A stretch of 64,000 bases of DNA from assembly GCF_024172085.1 (NCBI RefSeq), contig NZ_JAMZDZ010000001.1:6014001-6078000 (forward strand). Reading direction: 5' to 3'. Origin of the DNA: Hamadaea flava (lineage in GTDB: Bacteria > Actinomycetota > Actinomycetes > Mycobacteriales > Micromonosporaceae). Position numbers and translations under genes: made by a program. The notes beneath the pieces were generated by a model. It did not search any database. It worked only from the letters and a program-made list of their open reading frames with translations, and was not told the DNA's origin. Within the stretch, counting starts at the first letter, position 1. Each line of letters begins with the position of its first letter. This document shows, one piece after another, positions 1 through 64,000 of this stretch.

Positions 1-1254
1 CCGGACCTTGGTGATGGCCCGGCCGGTGACCTCGACGACCTCGGCGGAGAACCCGGGCGCCTTCACGATGTCGCCGGGCTTGTCCGGAATCCGGCCCAGC
101 CGGTCGAGGATCAGCCCGGCGACGGTGGTGTAGTCGATGTCGCCGAGGCGCTCGATGTCGATGCCGAGGTCGGGCAGATCGTGGATGGGGAACGCGCCCG
201 GCAGCAGCAGTACGCCGTCCGCCTCGGTCACGACCTCTTCGATGTCGCGGTCGGTCTCGTCGTAGATCTCGCCGACGACCTCCTCGACGAGGTCCTCCAT
301 CGTGATGATGCCGTCGATGGCGCCGCGCTCGTCGACGATGAGGGCGAACTGCTCGCGCTGCTGACGGAACTGCCGCATGGCGTCGGACACCGACAGGGTC
401 TCCGGCATCAACACCGCCGGCCGTACGCGGTCCGCCGCGGACTGCGTACGGTCGCCGCCCAGCAGATCCCGCAGGTGGACGACGCCGAGGACGTCGTCGA
501 GCCCGTCCGGGCCGACGACCGGCGCACGGGTGTGCCCGGACTCGGCCAGCCGGGCGAGGGCCTCGTCGACGCTCAGCGCGACGGGCAACGTCGTGACGTC
601 CCGGCGGGGCACGAGGATCTCGCGGACCATCCGCTCGGTGATCTCGAACGCGCCGGAGATGATCTCCCGCTGCTGCGGCGTGAAGCCCCGCTGCGCCACC
701 ACCAGTTCGCGGATCTCCTCGGCGCTGATCTCTTCGCGCGCCGCCCGGGGATCGCCGCCGGTCAGGGCCACGATGAGGTCGGTCGACTTGCCGAGCAGCC
801 ACACCACCGGACGGGAGGCGACGGCCATCCAGTCCAGCGGGCGAGCGGCGATCAGCGCCCAGCTCTCGGCCCGCTGCATCGCGATCCGCTTGGGGGCGAG
901 TTCGCCGAGGACCAGCGTGACGAAGGTCAGCACGATCGTCACGACCACGATGGAGACCGGTTCGGCCGCGGTGCCCAGGAACGACAACGGCTCCACCAAC
1001 GGCTTGGCCAGCGATACGGCGGCCGCCGCGGAGGCGAGGAACCCGGCCAGCGTGATGCCGATCTGGATGGTGGCCAGGAAGCGGTTCGGGTCACGCGACA
1101 GCCGGGCGAGCACCCGCCCGCCCCGCGAGGAGCGCTCCAGCCGCTGAATCTGGCTCTCCCGCAGCGAGATGAGTGCCATCTCACTGCCCGAGAGGGCCCC
1201 GTTGACCAGTACGAGAATCAGGACAAGCACCACTTGGGTGCCGTATCCGCCCAC
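1..1254 (-). CDS. CNNM/CorC-type (hemolysin-family) membrane protein, C-terminus cut off
   Basis: Reading the minus strand from a GTG at 1254 gives an N-terminal hydrophobic segment followed by SGSEMALISLRESQ, typical of the DUF21/CNNM transmembrane domain. About 230 residues in there is a CBS-type stretch (SGHTRAPVVGPDGLDDVLGV). A second CBS follows, with FALIVDERGAIDGIIT and MEDLVEEVVGEIYDETD, the hallmark of CorC/HlyC relatives. The last residues in the window (EVVEVTGRAITKV) fit the C-terminal CorC_HlyC domain, so only a few residues should be missing beyond base 1. Family members are linked to Mg2+/Co2+ efflux or ion homeostasis; the old name hemolysin is misleading. A GGAG lies about 12 nt upstream of the GTG, a slightly long spacing. 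It is transcribed divergently from the sigma factor gene at 1398. Confidence 0.9.
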   Translation of the reverse strand, partial: MGGYGTQVVLVLILVLVNGALSGSEMALISLRESQIQRLERSSRGGRVLARLSRDPNRFLATIQIGITLAGFLASAAAAVSLAKPLVEPLSFLGTAAEPVSIVVVTIVLTFVTLVLGELAPKRIAMQRAESWALIAARPLDWMAVASRPVVWLLGKSTDLIVALTGGDPRAAREEISAEEIRELVVAQRGFTPQQREIISGAFEITERMVREILVPRRDVTTLPVALSVDEALARLAESGHTRAPVVGPDGLDDVLGVVHLRDLLGGDRTQSAADRVRPAVLMPETLSVSDAMRQFRQQREQFALIVDERGAIDGIITMEDLVEEVVGEIYDETDRDIEEVVTEADGVLLLPGAFPIHDLPDLGIDIERLGDIDYTTVAGLILDRLGRIPDKPGDIVKAPGFSAEVVEVTGRAITKVR

Positions 1255-1352
1255 GGTCTGAGCTCACTCCTTCACGCGTAGTGGCCACCACCGTACCTTG
1301 GTCGCTCACGTTCCGGCTGCGACGGTGAACGAGAAACCGCGTGAGAAACATT

Positions 1353-1382
1353 CGGCCGCCCGGGCAACCACCCGGGCGGCCG
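1353..1382. promoter_or_regulatory. Perfect 12-bp inverted repeat in the divergent leader
   Basis: CGGCCGCCCGGG (1353-1364) pairs perfectly with 1371-1382 across a 6-nt loop. It lies between two divergent genes, just before the preferred GTG (1398) of the sigma factor. It could be a protein-binding site or an RNA hairpin that affects translation of the sigma factor gene. There is no run of T after it, so a simple terminator is less likely. Confidence 0.5.
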
Positions 1383-1397
1383 AACCGTGGAAGGACC

Positions 1398-1907
1398 GTG
1401 ACGGATCGAAACGCAACCAGCCGAGCCGACCAGGCGTACGCAGACTTCGTCGAAGTCGCCTGGCCCCGGCATCTGCGGCTGGCTCTGCTGCTGACCGGCG
1501 ATCGATGGCAGGCGGAGGAACTGCTCCAGGACAGCCTGGTGCGGATCTACGAGCGGTGGCGGCGGCTGTCGCGAACCGACGACCTCCACGCGTACCTGCG
1601 CAAGGTGCTGGTGAACAACCACACCTCGATCTGGCGCCGGCGCCGCCGGGAAAACCTCGTGCACGAAGTCCCCGACCGGCCCGGGCCGTCGGACGACTTC
1701 TCCGCGGAAGCTCTGGCGGTACGCGACGCGCTGCGGTCGCTGCCACCGAAGCAGCGCGCGGTGGTGGTGCTGCGGCACTACGAGGATCTGCCCGAACGGG
1801 AGATCGCCCGGGTGCTCGGCTGTTCGCCGGGCACCGTCAAGAGCCAGCACTCCAAGGCGCTGGCCAAGCTCCGTCACGTGATGTCCGAACCGGTGAGAAG
1901 TAGGTGA
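1398..1907 (+). CDS. SigE-family ECF RNA polymerase sigma factor
   Basis: This 169-residue protein has a sigma-2 region (RLALLLTGDRWQAEELLQDS, then LVRIYERWRRL) and a sigma-4 helix-turn-helix (LPPKQRAVVVLRHYEDLPER, then EIARVLGCSPGTVKSQHSKA). That layout and the short linker are typical of actinobacterial SigE-family ECF factors. I chose GTG 1398 (VTDRNATSRADQAYADFVEV) because the in-frame GTG at 1341 would put the 1353-1382 hairpin inside the gene and add a Pro/Arg-rich, non-conserved tail. AAGGA lies only 2 nt before the GTG, so the start is not certain. The TGA stop overlaps the GTG start of the next gene (GTGA), implying translational coupling with a membrane partner that may act as its anti-sigma factor. 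Confidence 0.9.
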   Translation: MTDRNATSRADQAYADFVEVAWPRHLRLALLLTGDRWQAEELLQDSLVRIYERWRRLSRTDDLHAYLRKVLVNNHTSIWRRRRRENLVHEVPDRPGPSDDFSAEALAVRDALRSLPPKQRAVVVLRHYEDLPEREIARVLGCSPGTVKSQHSKALAKLRHVMSEPVRSR

Positions 1908-2782
1908 CTCATATGCAAGAAGAGCAGCTCGGGGACCGGCTGCACGAACTGGCCGAGGTCCCGCCGTCGGCCGCGCCGACCGGGCGGTTGCTGGAGCGGG
2001 GCCGTCGCGCCCGGCACCGGCGAGCCGCGGTGACCAGCGCGTCGCTGGCGGCGGTCGTCGCCCTCGGCGTCGTCGGAGTGGCCGCCGCCACCAGCGGTAC
2101 GCCTGACCGTCCCGCCGCGACGGCGAGCGCCGCCGATCCGCGGCTGGAGCTGGTGGCCGCCGTGACGAAGAGCGAGAACATCAGCTATCGGCTGCGGCTG
2201 ACCACCGCCACCCCGTCGGGTCAGTCCCTCATGACCTACGAGGGCGCGTTCGACCCGCGGACCGCCACCGGATACGTCCGGGCCCCGCAGGACGACTCGA
2301 TCATGGTCGAGCTGCTGATCGACGGCACCCGATACATGGGTGCGGAGCGGCCGCAGAGCCCGCTGCCGGCCGACAAAGGGCCGGGGGAGAAGTACGGCCG
2401 GTACGGCCAGTACCCGGGCAAGTTCGACCACCTGTCCATCTACGGTGACGCGGACACCGTCGTGGGTGCGGCCGCACCCGACCCGGCCGCGCTGTTCAAG
2501 GCGCTGAAGGCCCTCGACGCGACGGTGACCCGGAAGCCGGACGGCTCGGTCCACTTCGAGTACGCCGAGCAGTCCGACAAGGGGCTGACCACCACCAGCA
2601 CCGCCGGTGACGTCACCTTCGACGCCGACGGCCGGGTGGCGAAGATCGCCATGACCTTCCAGTGGCAGACCACCGTCAAGGGCAAGCTCCAGAGCGGCAC
2701 GGTCGTGTCGACCCTGCAGCTGTCCGACTACGGCCTCTCGGTGCAGGTCAAGCGGCCGACCGACGTCGTGCCCGCCACCTGA
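1904..2782 (+). CDS. Membrane-anchored partner of the ECF sigma factor, possible anti-sigma factor
   Basis: The 292-residue protein starts with a short charged cytoplasmic segment (about residues 1-45). One transmembrane helix follows (about 46-65, ASLAAVVALGVVGVAAA), then an extracytoplasmic domain of about 220 residues. The outer part has a run of beta-strand-like segments (SYRLRLTTATPSGQSLMTYEGAF) that resembles LolA/LppX-like lipid-binding folds; this is a weak inference. It shares a 4-nt GTGA overlap with the sigma gene, the usual arrangement for an ECF factor and its membrane regulator. No zinc-binding HxxxCxxC motif is seen, so it is not a canonical ZAS anti-sigma. A start at ATG 1913 is also possible. 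Confidence 0.7.
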   Translation: MTHMQEEQLGDRLHELAEVPPSAAPTGRLLERGRRARHRRAAVTSASLAAVVALGVVGVAAATSGTPDRPAATASAADPRLELVAAVTKSENISYRLRLTTATPSGQSLMTYEGAFDPRTATGYVRAPQDDSIMVELLIDGTRYMGAERPQSPLPADKGPGEKYGRYGQYPGKFDHLSIYGDADTVVGAAAPDPAALFKALKALDATVTRKPDGSVHFEYAEQSDKGLTTTSTAGDVTFDADGRVAKIAMTFQWQTTVKGKLQSGTVVSTLQLSDYGLSVQVKRPTDVVPAT

Positions 2783-2796
2783 CCCACCTCCACCAC

Positions 2797-2840
2797 GCCC
2801 GCCGGTCGGCTACGGATCACCCCGTAGCCGGTCGGCGGGC
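2797..2840. terminator. Terminator hairpin after the sigma factor operon
   Basis: GCCCGCCGGTCGGCTACGG and CCGTAGCCGGTCGGCGGGC form a 19-bp stem with two central mismatches and a short loop, 15 nt after the stop at 2782. Confidence 0.7.
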
Positions 2841-2940
2841 CGCTCCGTGGTGGGTTCCGTAGTCGTCACGGATGTGGGTGGTGCGCCCAGCGCGGGAAGC
2901 TGATCTCACCAAACGAGATGCGAACCCAAGGAGCGACACG

Positions 2941-3414
2941 ATGGCCACCACGAAGAACGCCGCGAAGACCACCACGAAGACCACGAAGGCCGCGTCCTAC
3001 GACGGGTTCACCGAAGCAGAGCGCAGCGCGATGAAGGATCGGGCCAAGGAACTGAAGGCGCGGGGCGCGAAGGGTCCGAAGGTGGACCCTGAGGCCGAAG
3101 TGCTGGCGAAGATCGCCGAGTTGGACCCGTCGGACCGGGCGATCGCCGAGAAGATCCACGCCATCATCAAGGCCAACGCGCCCATGCTGACCCCGAAGAC
3201 CTGGTACGGCATGCCGGCGTACGCCCGGGACGGCAAGATCGTGTGCCACTTCCAGCCGGCTGCGAAGTTCAAGACGCGCTACGCCATGCTCGGCTTCAGC
3301 GACCAGGCCAACCTCGACGACGGCGACCTCTGGCCGGCGTACTACGCGATCACGCAGCTCACCCCGGCGGACGAGCAGAAGATCGCCGCCATCGTCGAGC
3401 GAGCCGCTGCCTGA
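2941..3414 (+). CDS. DUF1801/YdhG-like small protein
   Basis: The 157-residue protein has a Lys/Thr/Ala-rich N-terminal tail (about residues 1-20). It is followed by a domain with SDRAIAEKIHAIIKANAPML and TPKTWYGMPAYARDGKIVCH, then FQPAAKFKTRYAMLGFSDQA. These fit the DUF1801 (YdhG/YjbR-like) fold, whose members are small cytoplasmic proteins, some annotated as iron chaperones; the real role is not known. ATG 2941 has AAGGAG 8 nt upstream. The basic low-complexity tail may bind nucleic acid or be disordered. Confidence 0.75.
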   Translation: MATTKNAAKTTTKTTKAASYDGFTEAERSAMKDRAKELKARGAKGPKVDPEAEVLAKIAELDPSDRAIAEKIHAIIKANAPMLTPKTWYGMPAYARDGKIVCHFQPAAKFKTRYAMLGFSDQANLDDGDLWPAYYAITQLTPADEQKIAAIVERAAA

Positions 3415-3440
3415 CGCCTCCCGTAGAGACCGACCGCTAC

Positions 3441-3464
3441 GCCGGGACCCCACCAGGTCCCGGC
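3441..3464. terminator. Bidirectional terminator hairpin between convergent genes
   Basis: GCCGGGACC and GGTCCCGGC form a perfect 9-bp stem with a 6-nt loop, between the stops at 3414 (+) and 3469 (-). Confidence 0.6.
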
Positions 3465-3468
3465 CAGG

Positions 3469-3891
3469 TCAGTAGCCGGGCGGCCAGGTGAGCGACAGCA
3501 GCAGGTCCATGAAGGCTGCCAGCGAGCACGGCCGAGCGGTCAGCCGGTGGCGGGCACCGCCGGCCTGCCAGGCGGCGGTGAACCCGGAATCGTCCGGATG
3601 CACCCCGATCCGGTGGCCGCACAAACTGATCGAGGCCAGCCGCTGGGCCAGGTCACCTTCGTCGAGCCCGACCGTGGAGTGCAGGCTGACGAGCTTTCCG
3701 TCGTCGGTCGCGTAGGCGGCGTACCGCTGGGAAGGCGTGAGGACGCGACTGCCGGCGACGGGCCGCCAACCGGGCGGGAGCGCGGGTAGGTGCCACGACG
3801 GGGCGGTGTTGACCGGCGGACCGCGCAGCAGCGGGAGGTCGAGAGGCACGTCGAGCAGCAGTTGCCGGAGGGCGCGGGCGGACGCGAGCAA
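3469..3891 (-). CDS. Small hypothetical protein
   Basis: I do not recognise this protein. About 140 residues are credible from coding bias. It includes LPPGWRPVAGSRVLTPSQRY, a segment with HSTVGLDEGDLAQRLASISL, and an aliphatic C-terminus (SLAAFMDLLLSLTWPPGY). The start is uncertain: there is no good ATG in frame, and TTG 3891 with GATGGAG about 7 nt upstream is my best choice. It lies just downstream of, and on the same strand as, the membrane protein ending at 3989. The 97 bases between them show no clear feature. Confidence 0.45.
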   Translation of the reverse strand: MLASARALRQLLLDVPLDLPLLRGPPVNTAPSWHLPALPPGWRPVAGSRVLTPSQRYAAYATDDGKLVSLHSTVGLDEGDLAQRLASISLCGHRIGVHPDDSGFTAAWQAGGARHRLTARPCSLAAFMDLLLSLTWPPGY

Positions 3892-3988
3892 GGGCGGGCT
3901 CCATCTTCGTGGGACGGTCGGCCATCGGAGCCCAGCGCTGCGCTCGTCGATACCTTGCCTGATCAGACCGCTTCTTGGGAAGGGAAGC

Positions 3989-5263
3989 TCAGGAAGTGGG
4001 ACGCTTCCGGTCGATGCGATAGTGCAGGACCAGGAACGGAAGGCCGAACACCCAGAACGCGTGCTCGGCTCGTAACTGACCGTTGTCGGTATAGACATCG
4101 AGCTGTTCGGCGAATCCGGCGACCTCGCCCGCGGTCAGCTCGCCAGACTCGGGATCGATGAACGTCAGATAGTGACCGGGCTGGTCGAGCTCGCTGCGGC
4201 TGCTGAGGATCAGGCCGCCGCCGGGCCGGGCGCGCGGCGCGAGCGTCGCGGTGAAGCTGGCCTGGGGCAACGGGAAGCCGACGCTGACATAGCCTCGGTC
4301 CTCACGCCGGTAGGTCGTGTAGATCCCGACATAGATCGGCTCGTCGGTGTCGGCGTAGGAGCGGATCCAGCCGCGGACGATGGGCTGGTCCGGGCGGGTG
4401 ATCGTGTCGATCCGGCTGACCACGCCCCGCTGCGTCTCGCGCTGGTTCATCGGCACGTTCGCCTGGCCCAGCGGGCGCGCCAGCAGGTAGCGGTACAACA
4501 GGTAACCGGGCCGCACCCACAGCCGCCACTCCGGCACGATGTCCAGCGTGAACCGGGTGGTGTGCTCGTAGAACTCGCGCACCAGGGGGTCCACTCCCGC
4601 CGGGTCGAACTCCGGCCCGGCCAAGTCGTCCAGCGTCGCCACGATGCCCACATCGGCCGCCGCCGGGGTGTAGTCCCCGCCGACCACCTCGGCCAGATCG
4701 CGCACATAGCCCGTGCCCACATATTTGGTACGCGCGGCGAGCGGGACGACGAACGGCAGGTCCGCTGGGCGTACGCGTTCAGCGAGCAGGCTGACCTGGG
4801 GATCCCGGAAGATGAGGGCGGACAGGCAGCGGAAGGCCACCACGACGACGGCGGCGACGACGGCCGGGGTCACCGACGGCCACAGCGCGCCCAGCGCCCA
4901 GCCGAAGACGACGCCGACGACCGGTCCGAGCAGCACCTTCTGCGGACGCAGGCCCATCGCGCCCGCCAGCAGACCGGCGAGCAACCCGATGACGATCGGC
5001 CCCCAGCCGGTGATCACGCCGATGAGCCAGCCCAACGGGGCGGCCAGGGCGCCGCTCATCACGATGCGCGACCACAGCGCGGGGATCTGCCCGGGTTGCT
5101 GACGCCGCCGCGCGACGACTTCGCTGACGCCCACCGCGACGGCTGCGACGACCGCCCCGATCGCGATGGCGACGCCGCCCGCGCCCGCCGTGAGCGACGC
5201 GCCCGCGACCGCCCCGATGATCGCCGCCAGCACCGGCGACCCCTGCTGTTTCGCTTCCGCCAC
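3989..5263 (-). CDS. Polytopic membrane protein of unknown function
   Basis: The 424-residue protein has about four to five hydrophobic segments in its first 150 residues (for example [20 protein letters not shown] and [20 protein letters not shown]). A soluble C-terminal region of about 270 residues follows, rich in Arg/Tyr/Asp ([46 protein letters not shown]). I cannot place it in a family with confidence. Start ATG 5263 (MAEAKQQG) is the natural N-terminus. Long palindrome 5303-5359 separates it from the upstream GlsB-like gene, so it probably has its own promoter. Confidence 0.75.
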
Positions 5264-5302
5264 GCGGCGAATCTACCGCCCGAGCAGCGCCGTGCCGTGG
5301 TG

Positions 5303-5359
5303 CAGATCAGGGTTATGCATGCTTCCCGCGCTCGGGGAGGCATGCATAACCCTGATCTG
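5303..5359. repeat. GATCA-palindrome family, copy 1
   Basis: A perfect 20-bp stem runs from CAGATCAGGGTTATGCATGC (5303-5322) to 5340-5359, and the loop itself contains a TCCC/GGGGA stem. It lies 26 nt after the stop of the minus-strand gene ending at 5385. It shares the GATCAGGG...GCATGC core with seven other copies in this window. It probably acts as a terminator. Confidence 0.85.
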
Positions 5360-5384
5360 ACGGTGAAACGGGGGCGGTATGGCG

Positions 5385-5738
5385 TTAGGCGTGGCTGGAG
5401 CGGCGGCTCCGCCGCGGGTGCGTCTCCCGGTACGCGTAGAACGGCCGGGCCACCGCCGCGACGATGGCGACGCCGATGACGGCGACGGCGACCTGGATCG
5501 CCAGTTCCGCCCAGCTCCACGAGAAGTGCCAGTTCACCGAGTTCCAGTCGATCGCGGCGCGGGCGTCGTCGGAGATGCCCAGGTGCTTGGCCGCCCACGA
5601 GCCGGCGAGCGCGCCGCCGAAGCCGACCAGCCAGGTGGCCAGGATGCCGATGCTCTGCTTGCCCGGCAGCACCAGGCGAGCCAGCGTACCGACCACCAGG
5701 CCGATCAGGATGGCGCTGAGAACGTCGTCAATCCGCAT
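5385..5738 (-). CDS. GlsB/YeaQ/YmgE-family small membrane protein
   Basis: This is a 117-residue protein. The first helix region carries IGLVVGTLARLVLPGKQSIG, followed by LATWLVGFGGALAGSWAAKHLG. That is the two-helix pattern of the transglycosylase-associated (GlsB/YeaQ/YmgE) family, with an added third helix near the C-terminus (AIQVAVAVIGVAIVAAVARP). These are general-stress-associated inner membrane proteins. ATG 5738 (MRIDDVLSAILIGL) has TGGAG about 8 nt upstream. The longer frame to 5798 has no family-like residues before this Met. Confidence 0.85.
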   Translation of the reverse strand: MRIDDVLSAILIGLVVGTLARLVLPGKQSIGILATWLVGFGGALAGSWAAKHLGISDDARAAIDWNSVNWHFSWSWAELAIQVAVAVIGVAIVAAVARPFYAYRETHPRRSRRSSHA

Positions 5739-5865
5739 GTCGGTCGCTCCATTCCCTTCAGTCTGCGTACGTCCATTGCCGGATTGGCGGATCGTCAAAC
5801 CTCGACCCGTCCTGACCAGTGGTTACGGTCTCCCGCTCGACGGTGTGGTGATGCACAATGCGCGG

Positions 5866-6540
5866 ATGATCGAACCCGCGCCCGGTCCCCGGCTGGTCGA
5901 GCTGAACCACGTCATCGAGGCCGGCATGACCACGTATCCGGGGTTGCCGGGGCCGGAGATCGCGCCGTATCTGTCCCGCGAGGACTCGCGCGGCCATTAC
6001 GCGCCCGGCACCGAGTTCACCATCGACTGGCTGCATATCCTCAGCAATTCTGGCACCTATGTGGACAGTCCGTTCCACCGGTACGCGGGCGGCGCGGACC
6101 TGGCGGACCTGCCCCTGTCCTCGTTCGCCAACCTGCCGATCGTCGTGGTGACGTCGCGTACGGGGCGGGGCGTCGGGGTGGACGCGCTCCGGCAGGTCGA
6201 CGTCCGAGGCAAGGCGGTGCTGCTGCACACCGGGTGGGACCGGCACTTCGGGACGCCGGCGTACGGGGTGGACGCTCCCTTCCTCACCGAGGCGGGCGCG
6301 GAGTACCTCGTGGAGTCCGGCGTCAAGCTTGTCGGCATCGACTCGCTCAACATCGACGAGGTCACGCCGTTCGGCGCGCGCCCCTGCCATTCGCGGCTGC
6401 TCGCCGCCCACATCCCGATCATCGAGCACCTGACCGGGCTGGATCAGCTGCCGGCGACGGGCGCGAGGCTGCACGCCGCGCCGCTGCGTATCCGCGACTT
6501 CGGCACCATCGCCGTCCGGGCGTACGCTTTGGTCCCCTGA
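5866..6540 (+). CDS. Cyclase-family (kynurenine formamidase fold) hydrolase
   Basis: The 224-residue protein matches the PF04199 cyclase family: LVELNHVIEAGMTTYPGLPG at the N-terminus, the metal-site region SGTYVDSPFHRY (about residues 66-77), GKAVLLHTGWD, and GIDSLNIDE. The usual metal motif is HxGTHxDxPxH. Here the two outer and inner His positions before Asp read Ser-Gly-Thr-Tyr, so only the D-x-P-x-H half is intact; related actinobacterial proteins with this variant exist. It may hydrolyse an amide or lactone, but the substrate is unknown. ATG 5866 is preferred because CACAAT lies exactly 6 nt upstream and there is no Shine-Dalgarno; ATG 5851 is the alternative. Confidence 0.8.
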   Translation: MIEPAPGPRLVELNHVIEAGMTTYPGLPGPEIAPYLSREDSRGHYAPGTEFTIDWLHILSNSGTYVDSPFHRYAGGADLADLPLSSFANLPIVVVTSRTGRGVGVDALRQVDVRGKAVLLHTGWDRHFGTPAYGVDAPFLTEAGAEYLVESGVKLVGIDSLNIDEVTPFGARPCHSRLLAAHIPIIEHLTGLDQLPATGARLHAAPLRIRDFGTIAVRAYALVP

Positions 6541-6546
6541 ACAGCC

Positions 6547-6576
6547 GGAAGGCCGCGCGAATCCGCGCGGCCTTCC
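6547..6576. terminator. Bidirectional terminator hairpin
   Basis: GGAAGGCCGCGCG and CGCGCGGCCTTCC form a perfect 13-bp stem with a 4-nt loop, followed by GAGTTTTCG. It lies between the stops at 6540 (+) and 6596 (-). Confidence 0.8.
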
Positions 6577-6595
6577 GAGTTTTCGAGTGCGAACG

Positions 6596-7195
6596 TCACG
6601 CCGGGTCGGGCGTACGCCACAGCGCGAACGCGAGCCAGGCGCATCCGGCGAGCATCAGTACGCCGTGGCCGATGCGGACCGCTTCGCCGGTGAAGAACTG
6701 CGGGATGAACAGGGCGAACCCCGCGCCGAACAGCAACCCCGACAGCTTCGGCAGTACGCCTCCCCGCCACACCGCGACAGCGGCCCAGACCGCGCCGACA
6801 CCGAGCAGCAGCAGGCCCACGAAGAACGTCGCGACGGCGGCCGGGTGGTAGCGGATGCTGTCGGAGAGGTCGAGCAGGTCCAGCGACTGACCGTCCTTGA
6901 CCTTGCCCGCCAGCGTGTTGAGCGCGAAGTCCTCCGCGCCGTAGTAGGGCAGCGTCAAGCCCGCGCCGATCCACATGATGACGGCGGCGACCTTGTCGAC
7001 CCGGAAGAGCGCCAGCGGCACCAGGATGAAGCCGATCATCGCGAACAGGTGAGTCGCGACCCACCACGGCGATCCCATCGCATGGAGGGCTCCGGCGGCG
7101 GTGGACTCGTCGGCCCACGGGCGCAGGGCGGGGTAGAGGAGGAAGAGGACACCGGCCACGGCGAGCGCGACGGCGGCGAGGCGATTGCGGGACAT
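6596..7195 (-). CDS. Multi-pass membrane protein co-transcribed with TetR regulator
   Basis: The 199-residue protein has about six hydrophobic segments: LAAVALAVAGVLFLLYPALR, ATHLFAMIGFILVPLALF, AAVIMWIGAGLTLPYYG, FFVGLLLLGVGAVWAAVAV, LSGLLFGAGFALFIPQFF and GVLMLAGCAWLAFALW. No transport or enzyme motif is visible, so the function is unknown. Start ATG 7195 overlaps the TetR stop by one base (TGATG), so it is translated from the same message and is probably the target of that repressor. Confidence 0.75.
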   Translation of the reverse strand: MSRNRLAAVALAVAGVLFLLYPALRPWADESTAAGALHAMGSPWWVATHLFAMIGFILVPLALFRVDKVAAVIMWIGAGLTLPYYGAEDFALNTLAGKVKDGQSLDLLDLSDSIRYHPAAVATFFVGLLLLGVGAVWAAVAVWRGGVLPKLSGLLFGAGFALFIPQFFTGEAVRIGHGVLMLAGCAWLAFALWRTPDPA

Positions 7196-7770
7196 CAGGA
7201 CTCCTGAGGGGTGTGCGCGGAGGAAAGCGAGTTCAGAAACATCTGGATGAGGCGTTCGTAGGTTTCGTCGAGGCCCTGGGGCAGGCCGAAGCCGCCGGCC
7301 GACTCCAGGGAGGCGAAGCCGTGGGTGATCACCCGGGCGGCCCGCATGGCGTGCACGAGATCGGCGTCGGAGAGCTGCCACGGCCGCAACGCCGCTCCCA
7401 TCACTTCGAGGAGCCGCCGACCGGCCTCGGCGAATTCCGCCTGGTGCAACGGGTCGGCCGGCATCGCGGCATAGCGGGCGGGGTGGGCGACCACATAACC
7501 CCGGTACGCCCGCATGAGCGTCGCGACCGCGTCGGCCCCGCTGCGCCCCATGACGGCGGTCGCGAACTGGTCCGCCATCTCCCGCAGCACGCGTACGCCG
7601 ACGAGCGTGCGCAGATCCGCGAGGTTGCTGACGTGCTTGTAGAGCGACGGAGCGGCGACGCCACAGCGCTCGGCCACGGCGGCCAGCGTCAGCGCGTCCA
7701 GTCCACGCTCGTCGACCAGGGCGATCGCGGTGTCGACCACCCGGTCCGGGGTGAGCCCGGCCCTAGGCAT
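7195..7770 (-). CDS. TetR/AcrR-family regulator (WHG-type C-terminus)
   Basis: The 191-residue protein has an N-terminal helix-turn-helix (VVDTAIALVDERGLDALTLA, AAVAERCGVAAPSLYKHVSN). Its C-terminal domain contains YRGYVVAHPARYAAMP, typical of the TetR_C_33/WHG group. ATG 7770 (MPRAGLTPDRVV) is preferred over the Met three codons earlier. Its promoter region carries two matching 17-bp inverted repeats (7804-7841), so autoregulation of this gene and the downstream membrane protein is likely. The ligand is unknown. Confidence 0.9.
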   Translation of the reverse strand: MPRAGLTPDRVVDTAIALVDERGLDALTLAAVAERCGVAAPSLYKHVSNLADLRTLVGVRVLREMADQFATAVMGRSGADAVATLMRAYRGYVVAHPARYAAMPADPLHQAEFAEAGRRLLEVMGAALRPWQLSDADLVHAMRAARVITHGFASLESAGGFGLPQGLDETYERLIQMFLNSLSSAHTPQES

Positions 7771-7803
7771 CGCGACCACCGTCCCGAGCGGCGCCGGGCG
7801 CTT

Positions 7804-7841
7804 GGCTATCTCTCATAGCCTTAAAGCTACGACACGTAGCC
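7804..7841. promoter_or_regulatory. Two tandem TetR-type operators
   Basis: GGCTATCTCTCATAGCC (7804-7820) and, on the other strand, GGCTACGTGTCGTAGCT (7825-7841) are both 17-bp dyads with the form GGCTA-N7-TAGCY. They start 21 bp apart centre to centre (two turns) and lie 34-71 nt upstream of the TetR start, where a self-binding repressor would sit. Confidence 0.65.
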
Positions 7842-7916
7842 AACACTTGTCAACCGCCCAGGCAGCTTCGGCGGTGTCGGCCTGTCCGGCTGGTGGCCGC
7901 CCAGGAGGGGAGTAGG

Positions 7917-8909
7917 TTGGGCCGGGTGATCGTCGCCCGAGCCGCATCAGGCACGCTTCCGCACTTCCCCGACCTCGTAGCCCTCGCCGACGGGCCCCTG
8001 CTGTGCGCGTACCGGGAGAGCACCGGGCACGTGCGCGCCGACGGGCGGATCATGCTCGTCGAGTCCGGCGACCGGGGGCAGACCTGGTCCGAGCCCAGGG
8101 TCGTCGCCGACGGCGAACACGACGACCGGGATCCGAAACTCGTCCAGCTCCGGGACGGCACAGTCCTGCTGAGCTACTTCGTGCTCGACTGGCATCCGGA
8201 CGGCAAGTTCACCTGCCTCGGCACGCTGGTGATGCGGAGCGAGGACGGTGGGCGTACCTGGTCGGAGCCGGTGGTCGCCGGTGGGGACGACCTGCTCTGG
8301 GCGGTCTCCCACGGCGCGGCCGTCGAGCTGCCCGACGGCGACGTCCTGCTCCCGCTCTACGGCGTCGATCCCCGGCGGTCGACGGGCCTCGACAGCGCGC
8401 TCGCCGTCCGCAGTACCGACGGTGGGCGTACGTGGGCGGCGGAGACGGCAGTGCCGCTCGGGATCAGCGCCGACTTCCACTTCCGGGAGCCGACCCTGAC
8501 CGTGCTGCCGACCGGCGAGGTCGTCGCGTTGCTGCGTACGTCGGTGGAGCACGCCTATCTGGCCCGCTCGACGGACGGCGGCCGCACCTGGACCCCACCC
8601 GTGGAGACCGACCTCCCCGCGTCGTCGCACCACGTGCTGCTGCTCGCTGACGGAGCGCTGCTCGTCGCGTACGGCGACATCTCGAAGCGGTTCTCGCCTC
8701 GGCGCAGCACCGTCGCGCGGATCGTGACCGACCCCGCGGGCGAGTGGACCGGGCCGGACCTGCATCTGTACGACTCCGGCCACCCGGACCAGGCGAATCC
8801 GTCCAGTGTGGAGCTGGAGCCGGGCCGGTTCCTGACGGTGAGCTTCGACGTGCCGGACGCGACCGTCGTCTCCTTCACCAGCGACCGCGCCGCCTACGTC
8901 GCGTCGTGA
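7917..8909 (+). CDS. BNR-repeat sialidase-like protein, no signal peptide
   Basis: The 330-residue protein carries repeated Asp-box motifs: SGDRGQTWSEP, SEDGGRTWSEP, STDGGRTWAAE and STDGGRTWTPP, spread along a six-bladed propeller of the sialidase/neuraminidase fold. It lacks an N-terminal signal sequence, so it is probably cytoplasmic. Whether it hydrolyses sialic acid is not established by the repeats alone. TTG 7917 is chosen because AGGAGGGG (7903-7910) lies 6 nt before it; GTG 7926 is the alternative. Its TGA stop lies in the first copy of the degenerate repeat at 8907-9036. Confidence 0.8.
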   Translation: MGRVIVARAASGTLPHFPDLVALADGPLLCAYRESTGHVRADGRIMLVESGDRGQTWSEPRVVADGEHDDRDPKLVQLRDGTVLLSYFVLDWHPDGKFTCLGTLVMRSEDGGRTWSEPVVAGGDDLLWAVSHGAAVELPDGDVLLPLYGVDPRRSTGLDSALAVRSTDGGRTWAAETAVPLGISADFHFREPTLTVLPTGEVVALLRTSVEHAYLARSTDGGRTWTPPVETDLPASSHHVLLLADGALLVAYGDISKRFSPRRSTVARIVTDPAGEWTGPDLHLYDSGHPDQANPSSVELEPGRFLTVSFDVPDATVVSFTSDRAAYVAS

Positions 8910-9036
8910 CCGGCTCGACGCCGACGATCGTCATCCCGTTGACCGGCTAGACCCTGGATGAGATCGCCCCGAGTGTCACGCCTTGACCGGCTGGACCCCG
9001 GATGAGACGCCCCGAGCGTCACGCCTTGACCGGCTC
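8907..9036. repeat. Degenerate tandem repeat spanning the 3' ends of two convergent genes
   Basis: TGACCGGCT[C/A/G]GAC recurs at 8907, 8940, 8984 and 9027, with spacings of 33, 44 and 43 nt. The second and third units are alike for their whole length (GACCCYGGATGAGA...CGCCCCGAG...GTCACGCC). The last unit is the true coding end of the PHP gene and the first contains the stop of the sialidase-like gene. The extra units look like tandem duplication of the PHP gene tail. Confidence 0.75.
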
Positions 9037-9876
9037 GACGCCGGACGCGGCGTCGACGATGCGGTCGAGTGCCTCGGGCGCGGTCGTGTTGGCGCCGAGC
9101 CGGACCACCTTGTTCGCGCCGTGGTAGTCGCTCGATCCCGTGACGACCAAATCGAGGTCGGCGGCCAGTTCGCGCACGTGCGCGCGTTCGGCCGGGGTGT
9201 GGTCTTCGTGGTCGGCCTCGATGCCGAACAGGCCGGCCGTGGCGAGTTCCGCGATCAGCTCGTCCGGCACGATCGGGCCGCGCCGTGCGGCCAGCGGATG
9301 AGCGAAGACCGGGACCCCGCCCGCGCCGCGGATCAGCTTCAGCGCCGTGAAGACCTCGACGTCCTCCTTGGGTACGCGATACCGCGCGCCCAGCCACTGG
9401 GAAGCGAACGCCTCGGAGACCGTGCCCACCAGCCCGGCTCGGACGAGTGCCTGGGCGATGTGGGGGCGGCCGACGGTGCCGCCGGCGGCGAAGGCGCGGA
9501 TCTCCTCCCAGTCGATGTCGACGCCGTCTTCGCGTAGCAAGGTGACCATGCGTTCGGCGCGGGACTCGCGGGCTTGCTTGACTCGTGCCAGTTCGGCGGC
9601 GAACGCCGGTTCCGCCGGATCGAACAGGTACGCCAGCATGTGCAGCCCGACCGAGCGATCCGGGCCGAACCAGCGGCAGGACACCTCGGCGCCCCGGATC
9701 AGGGTGAGCCCGGGCGGCAACGCCTCCACCGCGGGCGCCCAGCCCGCCGTCGTGTCGTGGTCGGTCAGCCCGACGACGTCGAGACCGGCGGCTACGGCGT
9801 GCCGCACCAATTCGGTCGGAGTGTCGGTGCCGTCGCTGGCGGTGGAGTGCGTGTGGAGGTCGATCACGCCTCCCAT
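9019..9876 (-). CDS. PHP-domain phosphoesterase (RNase AM/TrpH-like)
   Basis: The 285-residue protein shows the metal-binding motifs of the PHP family in order: DLHTHSTASDG (about residue 6), GLTDHDT, IRGAEVS, VFAHPLA, IEADHEDHTP and GSSDYHG. This set matches the YciV/TrpH group, whose characterised members act as 3'-phosphate or 5'-3' exonuclease-type phosphoesterases on nucleotides or RNA. ATG 9876 (MGGVIDLHTHS) is the family N-terminus; the upstream in-frame sequence to 10227 is not coding. The gene ends in a duplicated tail region (8907-9036). Confidence 0.9.
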   Translation of the reverse strand: MGGVIDLHTHSTASDGTDTPTELVRHAVAAGLDVVGLTDHDTTAGWAPAVEALPPGLTLIRGAEVSCRWFGPDRSVGLHMLAYLFDPAEPAFAAELARVKQARESRAERMVTLLREDGVDIDWEEIRAFAAGGTVGRPHIAQALVRAGLVGTVSEAFASQWLGARYRVPKEDVEVFTALKLIRGAGGVPVFAHPLAARRGPIVPDELIAELATAGLFGIEADHEDHTPAERAHVRELAADLDLVVTGSSDYHGANKVVRLGANTTAPEALDRIVDAASGVEPVKA

Positions 9877-9937
9877 TCTGTCGGCTTTCCGGCGATCTTG
9901 GTGGCCGGACGGCCGATCGGCGGAGCCAGCGAAAATC

Positions 9938-9967
9938 TTGACAACATCGATGTATGTGTCGCAGCAT
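9938..9967 (+). promoter_or_regulatory. Candidate -35/-10 promoter of the GH6 gene
   Basis: TTGACA (9938-9943) is an exact -35 consensus. A weak -10 (CAGCAT, 9962-9967) follows after an 18-nt spacer. Confidence 0.4.
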
Positions 9968-9974
9968 GGCGCAC

Positions 9975-9988
9975 TGGAATCGTTTCCA
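9975..9988. promoter_or_regulatory. Candidate operator of the GH6 gene
   Basis: TGGAATCGTTTCCA has 5-bp arms (TGGAA/TTCCA) and lies just downstream of the likely promoter, 18 nt before the start. It differs from the GAGCGCTC operators of the neighbouring LacI/GH16/GT4 genes, so a different repressor may act here. Confidence 0.4.
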
Positions 9989-10006
9989 CATCCTGGGGAG
10001 GAACTC

Positions 10007-11407
10007 TTGCGACGCATGCCCCGCCTGCTGGCCGCGGCCGTCCTCGCACTGCCGCTTGCCCTGTTCGCCACCCCTGACGCGTACGCCGCCACCGAGCTGA
10101 TCACCAACGGCACGTTCACCTCGTCCACCACCCCGTGGTGGAGCACCAGCAACACCCCGTTGAGCGTCGACGGCGGACGGCTGAAAGCCGCCGTTCCGGG
10201 CGGCACCGCGAACCGCTGGGACGCCATGTTCGGGGAGAAGTCGCCAGCCCTGACACTGCACCAGAACCGCAGCTACACGTTGTCGTTCGACGCCTCCGCC
10301 ACGGCCACCCGGGCAGTCCGCACGACCGTGCAGCTCAACGCCGACCCGTACCCGGCCACGCTCGACCAGCTGTTCACTGTGGACACCACCGCGCGGCACT
10401 TCAGCTGGACCTTCACCGGGACGCTGGAGACCGCGAACGGCGAGATCACCTTCCAGCTCGGCGGGCTCACCGGCGGGGCGTACACCTTCTGGATCGACAA
10501 CGTGTCCCTCGTGGACAACACCGCCGGCAGCGGCTCGCCGCTCGACCTGACCAGCGGGTTCTACGTCGATCCCGACTCCAACCCGGCGGTGTGGGTCCGG
10601 AACAACGGCGGGGACTCCCGAACCGCCCAGATCAACTCGGCCATCGCCACCAAGCCCATGGCCCGCTGGTTCGGCGCGTGGAGCGGCGACATCGGCACCG
10701 CCGTCGGCTCGTTCATCGGGGCAGCCGACGCCGCCGACAAGCTTCCGGTCCTGGTCGCGTACAACATCCCGGGGCGCGATGCCTGCGGTGGTCACTCCGG
10801 CGGCGGCGCCGGCTCGGCCGACGCCTACAAGACCTGGATCGCCGCGTTCGCCACGGCCATCGGCAGCCGCCCGGCCGTCGTGATCATCGAGCCCGACTCG
10901 CTCGCCGACTTCAACTGCATGGACACGGCGGCGATCGCCACCCGGAATGACATGATCTTGTACGCGACGCGGCAGTTCCACGACAAGGCGCCCAACACCT
11001 GGGCGTACCTGGACGCCGGGAACCCGGGCTGGGTGGCGGCCGGGACGATGGCCGGTCGGCTGAGCGCCGCCGGGCTCGCCAACATCCGGGGCTTCTCGAT
11101 CAACGTCTCCAACTACTACACGACCAGCGACGACGTGGCGTACGGGACGGCGGTCAACACCAGCCTCGGCAGCGCGGCGAAGCCGTTCGTCGTCGACACC
11201 AGCCGCAACGGGAACGGGACCAACGGCGAGTGGTGCAACCCGGCTGGGCGGAAACTCGGCGTACCGGCGCAGGTCGGCGGGGGTGCGGAGATGCTGCTCT
11301 GGCTGAAGGTGCCCGGTGACTCCGACGGCGACTGCGGGATCGGCGCCGGCATCCCGGCCGGTCAGTTCAGCCCGGACCTGGCCGTCCACCTCATCACCGG
11401 CTCCTGA
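10007..11407 (+). CDS. Secreted glycoside hydrolase family 6 cellulase with N-terminal carbohydrate-binding-like domain
   Basis: The 466-residue precursor starts with a Sec signal (RRMPRLLAAAVLALPLALFA, cleaved near DAYA-ATEL). A beta-sandwich CBM-like domain follows (about residues 28-165, ELITNGTFTSSTTPWW). The GH6 catalytic domain then begins at SGFYVDPDSNPAVWVR. Visible GH6 landmarks are LVAYNIPGRDACGGHSGGG, VVIIEPDSLADF (catalytic acid Asp), AYLDAGNPGWV, GFSINVSNYY, VVDTSRNGNG and LLWLKVPGDSDGDC. It cleaves cellulose or beta-1,4-glucan outside the cell. TTG 10007 is preferred since GGAGGA (9997-10002) is 4 nt upstream; ATG 10016 is possible. Confidence 0.9.
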   Translation: MRRMPRLLAAAVLALPLALFATPDAYAATELITNGTFTSSTTPWWSTSNTPLSVDGGRLKAAVPGGTANRWDAMFGEKSPALTLHQNRSYTLSFDASATATRAVRTTVQLNADPYPATLDQLFTVDTTARHFSWTFTGTLETANGEITFQLGGLTGGAYTFWIDNVSLVDNTAGSGSPLDLTSGFYVDPDSNPAVWVRNNGGDSRTAQINSAIATKPMARWFGAWSGDIGTAVGSFIGAADAADKLPVLVAYNIPGRDACGGHSGGGAGSADAYKTWIAAFATAIGSRPAVVIIEPDSLADFNCMDTAAIATRNDMILYATRQFHDKAPNTWAYLDAGNPGWVAAGTMAGRLSAAGLANIRGFSINVSNYYTTSDDVAYGTAVNTSLGSAAKPFVVDTSRNGNGTNGEWCNPAGRKLGVPAQVGGGAEMLLWLKVPGDSDGDCGIGAGIPAGQFSPDLAVHLITGS

Positions 11408-11421
11408 CCGATCGTTCCGTG

Positions 11422-11478
11422 CAGATCAGGGATGTGCAGGCCATCTGGGCCTGAGATGGCCTGCACATCCCTGATCTG
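11422..11478. repeat. GATCA-palindrome family, copy 2
   Basis: A perfect 25-bp stem starts CAGATCAGGGATGTGCAGGC (11422-) and pairs with 11454-11478 around a 7-nt loop. It starts 15 nt after the stop of the GH6 gene and precedes the channel gene on the same strand. Confidence 0.9.
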
Positions 11479-11522
11479 GTGCTCTCGGGGCGAGGCGGCG
11501 TCCAACGGTGCACAATTTGGGC

Positions 11523-12065
11523 ATGTCGGCGGAAAAGGAGCAGAAGACGTCGCGGCGTCTCCGCAAGGCGACCGCGCGAGGCATCCTCGAACGCAGCGGC
11601 CTGACCTGCGTGGCGCTGCTGCTGTTCTACTTCGCCGTGCCGATCCGGCCCAGTACGGGGGACTGGCTGATCGTGGTCCAGGTCGGGCTCACCCTCCTGG
11701 CCCTGGGGACGATCCTGTTCGGCCTCAAGAACCAATTGCTGCGCCAGCTGGACCAGCCGGACGCCCCGCTCGGCGGGCTGATCGTCGGCATCCTGGGCGG
11801 CCTGCTGCTCTTCGCGCTGATCGACTACGCCGTCGCCGTGTACGCCCCCGGCCAGTTCGTCGATCTGAACACCCGGGTCGACGCGCTCTACTTCGCGACG
11901 GCGACCCTGCTGACGGTCGGATTCGGGGACATCTCCGCGCACGGGCAGTTCGCCCGCGTGCTGTTGTGCGTACAGATGTTCTTCAACGTCGCGGTGCTCG
12001 CGACCACCGCCTCCATGCTGTCCCGGCAGCTCGCCGACCGGGCGAGGTCCCGGCACAACCGCTGA
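11523..12065 (+). CDS. Two-helix K+ channel-like protein
   Basis: The 180-residue protein has two hydrophobic segments near the N-terminus (CVALLLFYFAVPI, IVVQVGLTLLALGTILFGL). The Ion_trans_2 core comes next: helix (LIVGILGGLLLFALIDYAVA), pore helix and selectivity filter (YFATATLLTVGFGDISAHG), and inner helix (VLLCVQMFFNVAVLATTASM). TVGFGD is the potassium filter. No RCK/TrkA-N domain follows. ATG 11523 has CACAAT exactly 6 nt upstream and no Shine-Dalgarno, suggesting a leaderless message. Confidence 0.85.
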   Translation: MSAEKEQKTSRRLRKATARGILERSGLTCVALLLFYFAVPIRPSTGDWLIVVQVGLTLLALGTILFGLKNQLLRQLDQPDAPLGGLIVGILGGLLLFALIDYAVAVYAPGQFVDLNTRVDALYFATATLLTVGFGDISAHGQFARVLLCVQMFFNVAVLATTASMLSRQLADRARSRHNR

Positions 12066-12158
12066 GACCAGGTTGTTCGAATCCTGTCACCGAGATCCGC
12101 GTTTGCCCTGCGGGCCCATCGGGGGACAGGTGATGATCGAGGGGATGAAGGAGGACAG

Positions 12159-12716
12159 ATGACCATGAGTTCCATCCCGACCGGTCCCGCGGGCAGTCCG
12201 GCGGTCGGACCGGCAGCTGATGCCATCACCGCCGCCGGGCCCGGTGCCGGGCAGGCGACCGTCACCGTGGCGACCTACGGCGACTACGCCTCCGCCCAGC
12301 GGGCCGTCGACTATCTCTCGGACAACAAGTTCCCGGTCGAGCACACGTCGATCGTCGGCACCAATCTGCGCCTGGTGGAAAACGTCCTGGGCCGGATGAC
12401 CGTCGGCCGGGCGGCACTGGCCGGCGCGGCCAGCGGTGCGTGGTTCGGTCTGTTCATCGGTCTGCTCTTCGGCATCTTCGCCGTCGGCAACTGGTTCGGC
12501 GTCGTGATCGCCGGCCTGCTGATCGGTGCGGTCTGGGGCGCGATCTTCGGCGCCATCGCGCACGCGGCCACCCGTGGGCAGCGGGACTTCACCTCGCGCA
12601 GCGCGCTCACCGCCGGGGAGTACGCCATCGCCGTCACCGCCGACCACGCCGAGCAGGCCCGGCAGTTGCTCGTACGCCTCAACTGGCAGGCCAACGAGGC
12701 GGGCACCGGGCGCTGA
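12159..12716 (+). CDS. General stress protein 17M-like (YflT-type) membrane protein
   Basis: The 185-residue protein begins with a Pro/Ala/Gly-rich tail. An YflT-like domain follows (VATYGDYASAQRAVDYLSDN, FPVEHTSIVGTNLR). Two glycine-rich hydrophobic helices (WFGLFIGLLFGIFAVGNWFG, VVIAGLLIGAVWGAIFGAIA) come before a second ferredoxin-like half (GEYAIAVTADHAEQARQLL). This matches the PF11181 heat-induced stress protein YflT group, whose role is unknown. AAGGAGGAC lies 4-5 nt before ATG 12159, a strong ribosome binding site. Confidence 0.8.
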   Translation: MTMSSIPTGPAGSPAVGPAADAITAAGPGAGQATVTVATYGDYASAQRAVDYLSDNKFPVEHTSIVGTNLRLVENVLGRMTVGRAALAGAASGAWFGLFIGLLFGIFAVGNWFGVVIAGLLIGAVWGAIFGAIAHAATRGQRDFTSRSALTAGEYAIAVTADHAEQARQLLVRLNWQANEAGTGR

Positions 12717-12730
12717 GGAACCGGGTGGGG

Positions 12731-12742
12731 GAGAGCGCTCTC
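12731..12742. promoter_or_regulatory. CebR-type LacI operator at the LacI gene
   Basis: GAGAGCGCTCTC is a perfect 12-bp palindrome. It lies 13 nt upstream of the likely -10 (TACATT, 12756-12761) of the LacI gene, overlapping the -35 region. Related sites lie at 15971 and 16065. Streptomyces CebR is known to bind TGGGAGCGCTCCCA, the same core. Confidence 0.75.
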
Positions 12743-12755
12743 TGGTGGGTTGCTA

Positions 12756-12767
12756 TACATTGGCGCC
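12756..12767 (+). promoter_or_regulatory. -10 element of a probably leaderless LacI transcript
   Basis: TACATT is followed by exactly 6 nt and ATG 12768. No Shine-Dalgarno is present. Confidence 0.55.
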
Positions 12768-13817
12768 ATGGTCGCCCCCCGCCCGCCCGGTCCCCGTTCG
12801 CCCACGCTCGAACAGGTCGCCGAGTATGCCGGGGTGAGCCGGTCGACGGTGTCCCGGGTGATCAACCAGGTGTCCACAGTCGACCCGGAACTCCGCGAGA
12901 TCGTGGAGCGGGCGATCGAGGCGACCGGCTACGTCCCGAACCACGCGGCCCGGTCGCTGGTCACCCGCCGGACCGACTCGGTCGCGCTGGTGGTCTCCGA
13001 ACCGGCCGGACGGGAGTTCGCCGAGCCGTTCCTGAGCCGGATCTTCACCGACCCGTACCTCGGCCGGATCACCGCCGGGGCGCTGGAGGTGCTGCGCCCC
13101 GAGGGCATCCACCTGGTGATCATGCCCGCCGACGCCCCCGCTCATCAGCAGGTCCTGCGGTATCTGCGGCAGGGACACGTGGACGGCGTGCTGATCATCT
13201 CCAGCCACGTCGCCGACCCGCTTCCGCAGCAGTTGTGCGACCTGCATGTGCCGGCGGTGCTGTCGGCCCGGCCGGGTCGGCCGCTGCCGATGAGCTATGT
13301 CGACGTCGAGCAGCAGACCGGCGCCCGGCTGGCGGCGGAACGGTTCATCGCCTTGGGCCGCAAGCATCCGGCGACGGTCTGCGGCCCGCTCGACACGACT
13401 GCCGGGCAGGACCGGCTGGCCGGGTTCCGCTCAGCCCTCGCCGTGCACGGGTACGCCTGGGTGCCGGCCGAGCCCGGCGACTTCACCCGGGCCGGCGGTG
13501 AACGCGCGGCGCGGACGCTGCTGACGGCGTACCCGGAGACCGACGCGCTGTTCGTCGCCAACGATCTGATGGCCGAAGGCGCGATGCAGGCGCTCCGCGA
13601 CCTCGGCCGGCGCGTGCCCGAGGACGTCGCCGTGGTGGGCTTCGACGACAGCGTCTCGGCGCTGGCCTGCCGTCCGCAGCTGACCACGATCCGGCAGCCG
13701 CTGGAGGAGATGGCCGCCGAGATGGCCCGGCTCCTGCTGGCCCGCATCCGCGAGCCCGAGGGCCGGCCGCGCTCGGTGATCTTCCATCCGGAGATCGTCG
13801 AGCGCGGCTCGGCCTAG
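12768..13817 (+). CDS. LacI-family (CebR-like) sugar-responsive repressor
   Basis: The 349-residue protein has the LacI helix-turn-helix and hinge (TLEQVAEYAGVSRSTVSRVI, YVPNHAARSLVTRRTDSVAL). It also has a periplasmic-binding-type effector domain ending in VAVVGFDDSVSALACRPQLT and the typical TIRQPLEEMA. It very likely represses its own gene, the convergent GH16 glucanase and the GT4 gene through shared GAGCGCTC palindromes, with an oligosaccharide as inducer. Its stop is only 4 bases from the GH16 stop and no terminator lies between them. ATG 12768 fits the leaderless promoter. Confidence 0.9.
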   Translation: MVAPRPPGPRSPTLEQVAEYAGVSRSTVSRVINQVSTVDPELREIVERAIEATGYVPNHAARSLVTRRTDSVALVVSEPAGREFAEPFLSRIFTDPYLGRITAGALEVLRPEGIHLVIMPADAPAHQQVLRYLRQGHVDGVLIISSHVADPLPQQLCDLHVPAVLSARPGRPLPMSYVDVEQQTGARLAAERFIALGRKHPATVCGPLDTTAGQDRLAGFRSALAVHGYAWVPAEPGDFTRAGGERAARTLLTAYPETDALFVANDLMAEGAMQALRDLGRRVPEDVAVVGFDDSVSALACRPQLTTIRQPLEEMAAEMARLLLARIREPEGRPRSVIFHPEIVERGSA

Positions 13818-13821
13818 GGGG

Positions 13822-15918
13822 TTACTGGTAGACGCGGACGTAGTCCACCAGCATCTGCGCCGGGAACGGCGTGGTGGCGTCCGGCGAGCCGGGCCAGTCG
13901 CCGCCGACCGCCAGGTTGAGGATCACGTAGAACGGGTGGTCGTAGACCCACGGCCCCCGGGTCGACTCGACGGTCGCCTTGCTGGCGTAGAAGACCTCGG
14001 TGCTGTCCACGAAGAACCGGATGCCCTTGCTGTCCCACTCGGCCGCGTACACGTGATAGTCCGCGGACAGGTCGGTCGTCCAGATCTTCTCGAACCCGTA
14101 GCCGCCGCCCCCGTTGTACGCCGGCGCGTGCAGCGTGGTGTAGCTGCGGGTGGTGTCCTTGCCGAGGATCTCCATGATGTCGATCTCGCCGTTGTAGGGC
14201 CATGGCCGCCCGGTGAGGAAGTCGGCGCCCATCATCCAGAACGCGGGCCAGAACCCGTTGCCCTTCGGCACCTTGACCCGGGCCTCGACGCGGCCGTACT
14301 GGAAGGTGAACTTGCCGCCGGTGTTCATCCGGTGCGAGGTGTAGTCGCGTCCGCCGACGGTTTCTCGGCGCGCCTCCATCACCAGCGACCCGGCGCCGTT
14401 CATCGAGGCGTTGGCGTTGTTGGTGTAGTACTGCAACTCGTTGTTCTGCCCCGTGCCGGTGTCGATCGTCCACTTCGCCGTGTCCGGCTTCGTGCCCGCG
14501 GCGCCGTTGAACTCGTCGCTGAACACCAGCCGGGTCGCGGGGAAGCTCGGATCGGCCGGTCGCGCCGGGGGCGTCGTGGGGTTGCCGCCGGTGCCGTAGA
14601 CCTGGAACTCCCAGATCGAGTAGCCGTACGCGCCGACCCGGGCCGTGCCGTACATCCGCACGTAGCGGCCGGTGCCGTTGACCGTCAGGGTCTCCTTGAA
14701 CCCGTGCCCCGTCGTGGTGCTGTAGATCGTGCTCCAGGTAGCGGCGTCCGGCGACACCTGGATCTGGTACGCCGTCGCGTACGCCGGGTCCCATTGCAGG
14801 ATCACCTGGTGGATCGTGGCGGTGGCGCCGAGGTCGACGTAGATCCAGCCGGGGTCGACCCAGCCGGTCGTGGAGCTGGTCGCCCACCGGGACGCGGGAT
14901 CGAGGTCGAACGCCCGCGCCGGGGTGCACTCGTAGCAGTTCGCGTCGCTCTGCGAGGTCGACGCGACGGCCGGCTTGTTGTAGGACAGCAGGACGTCGCC
15001 GCCGGTCGGGGGCGGGCTGCTGGTCGGCGGCGTGCCACCGCCGGTGCGGACGGCGATCTCCCAGAGGGAGTAGCCCCACTGTGTCGCCCTGGCGGTGCCG
15101 TAGACGCGCAGGTAGCGACCGGAACCGGCGACGGTCAGCGGCTGCGTTCCGCCCGTCGACGTGGTCGTGCTGTAGATCGAGGTCCACGTCGCGGCGTCGG
15201 CCGACACCTGCACCTGGTACGCCGTCGCGTACGCCGTCTCCCAGGTGAGCGTCACCTGGCAGACCGACACGGTCGAGCCGAGGTCGATCTGGATCCACTG
15301 AGGATCGGCGGCCGCACTGGACCACCGCGTACCGCTGTTGCCGTCGACCGCCGCGCTCGCCGGAGTGCCGGCGTTCTCGGTGGAGGAGGCGGTCGCGGGC
15401 TTGTTCAACGCCGCGTTCGTGGCGGTGTCGCAACCGGTCGACCCGGTCGTGCCGTAGACCTGGAACTCCCAGAGCGAATAGCCGTACGCGGTCGCCCGCG
15501 CGGTGGCGTAGACCCGCACGTAGCGGCCCGATCCGGTGACGGCGAGGGTCTGCGTGCCGCCGGTGGAGGTCGACGTGCTGTAGACGGTGGTCCAGGTATT
15601 GCCGTCGGCGGACACCTGGATCTGGTATGCCGTCGCGTACGCCGCCTCCCAGCGCAGCACGACCTGGCTGACGGCGGCGGTGGAGCCGAGGTCGACCCGC
15701 AGCCATTGCGGGTCGCTGAACGCGCTGGACCAGCGGGTGCCGAGGTCGCCGTCGACCGCGGCGCTCGCCGGAGTGCCGGCGTTCTCGGCGGACGAGGCGG
15801 TGACCGGCTTGCCCTGCGAGAGCAGCGGATCGGCGGCGTTGGCCGCGCCGGTCAGCGCGACGGCGAAACCGGCGGCGAGCGCGGCGAGGGCGCAGAGCGC
15901 CGTCGTGCGTAACTTCAT
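13822..15918 (-). CDS. Secreted GH16 glucanase with three F5/8C (discoidin-like) domains
   Basis: The 698-residue precursor has a Sec signal (LCALAALAAGFAVALTGAANA). Three F5/8 type C/CBM32-like modules follow at about residues 30-160, 165-290 and 305-435. Each has an A-x-D-G/L...TRW/SRW core and a YATAYQ[I/V]QVS strand with [Y/V]GYS[L/I]WE near the end. A GH16 catalytic domain fills about 455-698. The catalytic signature GEIDIMEILG is complete (ExDxxE), and GFWPAFWMMG, RVEARVKVPKG and YVILNLAVGGDWPG are typical of beta-1,3-glucanases (laminarinases). AGGAGACGTC precedes ATG 15918. A GAGGGAGCGCTCTCTC operator lies at 15971-15986. Confidence 0.92.
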   Translation of the reverse strand: MKLRTTALCALAALAAGFAVALTGAANAADPLLSQGKPVTASSAENAGTPASAAVDGDLGTRWSSAFSDPQWLRVDLGSTAAVSQVVLRWEAAYATAYQIQVSADGNTWTTVYSTSTSTGGTQTLAVTGSGRYVRVYATARATAYGYSLWEFQVYGTTGSTGCDTATNAALNKPATASSTENAGTPASAAVDGNSGTRWSSAAADPQWIQIDLGSTVSVCQVTLTWETAYATAYQVQVSADAATWTSIYSTTTSTGGTQPLTVAGSGRYLRVYGTARATQWGYSLWEIAVRTGGGTPPTSSPPPTGGDVLLSYNKPAVASTSQSDANCYECTPARAFDLDPASRWATSSTTGWVDPGWIYVDLGATATIHQVILQWDPAYATAYQIQVSPDAATWSTIYSTTTGHGFKETLTVNGTGRYVRMYGTARVGAYGYSIWEFQVYGTGGNPTTPPARPADPSFPATRLVFSDEFNGAAGTKPDTAKWTIDTGTGQNNELQYYTNNANASMNGAGSLVMEARRETVGGRDYTSHRMNTGGKFTFQYGRVEARVKVPKGNGFWPAFWMMGADFLTGRPWPYNGEIDIMEILGKDTTRSYTTLHAPAYNGGGGYGFEKIWTTDLSADYHVYAAEWDSKGIRFFVDSTEVFYASKATVESTRGPWVYDHPFYVILNLAVGGDWPGSPDATTPFPAQMLVDYVRVYQ

Positions 15919-15970
15919 GACGTCTCCTCTGTGGGCGGAAGAGGGGTGCCTCTCCGGGGACGGGAGAGGC

Positions 15971-15986
15971 GAGGGAGCGCTCTCTC
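15971..15986. promoter_or_regulatory. CebR-type operator upstream of the GH16 gene
   Basis: GAGGGAGCGCTCTCTC is a 16-bp dyad with one mismatch, centred on AGCGCT, 53-68 nt upstream of the GH16 start. Confidence 0.75.
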
Positions 15987-16064
15987 AGAGCATCGTCCAG
16001 GTGTCTACCTATGTCAATCTGACGTTCTCCGACCTGCGACTTTCCGGACAATCGAGATAGGAAT

Positions 16065-16080
16065 GAGGGAGCGCTCCCTC
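16065..16080. promoter_or_regulatory. CebR-type operator upstream of the GT4 gene
   Basis: GAGGGAGCGCTCCCTC is a perfect 16-bp palindrome, 41-56 nt upstream of ATG 16121. It is the best match in the window to the known CebR core. Confidence 0.8.
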
Positions 16081-16120
16081 GGAACGTTTGCCGATCTTGC
16101 ACTCCGGGCAAGCCCGGAGC

Positions 16121-17149
16121 ATGCCGTCACCCCTCCGGATCGCCATGGTCGCCCCGCCGTACTACGACATCCCGCCCAGCGGATACGGCGGCATCGAGAT
16201 CGTCGTCGCGGACCTGACCGACGCACTGGTCGCGCGGGGGCACGAGGTGACCCTGATCGGCGCGGGAGCCGACGGCACCGCCGGGAAGTTCCGGCGTACC
16301 TTCGCCGTGCCGCAGTCCGACCGGCTCGGCGAGCCGATGCCCGAGGTCATGCACGCGGCGATGGCCGCCCGGCTGCTCGACGACCTCGACGTCGACATCG
16401 TCCACGACCACACCCTGGCCGGCCCGTTGACGGCGGCGGGCCGGCACGCGCCGACCGTCGCGACGATGCACGGCCCGCTGGAGGGCGAACCCGGCGAGTA
16501 CTACCGCCAGTTCGGCAAGGACCTGGCGCTGGTGGGGATCTCGGAGTCGCAGCGGTCGCTGGCGCCCGACCTGAACTGGGCCGGCACCGTCTACAACGGA
16601 CTTCAGGTGGCCGACTATCCCTTCCGGGAGACGAAGGAGGACTGGGTCCTGTTCCTCGGCCGATTCGCCGAGGACAAGGGCGCCGACCTCGCGATCACGG
16701 CGGCCCGCGAGGCCGGGCGGCCGCTGGTGCTGGCCGGGAAGATGAACGAACCCGCCGAGGAGGCGTACTTCGACGAGGTGGTGCGCCCCCTGCTCGGCAG
16801 CGGCGTGACCTACGTGGGCGAGGCGGACGCCACGCTCAAACGAGAGCTGTACGCCAAGGCGTCCTGTCTGCTCTTCCCGATCCGCTGGCCGGAACCGTTC
16901 GGGATGGTGATGATCGAGGCCATGGCCTGCGGCACTCCGGTCGTGGCGCTGGCCGAGGGTTCGGTGCCCGAGATCGTCGACCACGGGCGTACGGGTTTCG
17001 TGTGCGGCGAACCCGAGGAGTTGGCCGCCGCCCTCGACCGGGTGCCGGAACTGACCGCTCACGACTGCCGGGTTCACGTCGAGCAGCGGTTCGATGTGGC
17101 CACTATGGCCGCCGGATACGAAGAGATCTATCGGTCGGTACTTTGTTGA
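16121..17149 (+). CDS. GT4-family glycosyltransferase
   Basis: The 342-residue protein has the GT-B N-terminal loop (PLRIAMVAPPYYDIPPSGYG, GIEIVVADL), a middle VLFLGRFAEDKGADLAI and the C-terminal nucleotide-sugar segment (RWPEPFGMVMIEAMACGTPV, then VALAEGSVPEIVDHG). The E-x7-E pattern of GT4 enzymes is visible there (EPFGMVMIE). It would transfer a sugar from an activated donor to an unknown acceptor; glycogen- or trehalose-type enzymes are alternatives. ATG 16121 has a GGAG immediately before it (1 nt), so the start is imperfect. Sharing the LacI operator with GH16 suggests sugar-dependent expression. Confidence 0.85.
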   Translation: MPSPLRIAMVAPPYYDIPPSGYGGIEIVVADLTDALVARGHEVTLIGAGADGTAGKFRRTFAVPQSDRLGEPMPEVMHAAMAARLLDDLDVDIVHDHTLAGPLTAAGRHAPTVATMHGPLEGEPGEYYRQFGKDLALVGISESQRSLAPDLNWAGTVYNGLQVADYPFRETKEDWVLFLGRFAEDKGADLAITAAREAGRPLVLAGKMNEPAEEAYFDEVVRPLLGSGVTYVGEADATLKRELYAKASCLLFPIRWPEPFGMVMIEAMACGTPVVALAEGSVPEIVDHGRTGFVCGEPEELAAALDRVPELTAHDCRVHVEQRFDVATMAAGYEEIYRSVLC

Positions 17150-17158
17150 CTGAACACA

Positions 17159-17176
17159 CAGGCTATTCTCAGCCTG
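17159..17176. terminator. Small hairpin after the GT4 gene
   Basis: CAGGCT and AGCCTG form a 6-bp stem with a 6-nt loop about 10 nt after the GT4 stop. It is a weak terminator candidate. Confidence 0.35.
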
Positions 17177-17290
17177 GCCCTGCCACGGTCGCCCGGAAGG
17201 CTTGTGATCGACGTTTCATGCCCCCGAAGCGGCTACGGCATGGTACGAAAAGGTGACCATCAACCTCGAGGTGCGTTCGGGGGTTAATCG

Positions 17291-17512
17291 ATGAACGACC
17301 AGATCAGTACCGATCCCACGCTGGCGGGGGCGGTGTGGCGCAAGAGCGCCCGCAGCAGTCCCAGCGGCGACAATTGCGTCGAGATCGCCTTCGTCCCGGC
17401 CGGTGTGGCCGTCCGGGACTCGAAGAACCCCGGTGGCGGCGCCCTCCTGTTCACCGAACAGGAATGGGCGGCCTTCGTCGCGGGAACCAAGGCGGGCGAG
17501 TTCGACCTGTAG
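17291..17512 (+). CDS. DUF397 domain protein
   Basis: The 73-residue protein has the DUF397 core: AVWRKSARSSPSGDNCVEIA, VAVRDSKNPGGGALLFTEQE and WAAFVAGTKAGEFDL. DUF397 proteins occur almost only in actinomycetes, usually beside an XRE-type regulator, and are thought to modulate development or antibiotic genes. No XRE partner lies next to this one. GGGGG lies about 7 nt before the ATG. Confidence 0.9.
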   Translation: MNDQISTDPTLAGAVWRKSARSSPSGDNCVEIAFVPAGVAVRDSKNPGGGALLFTEQEWAAFVAGTKAGEFDL

Positions 17513-17530
17513 CACGGCGCAGAAAAGCAC

Positions 17531-17572
17531 CACGGAAAAGGGAGGGCACCGGCCGGCCCTCCCTTTTCCGTG
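17531..17572. terminator. Strong bidirectional terminator
   Basis: CACGGAAAAGGGAGGGC and GCCCTCCCTTTTCCGTG form a perfect 17-bp stem with an 8-nt loop, between the convergent stops at 17512 (+) and 17577 (-). Confidence 0.85.
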
Positions 17573-17576
17573 CTCG

Positions 17577-18776
17577 CTAGCGCAGGTGTTCCGGCCGGAC
17601 GCCGAGGCCGATCATCCGGGCCGGCAACGCCTGCAGCTTCGGCACCCGGCGCAGCAGCCGGATCGGCCAAGGCGCGGTGATCCGGCCGGTCGCGTGCAGC
17701 AGCGGATCGACGATCCGGCGCTGAGCCAGCCGCTGGACGTTCTGGGTGACGACGGTCGGCCGGCGACGGCGGCGCTCCACCTGAGCCAATTCCGCCCCGG
17801 TCGGCGTACGCCCGGCGTGCAGGATCGGGCCGAGCAGGCGCGCGGCGGCGACGGCGTCCTGCACCGCCAGGTTCACTCCGACACCGCCGATCGGCGACAT
17901 CGCGTGCGCCGCGTCGCCGATCAGCAAGGCTCCGGGCGCGTGCCACTGGTCGAGGCGGTTGACCGTCACCGTCAGCAGCTTCACCTCGTCCCAGGTGGAC
18001 AGTTCAGCGACCCGGTCGGCGAGCGGCGGGGCGAGCCGGGCGACGTGCGCCCGCAACGAGTCCAGCCCCTCGGCCCGGATGGCGGCGTACCCGCCCTTGG
18101 CGATCACGAACGCGCACTGGAAGTACTCTCCGCGATCGATGCACAGCATCAAGCCGCCGGCGCCGACGCGCATGTCCAGCCCCTCTGGGTCGGACGGCCG
18201 CCGCGAGATCCGGAACCACAGGACGTCCATCGGGGCGGCATAGGTTTGCGGCTTCAGGCCCAGCTCATCGCGTACAAGTGAATCTCGGCCGTCGCACGCG
18301 ACCGTGAGCCGGGCGCGGATCTCGACCACGCCCTCGGGCCCGTCCGCGACCACCCCCGTGACCGCGCCGTCGGGACCGCGCCGCAGGCCGGTGACCTTGG
18401 TCGACCGCAGCAACCGGAAGTTCGGCAGCTGAGCGGCCTCGCGGGCGAGCAGTTCGAGGAAGTCCCATTGCGGCAGGAACATGAGGTAGGGGTGCGCGCC
18501 CGTCAGCCGTCCGAAGTCGGCGACCTGGTAGCTGCCGTCGTCGAAGCTGACCCGCAGGCCGCGGACCTTGCGACCGGGCAGCTCCTCGATCTGCCGGCCG
18601 AGGCCGATCTCGTCGAGCAGGGTCAGGGTCGACGAGTGGACCGTGTCGCCACGGAAGTCCCGCAGGAAGTCCGCGTGCTTCTCCAGCACCGTGACGTCGA
18701 CGCCTTGGCGGGCGAGCAGCAGGCCGAGCACCAGCCCGGCGGGACCGCCGCCGACGACGCAGACCGTGGTCTCCAT
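17577..18776 (-). CDS. FAD-dependent aromatic monooxygenase-type oxidoreductase
   Basis: The 399-residue protein has the Rossmann FAD loop (VCVVGGGPAGLVLGLLLARQ), FRGDTVHSSTL, the DG motif (ARLTVACDGRDSLVRDELGL) and the second FAD motif (GALLIGDAAHAMSPIGGVGV). These place it in the PheA/TfdB-like group A flavoprotein monooxygenases. The substrate is unknown. ATG 18776 is chosen because GGGGAGGAACTC lies directly before it. A TetR gene is divergent, and GCAACTCCCGTTGC between them is a candidate operator. Confidence 0.88.
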   Translation of the reverse strand: METTVCVVGGGPAGLVLGLLLARQGVDVTVLEKHADFLRDFRGDTVHSSTLTLLDEIGLGRQIEELPGRKVRGLRVSFDDGSYQVADFGRLTGAHPYLMFLPQWDFLELLAREAAQLPNFRLLRSTKVTGLRRGPDGAVTGVVADGPEGVVEIRARLTVACDGRDSLVRDELGLKPQTYAAPMDVLWFRISRRPSDPEGLDMRVGAGGLMLCIDRGEYFQCAFVIAKGGYAAIRAEGLDSLRAHVARLAPPLADRVAELSTWDEVKLLTVTVNRLDQWHAPGALLIGDAAHAMSPIGGVGVNLAVQDAVAAARLLGPILHAGRTPTGAELAQVERRRRRPTVVTQNVQRLAQRRIVDPLLHATGRITAPWPIRLLRRVPKLQALPARMIGLGVRPEHLR

Positions 18777-18793
18777 GAGTTCCTCCCCTAATA

Positions 18794-18807
18794 GCAACTC
18801 CCGTTGC
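18794..18807. promoter_or_regulatory. Candidate TetR operator in the monooxygenase/TetR divergent promoter
   Basis: GCAAC-TCCC-GTTGC is a perfect 5-bp-arm dyad flanked by AT-rich bases; a further AGCAAC half-site occurs at 18837-18842. Confidence 0.5.
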
Positions 18808-18865
18808 ATTTGAGTCTGCCACGCGTCGCGCGCTAAAGCAACAGTCGGTGCGATAAGCTGGCGTC

Positions 18866-19534
18866 ATGACAGAGACGGTGCGGCGACCGGGCGGACGGAG
18901 CGCGCGAGTCCGCGGCGCGGTGCTGGCCGCGACCAGAGACCTGCTCACCGACGGGTACGCGGAACTGACCGTCGACCGGATCGCCGCCGTCGCGGGAGTC
19001 AACAAGACCTCGATCTACCGGCGCTGGACCGACCTCGAAGGTGTCCTCGGCGACCTGCTGGCCGAGTACGCGACCGAGGCGGTGCCGATCCCGGACACCG
19101 GGGACCTCGACCGGGACCTCGTCGAACTGGCGTTGCTGATCCGGCAGGGGATGACCGGCGAACCCGGCGACCTCATCGCCGGGCTGGCCGCCGCCGCGCC
19201 GCGCAACGAACGGGCGGCTCAGGTCGTCCGGGGCTTCTTCCTCGAGCGCTTCGGCCTAGCGCAGTCCATCGTGGACCATGCGGTCGCCCGGGGTGAACTG
19301 CCGACCGGGACCGACGCGCGGGCGGCGATCGAGACCGTCGGTGCACCCTTCTTTCTGCGTCTGCTCGTCACCCGGCAGCCGATCGACGAGGCGTTCGCTC
19401 GGCGTACGGCGGCGGCAGGGGTGGCCGCGTTGCGGGCCGGGGTGTTCAGCCCTCCTGGGGGTTTTCGCTCGCCTGCCACAGTTGCCAGGGCAGGCGCTCC
19501 CGCCACCCCGGCAGGTCGAACGCCCATGCCGTGA
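18866..19534 (+). CDS. TetR-family regulator, divergent from FAD monooxygenase
   Basis: The 222-residue protein has a TetR helix-turn-helix (VRGAVLAATRDLLTDGYAEL, TVDRIAAVAGVNKTSIYRRW). The C-terminal effector domain includes RNERAAQVVRGFFLERFG. TAAGCT lies exactly 6 nt upstream of ATG 18866 with no Shine-Dalgarno, so it is probably leaderless. Its last 89 bases overlap the convergent gene that ends at 19446. The Pro/Ala-rich tail encoded there (about the last 30 residues) is not typical of TetR proteins and may be a read-through extension. Confidence 0.88.
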   Translation: MTETVRRPGGRSARVRGAVLAATRDLLTDGYAELTVDRIAAVAGVNKTSIYRRWTDLEGVLGDLLAEYATEAVPIPDTGDLDRDLVELALLIRQGMTGEPGDLIAGLAAAAPRNERAAQVVRGFFLERFGLAQSIVDHAVARGELPTGTDARAAIETVGAPFFLRLLVTRQPIDEAFARRTAAAGVAALRAGVFSPPGGFRSPATVARAGAPATPAGRTPMP

Positions 19535-19802
19535 CGACCAGACGGACCTGATCGGCGTCGGGCGTACGCGCCTCGAAGTGCGCCTCCGGCCCGCCCTCGC
19601 GGAACTCGACGCGGAAAGTCCCGTCATCCTCCCGGTACGCCTGAATGAAGTGCTGCCACGCGGACGGCCGATCGTGGCGCTCGACGACGAGGAACCGGCG
19701 ATCGGCGCTCAACCCGTCGACGAGTACGCCCAACTGCTCCTCCGACGGATCGTCCCAGGAATCGCCGTCCGCTTCGGTCACACGCAGTCGGGGCAGCAGC
19801 AT
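19446..19802 (-). CDS. Small hypothetical protein
   Basis: The 118-residue acidic protein contains FLVVERHDRPSAWQHFIQAY, FRVEFREGGPEAHFEARTPD and RLVVTAWAFDLPGWRERLPW. Similar short proteins are common in actinomycetes but have no known function. TAGAGT lies 7 nt upstream of ATG 19802 and no Shine-Dalgarno is present. It overlaps the end of the convergent TetR gene by 89 bases. Confidence 0.65.
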   Translation of the reverse strand: MLLPRLRVTEADGDSWDDPSEEQLGVLVDGLSADRRFLVVERHDRPSAWQHFIQAYREDDGTFRVEFREGGPEAHFEARTPDADQVRLVVTAWAFDLPGWRERLPWQLWQASENPQEG

Positions 19803-19835
19803 GCCGGTGACTCTAGCCCGCCGCCTTCAGGAGGT

Positions 19836-19894
19836 GCAGATCACGGATATGCATGCCATCTCGGGCCTGGGAAGCATGCGTATCCGTGATCTGC
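19836..19894. repeat. GATCA-palindrome family, copy 3
   Basis: A 21-bp stem starts GCAGATCACGGATATGCATG (19836-) and pairs with 19874-19894; the only mismatch is T opposite G, a wobble pair in RNA. It lies 20 nt after the stop of the minus-strand gene ending at 19914. Confidence 0.85.
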
Positions 19895-19913
19895 ATGCAC
19901 CCTCACGGGGCGG

Positions 19914-20402
19914 TCAGCAGAGCAGGTTCGGCGGGTGGGGGCTGCCTGCGGTACCCGGGGTCAGCTTGGCGATGAGCGTCCAGAGCTGGGCCTGCGATCG
20001 TGCGGCGTCGGCGGCCAGGTCGTCGGTCGTCCGCAGCAGCGCCAGATGACGGCAGGCGTGGGCGGCCACGGCGTCCTCGTCGATGCTCGGCGGGCTGGGC
20101 ACGAGCGGCCCGATGCCCGAGCGCATGCCGTCGACGGCGACGTCTGTCGCGGCCAGTTCGGGGCGCGGATCGGGGAGGGCGGCGTACGTGAGGATCAGGG
20201 CGTCCGGCGTATGCCGCCACGAGGTCGAGTGCAGCAGCCCACCGGGAGTGCAGAGCTTCAGGCCGGACAGGCCGAGCGCGACGTCGTCGGGGAACGCGCC
20301 GCTCCGTAGTCCGGCGCGCACCATGCGGTAGCGCAGCCGCCCGTCCCACTGGGAGAGCAGGACGACTTCCACGGTGGTCGGGATGCCTGAGCCCGGGATC
20401 AT
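19914..20402 (-). CDS. Hypothetical protein
   Basis: I do not recognise this 162-residue protein. It has a beta-rich N-terminal half (TTVEVVLLSQWDGRLRYRMV, HSTSWRHTPDALILTYAALP) and a helical C-terminal half (AAHACRHLALLRTTDDLAAD, QAQLWTLIAKLTPG). ATG 20402 (MIPGSGIPTTVEV) is the best start but has no clear ribosome binding site. The longer frame would include a TTA codon, which is rare in such genomes. It is divergent from the amidohydrolase gene with about 105 bases between starts. Confidence 0.6.
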   Translation of the reverse strand: MIPGSGIPTTVEVVLLSQWDGRLRYRMVRAGLRSGAFPDDVALGLSGLKLCTPGGLLHSTSWRHTPDALILTYAALPDPRPELAATDVAVDGMRSGIGPLVPSPPSIDEDAVAAHACRHLALLRTTDDLAADAARSQAQLWTLIAKLTPGTAGSPHPPNLLC

Positions 20403-20494
20403 CAAGCTACTGTGCCCGTTGTTGCCACCGATGTGCAATAAGACGCGCGTGCGATCTCGCTCAGCGGTCTGGTCAACCGGTGGGGTCCGGCCGG

Positions 20495-20506
20495 TACCGT
20501 GTGTCC
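20495..20506 (+). promoter_or_regulatory. -10 element of a probably leaderless amidohydrolase transcript
   Basis: TACCGT (20495-20500) is followed by exactly 6 nt and ATG 20507; no Shine-Dalgarno is seen. Confidence 0.5.
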
Positions 20507-21661
20507 ATGCTGGCACTGCGCGCCGCCCGCCTGTTCGACGGAGAGCACGCCGCTCTGCTGGAACAGCCGGTCGTACTGGTGGAACAGGGACGTATCGTGG
20601 CGGCGGCCAGCGGGCTGGAACCGCCGGTGGACGCCGAAGTGGTCGATCTCGGTGACGTGACGCTGCTGCCGGGTCTAGTCGACGGGCACATCCATCTGAC
20701 GTTCGATGCCAGTGCCGATCCCGTCGGCCGGTTCGATCGCGTCGACGACGCCGAACTGCTGGCCGGCGCGCGAGTGGCCGCCGAGCGTGCGTTGCAGGCC
20801 GGTGTGACGACGGTGCGCGATCTCGGTGATCGCAACTATGTGACGCTGGGCCTTCGCGACGATCCCACGTTGCCCCGGATTCTCAGCGCCGGCCCGCCGA
20901 TCACGTCGATGAAGGGGCACTGCTGGTTCCTGGGCGGCGAGGCGCTCGGCGTCGACGGCGTACGCCGAGCGGTCCGCGAGCGCGCCGAACGGGGCGTCGA
21001 CGTCGTCAAGGTGATGGCGACGGGCGGCGAACTGACCGCCGGTACGCAGCCGCACCTGGCCCAGTTCGGGCTGGCCGCCATGCGGGCCGCCGTCGAGGAG
21101 GCGCACCGGGCCGGGCTGCCGATCACCGCGCACGCCCATGGCGCGCCGGGCATCTTCAACGCCGCGTCGGCCGGGTTCAACTCCGTGGAGCACTGCTCGT
21201 TCACCACCGATACCGGTGCGTCCGCCGACGCCGGGGTCATCCAGGCCCTGCTCGCCAACGGCGTCACCGTCTCGGCCACGCTCGGGCATCTGCCCGGATT
21301 CACCCTGCCGCCCCGAATCGCGGCGTTGATCCCGCAACTGTCGGGAGTGTTCCACCAGATCCGGGAGGCCGGCGTACCGGTGGTGTGCAGCAGCGACGCG
21401 GGGATCGGCCCGGCCAAGCCGCACGACTGCCTCCCGTACGGCGCCGGCGAGATGGTGAACCTGCTCGGCTACACCCCGGTCGAGGCATTGCGGTCGATGA
21501 CCTCCCGAGCGGCGGACCTGTGCCGGGTCGGCAACCGCGTCGGGCGGATCCAGCCTGGTCACGACGCGGATCTGCTGGCCGTCGCGGGAGACCCGCTGGC
21601 CGACGTCGCCGCGCTGCACGACGTCGTCGGCGTATGGCGCCTCGGCACCCGCGTCCGCTGA
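20507..21661 (+). CDS. Metal-dependent amidohydrolase (imidazolonepropionase/prolidase-like)
   Basis: The 384-residue protein shows the amidohydrolase metal motifs: LLPGLVDGHIHLTF (HxH), DVVKVMATGGELT (Lys ligand region), ITAHAHGAPG and NSVEHCSF (His ligands), and VVCSSDAGIG (Asp). The C-terminal IQPGHDADLLAVAGDPLADV is typical of the Xaa-Pro dipeptidase-like branch. It is cytoplasmic with no signal peptide, and its substrate is unknown. ATG 20507 is chosen because of the leaderless-type hexamer. Confidence 0.88.
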   Translation: MLALRAARLFDGEHAALLEQPVVLVEQGRIVAAASGLEPPVDAEVVDLGDVTLLPGLVDGHIHLTFDASADPVGRFDRVDDAELLAGARVAAERALQAGVTTVRDLGDRNYVTLGLRDDPTLPRILSAGPPITSMKGHCWFLGGEALGVDGVRRAVRERAERGVDVVKVMATGGELTAGTQPHLAQFGLAAMRAAVEEAHRAGLPITAHAHGAPGIFNAASAGFNSVEHCSFTTDTGASADAGVIQALLANGVTVSATLGHLPGFTLPPRIAALIPQLSGVFHQIREAGVPVVCSSDAGIGPAKPHDCLPYGAGEMVNLLGYTPVEALRSMTSRAADLCRVGNRVGRIQPGHDADLLAVAGDPLADVAALHDVVGVWRLGTRVR

Positions 21662-21781
21662 CGCCCCGCACTCGCCCGCGCCGGGCGGAGCGCGCGCCCG
21701 GGCGGAGCGCGCCAAGCGGAGCGGGAGAGCGGCAGAAGACGCGGAAGGGCAAGCGGGCGCATTTCGGGGTATAGATGAGTC

Positions 21782-23017
21782 ATGAGCTGGACACGACGCC
21801 GCACGCTGAGCGCATTGGGCCTGGTGGGCGCGGGTGCGAGCCTGACCGGTCTCGCGGCCTGCACGGACGAGAAGAAGACGCCGGGAGCGCAGGACAGCAA
21901 CGGCGGGAAGGCCGAGGGCAAGGCGCGGGTCACCATCACGAGCCCGGCGGCGGATGCCAAGGACGTCCCCGCGTCGGCCGAGATTGTGTTCTCCGCCACT
22001 GAGGCCAAGGAGACCACGGTCGAGCTGAAGAGCAAGGGCGGCAAGGCGGTCGACGGTGCCCCGCACCCGGACGGCAAGGGCTGGCTGCCCGCCGCGACGC
22101 TGGAGTACGGCGAGACCTACACGGCCACGGTGACCGCCACCGACGCCGATGGCAAGCCCACCACTGCGAGCAGCACGTTCACCGTGATGGCGAAGCCGTC
22201 GAAGCAGGTCCGGTTCGTCAGTTTCCTCGCCGACGGTGCGGTGGTCGGCGTGGGGATGCCGCTGATCATCCAGCTCAGCCGGGCGATCCCGAAGGATCAG
22301 CGGGCCGACGTCCAGCGGCGGCTGTTGGTGTCGGCCGAACCGGCGCAGGACGGCATCTGGACCTGGTACACCGACACCGAGCTGCATTGGCGCCCGAAGG
22401 AGTTCTGGCAGGCCGGCACCAAGGTACGCGTCGACCTGCGAGTGGGCGGTCTGCCTTGCGGCGACGGCTACTTCGGGCGTACGGATCTGTCGCTGGACTG
22501 TTCGATCGGCCCGGCGCTGGTGATGACGGTGGACGACAAGGCGTCGCCGAAGGTGATGACGGTGACGAAGGACGGGGCGGTGCTGAAGAAGATCCCGGTC
22601 AGCCTCGGTCGCCCGGGCATGCCGTCGTCCAGCGGCACGATGGTCGTCATCGAGAAGTTCGCCAAGACGGTGTTCGACACGCGTACGGATCCGAATCCGG
22701 CCAACCGCTATCGCGTCGACATCGACTGGGCGCAGCGGCTGACCTGGGGTGGCGAGTTCATCCATTCGGCGCCGTGGTCGGTGTCGGATCAAGGCAAGCG
22801 CAACGTGTCACACGGCTGTATCAACATGTCGGCGGCGAACGCGAAGTGGCTGTTCCAGCAGACCCGCATCGGTGATCCCGTCGTCGTCAAGGGCACCTCC
22901 CGCCAGCTCAAATACGGCAACGGCTGGACGGATTTCACCAAGTCCTGGGACGAATACGTCGAGGGCAGCGCCATTCCGTACGAAAGCTCAGCGAGTCCCG
23001 AGCCGACTCCGAGCTAG
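21782..23017 (+). CDS. Lipoprotein L,D-transpeptidase with Ig-like domains
   Basis: The 411-residue precursor has a twin-arginine-like start (WTRRRTLSALGLVGAGASLT) and a lipobox (GLAAC). Two Ig-like modules follow (about residues 48-140 and 145-250). The YkuD catalytic domain (about 255-385) has FIHSAPWSVSDQG and SHGCINMSAANAKWLF; Cys in HGCINMS is the nucleophile. It forms 3-3 cross-links in peptidoglycan, as Mycobacterium Ldt enzymes do. TATAGA sits exactly 6 nt before the ATG with no ribosome binding site, again pointing to a leaderless mRNA. Confidence 0.92.
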   Translation: MSWTRRRTLSALGLVGAGASLTGLAACTDEKKTPGAQDSNGGKAEGKARVTITSPAADAKDVPASAEIVFSATEAKETTVELKSKGGKAVDGAPHPDGKGWLPAATLEYGETYTATVTATDADGKPTTASSTFTVMAKPSKQVRFVSFLADGAVVGVGMPLIIQLSRAIPKDQRADVQRRLLVSAEPAQDGIWTWYTDTELHWRPKEFWQAGTKVRVDLRVGGLPCGDGYFGRTDLSLDCSIGPALVMTVDDKASPKVMTVTKDGAVLKKIPVSLGRPGMPSSSGTMVVIEKFAKTVFDTRTDPNPANRYRVDIDWAQRLTWGGEFIHSAPWSVSDQGKRNVSHGCINMSAANAKWLFQQTRIGDPVVVKGTSRQLKYGNGWTDFTKSWDEYVEGSAIPYESSASPEPTPS

Positions 23018-23100
23018 GTATTCACATACATCTCCGTCAACCGTATCCTCGGGCGAGCCGGTGATCCCCGGTTCACCTACCTGTCACGAGGAGTACGGCG

Positions 23101-25095
23101 TTGACACACAAACCGATCATGCGCGCCTGCCTCACCCTGGCTGCCGCGCTCACCCTCGTCGCCCCGGCCATCCCCGCGGTGGCGACCGCCCCGGTGTCGG
23201 CCACCCAGTCGATCGCGGTAGCAGCAGCCGCGCCCGACATCTCGCTGGCCAACACCAAGGCTCACCTTCAGCAGCTTCAGACGATCGCCACCAACAACGG
23301 CGGCACCCGGCGGTCCACCACGGCCGGGTACACGGCGTCGGTGAACTACGTCTACGACAAGCTCGTCGCGGCCGGGTTCTCCGTCGTGAAGCAGACCTGC
23401 GCGTCCGGCTGCACCAGCGGCGCCGGGCCGAACATCATCGCGGACTGGCCGGGCGGCGGCGGTGACGCCAACACCGTCTACATGCTCGGCGCGCACCTGG
23501 ACAGCGTCACCGCCGGGCCGGGCATCAACGACAACGGCTCCGGCTCCTCGACGATCCTGGAGATCGCGCTCACCCTCGCCGCGCAGAACCCGGCGATGCT
23601 CAACCACGCCCGGTTCGGCTGGTGGACCGACGAGGAGCAGGGCCTCAACGGCTCGGAGTACTACGTCTCCACGCTCAGCACCACCGAACGCGCGAAGATC
23701 AAGGGCTACTTCAACTTCGACATGGTCGCGTCGACCAACGGCGGATACTTCATCAACCGCATCACCAGCGCGATCGGCCAGACCGTCAAGGCGTACTACG
23801 ACTCGATCGGCGTACAGACCGAGGAGAACACCGAGGGCGCCGGGCGATCGGACGACGCGTCGTTCAACAGCGCGGGCATCCAGACCAGCGGGGTCGCCGC
23901 CGGCGCCAGCGCGATCAAGACCTCGGCCCAGGCCACCAAGTGGGGCGGCACCGCCGGGGCCTCCTACGACCCGTGCTACCACAAGGCCTGCGACACCTAC
24001 CCGAGCAACATCAGCGACACGGTCCTCGACCGGGCGGGTGACGCCGCGGCCTACGCGCTGTGGAACTACGCCGTGGGCACGCCCGCGAGCAACGACTTCT
24101 CCCTCTCGGCCTCGCCCACGTCGGGCTCGGTCAGCCCCGGCGGCTCGCTCACCACGACCGTCAGCACCGCGCTCACCAACGGATCCGCGCAATCCATCTC
24201 GCTCACTTCGACGGGTACGCCCAGCGGTGTGACCGTGTCCTTCAGCCCGTCGACGGTGACCACCGGCGGCTCCTCGACCGCCACGATCACGGCGTCGGCG
24301 TCGGCCGCACCCGGCACCTACACGATCACCCTGACCGGCACCGGGACGTCGGCGACGCACAGTGCGACCTACACGCTGACGGTCAACGGCGCACCCGGGT
24401 GCTCGCAGACCAACGCGACCGATGTGACGATTCCGGACAACACCACGGTGGAGTCCCTGATCACGATCTCGGGTTGCGCCGGTAACGCGGGTGCCGGGTC
24501 CACCGTCGAGGTGCACATCGTGCACACCTACATCGGTGACCTCGTCGTGTCCCTCATCGCCCCGGACGGCTCCGTCTACACGCTGTCCAACCGGGCCGGC
24601 GGCTCGACCGACAACATCGACACCACCTACACCGTGAACCTGTCCAGCGAGGTCGCCAACGGAACCTGGCGGCTGCGCGTACAGGACGCCGCCAGCGGCG
24701 ACACGGGTTATGTCAACAGTTGGACGCTCAACCTGGCCGGGTCGACGCCACCCGCGTGCAGCGGCACCAACGGCACCGACGTGACCGTTCCCGACAACAC
24801 CACGGTGAACAGCGCGATCACCATCGCCGGCTGCACCGGCAACGCCGGCTCGACCTCCACCGTCGAGGTGCACATCGTGCACACCTACGTCGGTGACCTC
24901 GTGGTCTCGCTGGTCGCGCCGGACGGCTCGGTCTACGCCCTGCGCAACCGGACGGGCGGTTCGGCCGACAACATCGACCAGACCTTCACCGTCAACCTGT
25001 CCACCGAGGTACGCAACGGCACCTGGAACCTGCGCGTCCAGGACGCCGCCAGCGCCGACACCGGCTACATCAACAGCTGGACGCTGACCCTGTAA
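23101..25095 (+). CDS. Secreted M28 aminopeptidase with two P-domains
   Basis: The 664-residue precursor has a Sec signal ([20 protein letters not shown]). An M28 zinc peptidase domain (about 50-325) follows, with the ligands in [11 protein letters not shown] (His), [10 protein letters not shown] (Asp), [13 protein letters not shown] (Glu), YFNFDMVAS (Asp) and YHKACD (His). An Ig-like linker (about 330-430) leads to two tandem proprotein convertase P-domains (about 437-545 and 553-664), both with EVHIVHTY[I/V]GDLVVSL. It resembles Streptomyces aminopeptidase S. TTG 23101 is chosen because AGGAG lies 7 nt upstream. Confidence 0.92.
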
Positions 25096-25174
25096 AGAAT
25101 TTCGCCGACGGAAGGGAACCGTCTCATGTCGTCGTACGTCGATGGCTGGTAGACGGGACCTTTCCTCCCCGCCG

Positions 25175-25212
25175 GACAGGGCGGGCACGCCACCGCGATC
25201 GCCCGCCCTGTC
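25175..25212. terminator. Bidirectional terminator hairpin
   Basis: GACAGGGCGGGC and GCCCGCCCTGTC form a perfect 12-bp stem around a 14-nt loop, touching the stop of the minus-strand regulator at 25213. Confidence 0.7.
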
Positions 25213-26163
25213 TTACTCGATCCACCCCTTCTTCACCGCGATCACCCCGGCCTGGAAGCGGTTGGCCGCGCCGAGCAGGTCGTGCAGGCGGCTGATGCGT
25301 CGCCGCATCGTGCGGACGGACCAGCCGAGCTGGCGCGCGATCGCCTCGTCCTTCAGCCCGCTGACCAGCAGCGTCAGGAGGGCGCGATCGTCCTCGGCAA
25401 GACTGTCGTCGGCCGGGGCGTCCAGCGGGACCGCCTGCCGCCAGGCCAATTCCCAGTAGTCGACCAGCGCGTCGAGCAACGTCGACGGCCGGATCACCGC
25501 CGCGCGTACGCGGGTCAGGTCGAGCGACAGCGGCATCAGGGCCAGCCGCCGGTCGGCGATGGCGACCTTCACCCGCAGTCCCGGCAGCACCCGGGCCTGT
25601 TCGCCATGCCGGATCAGTTCGCGGATGTCGCCCAGGACGCCGGGCCACTCCAACGCCTCGGGTGCGTAGATCGCCCGGTACTGCACGCCCCGGGCCATCG
25701 CGGTCTTCTCCACCGGATTGGAGGTCGTCAAGGCGTACGGGGGCCGGTCGAGGGTGATGATCTCCTCGCGCGCCTCCTGTTGCAGCTGGACGAACCAGCG
25801 GCCCAACGCCTCACTGCCGTCGGCGATCTCGATCTCCTCGCCACGTCCGGCGTGGGCAGAGGCGAACAGCGCCGAGAGCCGGGCGGCCGCCGCCTGCACC
25901 TGATCCAGCTCCGCCGCCCGCGTACGCACCAACGCCGTCACCGCGGCCTGCGGCTCGATCGCGGCGTAGCGGCGGCGAGAGCCGGACAGCCGCCCGACCA
26001 GACCCTGCTCCCGCAGCCGGTCGAGGGCGCGCGCGATCCGGTCGGCCGAATGCCCCAGATCCGTCGCGAGTTCGGCCGGGGAAGCCTGATGCCGGGTGAG
26101 GATCGCCCGGTAGACCTCCTCGTCGAAGGGGTCGACCCCGGCCGCGGTCAGCTCTCCAGACAT
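25213..26163 (-). CDS. TrmB-like/LuxR-type regulator divergent from the subtilase
   Basis: The 316-residue protein combines an N-terminal winged-helix (FDEEVYRAILTRHQASPAEL, LDRLREQGLVGRLSGSRRRY) and a central ligand domain with a LuxR-type helix-turn-helix at the C-terminus (LLTLLVSGLKDEAIARQLGW, SVRTMRRRISRLHDLLGAAN). This layout is frequent in actinomycetes, often next to secreted subtilases. ATG 26163 is preferred. Two matching AAGATCTT-centred palindromes in the 92-base divergent region are good candidates for its binding sites. Confidence 0.85.
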   Translation of the reverse strand: MSGELTAAGVDPFDEEVYRAILTRHQASPAELATDLGHSADRIARALDRLREQGLVGRLSGSRRRYAAIEPQAAVTALVRTRAAELDQVQAAAARLSALFASAHAGRGEEIEIADGSEALGRWFVQLQQEAREEIITLDRPPYALTTSNPVEKTAMARGVQYRAIYAPEALEWPGVLGDIRELIRHGEQARVLPGLRVKVAIADRRLALMPLSLDLTRVRAAVIRPSTLLDALVDYWELAWRQAVPLDAPADDSLAEDDRALLTLLVSGLKDEAIARQLGWSVRTMRRRISRLHDLLGAANRFQAGVIAVKKGWIE

Positions 26164-26223
26164 GGGCAAGATCTTGGCCCAGGTGTGCCACCGGCAGCAA
26201 TGGGCCAGGGCGAGATCTTGCCC
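26164..26223. promoter_or_regulatory. Pair of AGATCT-centred operators between regulator and subtilase
   Basis: GGGCAAGATCTTGGCCC (26164-26180) and GGGCGAGATCTTGCCC (26208-26223) both deviate by one position from the ideal 16-bp palindrome GGGCAAGATCTTGCCC. Their centres are 44 bp apart, about four helical turns. Confidence 0.7.
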
Positions 26224-26255
26224 GGCCACCCCGCTCGTCGGTAGGCACAACACCC

Positions 26256-29200
26256 ATGAGGTCCACCCCACCCCGATCCCTCGCCGTCGCCGTGAGCGCG
26301 GTCCTGGCGTTCGGCGGCCTGTCGGCGTACGCGCCGACGGGTTCCGCCGCCGCGCCCGACCCCCTGCGACGGGTCATCGTCACATTGGACGGAGCGGCCG
26401 CCGCGACGGCGGCCCCGGCCGGTTCGCTGCGCAACGCGCGTGGCGCCGGTGCCGACCAGGTCGGCCAGGCTCGCCGGGCCCTGTCGGACCGGCAGAGCTC
26501 GTTCCTGGACACCGCACGCGGCAAGGGCGTGCATCCGAAGGCCGAGCGCCGGTTCACCCTGCTGGTCAACGCCGTCGCCTTGACCGTGCCGGCGTCCGAG
26601 GTCGCGACGCTGTCCAAGGTGCCGGGCGTCACCGGCGTCTACGACAACCTGCGCGTCCGGGCGTACACCGACGTCAGCGTGCCGCTGATCGGCGCGACCG
26701 ACGTCTGGCAGCAGCCCGACCCGACCGGTACGCCCGCGACCGGAACCGGAGTCACCGTCGCCGTCATCGACACCGGGGTGGACTACTCACACCCGGACCT
26801 CGGCGGCGGCTTCGGCCCCGGGCACAAGGTCGTCGGCGGGTACGACTTCGTCAACGACGACGCCGATCCGATGGATGACAACGGACACGGCACCCACGTC
26901 GCCGGAATCATCGCCGGCAAGGCGGCCCAGCCCGGTGGGATCACCGGTGTCGCACCCGGTGCGCAGCTCATGGCGTACAAGGTGATGAACGATCAGGGCT
27001 TCGGCGAGACCGAGGACATCGTCGCGGCGATCGAGGCCGCGAGTGACCCGGCGAACCCGCACCGCGCGGACGTGATCAACATGAGTCTCGGCGGGTACGC
27101 GGACGGCTTGGACCCGCTGGGCCTGGCGGCCTCGGCGGCCAGCGCGGCCGGGATCGTCGTGGTGGCCGCGGCCGGCAACGACGGGCCTGGCGCGATGTCG
27201 GTCGGCAGCCCGGCGGCGGCCGACGGGGTCATCGCGGTGGGCGCCTCGGTGAGCAACCTGCGGCTGCCCGTGATCTACCGCGACGGCGTCAAGGTGCAGA
27301 CCTACCGGGGGCAGATCTCGGCGAACCCGTCGGCGAGCCCGGTGACCGCGCCGGTCGTGAGCATCGGGTTCGGCACGCCGGAGGAGATCGCCGCGGCCGG
27401 TGATCTGCACGGCAAGATCGCGTTGCTCAACGGCTATGTCGCGCACGACTTCAACGACCTGTGGCAGGAGCAGATCGACCTCGCCAAGGACCTGGAGAAG
27501 CGCGGGGCCCTGGCCTTGCTCGGCGGCCAGGACCCGACCGGCGGACCGGTGCTGGCCGCGACCTCCGGCGTGCCCGCGACCGCCTCCACCGGGAAGATCA
27601 CGGCACGGCCTGGCGTGACCGAGTCCGGCGACCTCTACCGGATGGACTCGCTGGTCGTGCTGGGCATGGACGAGACGCAGTACCCGGAACTGGCCCGGCT
27701 GCTGGCGGCCGGACCGCTGAGCCTGCAGATCCGCGGCGAGGACGCGACCGACCGGATCGCGTCGTTCTCCTCGCGGGGACCGTCACTGCGCTGGGGCCTG
27801 AAGCCGGACATCGTCGCGCCCGGGTACGAGATCCGCTCGACCGTCCCGACGAGTCTGTTCGGCCCCGGACAGTACCGGCTGTCGGGCAGCTCGATGGCCG
27901 CGCCGCATGTGGCCGGTGCGGCGGCGCTGTTGCGCCAACTGCACCCGGACCAGCCCGCGTCCGAACTCTCGGCGTCGCTGATCGGTACGGCCGCTCCGTT
28001 GAAGGAGTCGCCCACGACAGCGGGCGCGGGCCGGTTGAACGTGGCGGCCGCGGCTCGGACCATGCTGTCCGCGACCCCGTCGACCCTCTCCTACGGACTC
28101 GCCGACCTGGCGTCCGGCACCGTCGGCGGAACCCGCACCGTGGCGCTCCGCAACGGATCGTCGAAGCCGGTAGCCGTGCGGCTCGCCGCGAGCAGCCGCG
28201 ACGTCTCCGTCAAGCCGGACCGGGTCACCATCCCGGCGAGCGGCACGGCCACGGTGACCGTGACGCTGAAAGCCAAGCGGCCGACGGCGGACACGGAGAT
28301 CTCCGGGTTCGTCACCGCCACCGCCGCGACCGGCAAGATCACCATCCCGTACCTGCTGGTGGTGCACCCGCTGGTAGTGCAGACCTCGCCCGATCCCAGC
28401 GACGGGCACACCACCGTCTGGGTGCAGTCCTGGGCCGGCCTGAGCGGGCCGCCGGTGATCACTGTGGACCGTCCGCGCGGCCGGTCGTACACGGTGACCA
28501 CGCGGCCGAACCCGGCCGGGGGCTACATCGCGACGCTGGACGAGCCGGCCGACGGCGCGTACGCGGTGACGGCGCAGGCCACGGCGGTCTCCGGTCAGCG
28601 GCTCGTCGGCTGGGGCGGTTTCGAGGTGACGCCGGAGTCCACGCGCGGCGCGGCCTGGCAGCCGATCGGGCCCTACAGCGGCGGCGGGTTCCTCGCGACC
28701 GGCCCGTCCGGCACCGGCATCCTCGCGACGGAGGACACCACGTCGCCGTGGGTCTCCGGCGACCAGGGCACGACCTGGAAGCAGTCCGCGCGGCTGCCGA
28801 TCAGCGGCGCGGCCGGTCTCCTGGAGCCGGTCGCGGACGCGAACAACGCCGACCGCATGTGGTACCCCGTCAACGATCCCATGACGGGTGGGCGGATTCT
28901 GCGTACCGACGATCGCGGGAAGACCTGGGACGCACTGCCGCTGCCCGCGAACGGCTGGATCGAACAGCTCGTCTCGGACGCCCAGACCCAGGTGCTCGTC
29001 GCGCTCGTCGGCGACAGCCGGCTGCAGGTCAGCTGGAACGGCGGCGACAGCTGGACGGCGTACGACACGGGAGTGGCCGACCCGGTCACCAAGATCGGCC
29101 TCAGCCAGGGCAACCTCTACCTCGGCACGGCGAGCGGCGTCTGGAAGCGGCCCGGCATCGTCGACGCGGCGGTCCGCGTCTACTCGAACAGCCGGTACGT

Positions 29201-30419
29201 GTCGCAGCTCGTCGCCGACGACGGCGTGGTGGCGGTCCTGGTCGGGCAGACCGGCGTGGTCGGCTCGCACGACGGCGGCAAGACCTGGAACACCCTGTAC
29301 GCCAAGTCGTTCGGCCCGTACGAGCTGCGCCAGTCCGGTGGCGACCTCTACGTCATCACCTTCATCGGGGACGGCCTGATCGGGCACGACCACGGGCGTA
29401 CCTGGGAGACGATCGAACCGCCGTCGGGCGCGGCCGTCGACCGGGACTTCGACCACTGGGGACAGTCGACCGTCGTCACCAACACTGCCGGGGTGTACGC
29501 CCGGACCGGCTCCGGCTACCAGCGGCTGGGCGTGCAGTCGGCGTCCGTCACCGAGCTGGCCGTCGCCGGGACCGAGCTGATCGCCGGGACCAGCAACGGG
29601 ATCTACCGGACCGCGACGTCGGCGACCACGCCCGAATGGGGTGCGGCCGACGGTGAGGGATACGTCGGGGCGGGCGTACCGCTCGTCGCGGTCTCCCCGC
29701 AGGACCCGAAGGTCGTGTGGAAGGTCCGGACCGACGCCTTCGGCGGCTTCGACGTCTCGGTCAGCCGGGACGGCGGGGAGATCTGGGAGCAGAAGGCCCA
29801 CCAGAACGGCATCCCGCTCGCACTGCTCGTGCACCCGGCCGACCCCGACCGGATCTCGATCAGCTGGGGCCGCATCGACGCCGTGGCCACGTTCAGCACG
29901 GTTGACGACGGTCAAACCTGGAAGAACCTCTACCAGGACCGGTACGCCACGGCGCTGGCCGGCGATCCGGCGAAGCCGAACCGCATGTGGTTCGGTACGC
30001 CCGAGGGTCTCTACCGCTCCGACGACGGGGGCGTGACCTCGACGAAGGTGCTCGACGGGCAGATCAACGCGATCTCGTTCGACGGTCGCCGGATGGTCGT
30101 CGGCGGTGCACAGCTCTGGTCGAGCACCGACGGCGGGCGTACGTTCCGCGCCGGCGACGCCGGACCGCTGGACCTGTGGGTCTCCGACATCGTCCAGGTC
30201 GGCGGCGTCAGCTATGCGGCGACTTCGAGCTACTCGGCGTACGGGGTGCTCAAGGGCGGTCGCGGGGTGCTGCGGAGCACTGATGGTGGGCGTACGTGGC
30301 ACAACGTGTCCACCGCGCTGCAGAACCTCGATGTGCTGTCGCTGGCGGTCAGCGCCGACGGCCAGACGCTGTTCGCCGGTACGCAGAACGGCGGCGTCCA
30401 CCGGCTGTCGCTCCGCTGA
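26256..30419 (+). CDS. Large secreted S8 subtilase with BNR propeller tail
   Basis: The 1387-residue precursor has a signal peptide (AVAVSAVLAFGGLSAYAPTG), an I9-type propeptide, and a subtilisin domain with the full triad: AVIDTGVDYSHPDLGG (Asp near 172), DDNGHGTHVAGII (His near 213) and SGSSMAAPHVAGA (Ser near 546). A PA insert lies at about 380-470. Ig-like segments follow at about 610-790. From about 800 to the end there are repeated Asp boxes (SGDQGTTWK, TDDRGKTWD, SWNGGDSWT, SHDGGKTWN, STDGGRTF, STDGGRTWH), forming one or two beta-propellers like those of sortilin or photosystem assembly factor. It probably degrades protein outside the cell. Confidence 0.92.
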   Translation: MRSTPPRSLAVAVSAVLAFGGLSAYAPTGSAAAPDPLRRVIVTLDGAAAATAAPAGSLRNARGAGADQVGQARRALSDRQSSFLDTARGKGVHPKAERRFTLLVNAVALTVPASEVATLSKVPGVTGVYDNLRVRAYTDVSVPLIGATDVWQQPDPTGTPATGTGVTVAVIDTGVDYSHPDLGGGFGPGHKVVGGYDFVNDDADPMDDNGHGTHVAGIIAGKAAQPGGITGVAPGAQLMAYKVMNDQGFGETEDIVAAIEAASDPANPHRADVINMSLGGYADGLDPLGLAASAASAAGIVVVAAAGNDGPGAMSVGSPAAADGVIAVGASVSNLRLPVIYRDGVKVQTYRGQISANPSASPVTAPVVSIGFGTPEEIAAAGDLHGKIALLNGYVAHDFNDLWQEQIDLAKDLEKRGALALLGGQDPTGGPVLAATSGVPATASTGKITARPGVTESGDLYRMDSLVVLGMDETQYPELARLLAAGPLSLQIRGEDATDRIASFSSRGPSLRWGLKPDIVAPGYEIRSTVPTSLFGPGQYRLSGSSMAAPHVAGAAALLRQLHPDQPASELSASLIGTAAPLKESPTTAGAGRLNVAAAARTMLSATPSTLSYGLADLASGTVGGTRTVALRNGSSKPVAVRLAASSRDVSVKPDRVTIPASGTATVTVTLKAKRPTADTEISGFVTATAATGKITIPYLLVVHPLVVQTSPDPSDGHTTVWVQSWAGLSGPPVITVDRPRGRSYTVTTRPNPAGGYIATLDEPADGAYAVTAQATAVSGQRLVGWGGFEVTPESTRGAAWQPIGPYSGGGFLATGPSGTGILATEDTTSPWVSGDQGTTWKQSARLPISGAAGLLEPVADANNADRMWYPVNDPMTGGRILRTDDRGKTWDALPLPANGWIEQLVSDAQTQVLVALVGDSRLQVSWNGGDSWTAYDTGVADPVTKIGLSQGNLYLGTASGVWKRPGIVDAAVRVYSNSRYVSQLVADDGVVAVLVGQTGVVGSHDGGKTWNTLYAKSFGPYELRQSGGDLYVITFIGDGLIGHDHGRTWETIEPPSGAAVDRDFDHWGQSTVVTNTAGVYARTGSGYQRLGVQSASVTELAVAGTELIAGTSNGIYRTATSATTPEWGAADGEGYVGAGVPLVAVSPQDPKVVWKVRTDAFGGFDVSVSRDGGEIWEQKAHQNGIPLALLVHPADPDRISISWGRIDAVATFSTVDDGQTWKNLYQDRYATALAGDPAKPNRMWFGTPEGLYRSDDGGVTSTKVLDGQINAISFDGRRMVVGGAQLWSSTDGGRTFRAGDAGPLDLWVSDIVQVGGVSYAATSSYSAYGVLKGGRGVLRSTDGGRTWHNVSTALQNLDVLSLAVSADGQTLFAGTQNGGVHRLSLR

Positions 30420-30440
30420 GCCCTTCGGCTTTTGGGAGCT

Positions 30441-30495
30441 GGATCAGGGATGTGCATGCCTTACCGAGCCTAGGAAGCATGCACATCCCTGATCC
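30441..30495. repeat. GATCA-palindrome family, copy 4
   Basis: A perfect 19-bp stem GGATCAGGGATGTGCATGC (30441-30459) pairs with 30477-30495. It lies between the convergent stops at 30419 (+) and 30508 (-), as a bidirectional terminator would. Confidence 0.85.
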
Positions 30496-30507
30496 GCAGC
30501 CAAGCAC

Positions 30508-32268
30508 CTAGAGGAGCGCGGCGTACGCGCCGTCCGATCGCACGAGCGACTCGTGCGTACCGGCTTCGACGATCTGCCCGTCGCGCATGACCACGATGCG
30601 GTCGGCGGTGCGGATCGTCGACAGACGGTGCGCCACCACGAAGACCGTACGCCCGCGCACCAGCCGCTCCAGGGCCTGCTGGATGAGGCGTTCGGAGTGG
30701 GTGTCCAGCGCCGAGGTCGCCTCGTCGAGGACCAGGATGCGGGGGTCGCGGATCAGCGCGCGGGCGATGGCCAGCCGCTGCCGCTGGCCGCCGGACAACC
30801 GCGCCCCGCGTTCGCCGACGACCGTGTCGACCCCGTCGGGCAGGGCGTCGATGAAGTCGAGCGCGTTGGCGTCGGCCAGCGCCTGGCGTACGCGGTCCAG
30901 GGAGACGTCGGGCAGTCCGTAGGCGACGTTCTCCCGGATGGTGCCCTCGAACAGGATCGGCTCCTGCGGCACCACCGAGACGAAGGTCCGGTAGGAGCGC
31001 AGGTCGAGATCCTGCATGTCCCGGCCGTCCAGCAGAATCCGGCCGGAGGTCGGCCGCAGGAAGCCGATGACGAGGTTGAGCACGGTCGACTTGCCCGCGC
31101 CGGAGGCTCCGACGAAGGCGATCCGTTCGCCGGCCGACACCGTGAGGGTGAAGTCCCGGACCGCCGTGCCCGATCCGCCCGCGTACGCGTACCCGACGGA
31201 TTCGAAGGCGACCTCGCCGCGCACCTCGGTGACCTTCGCCTTGGCCTCGTTGGTCTCCAGGTCGGGCTCTTGCAGCACCTCGCCGACGGACCGGACCGAT
31301 TCGAGGCCCCGGACGAAGACCGGTCCGAGGCTCATGAGCCCGGTGGTGGCGCTGGTCAGCGTGCCGAAGAAGGCGCTGAGCATGACGACGTCGCCGGGCG
31401 TGATCCAGCCGGAGTACGCCGCGAGCGCCGCTCCGGTGAGGCAGCCCGCGCCGAGGACGTTGAGCGTCGTCCAGGCGAGCGCGCCGAATCGGCCGTTGAG
31501 CACGTCGACCCGCAGGCCGGCCTCGAAGACCCGCCACAATGTGCCGTCGACCCGGCGCAAGGCGGCCCGTTCGAGGCCGTGCGCTCGGGTGATCGGGATG
31601 AGCGTGGTCATCTCGGAGACGCGGGTCGACAGCTGCTCGACTTCGCGGCGGAACCGCTCGTTGTCGGTACGCATCCGTCCGCGCAGCTTCGTCGCCAGCA
31701 ACGCGGCGCACGGCACGATGACGAGGAAGACCGGCAGGAACGCGGGCGCCCGGAAGGCGATCACGATCAGCCCGCCGAGCAGCATCATCACGGCGCCGAG
31801 CCCGGTGTCGCCGGTCTGCTGCACCATCTGCTCGACGCTCTCGACGTCGCGGATCACCTTGTTCTGTAACGCCCCGGCGCTCATCCGGGAGTAGTAGCCG
31901 ATGGACAGCTGCTGCATCCGGTGGCACAGCGCGGACCGCAGCCGCGTGCCCATCCGGCGTACCGTCCCCGCCCAACAGCGGACGTAGAGGACGTGGAACG
32001 GGTAGTTCAGGCTCAGCGACGCGATGAGCAGGCCGGCCGACAGCCACAGCTCGGAGAGCGGCCGATGCTGGACGACGACGTCGATGAGGTTGGCGGTCAC
32101 GAGCGGCAACAACCAGGTGGGGCTGTGTTTGAGGGCGAAGGCGAGGATGCCGAGCACCAGGCGGCGGCGGTCCTCCCTCAGCAGGTACGCCACACTGCGT
32201 ACGGGGTGTTCGCCGGAGTAACGATGGTCAAGGGGGTCGGCGTGTGCGGACACGCCGTCGATCTTCAC
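30508..32268 (-). CDS. ABC exporter, fused permease and ATPase
   Basis: The 586-residue half-transporter has an N-terminal six-helix ABC permease domain (about 35-320) and an ATPase domain with Walker A (VGASGAGKST), Q-loop (VVPQEPILFEG), signature (LSGGQRQRLA) and Walker B (ILVLDEATSALD), followed by the H-loop VVAHRLSTI. It belongs to the lipid/drug exporter (MsbA/LmrA-like) class and should work as a homodimer, since no second half-transporter is adjacent. The substrate is unknown. GTG 32268 is the start. The kinase gene lies upstream on the same strand, 52 bases away. Confidence 0.92.
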   Translation of the reverse strand: MKIDGVSAHADPLDHRYSGEHPVRSVAYLLREDRRRLVLGILAFALKHSPTWLLPLVTANLIDVVVQHRPLSELWLSAGLLIASLSLNYPFHVLYVRCWAGTVRRMGTRLRSALCHRMQQLSIGYYSRMSAGALQNKVIRDVESVEQMVQQTGDTGLGAVMMLLGGLIVIAFRAPAFLPVFLVIVPCAALLATKLRGRMRTDNERFRREVEQLSTRVSEMTTLIPITRAHGLERAALRRVDGTLWRVFEAGLRVDVLNGRFGALAWTTLNVLGAGCLTGAALAAYSGWITPGDVVMLSAFFGTLTSATTGLMSLGPVFVRGLESVRSVGEVLQEPDLETNEAKAKVTEVRGEVAFESVGYAYAGGSGTAVRDFTLTVSAGERIAFVGASGAGKSTVLNLVIGFLRPTSGRILLDGRDMQDLDLRSYRTFVSVVPQEPILFEGTIRENVAYGLPDVSLDRVRQALADANALDFIDALPDGVDTVVGERGARLSGGQRQRLAIARALIRDPRILVLDEATSALDTHSERLIQQALERLVRGRTVFVVAHRLSTIRTADRIVVMRDGQIVEAGTHESLVRSDGAYAALL

Positions 32269-32320
32269 CCGAAGCCGGTGGTCCAGGACAAGAGCGGCCG
32301 GGTGTTTCCGGACACAGGGA

Positions 32321-33679
32321 CTACAGCGAGTTCGCCAGCTGGTCGATGAGGGTGATGAGCCGTTCGGCCGTGGCCGTGTCGAGCTGACCGTCCTCGGCGA
32401 AGTCGGTCACCTTCTTCCGGAGGTCGTCGACCTTGCCGCCCGCCTCCTCCGGTTCCTCGTCCAGCTTCTCGCGGATGTCGTCGATCCGCCGGTTGAGGTC
32501 CCGCGCCCGGTTGTTCGGCAGCCCGGCCGACTCGACGACGGCAGCGATCTCGTCGAGGAGGTCCCCCGGCGCCTTCGATTCCTCAGTAGACGGAGACGGG
32601 CTGGGCCCGCCCGCCGAGGTGGTGGCCGTCGTGGGCGTCCCGGCACCCTGGGGCGGGCCCTTCGGCGACCGGTCCGAGAAACTGTAGATCAGCATGATCG
32701 CCAACAGGATCGCCAGCGCGCCGCCGGTGATGAGGAACGCCGGGAGCAGCCGCGAGCGCCGGGCCGGTTCGGGCGGCAGAGCCGCCACCATGGTCGGCGG
32801 CGACGCCGGGGCCGGTCGGGCCACCCCCGCCGCGTAGGTCCCCGGGATCGCGCCGGCGGCGGTCGTACTGGCGGAGAGCGAGCCGGCCAACGCGGACGCG
32901 GCCGGTCGGCGGTTCGGGTCGGCGGACAGACAGGCCATCGTCAGCGCCGCCAGCTTCGGCGGCACCCCCGGCCGGTCGATCGGTGCGACGTCCGCGGTCG
33001 GGGTGGCGAGCGCCTGCTGCCAGTCGGCGTACGCCCGCGGCGGCCGGCCGGCCAGCATCTCGTAGAGCACCACGCCGAGGGAGTAGACGTCGCCCGCCGG
33101 GGTCGTCGCGCCGCCCCGCTGCATTCGTTCCGGTGCGGCGTACGTGGGCGTGCCGATGAGCCGCCCGCCGTCGGAGTCCGGGCCGTGCGCCAGGGTCGCG
33201 ATGCCGAAGTCCAGGATCTTCACGCCGGCCGGGGTCAGCATGATGTTGCCCGGCTTCACGTCGCGGTGCACCACCCCGAGCCGGTGTGCCTCGGCCAACC
33301 CGGCCGCGACCTGGGCGGCGATCGTCGCGGCCTCGGCCGGCGGCAGGGGACCGGATCGCAGCCGCTCGGCCAGCGTCACGCCCTCGACGTACTCCATGAC
33401 CAGGTAGGGCACGTGCCCGGACGGCGTCGGCACCTCGCCGTAGTCGTGGACCTGGGCGACGTTCGGATGCGCGATGCGGGCGATCGCGCGGGCCTCCCGC
33501 AGGGTCGCCTGCCACAGCGTCGGGTCCGCGGCCAACGAGGAGTCGAGCGCCTTCACCGCCACCGGGCGGCCGAGCACGCCGTCGGTGGCCCGCCAGACCT
33601 CGGACATCCCGCCCCGGCCGATCAGCTCCCGCAGGGTGAATCGGTCGTGAATCCGTTGGCCTGGGCTGAACGCGGACAT
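32321..33679 (-). CDS. PknB-like Ser/Thr protein kinase with transmembrane anchor
   Basis: The 452-residue protein has a Hanks-type kinase domain (about residues 10-270): glycine loop IGRGGMSEVWRA, VAVKALD lysine, catalytic HRDVKPGNIML, DFG in KILDFGIAT and GTPTYAAPE. A transmembrane helix (LLPAFLITGGALAILLAIML, about 310-330) and a Ser/Pro/Thr linker lead to an extracellular alpha-helical tail (DDIREKLDEEPEEAGGKVDD) with no PASTA repeats. The tail is short and may sense an envelope signal. Downstream on the same strand is the ABC exporter, so phosphorylation of that transporter is possible but unproven. Confidence 0.92.
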   Translation of the reverse strand: MSAFSPGQRIHDRFTLRELIGRGGMSEVWRATDGVLGRPVAVKALDSSLAADPTLWQATLREARAIARIAHPNVAQVHDYGEVPTPSGHVPYLVMEYVEGVTLAERLRSGPLPPAEAATIAAQVAAGLAEAHRLGVVHRDVKPGNIMLTPAGVKILDFGIATLAHGPDSDGGRLIGTPTYAAPERMQRGGATTPAGDVYSLGVVLYEMLAGRPPRAYADWQQALATPTADVAPIDRPGVPPKLAALTMACLSADPNRRPAASALAGSLSASTTAAGAIPGTYAAGVARPAPASPPTMVAALPPEPARRSRLLPAFLITGGALAILLAIMLIYSFSDRSPKGPPQGAGTPTTATTSAGGPSPSPSTEESKAPGDLLDEIAAVVESAGLPNNRARDLNRRIDDIREKLDEEPEEAGGKVDDLRKKVTDFAEDGQLDTATAERLITLIDQLANSL

Positions 33680-33725
33680 GCCGGACAGTCTGCCCGGCTC
33701 CCCGCCGTCCGCGCCACTCGGGCCG

Positions 33726-34589
33726 TCACAAGGTAAGCGCGGTCTCGACGGCCCAGTCCACCGCCGCGGCGATATCGACCACGGGATACCGCACCGCCCG
33801 GATCGTCCGGTCGCCGTCGACGATCAGGATCAGCCGCTTCAGCCGGTGCCGCTCGCCTGCGCGGAACACCGGCAGCCGCAAGGCCGCGGCCAACCCCAGC
33901 TCCACGTCGCTCAGCAGGCTGAACGGGATGCTCTCGGCCGTGGCGAAGACCTGCTGCTCGTCCGGCCGCTGTGTGCTCACCCCGCGCAGCGCGATCCCCG
34001 CTGTCTTCAACCGGGGATACGCCGTGCGGAACAGCCGGTTCTCGAGAGTGCAGCCCACCGCACCGGGTATCTCGGCCCAGCCGGACGGCAGGGGAGCGGT
34101 GGTGCCCGTCGCGGGATAGGCGAACACGACGGCCGGTCCGGCCAGGGCGTCGACCATGCCACCGGCGGCGCTCGGCAGGCGCACCTCCGGCGCCGGCTGC
34201 CCGACCAGATCGCGTACGCGGTGAGCGGTCGCGGACTCGTCGGAGTCGGCGGCGGTGAGCGAGCCGTCGCCGAGCCGCCAGCGGTCGCCCCAGTCCTGCA
34301 GGGCGACGATCACTCCGAGCAGATCGCGACCGGACTCGGTCAGCGCGTACGCGTACCGAACCGGCCCCGTCTGGTAGGGCTCGCGCCGGAGGACCCCGTC
34401 GTCGATGAGCCCCGCGAGGCGTTCGGCGAGCACCTTCCGGGAGATGCCCAACTCGGTCACGAGGTCGTCGAACCGCTGATGCCCCCGGGCGACGTCGCGC
34501 AGGATCAGCACGCTCCACCCGTCGCCGAGGACACTGACCGTTTGGGCGACCCCACAGGACGGATCGGGCGACCAGGTGTTCCGCGGCAT
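33726..34589 (-). CDS. HxlR-type DNA-binding domain fused to a peroxiredoxin-like domain
   Basis: The 287-residue protein has an HxlR winged helix (TVSVLGDGWSVLILRDVARG, VTELGISRKVLAERLAGLID, VRYAYALTESGRDLL). It is joined to a thioredoxin-fold AhpC/TSA-like domain (about residues 130-287) with VFAYPATG, GAVGCTLENRLFRTAYPRLK and STQRPDEQQVFATAESIPFS. The Cys in VGCTLENRLF matches the peroxidatic position of the GCTPQSCAFRD-type peroxiredoxins, but the second Cys is absent. It may sense peroxide directly. ATG 34589 has GGAGGTGAC 2 nt upstream; the upstream frame to 34736 is not coding. Confidence 0.88.
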   Translation of the reverse strand: MPRNTWSPDPSCGVAQTVSVLGDGWSVLILRDVARGHQRFDDLVTELGISRKVLAERLAGLIDDGVLRREPYQTGPVRYAYALTESGRDLLGVIVALQDWGDRWRLGDGSLTAADSDESATAHRVRDLVGQPAPEVRLPSAAGGMVDALAGPAVVFAYPATGTTAPLPSGWAEIPGAVGCTLENRLFRTAYPRLKTAGIALRGVSTQRPDEQQVFATAESIPFSLLSDVELGLAAALRLPVFRAGERHRLKRLILIVDGDRTIRAVRYPVVDIAAAVDWAVETALTL

Positions 34590-34991
34590 TGTCACCTCCA
34601 GGTGGGACGAGTGGGTTCCTTCGGGGAACCTACCGCACGCGATCGGGCCGGCGACAGTACGCGCTCGGTCTGACGCCCGCTGACCGGGGCGGACGGCATG
34701 TGTAACGGTCGTGTGACGATCGGCCGAGGCTGACAACTGACCCGGGATTCAGCCGCTTACCACTTTAGGCACCTATCTGTCCTGCGCAGACAGTTGGCAA
34801 ACCTAGTCATCGATCAGCGGCACCGGCTGAACGTTCAGTGATGACCACGAGATCATTAATCAGCTGATTCGTGACTGATCCGTTACTCAAAACTCCGAAG
34901 CTGGGCGTTAGCTTTGCGCAAGAACGCGGGGGGCGCGGCTGTCAACGGGATATTCCGTGGTCGCTGGCTGCACATCGGCTGGAGGTACTCC
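34590..34991 (+). promoter_or_regulatory. Long leader of the peptide-importer operon with three palindromes
   Basis: This is the only gene-free stretch of more than 300 bases. It is distinctly more AT-rich than its flanks around 34730-34880. It contains CTGTCCTGCGCAGACAG near 34778-34794, a perfect CTGAACGTTCAG (34827-34838) and a perfect AATCAGCTGATT (34858-34869). These are candidate regulator sites for the ABC operon and possibly for the divergent HxlR gene. The final part carries GGAGGT (34981) for GTG 34992. I see no clear riboswitch fold. Confidence 0.5.
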
Positions 34992-36002
34992 GTGGAACCA
35001 GTGATCACTGGGACCGAAACGCTTGTCGAACCCGCGACCGGGGACACCTCCCCGGCGAAGCCGGGTTCGGGTGTGAGCAGATCGCCGACCCGGATCGCGC
35101 TGGAGCGGCTGCGCCGGGACAAAGTCGCCATGACCTGCTTCGGCATCTTCGTATTCTTCGTGCTGCTGGCCATCTTCGCGCCGCTGCTGGCCAAGCTGGA
35201 AGGCCAGGACCCGACCACCTACCACTTCGACCTGATCGACAAGCGCACGACGTTCCCGTACTCGGGCGCCAGCAGCGACCACTGGTTCGGCGTCGAGCCG
35301 CGGATCGGCCGCGACCTGTTCGCGCGCTGGGTCTACGGCGCTCGCCCGTCGCTGCTCGTCGCCGGGCTGGTCACCCTGGTCACGACCGTCGTCGGCGTCG
35401 TGATCGGGCTGCTGTCGGGCTTCTTCGGCGGCTGGGTCGACCGGGTGTTCTCGTGGATCATCGACTTCATCCTCAGCCTGCCCTACCTGATCTTCGCCAT
35501 CGCGTTCCCGGCCGTGATCATCTCGGTCGTCTACGGCGGATCCGAGGGAACCACCCCCGAGCAGGTCGCCCGGGTCAGATTCATCTCGCTCATCGTCGTG
35601 CTGTCCTTCTTCGGCTGGGCGGGCCTGGCGCGACTCATCCGGGGCCAGGTCCTGTCGCTGCGCGAGCGCGAGTTCATCGCCGCTGCCCGCGTGCTCGGCA
35701 TCCCCACCCGCCGGGTGCTGTTCCGGGAGCTGCTGCCGAACCTGATCGCCCCCATCGTCGTCTCCGCGTCGCTCGCGCTGCCCGGTTACATCGTGGCTGA
35801 AGCGGGTCTCACCTTCCTCGGCGTCGGGTTGATGGACCCCACGCCGTCCTGGGGCGTGACCATCGCCTCCGCGCAGAACTACTACGACACGTACCCGCTC
35901 TACCTGTGGGTGCCCGTGCTCGGCATCACCATCCTGGTCCTCGCGCTGAGCCTGCTCGGCGACGCCGTGCGTGATGCGTTCGACCCCAAGACCCGCCGCT
36001 AG
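34992..36002 (+). CDS. Oligopeptide ABC importer permease, OppC/DppC type
   Basis: The 336-residue protein has an N-terminal OppC_N segment (IALERLRRDKVAMTCFGIFV) and about six transmembrane helices. The permease EAA-like loop REREFIAAARVLGIPTRRVL is followed by LIAPIVVSASLALPGYIVAE. GTG 34992 is chosen because GGAGGT lies 5 nt upstream. It is the first gene of a five-gene operon; the order permease C, binding protein, permease B, ATPase D, ATPase F is unusual because the binding protein is normally first. Confidence 0.92.
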   Translation: MEPVITGTETLVEPATGDTSPAKPGSGVSRSPTRIALERLRRDKVAMTCFGIFVFFVLLAIFAPLLAKLEGQDPTTYHFDLIDKRTTFPYSGASSDHWFGVEPRIGRDLFARWVYGARPSLLVAGLVTLVTTVVGVVIGLLSGFFGGWVDRVFSWIIDFILSLPYLIFAIAFPAVIISVVYGGSEGTTPEQVARVRFISLIVVLSFFGWAGLARLIRGQVLSLREREFIAAARVLGIPTRRVLFRELLPNLIAPIVVSASLALPGYIVAEAGLTFLGVGLMDPTPSWGVTIASAQNYYDTYPLYLWVPVLGITILVLALSLLGDAVRDAFDPKTRR

Positions 36003-36042
36003 TCCGGGTCTGGCCAACAAAGAAGATAAGAGGTGACAACTC

Positions 36043-37773
36043 GTGAGGCGACTCAGGACAACCGTCGTCGTCGGCGCGGTCATCGCGCTCGCCGCGGTGG
36101 GCTGTAGCCCGTCGAAGAGCGGGCCGGGCGGCACCAACCCGACGAGCGGTATCGGCCAGGCGCAGACCGCGGTCGACCCGGACGCCAAGGGCCCCGCGCC
36201 CGAGGTCTCCGGCGCGAAGAAGGGCGGGACCATCACGGTCTACTCCCAGTCGACGCCGAACACGTTCGACCCGACCGACGTCTACTACGTCGACGCGAAC
36301 GAGATCGGCAAGCTCATGTGGCGTACGCCGACCCAGATCGCGCTGCGCAACGGCAAGGCGGTCCTCGTTCCGGACCTGACCGACCTGGGCACGCCGTCGG
36401 CTGACGGCCTGACCTGGACCTTCAAGATGAAGGGCTCGTTCAAGTACGAGGACGGCAGCGAGGTCAAGGTCGAGGATCTGGCGTACTCGATCAAGCGGTC
36501 CTTCGCGCACGACCTGTTCGCCAACGGCCCGACGTACCAGCTGACCTACTTCAAGGACGGCGACAAGTACAAGGGCCCGTGGGCCAGCGGCGACACCTAC
36601 GCCGGTGTGGAGACCCAGGGCACCGACACCCTCATCGTCCACCTGGCCAAGCCGTTCGCGGACCTCGCCTGGTACATGACCTTCCCGATGTTCACCCCCA
36701 TCCCGAAGGCCAAGGACACCAAGGACAACTACAAGAACAAGTGGATCTCGACCGGCCCGTACATGCTCGACGCGTACACGCCGGGGACGCAGCTGAAGCT
36801 GAAGAAGAACCCCAACTGGGACGCCAACAGCGACGCAGTGCGTCACCAGTACGTCGACAACTGGGACTTCAAGTGGGGCGCTGAGGACGTCGCGAACCAG
36901 AAGCAGATTCTGGCGAGCGCCGGCGGCGACGCGACCGCGCTGAACTACTCCAACATCGACGCCTCGCTGATCCCCGACATCGAGGCCGGCAAGAAGAGCC
37001 AGCTCGTCCAGGGCGACAGCCCCTGCACCATCGTGCTGCAGCTCGACACCCGGAAGATCCCGCTCGAGGTCCGCAAGGCGATCGCCAAGGCGTACCCGTC
37101 GGACCAGATCTGGCAGGCCGCCGGTCTCAACGACTACGTGGCCGAGCCGGCGACGACGATCATGCCGCCGTCGGTGGCCGGGTACAAGAAGTACCCGCCG
37201 GTCGCCGACCTCACCGGTGAGGGCAAGGGCGACCCGGCCGAGGCCAAGAAGCTGCTGGAGGCCGCCGGCAAGGTCGGCTTCGAGCTGAGCTGGTACTACG
37301 ACAACACCAAGCCGATCTCGCAGCAGACCACCGCCATCCGCAAGGAGGCCCTGGAGAAGGCCGGCTTCACCGTCAAGCCGATCGGTGTCACCACCGCCGA
37401 GCTGCGCAGCAAGACGTCGGACTACGACGCTCCGGTCAACATGGGCCAGTCGCCCGCCGGCTGGTGCTCGGACTGGCCGACCGGTTCCAGCTGGTTCCCG
37501 GTGCTGTTCCAGACGCACAGCATCGCCGACGGCTCGAGCTGGGGCATGCTGCAGGACTCGGCGCTGGACGCGGAGATCGACGCCGTCGCGAAGCTGCCGG
37601 CCGCCGAGGCGACCGTCAAGTGGGCCGAGCTGGACCAGAAGATCATGGGCCAGTACATCGCGATCCCGCGTTACTACGACAAGCTCGCTTTCGTCATGGG
37701 CACCGGCATCGGCGGCGCCGAGGGCGACGGCACCATGGGCATGCCGTTCTTCCTGAACATGTACGTCAAGTAA
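36043..37773 (+). CDS. Peptide-binding lipoprotein of the ABC importer (SBP family 5)
   Basis: The 576-residue precursor has a lipoprotein signal (VVVGAVIALAAVGCSPSKSG, lipobox AVGC). The SBP_bac_5 fold has GGTITVYSQSTPNTFDPTDV, FKMKGSFKYEDGSEVKVEDL and WISTGPYMLDAYTPGTQLKL. It captures oligopeptides or other ligands for the permeases on either side of it. AAGAGGTGAC precedes GTG 36043. A strong hairpin directly after the gene may stabilise its message. Confidence 0.92.
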   Translation: MRRLRTTVVVGAVIALAAVGCSPSKSGPGGTNPTSGIGQAQTAVDPDAKGPAPEVSGAKKGGTITVYSQSTPNTFDPTDVYYVDANEIGKLMWRTPTQIALRNGKAVLVPDLTDLGTPSADGLTWTFKMKGSFKYEDGSEVKVEDLAYSIKRSFAHDLFANGPTYQLTYFKDGDKYKGPWASGDTYAGVETQGTDTLIVHLAKPFADLAWYMTFPMFTPIPKAKDTKDNYKNKWISTGPYMLDAYTPGTQLKLKKNPNWDANSDAVRHQYVDNWDFKWGAEDVANQKQILASAGGDATALNYSNIDASLIPDIEAGKKSQLVQGDSPCTIVLQLDTRKIPLEVRKAIAKAYPSDQIWQAAGLNDYVAEPATTIMPPSVAGYKKYPPVADLTGEGKGDPAEAKKLLEAAGKVGFELSWYYDNTKPISQQTTAIRKEALEKAGFTVKPIGVTTAELRSKTSDYDAPVNMGQSPAGWCSDWPTGSSWFPVLFQTHSIADGSSWGMLQDSALDAEIDAVAKLPAAEATVKWAELDQKIMGQYIAIPRYYDKLAFVMGTGIGGAEGDGTMGMPFFLNMYVK

Positions 37774-37782
37774 GCGTTCCTC

Positions 37783-37816
37783 CACCCGGCCGGCGTCGCG
37801 AGGCGCCGGCCGGGTG
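37783..37816 (+). promoter_or_regulatory. Hairpin inside the operon, after the binding-protein gene
   Basis: CACCCGGCCGGCG and CGCCGGCCGGGTG form a perfect 13-bp stem with an 8-nt loop 10 nt after the binding-protein stop. Such hairpins often leave more mRNA for the binding protein than for the permease. Confidence 0.65.
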
Positions 37817-37864
37817 CCCCGAAACTCTGCTCAATCGCCAACTCAACGGCACATGGAGGCTCCG

Positions 37865-38850
37865 GTGCTCCTCTACATCCTGCGGCGGCTCGCCAGCGCG
37901 ATCTCGGTCATCATCGTGACCCTGGTGGCGAGCTTCGGGCTGTTCTATCTGGCGCCCACCGATCCCGCCGGCGTCATCTGCGGCACCCGCTGCACACCCG
38001 CCCGCTACGAGGAGATCTACAAGAGCCTCCACCTGGACCAGCCGGTCTGGCAGCAGATGCTGGACTACCTCCAAGGACTCGTGGTCGGCCGGACCTACAC
38101 GTCGGGCGGGATCACCATCAATTGCTCGGCGCCCTGCCTGGGGTACTCGTACGGGCAAGGCCAGCCGGTGACGACGCTGCTCGCCAACGCCCTGCCGGTC
38201 ACCATCTCGATCGTCTTCGGCTCCGCCATCGCGTACCTGCTGATCGGGGTGGCCGCGGGCACGTTCGCGGCCCGCCGTCGCGGTACCGCCCTCGACCGCG
38301 TCATGGTCGGCGGCACGCTGACGATCGGCTCCATCCCCTACTTCGTCGTGGCGCTCGTCGCGTCCCTCTACATCCCGCTGTACCTGGGCTTCATCCCGGA
38401 CGCCGGCTGGACGCCGCTGACCGACAACCCGTTGAAGTGGTTCAGCGGACTGCTGCTGCCCTGGATCATCCTCGGCATCGTGAACTCCGCCTCGTACACT
38501 CGATATTCGCGCGCTTCGATGATTGAGTCGCTCAGTGAGGACTACGTGCGTACGGCGCGGTCCAAGGGCATCAGCGAACGACGGGTGATCTACCGGCACG
38601 GTCTGCGAGCGGCGATGACGCCGATCGCCACGATCTTCGGCCTCGACGTCGCGTTCGCGCTGACCGGAGCGCTGTTCACCGAGAGCATCTTCGGCCTGCC
38701 GGGCCTCGGCCTGGTGACGCTGCGCGCGTTCCAGAAGTACGACCTGCCCGTGCTCATGGGCGGCGTACTCGTCGGCGTGGTGGTGCTGGTCCTGATGAAC
38801 TTGCTGGTCGACCTTCTTTACACGGTCCTCGATCCCCGGGTGAGGCTCGC

Positions 38851-38854
<4 letters not shown>
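37865..38854 (+). CDS. Oligopeptide ABC importer permease, OppB/DppB type
   Basis: The 329-residue protein starts with LLYILRRLASAISVIIVTLV, the classic OppB N-terminal helix. It carries the permease loop SEDYVRTARSKGISERRVIY and FESIFGLPGLG-like TESIFGLPGLGLVTLRAF near the end. It has two Cys pairs (VICGTRCTP, INCSAPCLG) in the first periplasmic loop, which may form disulfides. GTG 37865 is chosen because GGAGGC lies 3 nt upstream; its stop overlaps the next start (ATGA). Confidence 0.92.
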
Positions 38855-40017
<1,163 letters not shown>

Positions 40018-40027
40018 AGGGAACCCG

Positions 40028-41095
40028 ATGACCACGACTGTCGAACCCCAGACAGGACCGGCCGCGGTCGCCCCGGTCAAGGGCGCGCCGCTGCTGGAGC
40101 TGCGCGACGTCGTCATGCACTTCAACGTGCGCGGCGACGGCGTACTCGGGGCGAAGGAGAAGGTGCGCGCCGTCGACGGCGTGTCGCTGACCCTGCACGA
40201 GGGCGAGACGCTGGGCCTGGTCGGTGAGTCGGGCTGTGGCAAGTCCACGACCGGCCGGCTGATCACGCGGCTGCTGACCCCGACGTCGGGCCAGATCCTC
40301 TACAAGGGACACGACATCGCCCGCCTGAAGGAGAAGGAGCTACGCCCGTACCGCCGGGAGCTGCAGCTCATCTTCCAGGACCCGTATTCTTCGCTGAACC
40401 CGCGGCACACGGTCGGCGCGATCGTCGGCGCGCCGTTGCGCGTCCACGACATCGTGCCCAAGGGCAGGGAGCTGAACCGGGTTCAGGAACTGCTGGAGGT
40501 CGTCGGTCTCAACCCGGAGCATTACAACCGGTACCCGCACGAGTTCTCCGGCGGTCAGCGGCAGCGTATCGGCATCGCCCGCGCGCTGGCCATGCAGCCC
40601 AAGGTGATCGTGGCCGACGAGCCGGTGTCGGCGCTCGACGTGTCGATCCAGGCGCAGGTCATGAACCTGCTGGAGGATCTGCGCAAGGAGTTCGGCATCG
40701 CGTTCGTCTTCATCGCGCACGACCTCGGCGTGGTACGCCACTTCTGTGACCGGGTGGCGGTCATGTACCTGGGCCGCATCGCCGAAGAGGGGCGGCGCGA
40801 CGAGGTGTACGGCGCGCCGCATCACCCGTACACCCAGGCGCTGTTGTCGGCTGTGCCGGACCTCGGTGTCGTACGCGGAACGCCGCCGAAGGCGCGGATC
40901 CGGCTCACCGGCGACGTGCCGAGCCCGATCAATCCGCCGTCGGGCTGCCGGTTCCGGACCCGGTGCTGGAAGGCCGAGGACATCTGCGCGACCGAGGAAC
41001 CGCCGCTGGTGGAGAAGGCGCCAGGGCTGGCCGCCGCGTGCCATTTCGCGGCTGCGCCGGAGCGGTCGATCGTCGCCGAGATTCCGCAGGACTGA
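40028..41095 (+). CDS. Oligopeptide ABC importer ATPase, OppF/DppF type
   Basis: The 355-residue ATPase has Walker A ([13 protein letters not shown]), Q-loop ([16 protein letters not shown]), signature ([15 protein letters not shown]), Walker B ([14 protein letters not shown]) and H-loop (FIAHDLGVV). The tail [20 protein letters not shown] supplies the four Cys of the OppF-type C-terminus. It pairs with the OppD-type ATPase. GAAGGGAACCC precedes ATG 40028. No terminator-like palindrome follows within the next 100 bases. Confidence 0.92.
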
Positions 41096-41195
41096 AACAC
41101 CCCGACGCGCCCGTCCCTTTTGCCGCTGATCTGCCATTTTGCGGGATAAACGCCCGCCAGATTGGTTCAATGGGGCAGAGGGAAGGGAGCGGGGG

Positions 41196-41576
41196 ATGTC
41201 CCACGAAGTCACGATCGGCGACCTGCGGGCCAGCCACTGGAACGTACCCGATTTCGACACGGTCTGGCGCGGACTGAATCCCGCCCAGGTCGACCGGTTC
41301 ATCCGCGAGATCCATGCCGACGTGGCCCAGGCGATCTCCGCGTACGAGACGGCGCTGGCGGTCGCGGACGAGGAGCGGCAGCGGCTGGAGTCCGAGGTTC
41401 TCCGGCTGCGTGGCCCGTCGGTCGTGGCCGCCGAGTACGCGGAGTCGGCCGGTGTGGCCGTCGAGCCGGAGGGCGTAGACCCGACCGCCGAGGCCGAGCC
41501 CAATACGCCGGAGGCTGAGCCGGCCGCGCCGCCGGTTCGCGGTCGCCGGGCGAAAACCGCGATCGTCGCAGCCTGA
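41196..41576 (+). CDS. DivIVA-domain small protein
   Basis: The 126-residue protein has a DivIVA-like start (WRGLNPAQVDRFIREIHADV) followed by a coiled-coil (AISAYETALAVADEERQRLE). An acidic Pro/Glu-rich tail ends in VRGRRAKTAIVAA. Such DivIVA-like proteins mark curved membrane or bind partner proteins; this one is short. ATG 41196 is chosen because GGAAGGGAG lies upstream (41181-41189). A related gene is at 42212. Confidence 0.8.
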   Translation: MSHEVTIGDLRASHWNVPDFDTVWRGLNPAQVDRFIREIHADVAQAISAYETALAVADEERQRLESEVLRLRGPSVVAAEYAESAGVAVEPEGVDPTAEAEPNTPEAEPAAPPVRGRRAKTAIVAA

Positions 41577-41600
41577 CACGGTCAGGGGCGGAACAAGCCG

Positions 41601-41636
41601 ACTGCGCCGGATCTCAGAGTCGAGATCCGGCGCAGT
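41601..41636. terminator. Bidirectional terminator hairpin
   Basis: ACTGCGCCGGATCTC and GAGATCCGGCGCAGT form a perfect 15-bp stem with a 6-nt loop, between the convergent stops at 41576 and 41660. Confidence 0.8.
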
Positions 41637-41659
41637 TCGCTGTGCTCGGTTCCGGCGGG

Positions 41660-41938
41660 CTACGAGTCGCCGCCCATCTTGTCGATGCCGGACTTGGCGG
41701 CGTCCGCGCCGCCGTCGATCTTGTCGGAGAACTTGCCGCCGGTGGCGCTGTCGGCCGCGTCCGCTGCCTTGTCGACACCGGCCTTGGCCTTGTCGGTCAT
41801 TCCGCCCGCAGCGTCCTTCGCCTTGTCGGTCAGGCCGCCGCCGGCGTCGCTCGCCTTGTCCTTGGCGTCGTCGGCCGCGTTCTGCGTGTCGTCGCCGTCC
41901 ATGCCGAGCATTTCCTTGGCCTTGTCGAGAATGCCCAT
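41660..41938 (-). CDS. MT0933/Rv0909-type antitoxin-like small protein
   Basis: The 92-residue protein starts MGILDKAKEMLGMDGDD and consists of repeated Asp/Lys/Ala segments (DAKDKASDAGGGLTDKAKDA, AGGMTDKAKAGVDKAADAAD). It fits the MT0933-like antitoxin family (PF14013), but no toxin gene is adjacent. It is likely to be a disordered helical protein. GGAGGGGG lies 5-13 nt before the ATG at 41938. The 270-base divergent region to 42212 holds nothing else I can name. Confidence 0.8.
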   Translation of the reverse strand: MGILDKAKEMLGMDGDDTQNAADDAKDKASDAGGGLTDKAKDAAGGMTDKAKAGVDKAADAADSATGGKFSDKIDGGADAAKSGIDKMGGDS

Positions 41939-42211
41939 CGTTGCCTGCCCCCTCCAGTGGCGTCGCCGCTCACTCGGCGCTTGCTAAGGGTGACAGTACG
42001 TCGTGCGAATCGCTCTCATGCCGCGTCTCGGGAAAAACCGGCGGGACGATGGCTCACAATCCGGTATGAACCTCGCAGATGATCGCGTACGCCGTTGCCA
42101 ACGGCGGCTCGACGGGGCGCGGTGATCATCGGACCTCCGGAGGCGGGGCGTTCATATCGGCATCCGTCAAAACCGCAGCTCATCGGCGGTTCCGCTGGCT
42201 ACGCTCCAAAC

Positions 42212-42946
42212 ATGACGCGGCAGACCGAACCCGGCGACGGGTACGAGGACGACGGACTGTTCCGGACGGTGATGTTCGGCTACGACCGCGCCCAGGTGGA
42301 CGATTACGTGAACGCGATCTGCGACGAGCTGCAGGTGCTCTCGGTCGCCGTGAAGCGGCTCGCTCCGGTCGAGGAGGAGCTGGCGGCGGCGCACGTCGAG
42401 CTGCGGCGGCTACAGGGCCAGGTCTCGGCGACCACGCCCAGCGCGACGGCCAGTGCCCGGATCACGCACATGCTGCGGATCGCCGAGGAAGAGGCGGCCG
42501 CGCTGCGGGGCGAGGCCGACGAGGCGCTGACCAAGGCCCGCCAGGACGCCGACGTGATCCGCCGGGACGCGGAGCTGGACACCGAGCATGTCGCGGCGGC
42601 GCGCCGCCGGGAGAATCAGCGTGCTCGGGAGGACATCATCGCCGGAGCGCGCGCCGAGGCGGCCCGAATACTGTCCGACGCGAACGTGCGCGGCGGGAAT
42701 CTCGCCGTCAGCGCGATCATCGCCACCAACGGGCACAACGGCTCCGTCAACGGTTCAGTGAACGGCTCGGTCGGCGGCTGCCCGCCCAAGAGCCCGTCGA
42801 GGGCCGGCTCGCCCAACGCCGGGCCGATGAGTGCGGGGCCGGTAAGCGCCGTGCCCGCGGACGGTTCCGCGAACGGGCCGGTGCACGGCGTCGCCAAGAT
42901 GCCGGCGAAGAAGAACGCGGCGAAGAGGCGTACGGAGTCGCCGTAG
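42212..42946 (+). CDS. DivIVA-domain coiled-coil protein
   Basis: The 244-residue protein has a DivIVA-like lipid-binding start (LFRTVMFGYDRAQVDDYVNA) and a coiled-coil (VEEELAAAHVELRRLQGQVS, EEEAAALRGEADEALTKARQ). The disordered Asn/Gly/Ser/Pro tail contains NGSVNGSVNGSVGG and a basic C-terminus (PAKKNAAKRRTESP). TACGCT lies exactly 6 nt before ATG 42212 with no ribosome binding site. It is paralogous to the shorter protein at 41196, suggesting a local duplication. Confidence 0.85.
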   Translation: MTRQTEPGDGYEDDGLFRTVMFGYDRAQVDDYVNAICDELQVLSVAVKRLAPVEEELAAAHVELRRLQGQVSATTPSATASARITHMLRIAEEEAAALRGEADEALTKARQDADVIRRDAELDTEHVAAARRRENQRAREDIIAGARAEAARILSDANVRGGNLAVSAIIATNGHNGSVNGSVNGSVGGCPPKSPSRAGSPNAGPMSAGPVSAVPADGSANGPVHGVAKMPAKKNAAKRRTESP

Positions 42947-42998
42947 CGCGCTTCGGCATTCCGGCCCCGGTGGTCAGGCGAACACGTACATTCGCTGC

Positions 42999-43547
42999 AT
43001 GAGCACCACGCTGCTGGATCTCAAGCTGGACCGGGCGTTCGGGCACCTGGACGTCAACGCCAACGGCCACATCGAACACGACGACGTCGTGGCCCTGGTC
43101 GCCCGGCTGGTCGCCGGCTTCCGGGAGACGCCGGCGAGCCCGAAGTCGAAGGCGGTGGCCGACGGCTTCGAGGAGTTCTGGCAGTCGCTGCTGGTCGCGG
43201 TGGATGCCGACGGAGATCGGCGGCTGACGCCCGAGGAGTGGAACACCGGGATGGTCCGGGCCTTCGTCGACGCCGACAGCGGATTCGACCGCCATTTCCG
43301 GCCCGCCGTCGAAGCGGTCCTGCGCCTCGCCGACGCCGACGACGACGAGAAACTCGGCATTGACGAATTTCAGACAATGCAGAAGGCGTTCGGCACCCGG
43401 CCGGCGGATGCTCAGGAGGCTTTCGACCATCTCGACGCCGACGGTGACGGCGCGCTGACGGTCGAGGAATTGATAACGGCCGCCCGTCGTTACTACACGG
43501 GTCAGGGCGGGGCGGCCGGGGACTGGCTGTTCGGAAAGATCGGCTGA
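42999..43547 (+). CDS. Calmodulin-like EF-hand protein
   Basis: The 182-residue protein has four EF-hand loops: DVNANGHIEHDD, DADGDRRLTPEE, DADDDEKLGIDE and DADGDGALTVEE. The first, second and fourth are well formed; the third also fits. It resembles the bacterial calcium-binding proteins known from Streptomyces and related genera. It has no signal peptide. TACATT lies exactly 6 nt before ATG 42999 and there is no Shine-Dalgarno. What it controls is unknown. Confidence 0.9.
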   Translation: MSTTLLDLKLDRAFGHLDVNANGHIEHDDVVALVARLVAGFRETPASPKSKAVADGFEEFWQSLLVAVDADGDRRLTPEEWNTGMVRAFVDADSGFDRHFRPAVEAVLRLADADDDEKLGIDEFQTMQKAFGTRPADAQEAFDHLDADGDGALTVEELITAARRYYTGQGGAAGDWLFGKIG

Positions 43548-43587
43548 TCCCGTTTCCGGCAACGACGCCGGGGGTACGGAGCCGCGC

Positions 43588-43827
43588 ATGTCCGAGCCGC
43601 GCAACGCGAGGAGCGCGCTGAACCTGCGGCTGGTGCTGGCCAGTTTCGGGCTCATCTTCACGTTGCCGCTGGCTGTCTGGACGGCGTTGGCGGGCTACCC
43701 AGTTCCGGCTATTCTGCTAGGCGCGCTGGCGGTGATCGCCTTCGTCGACCTGATCGTGATTCAGGCGCGCCGCCGTCGACGGCACCGCGAGGAACCGCCC
43801 GGCACGCATCACTCGCTGTTCGAATAG
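43588..43827 (+). CDS. DUF6343-like small membrane protein
   Basis: The 79-residue protein starts with a basic segment (SEPRNARSALNLRLVLASFG). Two hydrophobic helices (LIFTLPLAVWTALAG, ILLGALAVIAFVDLIVIQA) come before an Arg-rich tail. It resembles DUF6343 proteins of actinomycetes, which have no known function. GGAG lies 7 nt before ATG 43588. Confidence 0.7.
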   Translation: MSEPRNARSALNLRLVLASFGLIFTLPLAVWTALAGYPVPAILLGALAVIAFVDLIVIQARRRRRHREEPPGTHHSLFE

Positions 43828-43954
43828 CGGGGTCCGGCGTGGCGCGACGGGGATCACAGAAATCCGAGCACCAGTACGCCAAGATCGGGGAACATACCCG
43901 TCGGCGACTTTGTTCGTTAAGCCACCCAGACCATGTGGGGAGGAGGACAAGCAA

Positions 43955-44257
43955 ATGGCCACAGTGACTGATTACGACGCCCCTCGGCGTTCCCTCGGTG
44001 AGGTCGAGGAGGACAGCCTGGAGGAACTCAAGTCGCGTCGCACGTCGGCCCAGTCGCCGTCGGTGGATGTCGACGAGACCGAGGCAGCGGAGGGCTTCGA
44101 GCTTCCGGGGGCAGACCTCTCGGACGAGGAGCTGACCGTGACGGTCGTCCCGATGCGGACGGATGAGTTCCGCTGCTCGCGGTGCTTCTTGGTGCACCAC
44201 CGCAGCCAGCTCGCCAAGCAGAAGGGCGACGAGCTGATCTGCTCCGAGTGCGCCTGA
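43955..44257 (+). CDS. DUF4193-family acidic zinc-ribbon protein
   Basis: The 100-residue protein begins ATVTDYDAPRRSLGEVEEDS, continues with LEELKSRRTSAQSPSVDVDE and ends with two CxxC pairs (FRCSRCFLVHHRSQLAKQ, LICSECA). This is the DUF4193 signature, conserved across actinobacteria, with probable zinc binding. The role is unknown. GGAGGAGGACAAG directly precedes ATG 43955. Confidence 0.9.
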   Translation: MATVTDYDAPRRSLGEVEEDSLEELKSRRTSAQSPSVDVDETEAAEGFELPGADLSDEELTVTVVPMRTDEFRCSRCFLVHHRSQLAKQKGDELICSECA

Positions 44258-44320
44258 TCACGGCGGAGTGACGGCCCCCGGCCGACGACGACCGCGCGGC
44301 GGCGATCAGGGCGATGACGA

Positions 44321-45328
44321 TCAGGCGTGCAGGACCGCGACACCGTCGACGCGGTCCTCCGCCAGATCGGTCAACGCCCGATCCGCGTGGCTCAACGCGT
44401 ACCCGATGGTGTGGACGCGGAGCCGGTGCCGCGCCGCGAGGGAGAGGAACTCGCGGCCGTCGTCCCGGGTGTTCGCCGTGACGCTGCGCAGCGTGCGCTC
44501 GTAGAAGAGGTGCTGCTCGTAGCCCAACGGCGGAATGTCGCTGAGATGGATGCCTGCGACGGCAAGGGTGCCACCGCGATCGAGCGCCGCCAGCGCGACG
44601 GGGACCAGATCCCCGACCGGGGCGAAGAGGATCGCGGAGTCCAGCCGTTCCGGCGGTCGTTCGCCGGCGCCGGTCGCGGACGTGGCACCGAGCGAGAGCG
44701 CGAGTTCCTGAGCGGCCTTGGACCGCGTCATGACGTGTACGCGCGCGCCGAGCGCGATGGCGAGTTGCGCCGTGAGATGCGCTGACCCGCCGAACCCATA
44801 GACCCCCAGTACGCCGCCCGGCGGCAGATCGCTCAACCGCAGCGCCCGGTAGCCGATGATCCCGGCGCACAGCAGCGGCGCGACTTCGTCGTCCGGATAG
44901 TTCTGCGGCAGGTGGTACGCATAGTCGGCCGGAGCGACGGCGTACTGCGCGTATCCGCCGTCGGCGTCCCAGCCGGTGTAGCGGGAGTTGGGGCACAGAT
45001 TCTCCGCACCCCGCCGGCAGTACGCGCACTCGCCACAGGTGTGGCGCAGCCAGGCGACCCCGGCTCGATCGCCGACCGCGAACCCGCGAGCTTCCGATCC
45101 CAGTCCGACGACTTCGCCGACGATCTCGTGCCCCGGCACCACCGGGGTCCGGTGCGGCGGCAGGTCGCCCTCGGTGACGTGCAGATCGGTCCGGCACACC
45201 GCGCAGACGCTGACCCGGATGAGCAGCTCACCCGGGCCGGGCTCGGGAATCGGGTGCTCGGTCAGCCGCAGCGGCCCGGTACGCATCGGCCCCGGCCGTG
45301 CGACCTCCCAGGCGGTCATCGACTCCAT
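44321..45328 (-). CDS. Zinc-dependent alcohol dehydrogenase
   Basis: The 335-residue protein has catalytic-zinc residues in [14 protein letters not shown] and [10 protein letters not shown]. The structural zinc loop [15 protein letters not shown] and the nucleotide loop [20 protein letters not shown] are also present. It is a class-III-like MDR alcohol dehydrogenase that oxidises alcohols with NAD(P). ATG 45328 ([14 protein letters not shown]) is the start; ATG 45319 is an alternative. The upstream GGATGGGG lies 3-10 nt before it. Confidence 0.88.
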
Positions 45329-45344
45329 GACCCCATCCTGGCCC

Positions 45345-45695
45345 TCAGACGGGACGCCGGCCCGGGAATCCGCAGTCGACCCGGTGGTACCACTCGATGT
45401 CGTCGTCGCCTTCGAGCCAGCACCACAGGACCGCCCGGCCGTCGCGTACGCCCGGGAAGTCGAGCAGCACCGGGGCGTAGCCCTTGACCTGGATGTCCTG
45501 CTCGGCGATCTCCTCCAGCAGGGCGTGCAGCCGCGCCTCCAGCGCCTTCGCCTCGGCGCGTCCGCCCAGCGGACTCGCCCCGTCGGCGGCGAGGTCGGCG
45601 GTCAGCTCGGCCAGGTCGGCTCGGGCGTCGATCAGCTCGTCGATGCGCGGACGGACCTCGGCGTACCGGCGACGGGCCTCCTCCAGCGTGAACAC
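45345..45695 (-). CDS. DUF2203-family protein
   Basis: The 116-residue protein begins [20 protein letters not shown]. It has a helical pair and a C-terminal [20 protein letters not shown] followed by [15 protein letters not shown], a DUF2203 hallmark; the function is unknown. GTG 45695 has CATAAT exactly 6 nt upstream and no ribosome binding site, so it is probably leaderless. Confidence 0.85.
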
Positions 45696-45709
45696 GCTCT
45701 CATTATGGG

Positions 45710-46222
45710 TCACAGCGGCGTGTAGAGGCCGCGTGCGTGGTCGGCTACCGCCGCGCCGGTGATCGTCGCCTCGATCGGCAGCACGTCGAGGCACAGCCGC
45801 AGCGCCTCGGTCAGCTTCGCCAGCGGTACCCGCATGGACAGTGTGCAGTGTGGAACCCAGCGGCCCGGTCGGTACAGCTCGGAGGTTTCGATCCCGGCCG
45901 CGGCCAGCCGCTCGTGGACCGCGGCGTGGTGCGCCAGCAGTTCCGGCGTGGGCACCGGGCCGAGCCACAGCACCCGGCCCAGAAACTGTCCGATGTAGTC
46001 CAGGCTCACGCGCAGCGGCGGCGCCGCGGTCAGCCCGCCCAGTGCGGCCACGACCGCGTCCGGGTCCAGCCGGTCGGCGCCGGTCAGGGAGAGGTGCGGG
46101 CGATGCTTGCGGTGGGTCAGGTCCCGCAGCGTCGGCACGCCGGCGGCTTCCAGGGCATCCCACACATTTCGTACGCGTTGGGTCGCGACCGGGTCCAGAT
46201 ACAGCTCGAGCGCGGCGACCAT
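45710..46222 (-). CDS. 2H phosphoesterase (2'-5' RNA ligase/LigT-like)
   Basis: The 170-residue protein has the two His motifs of the 2H superfamily, HRPHLSLTG and WVPHCTLSMRV, at about residues 38-46 and 122-132. It is probably a cyclic phosphodiesterase or RNA-modifying enzyme. It starts at ATG 46222 (MVAALELYLDP). It is followed on the same strand by the DUF2203 gene with 14 bases between. Confidence 0.85.
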   Translation of the reverse strand: MVAALELYLDPVATQRVRNVWDALEAAGVPTLRDLTHRKHRPHLSLTGADRLDPDAVVAALGGLTAAPPLRVSLDYIGQFLGRVLWLGPVPTPELLAHHAAVHERLAAAGIETSELYRPGRWVPHCTLSMRVPLAKLTEALRLCLDVLPIEATITGAAVADHARGLYTPL

Positions 46223-46350
46223 GATCCGGGAGCGTACTCCGGGCGCCCTTCTTTCGGGTGACCTCGGCGTGGCGGTGCGTACCTGGCAAATCCGGCAATT
46301 GTTGGGACTTACCCTCCATCCGGAGAAGCCGAATAATCAGGACGGTAGTA

Positions 46351-47124
46351 GTGCGTACAACATGGATCGGTCGCGGTGCGGCGACCGTTGCAGCAGGCCT
46401 CATCTTCATCTTCGGCAGTAGCCAGGCAGCCTTCGCCGCCGCGACGATCGAGATCAACGCGGGCAACGTCCCGACCACGGCGCAGGCCGCCACCCATGGC
46501 TGTGACTTCGGTGGCGGGCCGTTCGCGAACCAGGACGTGTGGATCTTCGTCCTGCCCGAACCCAACCTGCAGGGCGATTTCACCTCGCTGACGGTGACCT
46601 TCACCGACGCCGGCAACGTCCAGCACGTGCTGAGCATCCCGGCCGACGGCGGCGCGATCGTCGACGACAACGGCACGAGCAAGGCGTACCTCGCGACCCC
46701 GGCCGGCTGGACCCTGGTCAACGGCAGCGCCGACATCACCGGCACCGACCCGCAGAACGCCAAGTTCAACCTGACCCACGCCTGCCCGGCGACCGGCTCG
46801 CCCAGTGCCGGCCCGAGCGCGAGCACCAGTCCCAGTACGCCGCCGACGGCCAGCCCGTCGCCGTTCGGCGGAGGCGAATCGCCGTCCGCATCGACCGCCG
46901 CCTCGGCGTCGACCACCCCGGCGGAGAGCGAATCGCCGACGCCCGGCGAATCGACGTCCGCCTCCACCAGCGGAACACCGGTGCCGAGCGGCTCGGTCAA
47001 CACCGGCGGCGGTGGCAGCGCGATGAGCATGAGCAGCGTCTTCCTCGGTGGCGGGGCGCTGCTGGGCGCGGTTGCCGGCATCGGGTTCCTCGTGCTGGCC
47101 CGCCAGCGCCGTGACCTGGCCTAG
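46351..47124 (+). CDS. Secreted surface protein with class F sortase-type C-terminus
   Basis: The 257-residue precursor has a signal peptide (GRGAATVAAGLIFIFGSSQA). An extracellular domain (about residues 30-150, IEINAGNVPTTAQAATHGCD) is followed by a long Ser/Thr/Pro stalk. The C-terminus has GSVNTGGGGSAMSMSS, a hydrophobic helix (FLGGGALLGAVAGIGFLVLA) and a basic tail (RQRRD). There is no LPXTG; NTGGGG takes its place, as in other proteins next to class F sortases. GTG 46351 is preferred (VRTTWIGRGAATV). Its end overlaps the sortase gene by 14 bases. Confidence 0.8.
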   Translation: MRTTWIGRGAATVAAGLIFIFGSSQAAFAAATIEINAGNVPTTAQAATHGCDFGGGPFANQDVWIFVLPEPNLQGDFTSLTVTFTDAGNVQHVLSIPADGGAIVDDNGTSKAYLATPAGWTLVNGSADITGTDPQNAKFNLTHACPATGSPSAGPSASTSPSTPPTASPSPFGGGESPSASTAASASTTPAESESPTPGESTSASTSGTPVPSGSVNTGGGGSAMSMSSVFLGGGALLGAVAGIGFLVLARQRRDLA

Positions 47125-47836
47125 CCGACCCGGCGGACCGGGGACCGGGCGGCAGCGACCCGGTCCCCGATCCGGCACCGCCTTCCGGATCGGCTGGTGG
47201 CTGGCCTGCGTCGCGCTCGTCGGACTCGGCGGCTGGGGCACCGGCCTGCTGATCGGCGCGGCCGACAAGCCAGGTACGCCGCCCCCGCTCCCGGCCCAGG
47301 TGCTCGCGCTGCCGTCAGGCGGCCTCGAGCCGCCCGACCGCGGGCCGGGCCCGCTGACCCGGTCGACCCCACGAAAGATCGTCATCCCCAGGATCGGGCT
47401 GCGCGCCTGGATCGAGGAGATCGGGCTGCGCCCGGACGGAGCGATCGAGACACCCTCGTTCGAGCGGGCCAACCACGCCTCCTGGTACAAGCTCGGGCCC
47501 AGTCCGGGTGAGGCAGGCGCGGCGGTCGTGATCGGCCACGTCGACTCCCGCAAGAGCGTCGCGGTCTTCTACTACCTGACGCGGCTGCGCCCGGGGGAGG
47601 AGATCGAGATCGAGCGAGCGGACCGTACGACGGCGATCTTCACGATCGAGGTCATGCAGTCCTTCCCCAAGGCGGACTTCCCGACCGACCGCGTGTACGC
47701 CGGTGGCCCGGTGCCCGAGCTGCGGCTCATCACCTGCGGCGGGCGCTACGACGCCACGTCCCACTCATACTCCGACAACATCGTGGTCTTCGCCCGGCTG
47801 ACCGGCGTACGCCCACCCCCGCCACCCCAAGTCTGA
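47111..47836 (+). CDS. Class F sortase
   Basis: The 241-residue protein has an N-terminal membrane helix (IGWWLACVALVGLGGWGTGL) and the sortase fold: IPRIGLRAWIEEIGLRPDGA, AVVIGHVDSRKSVAVFYYL (catalytic His), LRLITCGGRYDATSHSYSDN (catalytic Cys then Arg). The TCGG-RYD pattern is typical of class F. GTG 47111 lies inside the end of the surface-protein gene. It likely anchors the upstream protein to peptidoglycan. Confidence 0.9.
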   Translation: MTWPSRPGGPGTGRQRPGPRSGTAFRIGWWLACVALVGLGGWGTGLLIGAADKPGTPPPLPAQVLALPSGGLEPPDRGPGPLTRSTPRKIVIPRIGLRAWIEEIGLRPDGAIETPSFERANHASWYKLGPSPGEAGAAVVIGHVDSRKSVAVFYYLTRLRPGEEIEIERADRTTAIFTIEVMQSFPKADFPTDRVYAGGPVPELRLITCGGRYDATSHSYSDNIVVFARLTGVRPPPPPQV

Positions 47837-47848
47837 TTCGTGCTCGTG

Positions 47849-47885
47849 AATGATAACTCGGCTTTTAAAAGGTTGAGTTATCATT
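47849..47885. promoter_or_regulatory. AT-rich double palindrome before the AAA/DUF234 gene
   Basis: AATGATAACTC (47849-47859) pairs with GAGTTATCATT (47875-47885). Between them CTTTTAAAAG (47862-47871) is itself a palindrome. The whole 37-bp element is far more AT-rich than anything nearby and ends 7 bases before the GTG start at 47892. Confidence 0.75.
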
Positions 47886-47891
47886 TCCTCC

Positions 47892-49364
47892 GTGACTCTG
47901 GAGAAGCCGGACTATCTGCACGGCCGGGATCGGGAGTGGGCGACGTTGAGTGCGTTCGCGACCGACCCGGCGATGGGCGCTCGGTTGGCCCTCGTCTACG
48001 GCCGTCGCCGGCAGGGGAAGACGATGCTGCTCGAAGCGTTGGCCCGCGCCGGTGGAGGCTTCGTCTTCACCGGATTGCCGCTGACCGCCCGGCAGAACCT
48101 CGTGCGCCTCAGCCGGGCGTACGCAGCGTTCACCGGCGAGGTGGCCACCGCATTCGCCGATTGGGAACAGGCAGTGGACGCGCTCATGCGACTTGGCGAA
48201 CGCTCCGACCAGCCCTGCCTGGTCGTCCTTGATGAGTTCCAGTACCTCATGGATGGCGAACCCGCGTTGCCGGGCTTCATCCAGCTCGCCCTGGAGCCGT
48301 TGGGCCGGGCGCAGACCCGCAGCCGGACACGGTTAGTCCTCTGTGGCAGCGCGCTGCACGTCATGCGGGGCCTTCTCGGCGGCTCGGCGCCCCTACGCGG
48401 CAGGGCCAGCCGGGAGGTCATGATCCGGCCGTTCGGATTCCGCGACTCGGCGGACTTCTGGGATCTGAGTGCTGATCCGCAGCTGGCCTTTCAGACGCAC
48501 GCCCTGCTCGGTGGTACGCCGGCGTACCGGGGAATGGCGGGAGCGGCCCCGTCTTCCGTCCAGGACTTCGGGCGGTGGGTCGCTGAGGCTCCGCTGGCAG
48601 ACACGTCGGCCTTGTTCCGCGAGGGCGCAGTCATCCTCCATGAAGACCCGGAACTGTCGGACGTCGGTCTCTACTACGCCGTGCTAGGCGCCATCGCGCG
48701 TGGCTCGTGCCGTCGCGGCGAGATTGCCGCCGCCTTGGGGCGTAGTGACCAGTCCCTCGCGCATCCGCTCACTGTGCTCGAACACACTCAGCTCATCGAG
48801 CGGGTGGACGACGCGTTCCGGCAGCGCCGTCCGGTCTATCGGATCACCGAACCGGTCATCAGGCTGCATCAACTCCTGATCGCGCCGCACGAGCCCGAGC
48901 TGGTGGGTGGGGCGGCGCAACAGGTCTGGGAGGAGAACGCCGACACGGTCACGTCGAAGATCTATGGGCCTCACTTCGAGGAGATCGCGCGGCAATGGGC
49001 GCTGTGGCATGCCTCGCCGGAGACGCTCGGGGCCCGCGCCAGCGCCGTCCTCTCCGCCACCCTCGCCTGCCGGCTCCATCAGCAGGGCCACGAACTCGAC
49101 GTCGTCGCGATCCGCCGCCAGCCTTATGACCGGGACGCCGTGCTGGCGATCGGGGAGGTCAAGAGCACGGCGAAACCGGTCGGCGACGGTGACCTCGAAC
49201 GGCTTGACCACTTGCGCGAGCTGATCCCAGCCGACCGGTACGAGGAGCCGCCCCGACTGCTCCTATTCGCTCGGCATGGATTCACCCGTGAACTGCGGCA
49301 ATCCGCAGCGTCGCGGCGGGACGTCGAGCTGGTCGACGCGGAGAGGCTCTACACCGGAGGGTGA
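47892..49364 (+). CDS. AAA ATPase with DUF234-type C-terminal region
   Basis: The 490-residue protein has a P-loop (LVYGRRRQGKTMLLEALA, Walker A GRRRQGKT), Walker B (CLVVLDEFQYLM) and sensor-like LVLCGSALHVM. A middle winged-helix follows (GSCRRGEIAAALGRSDQSLA, HPLTVLEHTQLIERVDD). The C-terminus has DAVLAIGEVKSTAKP, a GEVK motif like PD-(D/E)XK nucleases, and is of the DUF234 type. Related archaeal-type ATPases are common in mobile or stress contexts; the target is unknown. GTG 47892 has CCTCC before it on this strand, so its ribosome binding site is not standard. Confidence 0.85.
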   Translation: MTLEKPDYLHGRDREWATLSAFATDPAMGARLALVYGRRRQGKTMLLEALARAGGGFVFTGLPLTARQNLVRLSRAYAAFTGEVATAFADWEQAVDALMRLGERSDQPCLVVLDEFQYLMDGEPALPGFIQLALEPLGRAQTRSRTRLVLCGSALHVMRGLLGGSAPLRGRASREVMIRPFGFRDSADFWDLSADPQLAFQTHALLGGTPAYRGMAGAAPSSVQDFGRWVAEAPLADTSALFREGAVILHEDPELSDVGLYYAVLGAIARGSCRRGEIAAALGRSDQSLAHPLTVLEHTQLIERVDDAFRQRRPVYRITEPVIRLHQLLIAPHEPELVGGAAQQVWEENADTVTSKIYGPHFEEIARQWALWHASPETLGARASAVLSATLACRLHQQGHELDVVAIRRQPYDRDAVLAIGEVKSTAKPVGDGDLERLDHLRELIPADRYEEPPRLLLFARHGFTRELRQSAASRRDVELVDAERLYTGG

Positions 49365-49445
49365 TTCGGGCTTGACCCGGCGGGGCCGATCACCAACTAT
49401 CGGCACAACGGATCAATCCGGACAATTCATTCGAGGTGATCGGGC

Positions 49446-50606
49446 ATGACGAAGGTGTCCCGGCGAGCCGCCCTCGGCGGTGGGCTCGCGCTCGTGGCCG
49501 CGCCGTTCCTGTCGGCCGGGTTCCCGGCGGCGGCTGCGCGACCGCGTACGGAGTCGGGCATGCAGGGACCGGTACGCCTCGGCGTCCTCACGCATTCGGC
49601 CGGGCCGCTGGCCGCGTACGCCCAACGGCAGCTGCTCGGTGTGCGTACGCGGGCGGATCAGGTCAACGCCGCCGGGGGACACGGGTCGGCCCCCGAGATC
49701 GAGCTGCTCGTACGCGAAGCGGGCGCGGACGAGAAGGCGGCCGCCGCGGCGGCTTCGGCGGTGCTGGACGAAGGCGTGCACGCCGTCATCGTCGCGACCG
49801 CGCCCTGGTTGGCCGACGCGGTCGGCGGTCAGTGCACGCTCGGCTGCGTACCGGTGCTGACTCCCGCGACGGGGATCGTCCCGACCAGCCCGTACGCCTT
49901 CCAGTCCGCGCCTTCGGCGGCACAGGTTCTGCGTACGCTGATGGGCGCGGCCAAGAAGGCCGGGCTGGCCAAGCTCGCCCACCTCGCGACGGACAAGCTG
50001 GCCGCGCCGCCCGTCGTCGACCTCGTCCAGACCGAGGCGGCCAACCAGGGACTGAGCATCGCCGGGTTCGAGCCCGTGCCCGTCGAGGCGACCGATCTGA
50101 AGGATGCCGTGGGCAAGCTCGTCGCCGCCAAGCCGGACGCGTTGGTGATCAGCGCACTCCCACCGCAGAGCGGGGCGGCTGTCCGGGACGCGCGCGCGGC
50201 GGGTTGGACCGGCCCGATCCTGCTCACGCCGGAAGGCGTGCACCCCACGTTCCACTCGACCGCGGGGGACGCTGCCGACGGCGTACAAGCTGTGAGTCCA
50301 TGGCTGCCCGCCGCGGATTCGGCGCCGGACAGCGTGTCGAATCTCGCCACGGTCCGGCGGTTCGCGGAGGCGTTCGCGCCGAACGGGCCCGCGAACCCGG
50401 CGGCCGGATTCGGCGCGGACGCCGTGGCGCTGACGCATCAGGTGTTTCTTGGGCATCGCGACCGGAAGATGGCCCGCGAACAGTTGGAGAACGCCTGCTG
50501 CGTGGGGGTTTGCGGGGTCTACAACCTGACCGCCGCCGATCACAGCGGGCTGGCCGATGACGCCCTGACGGTTCTCACTTCGAAAGCGGGGAAGTGGACC
50601 ATCTGA
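49446..50606 (+). CDS. Amino-acid-type ABC substrate-binding protein, Tat-like signal
   Basis: The 386-residue precursor has a twin-arginine-like signal (KVSRRAALGGGLALVAAPFL). The fold is Peripla_BP_6: RLGVLTHSAGPLAAYAQRQL, VIVATAPWLADAVGGQCTLG, VLTPATGIVPTSPYAFQSAP and VISALPPQSGAAVRDARAAG. It probably binds branched-chain amino acids or amides. No permease or ATPase genes lie next to it, so it is an orphan. Start ATG 49446 has GAGGTG about 7 nt upstream. Confidence 0.85.
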   Translation: MTKVSRRAALGGGLALVAAPFLSAGFPAAAARPRTESGMQGPVRLGVLTHSAGPLAAYAQRQLLGVRTRADQVNAAGGHGSAPEIELLVREAGADEKAAAAAASAVLDEGVHAVIVATAPWLADAVGGQCTLGCVPVLTPATGIVPTSPYAFQSAPSAAQVLRTLMGAAKKAGLAKLAHLATDKLAAPPVVDLVQTEAANQGLSIAGFEPVPVEATDLKDAVGKLVAAKPDALVISALPPQSGAAVRDARAAGWTGPILLTPEGVHPTFHSTAGDAADGVQAVSPWLPAADSAPDSVSNLATVRRFAEAFAPNGPANPAAGFGADAVALTHQVFLGHRDRKMAREQLENACCVGVCGVYNLTAADHSGLADDALTVLTSKAGKWTI

Positions 50607-50652
50607 CATCAGGGTCTGGCGCCGCTGCAACAAACGCGTTAAAGTCTCCGAC

Positions 50653-50698
50653 AACGCTCGTCCGGACGGTTTCCCCCGTGATCGCCCGGACGGGCGTT
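50653..50698. terminator. Terminator hairpin between convergent genes
   Basis: AACGCTCGTCCGG and CCGGACGGGCGTT form a 13-bp stem with one mismatch, between the stops at 50606 (+) and 50707 (-). Confidence 0.6.
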
Positions 50699-50706
50699 CC
50701 ATCGTT

Positions 50707-51465
50707 CTACAGCTCGTTGCGAACGGCCCAGAGATCGGGAAACGGCCGGTCATGGACCGTTTTCGCGAGCCAGCTCGCGCCGGCCGAGCCACCGCTGCCG
50801 GGCTTGTCGCCCATGACTCGCCAGACCGCAGTGAGATGCAACTGACGCCACCGGATGAAGCGTTCGGCGACCTCCATCAGCACCTCGCCCAGCTCGTAGA
50901 GATCGGGCTGTTTCGATCCACTGTAGATTTCGAGCCAACTCGTGCCGCGCCGGGCGACCGCGGCCTTCGCGGCGTCGTCGAGGCTGGGCTCGGCCAGCTG
51001 CTTCTCCAGATCGGCGACGACCGACGGCATCTCCGCGTGCGGGCAGACCATCCCGGGCCGCTTGTTGCCGAGCAGGAACTCCAGGTGCCGGTACCCGTAG
51101 GACTGGAAACCGGAAGCCTCGCCGAAGGCGTCCCGGAACTCCCCGAACTCGTTCGGCGTCAGCGTGGCGAGCAGCTGCCAGGAACTGATCAGCACGTCCT
51201 GCGCGCCGATCGACCGGCGCAACGTCCTCGTCGCGGCGCGCACGTCGTCCGCGTCGAGCTGTGTGCGCGCCGTCTCCCACTCGTGGCGCAGCAGCGTGAA
51301 CAGCAGCTCCATCACCTGCGTCGCGACGATGAAGGAGTACTCCGCCGGGCTCTGCGTCCGCGGGGTCTGGAGGGAGAGCAGCGTCTCGATGTGGGTGTAG
51401 TCCGCGTAGGGGGTGGTTCCCTCGAACTCCACCTTGGGGCCGCTACCTCGTCTGCCGTAGACCAT
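50707..51465 (-). CDS. kynA: Tryptophan 2,3-dioxygenase
   Basis: The 252-residue protein matches the heme TDO family: TPYADYTHIETLLSLQTPRT near the N-terminus, EYSFIVATQVMELLFTLLRH, and GFQSYGYRHLEFLLGNKRPG. A C-terminal RFIRWRQLHLTAVWRVMGDK carries the proximal His region. It opens the tryptophan indole ring to N-formylkynurenine, the first step of the kynurenine pathway. It is divergent from the Lrp/AsnC gene at 51579. No good Shine-Dalgarno lies close to ATG 51465. Confidence 0.93.
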   Translation of the reverse strand: MVYGRRGSGPKVEFEGTTPYADYTHIETLLSLQTPRTQSPAEYSFIVATQVMELLFTLLRHEWETARTQLDADDVRAATRTLRRSIGAQDVLISSWQLLATLTPNEFGEFRDAFGEASGFQSYGYRHLEFLLGNKRPGMVCPHAEMPSVVADLEKQLAEPSLDDAAKAAVARRGTSWLEIYSGSKQPDLYELGEVLMEVAERFIRWRQLHLTAVWRVMGDKPGSGGSAGASWLAKTVHDRPFPDLWAVRNEL

Positions 51466-51471
51466 GACTTC

Positions 51472-51532
51472 ATCAAACCGCTCCTCCAGGCCCTCGTTGA
51501 AGGGCCGTTGCGGCTCGTTACGGCGGTTTGAT
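51472..51532. promoter_or_regulatory. Long-spaced inverted repeat in the kynA/Lrp promoter region
   Basis: ATCAAACCGC (51472-51481) and GCGGTTTGAT (51523-51532) form a perfect 10-bp inverted repeat separated by 41 bases. The arms sit in front of the two divergent genes, as paired sites for an Lrp-type octamer would. Confidence 0.55.
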
Positions 51533-51566
51533 CTTGCATTCGGCAGGCGTTCGGCGAACCCGGGTT

Positions 51567-51578
51567 TACGATCGTCAA
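51567..51578 (+). promoter_or_regulatory. -10 element of a probably leaderless Lrp transcript
   Basis: TACGAT (51567-51572) is followed by exactly 6 nt and GTG 51579; no Shine-Dalgarno is present. Confidence 0.55.
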
Positions 51579-52016
51579 GTGGACCCAGTGGATTGGCATA
51601 TTCTGGACGAACTGCAGCGTGACGCCCGGCTCTCGTTCAACGAACTGTCCCGGCGGGTGAACCTCTCCTCGCCCGCCGTCGCCGAGCGCGTACGCCGTCT
51701 GCAGGAGACCGGGGTGATCACCGGCTACCACGCCCACGTCGACCTCGCCACGGCCGGACGGCAGGCGACGGCGCTCATCCGGATGCACTGCTACGGGCCG
51801 ACCTGCCTGCTCCGGGAACCCGCCGTCGCCGACTGGCCCGAGGTACTCCAGATGCATCGGGTCAGCGGCGACGCCTGCTGCGCGCTCAAGGTCTCCGTGG
51901 CGTCGATGGCCGACCTCGAACACTTCATCGACCGGCTCGCCGGTTACGGGCGCCCCTCCACCGCGATGATCCTGTCCAGCCCGATCACCTGGCGACCGGT
52001 CACGCCGCTCCCTTGA
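51579..52016 (+). CDS. Lrp/AsnC-family regulator of the kynurenine genes (KynR-like)
   Basis: The 145-residue protein has an AsnC helix-turn-helix (VDWHILDELQRDARLSFNEL, RRVNLSSPAVAERVRRLQET) and an RAM-type ligand domain (RQATALIRMHCYGPTCLLRE). The location between kynA and kynU parallels KynR, a kynurenine-responsive AsnC-type regulator in Pseudomonas and Burkholderia. By analogy it may activate both genes; this is an inference. GTG 51579 fits the leaderless promoter. Confidence 0.88.
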   Translation: MDPVDWHILDELQRDARLSFNELSRRVNLSSPAVAERVRRLQETGVITGYHAHVDLATAGRQATALIRMHCYGPTCLLREPAVADWPEVLQMHRVSGDACCALKVSVASMADLEHFIDRLAGYGRPSTAMILSSPITWRPVTPLP

Positions 52017-52020
52017 CGGG

Positions 52021-52081
52021 TGCAGATCACGGTTCCGCAGGCATCCTCGGGCGAAGGATGCCTGCGTAACCGTGATCTGCA
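52021..52081. repeat. GATCA-palindrome family, copy 5
   Basis: A 27-bp stem starts TGCAGATCACGGTTCCGCAG (52021-) and pairs with 52055-52081, with one C/T mismatch. It lies between the convergent stops of the Lrp gene (52016) and kynU (52097). Confidence 0.88.
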
Positions 52082-52096
52082 TGTTCGACCAGCGGG

Positions 52097-53368
52097 TCAG
52101 GTGATGCGGGAGCGAGTAACGGGGAAAGCGAGGTGGGAGGAGGCGGCCACGATCGTCCGCAGCCGGGCGAACGCCTCGTGCACCTCGGCGAAGGTCGTGT
52201 AGAGCGGAGCGAAACCGATCCGGAGCCGGTCCGGCGTACGGAAGTCGGGGATCACGCCCGCGGCCTTCCACGCCTGACAGATCTGCCAGGCCGCCTCGTG
52301 ATGCAGCGTCACGTGGGCCCCACGCCGAGCCGGGTCGCGGGGACTCGCCAACCGCAGGCCCAGCGGCGCCAGCCACTCGTCGAACAGCTCGATCGCGTAC
52401 TGGCCGAGCTGGGCGCCCTTCGCCGCGATCCGATCGACGCCCGCCTCGGCGGTCAGCTTCGCACCCTCCCAGGCGGCGTACCCGCCCATCACCGGGGTCG
52501 AGCTGACCAGGAAACGCTCCACAGTGGGCACTGGGTCGTAGTCGAAGCCCATGTCGAACTGGTTGGCCTGCCCGAACCAGCCCCAGATCGGCTGGCGCAG
52601 CGATTCCTGGAGATCGCGCCGGACGTACAGGAAACCAGGGGCGCCAGGACCGCCGTTGAGATGCTTATACGTGCAGCCGATGGCCAGGTCCGCGCCCGAG
52701 TCCCGCAGCGGCGTCGGCACCGCGCCGGCCGCGTGGCACAGGTCCCAGAGCATGATCGCGCCCCCGTCGTGCGCGGCCCGCGTGATCGCCGCCATGTCCG
52801 CGATCGCTCCTGAGCGGTACGCCACATGCTGCAGGCTGATCAACGCGACGTCGTCGGCGGGGCAGGCGGCGATCGCCGCGCGTACCTGGTCGGCGGTGAC
52901 GCCGAGGTCGAGATCGGTCTTGATCACCTCCAGCCGCATCCCGCGCGCCGCCGCGACGCCCTGGAGCACGTACTGGTCCGACGGGAAGTTGTCGTCGTCG
53001 GTGATGATCACCGAGCGGCCGGGCCGGGCCTCGCAAGCGGCGACGGCCAGCTTGTAGAGGTTGACGCTGGCGGTGTCGCACAGCAGCACCTCGCCCGGCT
53101 CGACGCCCAGTACGCCGGTCGCCAGGGTGTCTCCGGCGTCGCGGGCCAAGGTGATCCAGCGATCCCAGCCGCGGACCAGGTCGGCGCCCCACTCCTCGTC
53201 GAGCAGTTTGATCAGCCGTTCCCGGGTGGCCAGCGGCGGGCGGCCGAGCGAGTTGCCGTCGAGGTAGATCAGGTCGGGCTCTTGCTCGGGGTAGAAGAAT
53301 CGTGCGCGGTACTCGGCCAGCGGGTCGGCGGCGTCGAGGGCCTGGGCGCGGGTCAGGAGGTCATCCAC
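52097..53368 (-). CDS. kynU: Kynureninase
   Basis: The 423-residue protein has the PLP-enzyme fold: YLDGNSLGRPPLATRERL, SVIITDDDNFPSDQYVLQGV, IMLWDLCHAAGAVPTPLRDS and the catalytic lysine in GCTYKHLNGGPGAPGF. The C-terminal RRGAHVTLHH matches kynureninase. It splits kynurenine into anthranilate and alanine. GTG 53368 (VDDLLTRAQALDAADPLAEY) is the start; TAGAGT lies 7 nt upstream with no ribosome binding site, matching the hexamer of the gene at 19802. The longer frame upstream is not coding. Confidence 0.93.
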   Translation of the reverse strand: MDDLLTRAQALDAADPLAEYRARFFYPEQEPDLIYLDGNSLGRPPLATRERLIKLLDEEWGADLVRGWDRWITLARDAGDTLATGVLGVEPGEVLLCDTASVNLYKLAVAACEARPGRSVIITDDDNFPSDQYVLQGVAAARGMRLEVIKTDLDLGVTADQVRAAIAACPADDVALISLQHVAYRSGAIADMAAITRAAHDGGAIMLWDLCHAAGAVPTPLRDSGADLAIGCTYKHLNGGPGAPGFLYVRRDLQESLRQPIWGWFGQANQFDMGFDYDPVPTVERFLVSSTPVMGGYAAWEGAKLTAEAGVDRIAAKGAQLGQYAIELFDEWLAPLGLRLASPRDPARRGAHVTLHHEAAWQICQAWKAAGVIPDFRTPDRLRIGFAPLYTTFAEVHEAFARLRTIVAASSHLAFPVTRSRIT

Positions 53369-53397
53369 GCCGCCGACTCTAGCTGCGCCTATTGAGC

Positions 53398-53458
53398 TGC
53401 AGATCACGGATGTGCATGCCACCTTGAGCGCCGGCGGCCTGCGTAACCGTGATCTGCA
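53398..53458. repeat. GATCA-palindrome family, copy 6 (mismatched arms)
   Basis: The left arm reads TGCAGATCACGGATGTGCAT and so resembles copies 3 and 4. The right arm, reversed, reads TGCAGATCACGGTTACGCAG and resembles copy 5. The outer part of the stem (TGCAGATCACGG) pairs and the inner part does not. It lies 9 nt after the stop of the minus-strand gene ending at 53467. Confidence 0.8.
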
Positions 53459-53466
53459 ACTGTCAG

Positions 53467-55158
53467 TCAGCGGACGTACGCGGCGGTGAGGTTGGGGCGT
53501 CCGCTGGTCGGGCTGAGGAACACGCCGCCCAGCCCGGGCCCGCGCAGCAGGAAGGCACTGGCCGACACGGTCGGGATGAGTGGGGCGTACCGGGACATGA
53601 TGTCGTGGTCGAGGCGGCCGTAGAGCGGCGCGGCGGCCGCCCGGTCGGTCATCGCGGCCAATTCGTCGAGCCGGGCGTTGACGCAGGGCTCGTCGAACTT
53701 CGCGAAGTTCACGCTCCACCCGGCGGCGAGGCTGCCGCCGTGGAGCAGCGTGCCGAGGGTGCTCTGCGGGTCGGGGAAGTCGGCGACCCAGGCGCTGTAC
53801 ATCAGGTCGCAGGTCGAATCGGTCGCGCCGATGAGACCCCAGTAGTCACCCGCGTTCAGCGGCGTCGGAGTGATCCGGAAACCCGCCCGCTGCAACCCCG
53901 TACGCACGACGGCCGCCCCCGTGGCGTCGTCGGGGGTGTCCGGATAGCAGTAGGTGAGCGTGGGCTTCCGCCCGTGCAGGAGCTGCTTGGCCTGGCTGAC
54001 GTTGCCGTGCCCCGCACTCGGGTACGCGTCGTAGCCGAGCCACCCCGGCATGGTCGGCGAGAGAACGGTGGTCAGCGGCGTGCCGACAGCGGTGCCGCCC
54101 TGGGCCTGGAGCAGGGCGCCTCGATCGAACGCCCAGTTGAGCGCCTTGCGTACGGAGACGTCGGTGATCCGCCGGGTGTTGATGCTGAGGTACTTGGCGA
54201 GCCCGGTCGGGCCGGCGAGCGTACGGGTCGACAGCGTCGCGTCGCCCTGCACGACGGGGATCTGGTCGGCCGCCACGTTCGCGGTCATGATCGCCGCCGC
54301 GTCCGTCCCCGTCCCCGCCAGCAGGCGCTGGGTCTGCGCCGCCCGGTCCACCGTCCATTCGATGTGGACGGTGTCGGCGTACTGGTGGCGCAGCGGGTCG
54401 GAGGCCGGATCCCAGGCGGGATTGCGGCCCAGCGTCAGCGATACGCCGGGGACCTCGGCGATTCGTCGGTACGGGCCGGTCGCCAGGAAGGTCCGGTCGT
54501 AGTCGGCCCGCGTGTCCTGGGCCGCCGGCACCGGCGTGGTCGTCGGGAACGCCACGAGATACGGCAACTCGGGATGCGGCTGCGCGAACGTGAAGACCAG
54601 CGTCCGATCGTCGGGCAGGCTGATGCCCGGCGGCACCGGCGATCCGGCGTACGGGCCGGGGTAGCTTCCGGACGGGTCCAGCGCGGACTGGAGGTAGTGC
54701 GGCCCGAAGGCGCCCTGCTCGCTGAACGACCGCGCGATCCCGTACGCGATGTCGTGCGAGGTGATGGGGCTGCCGTCGGAGAAGGCGATGCCGGGCCGGA
54801 GGTGATAGGTCCAGACGCGGCCGCCGTCGCCGGCCTCCCCGGCGTTGGTCGCGAGGTCGCCGACCAGCCGGGTGGGCCCGCCGGCCGGATCTTCGAGGTA
54901 CCCGGTCAGCGTGCGGTGGAAGAGCTGGGTGGACAGCTCGATGACGTCGTAGATCTGCTGCGGGTCGAGGTGGGCCGGGGGAGCGTCCTGCAGCCAGGTC
55001 ACCTGACCGCCGGTACGCGCACCGGCCACCGCCGGAGCCGGAGTCGGCGTGGTTCCGGCGAAGTCGAGCACGATCTCCGGGGTCGCCGCCGCCGCGGGTG
55101 TGCTGTGGCTGACGACCAGCCCGGTCGCCACCAGCGCTAAGGCAAGAAAGCGTCGCAT
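53467..55158 (-). CDS. Orphan peptide-binding protein (SBP family 5), secreted
   Basis: The 563-residue precursor has a Sec signal (FLALALVATGLVVSHSTPAA) with no lipobox Cys. The SBP_bac_5 fold includes GGQVTWLQDAPPAHLDPQQI, YHLRPGIAFSDGSPITSHDI and LATGPYRRIAEVPGVSLTLG. No permease or ATPase is adjacent. The missing lipid anchor suggests it is released or held by other means. It may still serve the importer at 35-41 kb. ATG 55158 is the start (MRRFLALAL). Confidence 0.88.
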   Translation of the reverse strand: MRRFLALALVATGLVVSHSTPAAAATPEIVLDFAGTTPTPAPAVAGARTGGQVTWLQDAPPAHLDPQQIYDVIELSTQLFHRTLTGYLEDPAGGPTRLVGDLATNAGEAGDGGRVWTYHLRPGIAFSDGSPITSHDIAYGIARSFSEQGAFGPHYLQSALDPSGSYPGPYAGSPVPPGISLPDDRTLVFTFAQPHPELPYLVAFPTTTPVPAAQDTRADYDRTFLATGPYRRIAEVPGVSLTLGRNPAWDPASDPLRHQYADTVHIEWTVDRAAQTQRLLAGTGTDAAAIMTANVAADQIPVVQGDATLSTRTLAGPTGLAKYLSINTRRITDVSVRKALNWAFDRGALLQAQGGTAVGTPLTTVLSPTMPGWLGYDAYPSAGHGNVSQAKQLLHGRKPTLTYCYPDTPDDATGAAVVRTGLQRAGFRITPTPLNAGDYWGLIGATDSTCDLMYSAWVADFPDPQSTLGTLLHGGSLAAGWSVNFAKFDEPCVNARLDELAAMTDRAAAAPLYGRLDHDIMSRYAPLIPTVSASAFLLRGPGLGGVFLSPTSGRPNLTAAYVR

Positions 55159-55220
55159 GCGCGCACCGTATGGCCGGCGGTGGCCGCATCCGGCGTCGCT
55201 TAAGCCACGGCTGAAATGGA

Positions 55221-55250
55221 ACGGCCCCCGCGCAGGTGCGCGGGGGCCGT
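55221..55250. terminator. Terminator hairpin after the RND gene
   Basis: ACGGCCCCCGCGC and GCGCGGGGGCCGT form a perfect 13-bp stem with a 4-nt loop, 26 nt downstream of the RND stop at 55276. Confidence 0.8.
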
Positions 55251-55275
55251 CGGACGTGCGGTCACGCGGACTTCG

Positions 55276-58200
55276 TCAGGGGCGGGCCCAGGACGAGTCC
55301 TCCGACGGCAGGTCGGTGAAACCGTTCTTCTGTGCCGGCGGTTCCAGCAGGTTGGGGCCGGGCGTGGGCTCGGCCTCGGGCAGCGTCTCCGCCGGGGTGC
55401 CGAGCTTGCGCGCCCGCTTGGCCGCCTTCCGCTCCTTCCGGCCCTCCACCATGGTGTAGAGGGTCGGCACCAGGATCAGGGTGAGGACGGTCGAGCTGAG
55501 CAGACCGCCGATCACCACGACCGCCAGCGGCTGCGAGATGAAGCCGCCCTGACCGGTGATCCCCAGCGCCATCGGCAGCAATGCGAAGATCGTCGCGACC
55601 GCCGTCATCAGGATCGGGCGCAGCCGTCGCCGGCCGCCCTCGACCACCGCGTCGACCACGCTCGCGCCCTGGGCCCGGTACTGGTTGACGAGATCCAGCA
55701 GCACGATCGCGTTGGTCACCACGATGCCGATGAGCATCAGCATGCCGATCAAAGCCGGTACGCCGAGCGCGGTGTCCGTCACGAGCAGGGCCAGGATCGC
55801 CCCGGTGGCCGCGAACGGCACCGAGACCAGCAGGATCAGCGGCTGCACCAGGCTCTTGAACGTCGCCGCCATGATCAGGAAGACGATCGCGATCGCGGCG
55901 AGCAAAGCCAGCCCGAGGTTGCCGAAGGCGTCCGCCTGATCGGCGCTCGCGCCGCCGACGGTGTAGCTGGCGCCGGTCGGCAGCTGGAGGGCCTTGAGCT
56001 TGGTGTCCAGGTCCTGCGTCGTCTTGCCGAGGTTGCTGCCGGTCGCCGTGCCGCTCACCGTGACGCTGCGGTCGCCGTCGATCCGGGTGATCTGGGTCGG
56101 GCCGTCCACGGTGGCCACCGTGGCGACCTGGTCCAGCGTCAGCGGACCGGCGATGGGCAGCTTCTTGAGCTGGTCCAGCGAGGTCGGCGAGGCCGCCCCG
56201 AAGGTCAGCATGACCTGCTGCTGTCGGCCGTCCAGGGTGTACTGCCCGAGCGGAGCGCCGCGGAACACCGCGCCGACCGCCTGGGCCACCTGGGCTTCCG
56301 TCAGTCCGACCGCCGCCGCCTTCTGGCGATCCACCGTCACCTGGACCCGCGGCGCGCTCGTCGAGAGGTCGCTGGCGACGTCGGTGACGTCGGCCACCTC
56401 GGACATCGCCTGGCGTACCTGGTCGCTGGCGGTCTGCAGGGCCGCCTCGTCGTCGGCCTGCACGATGACCTGCAGGGTGCTCGCCGAGAAGCCGCCGCCG
56501 CCGTTGCCGGCGTCGACCTTGACCTCGCCGACGTCGGTCAGCTTGGCCATCTCGGCACGCAGCTTCTCCTGCACGTCGTACGCCTTGGCGTCCTTCTTCA
56601 GCGTGATGCTGACCGTCGAGGAGTTGCTGCCCCCGGCACCCAGGCCGAAGGTGCCCCCGGAACCGACCGTGACCTGGTAGGTCTCGACGCCCTCGGTGTT
56701 CGCCACGACGGACTCGATCTTCTTCGCGGCCGCGTCGGTCACCGCCAGGCTGGTGCCCTTGGGCATCTCCTGGGAGACCGTCAGGGTCGTCTCGCCGGAC
56801 TGGTCGAGGAAGTTCGTCTTCAGCAGGCTCGCCATCCCCATGGTGAGGAAGAAGACGAGGATCGCCGCCGTCACCGTGAGCCAGCGACGCTTGGTCGCGA
56901 ACCGGATGATCGGCACGTACGCCCGCTGCAGGATGCTCCGGCGCTCCTTCGCCTCGGCCGCCTCCCGGATCGCCTCGCCGTCCGCCGAGCCGTTGGCCGG
57001 CTTGAGGAACCAGTACGCGAGCACCGGGATGATCGTCAGCGACACCGCCAGCGAGGCGAGCAGTGCCACCGTGACCGTGATCGCGAAGCTGGAGAACAGC
57101 TGCCCGACCAGGCCGCCGACCAGGGCGATCGGCGAGAACACGGCGACCGTGGTCAGGGTCGACGCCGTGACCGCGCCCGCGACCTCCTTGACCGCGCCGA
57201 GGACCGCGTGCTGCTTGTCCTCCCCGTACGCCAGGTGCCGCTTGATGTTCTCGAGGACCACGATCGAGTCGTCGACGACTCGTCCGATCGCGATCGTCAG
57301 CGCGCCCAGCGTCAGGATGTTGAGCGAGTAGTCGCCGACCTTCAGCGCGATCAACGCGATGATCACCGAGAGCGGGATGGACACCGCGGTGACGATCGTC
57401 GACCGGATCGACAACAGGAAGACCAGGATCACGATGATCGCCATGACCAGACCGAGCGCGCCCTCGGTGGTCAGTCCTTCGATCGACTTCTCGACGTAGG
57501 GCGCCTGGTCGAAGACCGCGGTCAGCTGCGCGTCGCCGCCCAGCTTCGACTTCAGCTCGGGCAGCATGTCGGAGATCTCGTGCGAGATGCCCACCGCGTT
57601 GCCGTCCGGCGCGGCGAACACCATGATGCCGAGGCTCTCCTTGCCGTTCGTCCGGGTGATGGACGTGGCCGGGGCGAGCTGCTCGGTGATGGTCGCGACG
57701 TCGCCCAGCTTGACCGGGACGACCACGGTGCCCGGGGCCGCCGAACTCGGCCGCAGGTACAGGTTCTTCAAGTCGTCGATCTTGGTCAGCGGCGTGCCGA
57801 CCGAGACCGTCAGGGTCTTGTCGCCGTCGGGCAGGGTGCCGGCCGGCATTGCGATGCCGTTGACCTTCAGCACGTTCATCAGATCGGCGACGGACAGGCC
57901 CGCCCCAGCCAGCTTCGCCGGGTTCGGCGCGATGACCAGCTGCGCCTGGCGCTGGCCGGTCAGCTGCGCCTCGCGTACGCCCTCGATGCCCTGGATGGCG
58001 GGGATGACGTCCTTGGTGATCTTCTCGGCGAGCTGGCGCTCGTCGCCGCCGTTGCTCGCGCTGAGCAGGACCACGGGGAAGTTGTCCGTGCTGAAGGCGA
58101 AGACCTGCGGGTCCACGCCGTCGGGCAGGGTGGCCGAGATGCGGTTCAGCGACGACTGCATCTTGGTCGTGGAGTCGTCGAGGTCGGTGCCGAAGTCGAA

Positions 58201-58485
58201 CTCGACCTGCACCGTCGAGACGCCCTCGGAGGAGGTGGAGGTGACCCGTTTGAGGCCGGGCGTCCCCTGCAGGGCATTCTCGATCGGCTCGGTCACCTGG
58301 CTGGCGACCACCTCGGGGGCGGCGCCGGGGTAGGCCGCCGAGACGAAGGCGGCCGGAAAGTCGAGGGAGGGGAAGAGCTGTTGCTTCAGCTGAGGGATCA
58401 CCATCAGACCGAACGCGGTGACGATCACCGCGACCAGCGCGGTGAGCCCGCGGTTGGCGAGGCTGAGCCTCGAGAAGAACGACAT
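55276..58485 (-). CDS. RND-superfamily multidrug efflux pump (AcrB/HAE1-like)
   Basis: The 1069-residue protein begins SFFSRLSLANRGLTALVAVI, has a large periplasmic-type porter domain (about 35-330 and 570-820) and two six-helix blocks. RND landmarks are the proton-relay region GRVVDDSIVVLENIKRHLAY, the first block ending ISLTIIPVLAYWFLKP-like SLTIIPVLAYWFLKP, and AVATIFALLPMALGITGQGG in the second. A Ser/Gly-rich central loop lies between. There is no adaptor or outer-membrane gene, as expected for an actinobacterium. ATG 58485 is chosen since GGAG lies 6 nt upstream; the in-frame TTG 58491 is too close to it. A MarR gene is divergent. Confidence 0.92.
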   Translation of the reverse strand: MSFFSRLSLANRGLTALVAVIVTAFGLMVIPQLKQQLFPSLDFPAAFVSAAYPGAAPEVVASQVTEPIENALQGTPGLKRVTSTSSEGVSTVQVEFDFGTDLDDSTTKMQSSLNRISATLPDGVDPQVFAFSTDNFPVVLLSASNGGDERQLAEKITKDVIPAIQGIEGVREAQLTGQRQAQLVIAPNPAKLAGAGLSVADLMNVLKVNGIAMPAGTLPDGDKTLTVSVGTPLTKIDDLKNLYLRPSSAAPGTVVVPVKLGDVATITEQLAPATSITRTNGKESLGIMVFAAPDGNAVGISHEISDMLPELKSKLGGDAQLTAVFDQAPYVEKSIEGLTTEGALGLVMAIIVILVFLLSIRSTIVTAVSIPLSVIIALIALKVGDYSLNILTLGALTIAIGRVVDDSIVVLENIKRHLAYGEDKQHAVLGAVKEVAGAVTASTLTTVAVFSPIALVGGLVGQLFSSFAITVTVALLASLAVSLTIIPVLAYWFLKPANGSADGEAIREAAEAKERRSILQRAYVPIIRFATKRRWLTVTAAILVFFLTMGMASLLKTNFLDQSGETTLTVSQEMPKGTSLAVTDAAAKKIESVVANTEGVETYQVTVGSGGTFGLGAGGSNSSTVSITLKKDAKAYDVQEKLRAEMAKLTDVGEVKVDAGNGGGGFSASTLQVIVQADDEAALQTASDQVRQAMSEVADVTDVASDLSTSAPRVQVTVDRQKAAAVGLTEAQVAQAVGAVFRGAPLGQYTLDGRQQQVMLTFGAASPTSLDQLKKLPIAGPLTLDQVATVATVDGPTQITRIDGDRSVTVSGTATGSNLGKTTQDLDTKLKALQLPTGASYTVGGASADQADAFGNLGLALLAAIAIVFLIMAATFKSLVQPLILLVSVPFAATGAILALLVTDTALGVPALIGMLMLIGIVVTNAIVLLDLVNQYRAQGASVVDAVVEGGRRRLRPILMTAVATIFALLPMALGITGQGGFISQPLAVVVIGGLLSSTVLTLILVPTLYTMVEGRKERKAAKRARKLGTPAETLPEAEPTPGPNLLEPPAQKNGFTDLPSEDSSWARP

Positions 58486-58520
58486 TTTCAACTCCGGGGG
58501 TCCGGTGGGCCCAACCCGTT

Positions 58521-58546
58521 TAGTTTGCCTGAAGCTAATATTTAGC
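58521..58546. promoter_or_regulatory. AT-rich TTAG/CTAA palindromes in the RND/MarR divergent region
   Basis: GCTAATATTTAGC (58534-58546) is a perfect 13-bp palindrome. An upstream TTAG (58521-58524) forms a wider dyad with CTAA at 58535-58538. MarR proteins usually bind such AT-rich dyads. Confidence 0.6.
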
Positions 58547-58606
58547 GTTTCACCGGGTTACTGTTACGCTGCTGTTGCGCGGGGGCCGACCAGCACAGGA
58601 GTAGCG

Positions 58607-59077
58607 GTGACCAGCAAAGACGCGGCGATCGCGCGGATCATGGCCGGTCAGCGGCAGTTCCAGCTGGCGATGGCGCGAGATCGAACCAATCCGTTCTTCG
58701 CGGTCAACCTGACGATGTCCCAGCTCAAGATCCTCTTCGCGTTGCGGCTGCACGGCGGCCAAGGCGGGCACGAGCTGGCCCAGAAGATGGGGGTCAGCCC
58801 CGCCACCATGACGGGCATCGTCGACCGCCTCGTCGCCGGGCGCTACGTCAGCCGCCGCGAAGACCCCCACGACCGGCGCGTACGCCTCGTCGAGCTGACC
58901 GAGCGCGGCACCACGATCGTCGACGACATCATGACCGTCGGCGAGGAGCACTCCCGCCGCATCCTGGCCCGCCTCAGCGTCGACGAACTCAGCGTGGTCG
59001 CCGACGCGATGGACATCCTCGGCCGGGCCCTCGTCGAGGACGCCACCGCTGCGGAGAGCGAACGGGACACTGCATGA
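58607..59077 (+). CDS. MarR-family regulator, divergent from the RND pump
   Basis: The 156-residue protein has a MarR winged helix: FAVNLTMSQLKILFALRLHG, GHELAQKMGVSPATMTGIVD, RLVAGRYVSRREDPHDRRVR and LVELTERGTTIVDDIM. It very likely represses the RND pump gene and itself. GTG 58607 has AGGAG 5 nt upstream. Its TGA stop is embedded in the left arm of palindrome copy 7. Confidence 0.9.
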   Translation: MTSKDAAIARIMAGQRQFQLAMARDRTNPFFAVNLTMSQLKILFALRLHGGQGGHELAQKMGVSPATMTGIVDRLVAGRYVSRREDPHDRRVRLVELTERGTTIVDDIMTVGEEHSRRILARLSVDELSVVADAMDILGRALVEDATAAESERDTA

Positions 59078-59139
59078 TCAGGGTCAATTCGACGCTCCCA
59101 TAGCGATCCCATAGCGACATGGGAATGACCCTGATCATG
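59073..59139. repeat. GATCA-palindrome family, copy 7
   Basis: CATGATCAGGGTCA (59073-59086) pairs with TGACCCTGATCATG (59126-59139), a perfect 14-bp outer stem. The loop contains a direct repeat of CCCATAGCGA (59097 and 59108). The MarR stop codon lies inside the left arm. Confidence 0.75.
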
Positions 59140-59206
59140 GTCAGCGACGATCGGGGTGTCGGGCGATTCGGCGCGGGATCGGGCGGCTGGGTGTGAGCAT
59201 GATCCA

Positions 59207-60442
59207 GTGACCTCGTCAACCCTGTTCACGCTGCTGTTGATCACGATAGCGGCGGTCGCTTCGCCGATCGTGGTGGATCGGCTGTCCCGGTGGATCGTGA
59301 TCCCGGCCATCGTCGTCGAGCTGATCCTCGGGGTCCTGGTCGGGCCGTACGTGCTGCACTGGGCGCAGGTCGACGACATCATCAGCGCGCTGTCCAGTCT
59401 CGGCCTGGCCGTGCTCATGTTCATGGCCGGCTACGAGATCGACTTCGGCCGGCTTCGGGGGCGGCCGTTGACCCTCGCGGTCGTCGGCTGGCTGTGCTCG
59501 CTGGCGCTCGGGCTGGGGCTGGTCGCGCTGCGTACCGGGTTCAGTTTGAAGACGGTCGTGATCGGGCTCGCCCTGACCACCACCGCGCTCGGCACGCTGC
59601 TGCCGATTCTGCGGGATCGGGGCATGCTCGGTACGCCGTTCGGCAACCGGGTGATGGCGGTGGGCGCGATCGGGGAGTTCGCGCCGATCGTCGCCATCTC
59701 GGTCGTGCTGACGACCGACAATCCGGTGCACTCGATGATCCTGCTCGTGGTCTTCGCCGTCGTGGCGATCGTGGCCGCCCACCTGGCCCGGCAGCCTCCG
59801 TCGCCGCGGATGTCGCGGCTGGTGATCCGAACTCTGCATACGTCGGCCCAGCTGGCGATCCGGCTCATTCTGCTGGTCCTGGTCACGATGGTCTGGCTGG
59901 CCTATCGGTTCGAGCTGGACACCCTGCTCGGCTCGTTCGCGGCCGGCATCGTCGTACGCCTCGCGATGCGGCCCGCGTCCGAGCACATGACCCAACAGGT
60001 CGAGGCCAAGCTGGACGCGATCGGCTTCGGTTTCCTGATCCCGATCTTCTTCGTGGTGAGCGGGATCAACCTGAACCTCGGCGCGCTCTCCTCGGTCGAG
60101 GGGCTGCTGGCGACCGCGCTTTTCGTGGTGGCGTTGCTGGTCGTCCGGGGTGGCCCGATCTTCGTGCTGCACCGGCGGGACCTGCCCGGCGTACGCGATC
60201 GGCTGTCGCTGGCCTTGTTCGGGGCGTCGGCGCTGCCGTTGATCGTGGTCATCACCACCATCGGCACGCAGGACGGCGTACTGACGACTCCGCTCGACGC
60301 GTCGCTGGTGGCGGCGGGTGCGCTGTCCATTCTGATCTTCCCGCAGGTCGCGATGCGTCTCCTCCGCAGCGGTACGCCGGAAACCGGCGCGTCCACGAAG
60401 GACACGCCGGTCACCCTGCCCGCCGAGCCGGAGGCTCTCTAG
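59207..60442 (+). CDS. CPA-family cation/proton antiporter
   Basis: The 411-residue protein has about 11 to 12 hydrophobic helices: LFTLLLITIAAVASPIVVDR, IVIPAIVVELILGVLVGPYV, ALSSLGLAVLMFMAGYEIDF, GAIGEFAPIVAISVVLTTDN and so on. The helix pair ...GEFAPI... and ...FFVVSGINLNLG... is typical of Na+/H+ exchangers of the CPA2/KefC type. There is no cytoplasmic RCK domain. GTG 59207 (VTSSTLFTLLLITI) is preferred because the first helix starts there; no clear ribosome binding site is present. Confidence 0.85.
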   Translation: MTSSTLFTLLLITIAAVASPIVVDRLSRWIVIPAIVVELILGVLVGPYVLHWAQVDDIISALSSLGLAVLMFMAGYEIDFGRLRGRPLTLAVVGWLCSLALGLGLVALRTGFSLKTVVIGLALTTTALGTLLPILRDRGMLGTPFGNRVMAVGAIGEFAPIVAISVVLTTDNPVHSMILLVVFAVVAIVAAHLARQPPSPRMSRLVIRTLHTSAQLAIRLILLVLVTMVWLAYRFELDTLLGSFAAGIVVRLAMRPASEHMTQQVEAKLDAIGFGFLIPIFFVVSGINLNLGALSSVEGLLATALFVVALLVVRGGPIFVLHRRDLPGVRDRLSLALFGASALPLIVVITTIGTQDGVLTTPLDASLVAAGALSILIFPQVAMRLLRSGTPETGASTKDTPVTLPAEPEAL

Positions 60443-60456
60443 CTCGCCGGAAGCCG

Positions 60457-62508
60457 CTACCGGATCAGGTCGTAGACGGTGGTGCCGCCGACGGTCTGCG
60501 CGGTGAAGTTCTCCGCCACCCAGCTCGCGATCTGCTGCGCCGAGTTGCTGCCGCCGTTCGACATGCCGCCGAATCCGCTGCTGCCGAGGAAGTAGTGGAC
60601 CTTCTTCTGCTCGACGAGCTGCTGGAAGTCCGCCAGCGAGATCGACGGGTCGCTGCCGTTGAAGCCGCCCAGGCTCATCACCGGTTCGCCGCTGCCGAGC
60701 TGGTAGCCCGCCGCGTTCTGCGAGCCCACCGCCGCTCCGGCCCAGGCGTACTGGTCGGCGTCGGTCCGCAGCAGCTTGACCAGGTCGCTGTTCGGGGTCG
60801 ACGCGGAGAGCAGACCGCCTGCGCCGCCGCCTCCGCCCATCCGGCCGCCGCCGTCGGAACGCGTGCCGGTACCCGGGAACCCGTTCTGGCCGTTGCCCGG
60901 CTGGGTCGCTCCGTTCTGCGTACCCATATTGGGCGGAGCTTGCATGCCCCCGTTGCCGAAGCCGCCCCGCTGACCGCCACCGCCCATCCGGCCGCCGCCG
61001 AAGCCCGAGCCTTGCACGGACGGACCGGCCGTGGGAATCGAGCCGGTGTGCGCGGTCGCGGCAGTGTCCAGCGCGTAGGCCGCGGGGCCCGCCAGGCCGG
61101 TCGCGATGCTCGCGACCGCGACCACAGTGGCCACTCGGCGCCACCGCAACCAGGGCAACGCGAGGAGCGCGGCGGCCGCGAGCACGCCTACCACGACCAC
61201 ACTGGTACGCAGCCAGGGCACGAAGTCGGCGCTGCGACCGAGCAGCACGCTCGACCAGACGGCGGTGATCGCCAGGGCGACCGCCAGGATCGAGCGGGCC
61301 ACGATGTGGGCCCGGTGCTGCCAGAGCGAGACGGCCCCGATGCCGATGAGCGCGCCGATCGCGGGCGCCAGCGCCACCGTGTAGTACGCGTGGAAGATGC
61401 CGGCCATGAAGCTGAACGTGCCGGCGGTGACCAGCAGCCAGCCGCCCCAGAGGATCAGCCCGGCCCGCATCCGGGAGGTACGCGCGGCGCGGGCGCTCAA
61501 CGCCAGCCCGCCGACCAGGAAGATCAGCGCGGCGGGCAGCAACCAGGCGACCTGGCCGCCGATCTCGCCGTCGAACAGGCGGGTGAGCCCGGTGGAGCCC
61601 CACATGCCGCCGTTGCCGCCGCCTCCGCCGCCGACGCTGCCGACCTCGTCGCCGGTCAGCCGGCCGAAGCCGTTGTAGCCGAGGGTCAGTTCCAGGATGC
61701 TGTTGGACTGCGAGCCGCCGATGTACGGGCGGGACGAGGCGGGCCACAGCGACACGATCGCGATCCACCAGCCGGCGCCGGCGATCATCGCGCCGAGCGC
61801 GGCCAGCAGCTGCCAGATCCGCTTCCAGAAGCCGACCGGGGCCGCGATCAGGTAGACCAGGCCGAACGCCGGAACGACCAGGAGTGCTTGCAGCATCTTG
61901 GCCAGGTACGCGAAGCCGACGAGCCCACCCGCCAGCAACAGCCACTTCGTCTTGCCCTGCTCGACCGCGCGGGTCACGGCGTACGCGCCCGCCACGAGCA
62001 GCAACACCAGCAGCGCGTCGGGGTTGTTGAACCGGAACATCAGCACGGCGACCGGGGTCAACGCCATCACGCCACCCGCGAGCAGCCCGGCCGCCGGACC
62101 GAACCAGCGGCGTACGGCGGCGTAGAGCAGGCCGACGGCGGCCACTCCTTCGAGCGCCTGCGGAACGAGGATGCTCCACGAGTTGACGCCGAAGATGCGC
62201 GCCGAGAGTGACATCGCCCACAGCGACGCCGGGGTCTTGTCCACTGTGATGAAGTTCGACGAGTCGAACGAGCCGAAGAACATCGCCTTCCAGCTCTGCG
62301 AGCCGGCCTGCGCCGCGGCCGAGTAGTACGCGTTGGCCCAGCCGGACTTGCCCAGCCCCCAGATGTAGAGGACGCCGGTCGCGACCAGGAGGGCCAGCAG
62401 CGCGGGACGCTCCCATCTCCGGCGGTTCGGCCCCGCCGGCGTTGCGGCCGTCGCGGGTTCCAGAGCGGTGACAGGCGTGTCCTGGACGCGGTCTTCTGCG
62501 ATGGTCAT
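60457..62508 (-). CDS. PMT/ArnT-like membrane glycosyltransferase with Gly-rich linker
   Basis: The 683-residue protein has the GT39/ArnT-type membrane core: a first-loop FITVDKTPASLWAMSLSARI (the DK motif region), and about eleven helices through residue ~480. A Gly/Gln/Asn-rich linker follows at about 498-560 (for example GFGGGRMGGGGQRGGFGNGG). A C-terminal soluble part ends with FTAQTVGGTTVYDLIR. Actinobacterial homologues move sugars from lipid-linked donors to surface acceptors; here the acceptor is unknown. ATG 62508 is preferred (MTIAEDRVQDTPVTALEPAT). Confidence 0.88.
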   Translation of the reverse strand: MTIAEDRVQDTPVTALEPATAATPAGPNRRRWERPALLALLVATGVLYIWGLGKSGWANAYYSAAAQAGSQSWKAMFFGSFDSSNFITVDKTPASLWAMSLSARIFGVNSWSILVPQALEGVAAVGLLYAAVRRWFGPAAGLLAGGVMALTPVAVLMFRFNNPDALLVLLLVAGAYAVTRAVEQGKTKWLLLAGGLVGFAYLAKMLQALLVVPAFGLVYLIAAPVGFWKRIWQLLAALGAMIAGAGWWIAIVSLWPASSRPYIGGSQSNSILELTLGYNGFGRLTGDEVGSVGGGGGGNGGMWGSTGLTRLFDGEIGGQVAWLLPAALIFLVGGLALSARAARTSRMRAGLILWGGWLLVTAGTFSFMAGIFHAYYTVALAPAIGALIGIGAVSLWQHRAHIVARSILAVALAITAVWSSVLLGRSADFVPWLRTSVVVVGVLAAAALLALPWLRWRRVATVVAVASIATGLAGPAAYALDTAATAHTGSIPTAGPSVQGSGFGGGRMGGGGQRGGFGNGGMQAPPNMGTQNGATQPGNGQNGFPGTGTRSDGGGRMGGGGGAGGLLSASTPNSDLVKLLRTDADQYAWAGAAVGSQNAAGYQLGSGEPVMSLGGFNGSDPSISLADFQQLVEQKKVHYFLGSSGFGGMSNGGSNSAQQIASWVAENFTAQTVGGTTVYDLIR

Positions 62509-62641
62509 GCCCCCAGGCTGGGCTGATCGGATGGACGTCTCGTCGGACCGGTCTGTGTGGCGCCTGTGAAACTCTGGAGATTTATGGAAAAGAAACCTTA
62601 CTGATGCGAACGACTCGCGCCCATCACCGCGTTCTGTCGAC

Positions 62642-63400
62642 ATGCGTAAATCTGTGCTGATCTTGTCCTTGCTGGTGGCGCTGGCGGGCTGCGGGAACGC
62701 CGGTACGCCGTCCTCATCCCCGTCGGCGTCGGACCCGAGCGCGGCGGCCCGGGAGATGCGGTTGCAGTCGGCCAACGCCGTCTGCGTCGCCGACCAGAAC
62801 CGGGCCCGCCTCGTGACCTACCCGAGCGTGGGCGGCGAACTGGGCGCGGGCTACCTCAACGGCACCGGCGACACCGCAGTCGTCCTGTTGCACCAGGCCG
62901 GCGGCGGGCTGTGCCAATGGCTCGGCTACGCCGACGCGTACGCCGCCAAGGGGATGCGCGGCTTCGCGGTCGACATCCGGAACGAGTCCCGGGTCGACGA
63001 CACCGTCGCGGCGGTCGCGTACCTGCGGTCGACGGGCGTACGGAAGGTCTTCCTCGTCGGCGCGTCGATGGGCGGCACGACGGCGTTGGCCGCGGCCGCG
63101 TCGATCCAGCCCCCGGTCGACGGCATCGTCAGCCTCTCGGGCCCGGCGATCTACGCCGGGGCGGATGCCGCCTCGGCCGTGAAGAAGCTGGCGATGCCGG
63201 TCGTGTTCGCCGCCGGTACCAACGACGGGAACTTCGCCACCGACGCTCAGTCGCTGTATCAGGACTGCGCTTCGAAGCAGAAGAAGCTGATCCTGCTGCC
63301 CGCCAGCGATCACGGCGTACTGCTGATGTCGCGGGGCATGGGCGACTTCGTGCTCGCCTTCGTCGCCGACCCCGTCGCCGCCCTCTCGCTCACCGTCTAA
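62642..63400 (+). CDS. Alpha/beta-hydrolase lipoprotein
   Basis: The 252-residue precursor has a lipoprotein signal (SVLILSLLVALAGCGNAGTP, lipobox LAGC). The alpha/beta-hydrolase domain has VVLLHQAGGGLCQWLGYADA and the nucleophile elbow VFLVGASMGGTTALAAAASI. An acid loop is VFAAGTNDGNF, and a catalytic His appears in LLPASDHGVLLM. It is anchored on the outer face of the membrane and probably acts as an esterase or peptidase. It starts at ATG 62642; no clear ribosome binding site is seen. Confidence 0.88.
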   Translation: MRKSVLILSLLVALAGCGNAGTPSSSPSASDPSAAAREMRLQSANAVCVADQNRARLVTYPSVGGELGAGYLNGTGDTAVVLLHQAGGGLCQWLGYADAYAAKGMRGFAVDIRNESRVDDTVAAVAYLRSTGVRKVFLVGASMGGTTALAAAASIQPPVDGIVSLSGPAIYAGADAASAVKKLAMPVVFAAGTNDGNFATDAQSLYQDCASKQKKLILLPASDHGVLLMSRGMGDFVLAFVADPVAALSLTV

Positions 63401-63403
63401 CGG

Positions 63404-63476
63404 TGATCATTGCGTCAGCCATGCTGCTTCACCTGGCGAAATGTCCGCCGGAACAGCATGGCTGACGCAATGATCA
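63404..63476. repeat. GATCA-palindrome family, copy 8 (divergent)
   Basis: TGATCATTGCGTCAGCCATG (63404-) begins a perfect 23-bp stem that pairs with 63454-63476. It lies 4 nt after the hydrolase stop (63400). The far arm's end supplies the TGA stop of the convergent gene at 63474. It shares GATCA at its tips but not the GG...GCATGC core. Confidence 0.75.
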
Positions 63477-64000
63477 TGCCTTGTTGAGGGCGCGGAGGAA
63501 GGATTCGGCCAGGGGAACCGCGGACGAGGTCGAGTCGCCGCCGTTCTCGACGAACACGGCGAACGCGATGTCGCCCTGCCAGCCCACGAACCAGGCGTGC
63601 GTGTGCGCCGGGTTCGCGTCGTACTCCGCGGTGCCGGTCTTACCGCTGACCGCACCGCCGGGGACGTCCGCGAGCGCCTTGCCGGTGCCGCTCGTGACGA
63701 CCTCGCGCAGCGCCGGGCGCAGCTGGTTCAGGGTGCTCGTCTTCAACGTCGGGCCGTCCGGGGCGACGGCGGCCGGGGAGGGGTCCAGCAGCACGATCGG
63801 CTGCTTCCACTGGCCCCGGGCGACGGCGGCGATCGCGCCCACCATGGCGACCGGGGAGACGATCGTGGTGCCCTGCCCGAACGAGGCGGCGGCCCGCTCG
63901 GCGGCGGAGCCGCCGGAGGAGACCGCGCCGGTGAAGCAGTCGACGCCCATGTCCCATTTGGTGCCGAGGCCGAGTGCGGTGCCCGCGGCGGCCAGCCCGT
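63474..64000 (-). CDS. Penicillin-binding protein transpeptidase, N-terminal part beyond the window
   Basis: The visible 175 or so C-terminal residues have the PBP transpeptidase KTG motif in GAVSGKTGTAEYDANPAHTH, followed by AWFVGWQGDIAFAVFVENGG. LPLAES-like VPLAESFLRALNKA closes the protein. Upstream GLGTKWDMGVDCFTGAVSSG is typical of class B PBPs such as PbpA. The frame stays open past base 64000. The stop TGA is the tip of palindrome copy 8. Confidence 0.88.
   Translation of the reverse strand, partial: GLAAAGTALGLGTKWDMGVDCFTGAVSSGGSAAERAAASFGQGTTIVSPVAMVGAIAAVARGQWKQPIVLLDPSPAAVAPDGPTLKTSTLNQLRPALREVVTSGTGKALADVPGGAVSGKTGTAEYDANPAHTHAWFVGWQGDIAFAVFVENGGDSTSSAVPLAESFLRALNKA

What the first reader, a model, noticed from the sequence alone, without database searches (positions are those of the whole stretch)
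5303..63476. A dispersed family of eight long palindromes, each just after a stop codon, with a shared covarying core
Copies lie at 5303-5359, 11422-11478, 19836-19894, 30441-30495, 52021-52081, 53398-53458, 59073-59139 and 63404-63476. Seven share GATCA-S-GG near each tip, and six also share W-T-N-Y-GCA-K-GC further in. Where a copy differs from another on one arm, it usually differs to match on the other, so pairing is kept. Stems reach 25 to 27 bp. All start within a few to about 30 nt of a stop codon, and two contain the stop inside an arm. This looks like a replicating palindromic element (REP- or MITE-like) that has become the terminator of choice, or a DNA structure with a role of its own. 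Ordinary terminators nearby (17531, 41601, 55221) do not share the sequence.
Basis: seen in the sequence. Interest (0 to 1): 0.82.

Follow-up and report, generated by a model that had tools for sequence, protein, structure and literature searches.

The report
Interchangeable palindromes at Hamadaea gene ends
The chromosome of this soil actinobacterium carries hundreds of copies of a rigidly built 53-base palindrome placed just after genes; relatives tend to keep a palindrome at the same gene ends but sometimes one of a different sequence type, which looks like a new, actinobacterial kind of repeated gene-end hairpin.

Summary
The palindromes are real. Six of eight (5303, 11422, 19836, 30441, 52021, 53398) are one family, A; 59073 and 63404 belong to other families. 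An exact 53-nt frame, GATCASGGNT-N33-ANCCSTGATC, occurs 237 times in the 8.86-Mb chromosome, 237 and 235 times in two sister Hamadaea genomes, twice in a third, and 1, 1 and 2 times in three genomes of another genus; the other 293 of 300 family genomes have none, and the reversed control is 0. Copies lie just after stop codons, in tandem or convergent gaps, seldom divergent ones. A second interior, E, uses the same tips and length. The new point: over 127 orthologous gene ends occupancy is conserved (15 both, 4 and 11 single, 97 neither; odds ratio 33), while the occupant can change: 6 of 32 co-occupied sites differ in type (one pair dropped). No Y1/RAYT transposase hit in the genus, no GTAG/CGTC tag, no clear target duplication, no U-tract. 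Best reading: a REP/MITE-like repeat superfamily that serves as a bidirectional transcript-end hairpin, mover unknown. Termination and mobility are inferred, not shown.

The parts
5303..5359 (.). Family A palindrome (53-nt core 5305-5357), 25 nt beyond the stop (5385) of a minus-strand gene; tandem gap. Same family in G003, family B in G002.
11422..11478 (.). Family A palindrome, 14 nt after the stop (11407) of a plus-strand gene; tandem gap. Family A in G003; G002 lacks the gene upstream.
19836..19894 (.). Family A palindrome, 19 nt beyond the stop (19914) of a minus-strand gene. Family A in G002, family E in G003.
30441..30495 (.). Family A palindrome between convergent genes (stops at 30419 and 30508). 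No orthologous stretch was fetched.
52021..52081 (.). Family A palindrome between convergent genes (stops at 52016 and 52097). Family B in G002, family E in G003, no palindrome in G001.
53398..53458 (.). Family A palindrome, 8 nt beyond the stop (53467) of a minus-strand gene; tandem gap. Family A in G002 and G003.
59073..59139 (.). Palindrome of another family (D: CATGATCAGGGTCAATTCGACG), stop codon of the plus-strand gene (59075-59077) inside the left arm. Family C palindromes in G003; other sequence in G002.
63404..63476 (.). Palindrome of another family (B: TGATCATTGCGTCAGCCATGCTG) between convergent genes; stop of the minus-strand gene (63474-63476) inside the right arm. Family B in G002, family E in G003.

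Best explanation
A superfamily of non-coding palindromic repeats, rigidly 53 nt between its outer GATC ends (tips GATCASGGNT, interchangeable middle arms A, E and rarer ones, often an AATCTTGG/CCAAGATT centre), has spread over the chromosome of Hamadaea and lives as the 3'-end hairpin of transcripts. In RNA either strand folds into a hairpin (median -41 kcal/mol with its extension) right after the stop codon; it most likely stops RNA polymerase or stops trimming exonucleases and so fixes the 3' end, in both directions between convergent genes. Because a gene end needs some such hairpin, the place is kept while the occupant is replaced over time by another copy or another palindrome family. Shown: copy number, rigid length, gene-end position, conserved occupancy, changes of type at orthologous gene ends, arm covariation in A, absence of a U-tract. 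Inferred: transcript-end function, mobilisation by an unidentified enzyme acting in trans, and replacement as the way types change.
For: Half-sites 473 vs 20 for the reversed control; exact 53-nt frame 237 in own genome, control 0; GATC-to-GATC length 53 nt in 106 of 115 A and 29 of 35 E copies. Family A (98 scored copies in 1.784 Mb): 54 tandem, 37 convergent, 5 divergent, 1 in a gene, 1 at an edge, median 16 nt from a stop, against 527 tandem, 175 convergent, 272 divergent gaps of 30 nt or more. In tandem gaps 67 of 70 elements lie in the stop-proximal half. Occupancy conserved over 127 orthologous tandem and convergent gaps: 15/4/11/97, odds ratio 33, p 1.7e-9. Type changes: 6 of 32 co-occupied pairs (one search lists 7 of 33; I drop 6025424, where G002 lacks the upstream gene). 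Mixed elements with one E and one A arm: 3 seen. Arms of A covary.
Against: No transcript data. No U-tract: T is 15% of the next 9 nt, background level, against 27% after ordinary hairpins. E arms do not covary beyond permutation (85.4% vs 84.7%, sd 0.8). No candidate transposase, tag or clear target duplication. Eight strong copies lie inside predicted genes (some may be gene-prediction errors). Type changes could be loss followed by independent gain: flanks next to the element are alignable at 1 of 6 changed sites against 13 of 26 unchanged ones. Copies at orthologous sites of type A are hardly more alike than random A copies (0.83 vs 0.79, sd 0.105, n = 8 pairs), which fits replacement but also saturated point change.
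Confidence: 0.6

Rival explanations
1. Ordinary intrinsic terminators that look alike by convergence: selection for GC-rich hairpins after stop codons gives similar palindromes.
For: Position and hairpin energy fit terminators; ordinary, sequence-unrelated hairpins occupy the same kind of gap (121 palindromes outside the families scored).
Against: Shared 18-nt arms, fixed 53-nt length including the loop, hundreds of copies in three genomes and none in 293 of 300 family genomes. Also no U-tract.
Confidence: 0.04
2. A protein-binding DNA site (nucleoid, segregation or uptake protein) with two half-sites in a fixed 53-bp geometry, kept at gene ends only because genes and promoters exclude it elsewhere.
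For: Fixed distance between the tips, shared by A and E; tips nearly invariant; GATC tips recur in unrelated palindrome families.
Against: Strong bias to the stop-proximal part of tandem gaps and against divergent gaps; changes of the whole middle arms; single half-sites are rare (13 of 279 good half-sites outside a 53-nt element, most of these in longer or mixed elements), unlike DNA uptake signals.
Confidence: 0.2
3. A selfish REP/MITE-like repeat without a function, found at gene ends only because insertion elsewhere is selected against.
For: Copy number, presence/absence differences between species (11 G003-only and 4 own-only gaps), a second repeat inserted into some E loops.
Against: In tandem gaps it avoids the start-proximal half although that is intergenic too (67 of 70 stop-proximal; promoter avoidance could explain part of this); occupancy is conserved between species whose spacers hardly align; arms of A keep pairing.
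Confidence: 0.16

Closest known systems
REP sequences (repetitive extragenic palindromes; GTAG and CGTC super-families of Di Nocera et al. 2013, PMC3733652: abstract and passages read)
   Same: High-copy short palindromes in intergenic space, mostly between unidirectional and convergent genes, downstream of coding regions, species- or genus-specific families, several families in one genome.
   Different: Longer (53-61 nt against 20-40), no GTAG or CGTC tag, no RAYT-type transposase hit, rigid length with interchangeable interior; that paper has no mention of Actinobacteria in its main text (word count 0).
MITEs (bacterial miniature inverted-repeat elements such as RUP, NEMIS, ERIC; named in passages of PMC3733652)
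   Same: Non-coding dispersed inverted repeats that can supply RNA hairpins.
   Different: Shorter than the 70-300 bp given there, no clear target duplication, no parent insertion sequence found (not searched beyond Y1).
Paired DNA uptake signals used as terminators (Kingsford et al. 2007, PMC1852404: outline seen; details recalled)
   Same: A genome-wide repeated word arranged as an inverted pair at gene ends.
   Different: Here single half-sites are rare and there is no U-tract; competence was not examined.
Actinobacterial intrinsic terminators with little or no U-tract (Streptomyces Term-seq, PMC12207403: passages read)
   Same: Long stable hairpins after genes, few U residues.
   Different: Those are individual sequences; here one repeated sequence family does it, with even fewer T (15% of the next 9 nt).

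Membership tests
REP (GTAG/CGTC super-families) | Small palindrome of 20-40 bp in high copy | tested here: not met
   High copy yes (237 exact copies) but 53 nt tip to tip in 106 of 115 A copies
REP (GTAG/CGTC super-families) | Unpaired GTAG or CGTC tag at one end | tested here: not met
   GTAG at 6 and CGTC at 20 of 274 flanks, below shuffled 17.8 and 34.1
REP (GTAG/CGTC super-families) | Associated RAYT (Y1) transposase, for GTAG REPs | tested here: not met
   PF01797: 0 of 4 genomes of the genus, control positive in 5 of 14; two of the genomes are incomplete drafts
REP (GTAG/CGTC super-families) | Intergenic, between unidirectional and convergent genes | tested here: met
   family A 91 of 98 tandem or convergent
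MITE | Target-site duplication flanking the element | tested here: inconclusive
   excesses only at offsets explained by the self-complementary TGCA extension
MITE | Cognate transposase recognising the same ends | not tested
   only Y1 transposases were searched
Canonical intrinsic terminator | Stable GC-rich hairpin shortly after the stop codon | tested here: met
   median energy -41.1 against -33.1 for 73 ordinary hairpins; median 16 nt from a stop
Canonical intrinsic terminator | U-tract after the hairpin | tested here: not met
   at least 4 T in the next 6 nt: 1.1% of 178 flanks, ordinary hairpins 8.0% of 87
Canonical intrinsic terminator | Transcripts end there | not testable with these tools
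   no RNA data
DNA uptake signal | Many single copies of the word besides the inverted pairs | tested here: not met
   13 of 279 half-sites (up to 1 mismatch) outside a 53-nt element in 1.784 Mb

The most novel reading that the evidence does not exclude
Gene ends in Hamadaea are fixed slots for a modular hairpin: outer tips, centre and total length (53 nt) are conserved while the paired middle arms are exchanged as blocks between copies by ectopic recombination or template switching at the shared tips, passing through mixed A/E intermediates, so that the chromosome recombines its transcript-end hairpins without a transposase.
Probability: 0.2. Interest if true: 0.8.

Novelty: new variant of a known kind. 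Interest (0 to 1): 0.55.

Why it matters
High-copy palindromes at gene ends are best known from Proteobacteria, where movement is tied to RAYT transposases. Here is an abundant system in a high-GC actinobacterial genus with no such transposase found, with a fixed length, and with occupants that change while the place stays. If borne out, it separates 'a gene end needs a hairpin' from 'this hairpin', gives a natural series of exchanged 3'-end hairpins for testing termination without a U-tract, and asks what enzyme or repair process swaps them.

Tried and rejected
Rejected: chance; convergence of unrelated terminators; DNA uptake signal with single copies; Y1/RAYT-driven REP. Rfam: 0 matches at gathering threshold in the window. 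Quasipalindrome correction as the main source of covariation: at six own/G002 sites with clear common descent I read by hand two two-sided changes and about eight one-sided ones, so paired change is not dominant there; this is a hand reading, not a computed count.

Led nowhere: meant to count the g4 variant, used a wrong spacer length (17 instead of 19) and says nothing; one search used a wrong Pfam accession (an unrelated nuclease family; its control was also empty) and says nothing; one search stopped with a script error and was redone; the script labels type E as xx (types corrected). Paper searches without a report of these repeats: (one search returned none).

Dropped rows: one AA element near a block end (116 to 115); the pair 6025424/G002, because G002 lacks the upstream gene, which lowers 7 of 33 to 6 of 32; sites with more than one element in a gap were left out. 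12 of 20 in-gene hits have 3-5 mismatches and look like chance matches.

Full report
What is there. The eight palindromes are at the given coordinates. Seven are among the nine longest of 41 inverted-repeat pairs of the window; 59073 is not in the 25 listed. Six carry GATCASGGNTNYGCAKGC on both arms without mismatch and form family A. 59073 and 63404 have other arms. Rfam has nothing here at gathering threshold.

Where it comes from. The window is 6,014,001-6,078,000 of a single 8,864,410-base contig. An exact pattern of a common family A copy hit 12 stretches in the named genome collection, all from two Hamadaea MAGs (9 from Bin2.24, 3 from Bin8.36).

How many and how widespread. Half-sites with up to 2 mismatches: 473 in the own genome against 20 for the reversed control. 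A covariance model of the six copies finds at least 150 strand matches in the own genome, the cap of scored candidates. In 41 genomes (own plus 40 relatives) it rings in 6: own, G002 and G003 at or near the cap, G001 28 weak matches, and 1 and 2 weak matches in two genomes of the order; none in the 21 other genera of the family sampled. The sharpest test is an exact 53-nt frame, GATCASGGNT-N33-ANCCSTGATC: of 300 genomes of the family, own 237, G002 237, G003 235, G001 2, three genomes of one other genus 1, 1 and 2, and 293 none; the reversed control is 0 in each. The copies in G001 and in the other genus keep tips and length but have other interiors.

Anatomy. In 1.784 Mb of own sequence (63 blocks, mostly chosen around copies, so not a random sample) there are 116 A/A pairs of half-sites, 35 E/E, 2 E/A mixtures and 18 pairs with the tip only; in 0.4 Mb of G003 12 A/A, 17 E/E and 1 A/E. 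From GATC to GATC, 106 of 115 A copies are 53 nt and 7 are 52; 29 of 35 E copies are 53, 2 are 52 and 4 are 91. E shares the tip GATCASGGNT and differs in the middle arm (GGTCGAATC instead of GCATGC). The rigid length includes the loop, which a terminator would not need. A arms covary (91.1% against 83.5%, sd 0.6%, maximum 85.0% in 1000 permutations); E arms do not (85.4% against 84.7%, sd 0.8%).

Position. With a home-made gene finder, 98 scored family A palindromes fall 54 tandem, 37 convergent, 5 divergent, 1 in a gene and 1 at an edge, median 16 nt from a stop codon; the 974 gaps of 30 nt or more are 527 tandem, 175 convergent and 272 divergent. The 28 scored E palindromes are 14 convergent, 11 tandem, none divergent, 2 in genes, 1 edge. 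In tandem gaps 67 of 70 elements lie in the stop-proximal half. Of 161 elements found with a looser frame, 20 lie in predicted genes, of which 12 are weak matches and 8 strong. The looser frame gives 1 hit in the reversed 1.784 Mb.

Is it a terminator? Hairpins are strong (median -41.1 kcal/mol, ordinary hairpins -33.1, n 73), but there is no U-tract: T is 14.7% of the next 9 nt (178 flanks) against 27.2% after 87 ordinary GATC-less hairpins. In Streptomyces the mapped terminators have 3-4 U in the first 10 nt and the longest, most stable hairpins (PMC12207403, passages). So the position and fold fit a transcript-end hairpin; the mode of stopping is open.

Same place, different occupant. In the window, orthologous stretches were available for seven sites. 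52021: A here, B in G002, E in G003, nothing in G001. 5303: A, A in G003, B in G002. 19836: A, A in G002, E in G003. 63404: B, B in G002, E in G003. 53398: A in all three, none in G001. 59073: D here, C in G003, other sequence in G002. 11422: A here and in G003; the E element of G002 near there follows another gene, as G002 lacks the upstream gene. So 5 of 7 sites hold another palindrome family in at least one relative.

A wider test used 400 kb of own chromosome and the syntenic contigs of G003: 274 gaps between orthologous neighbours (301 reciprocal pairs, mean 91% protein identity). Counting 53-nt elements, tandem and convergent gaps with at least 30 nt in one species give 15 occupied in both, 4 in own only, 11 in G003 only, 97 in neither (odds ratio 33, p 1.7e-9). 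Divergent gaps: 1/1/1/47. Among co-occupied sites with one element each, 33 pairs (17 with G003, 16 with G002) give 7 of different type; leaving out 6025424 this is 6 of 32. These 32 are not a random sample for G002, whose contigs were picked for holding elements. Orthologous A copies are hardly more alike than random A copies (0.83 against 0.79, sd 0.105, n 8 pairs).

How do occupants change? Sequence next to the element is alignable at 13 of 26 unchanged sites but only 1 of 6 changed ones, which favours replacement of the spacer or loss and new gain over conversion inside the element. One site (6999553) has a conserved left flank, tip and centre with both middle arms changed, and three elements have one E and one A arm (906800, 6932452, and G003 C56:117050), which is what in-place exchange would leave. 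Both routes stay open.

Mover. PF01797 (Y1 transposases, which include RAYTs) gives no hit in 4 of 4 genomes of the genus while its control rings in 5 of 14. Of 274 flanks 6 have GTAG and 20 CGTC within 14 nt, fewer than shuffled flanks (17.8, 34.1); direct repeats exceed permutation only at the self-complementary TGCA extension. Other transposase families were not searched.

Verdict. I file it as a new variant of a known kind: a genus-specific, fixed-length, modular palindrome superfamily whose places are conserved better than its sequences. None of eight paper searches listed a report of it; subscription journals are mostly not held.

Noticed in passing
own chromosome 5252970, 5526242, 6751473, 6970334, 8098348 and others; G002, G003: A second repeat of about 42 nt (core GGGGAGCCTCTYGGGCGAGCCGCCAGGAGTGC): 34 copies in the own genome, 16 in G002, 22 in G003 (up to 3 mismatches), 0 in G001 and 22 other genomes, reversed control 0. 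It sits in the loop of some E palindromes, making them 91 nt long, and elsewhere inside genes.
   Followed up: partly
L090, about 16650 (own 7628649): The same 42-nt repeat lies in the open reading frame of an argB-like gene (VVKYGGNAMVSGGEPLGRAARSAVG...; name by recall), apparently adding about a dozen residues in frame.
   Followed up: partly
own and G003 intergenic regions, e.g. L026 2650-2728, L074 5421-5487: Further palindrome families with GATC tips: arrays of GATCGTCGGCNGCCGACGATC (C), TTGATCATGGAGTTA (G type), CATGATCAGCGGAAGCTTCG (F). 151 of 222 strong palindromes in tandem or convergent gaps contain GATC (the sample is enriched for family A).
   Followed up: no
own chromosome 1.45-2.36 Mb: No family A site in the lists (both capped or partial) over about 0.9 Mb; three control stretches there hold one E element and two weak matches.
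   Followed up: no
own 4244396 and 4246093 (L050): Two family A-like elements inside predicted 1,692-nt genes, the second also present in G002; possibly in-frame linkers of transporter genes, not examined.
   Followed up: no
G264, G289, G186 (another genus of the family): Four 53-nt palindromes with the same tips and length but interior ATCGAGTGG; my count of this variant failed through a wrong spacer.
   Followed up: partly
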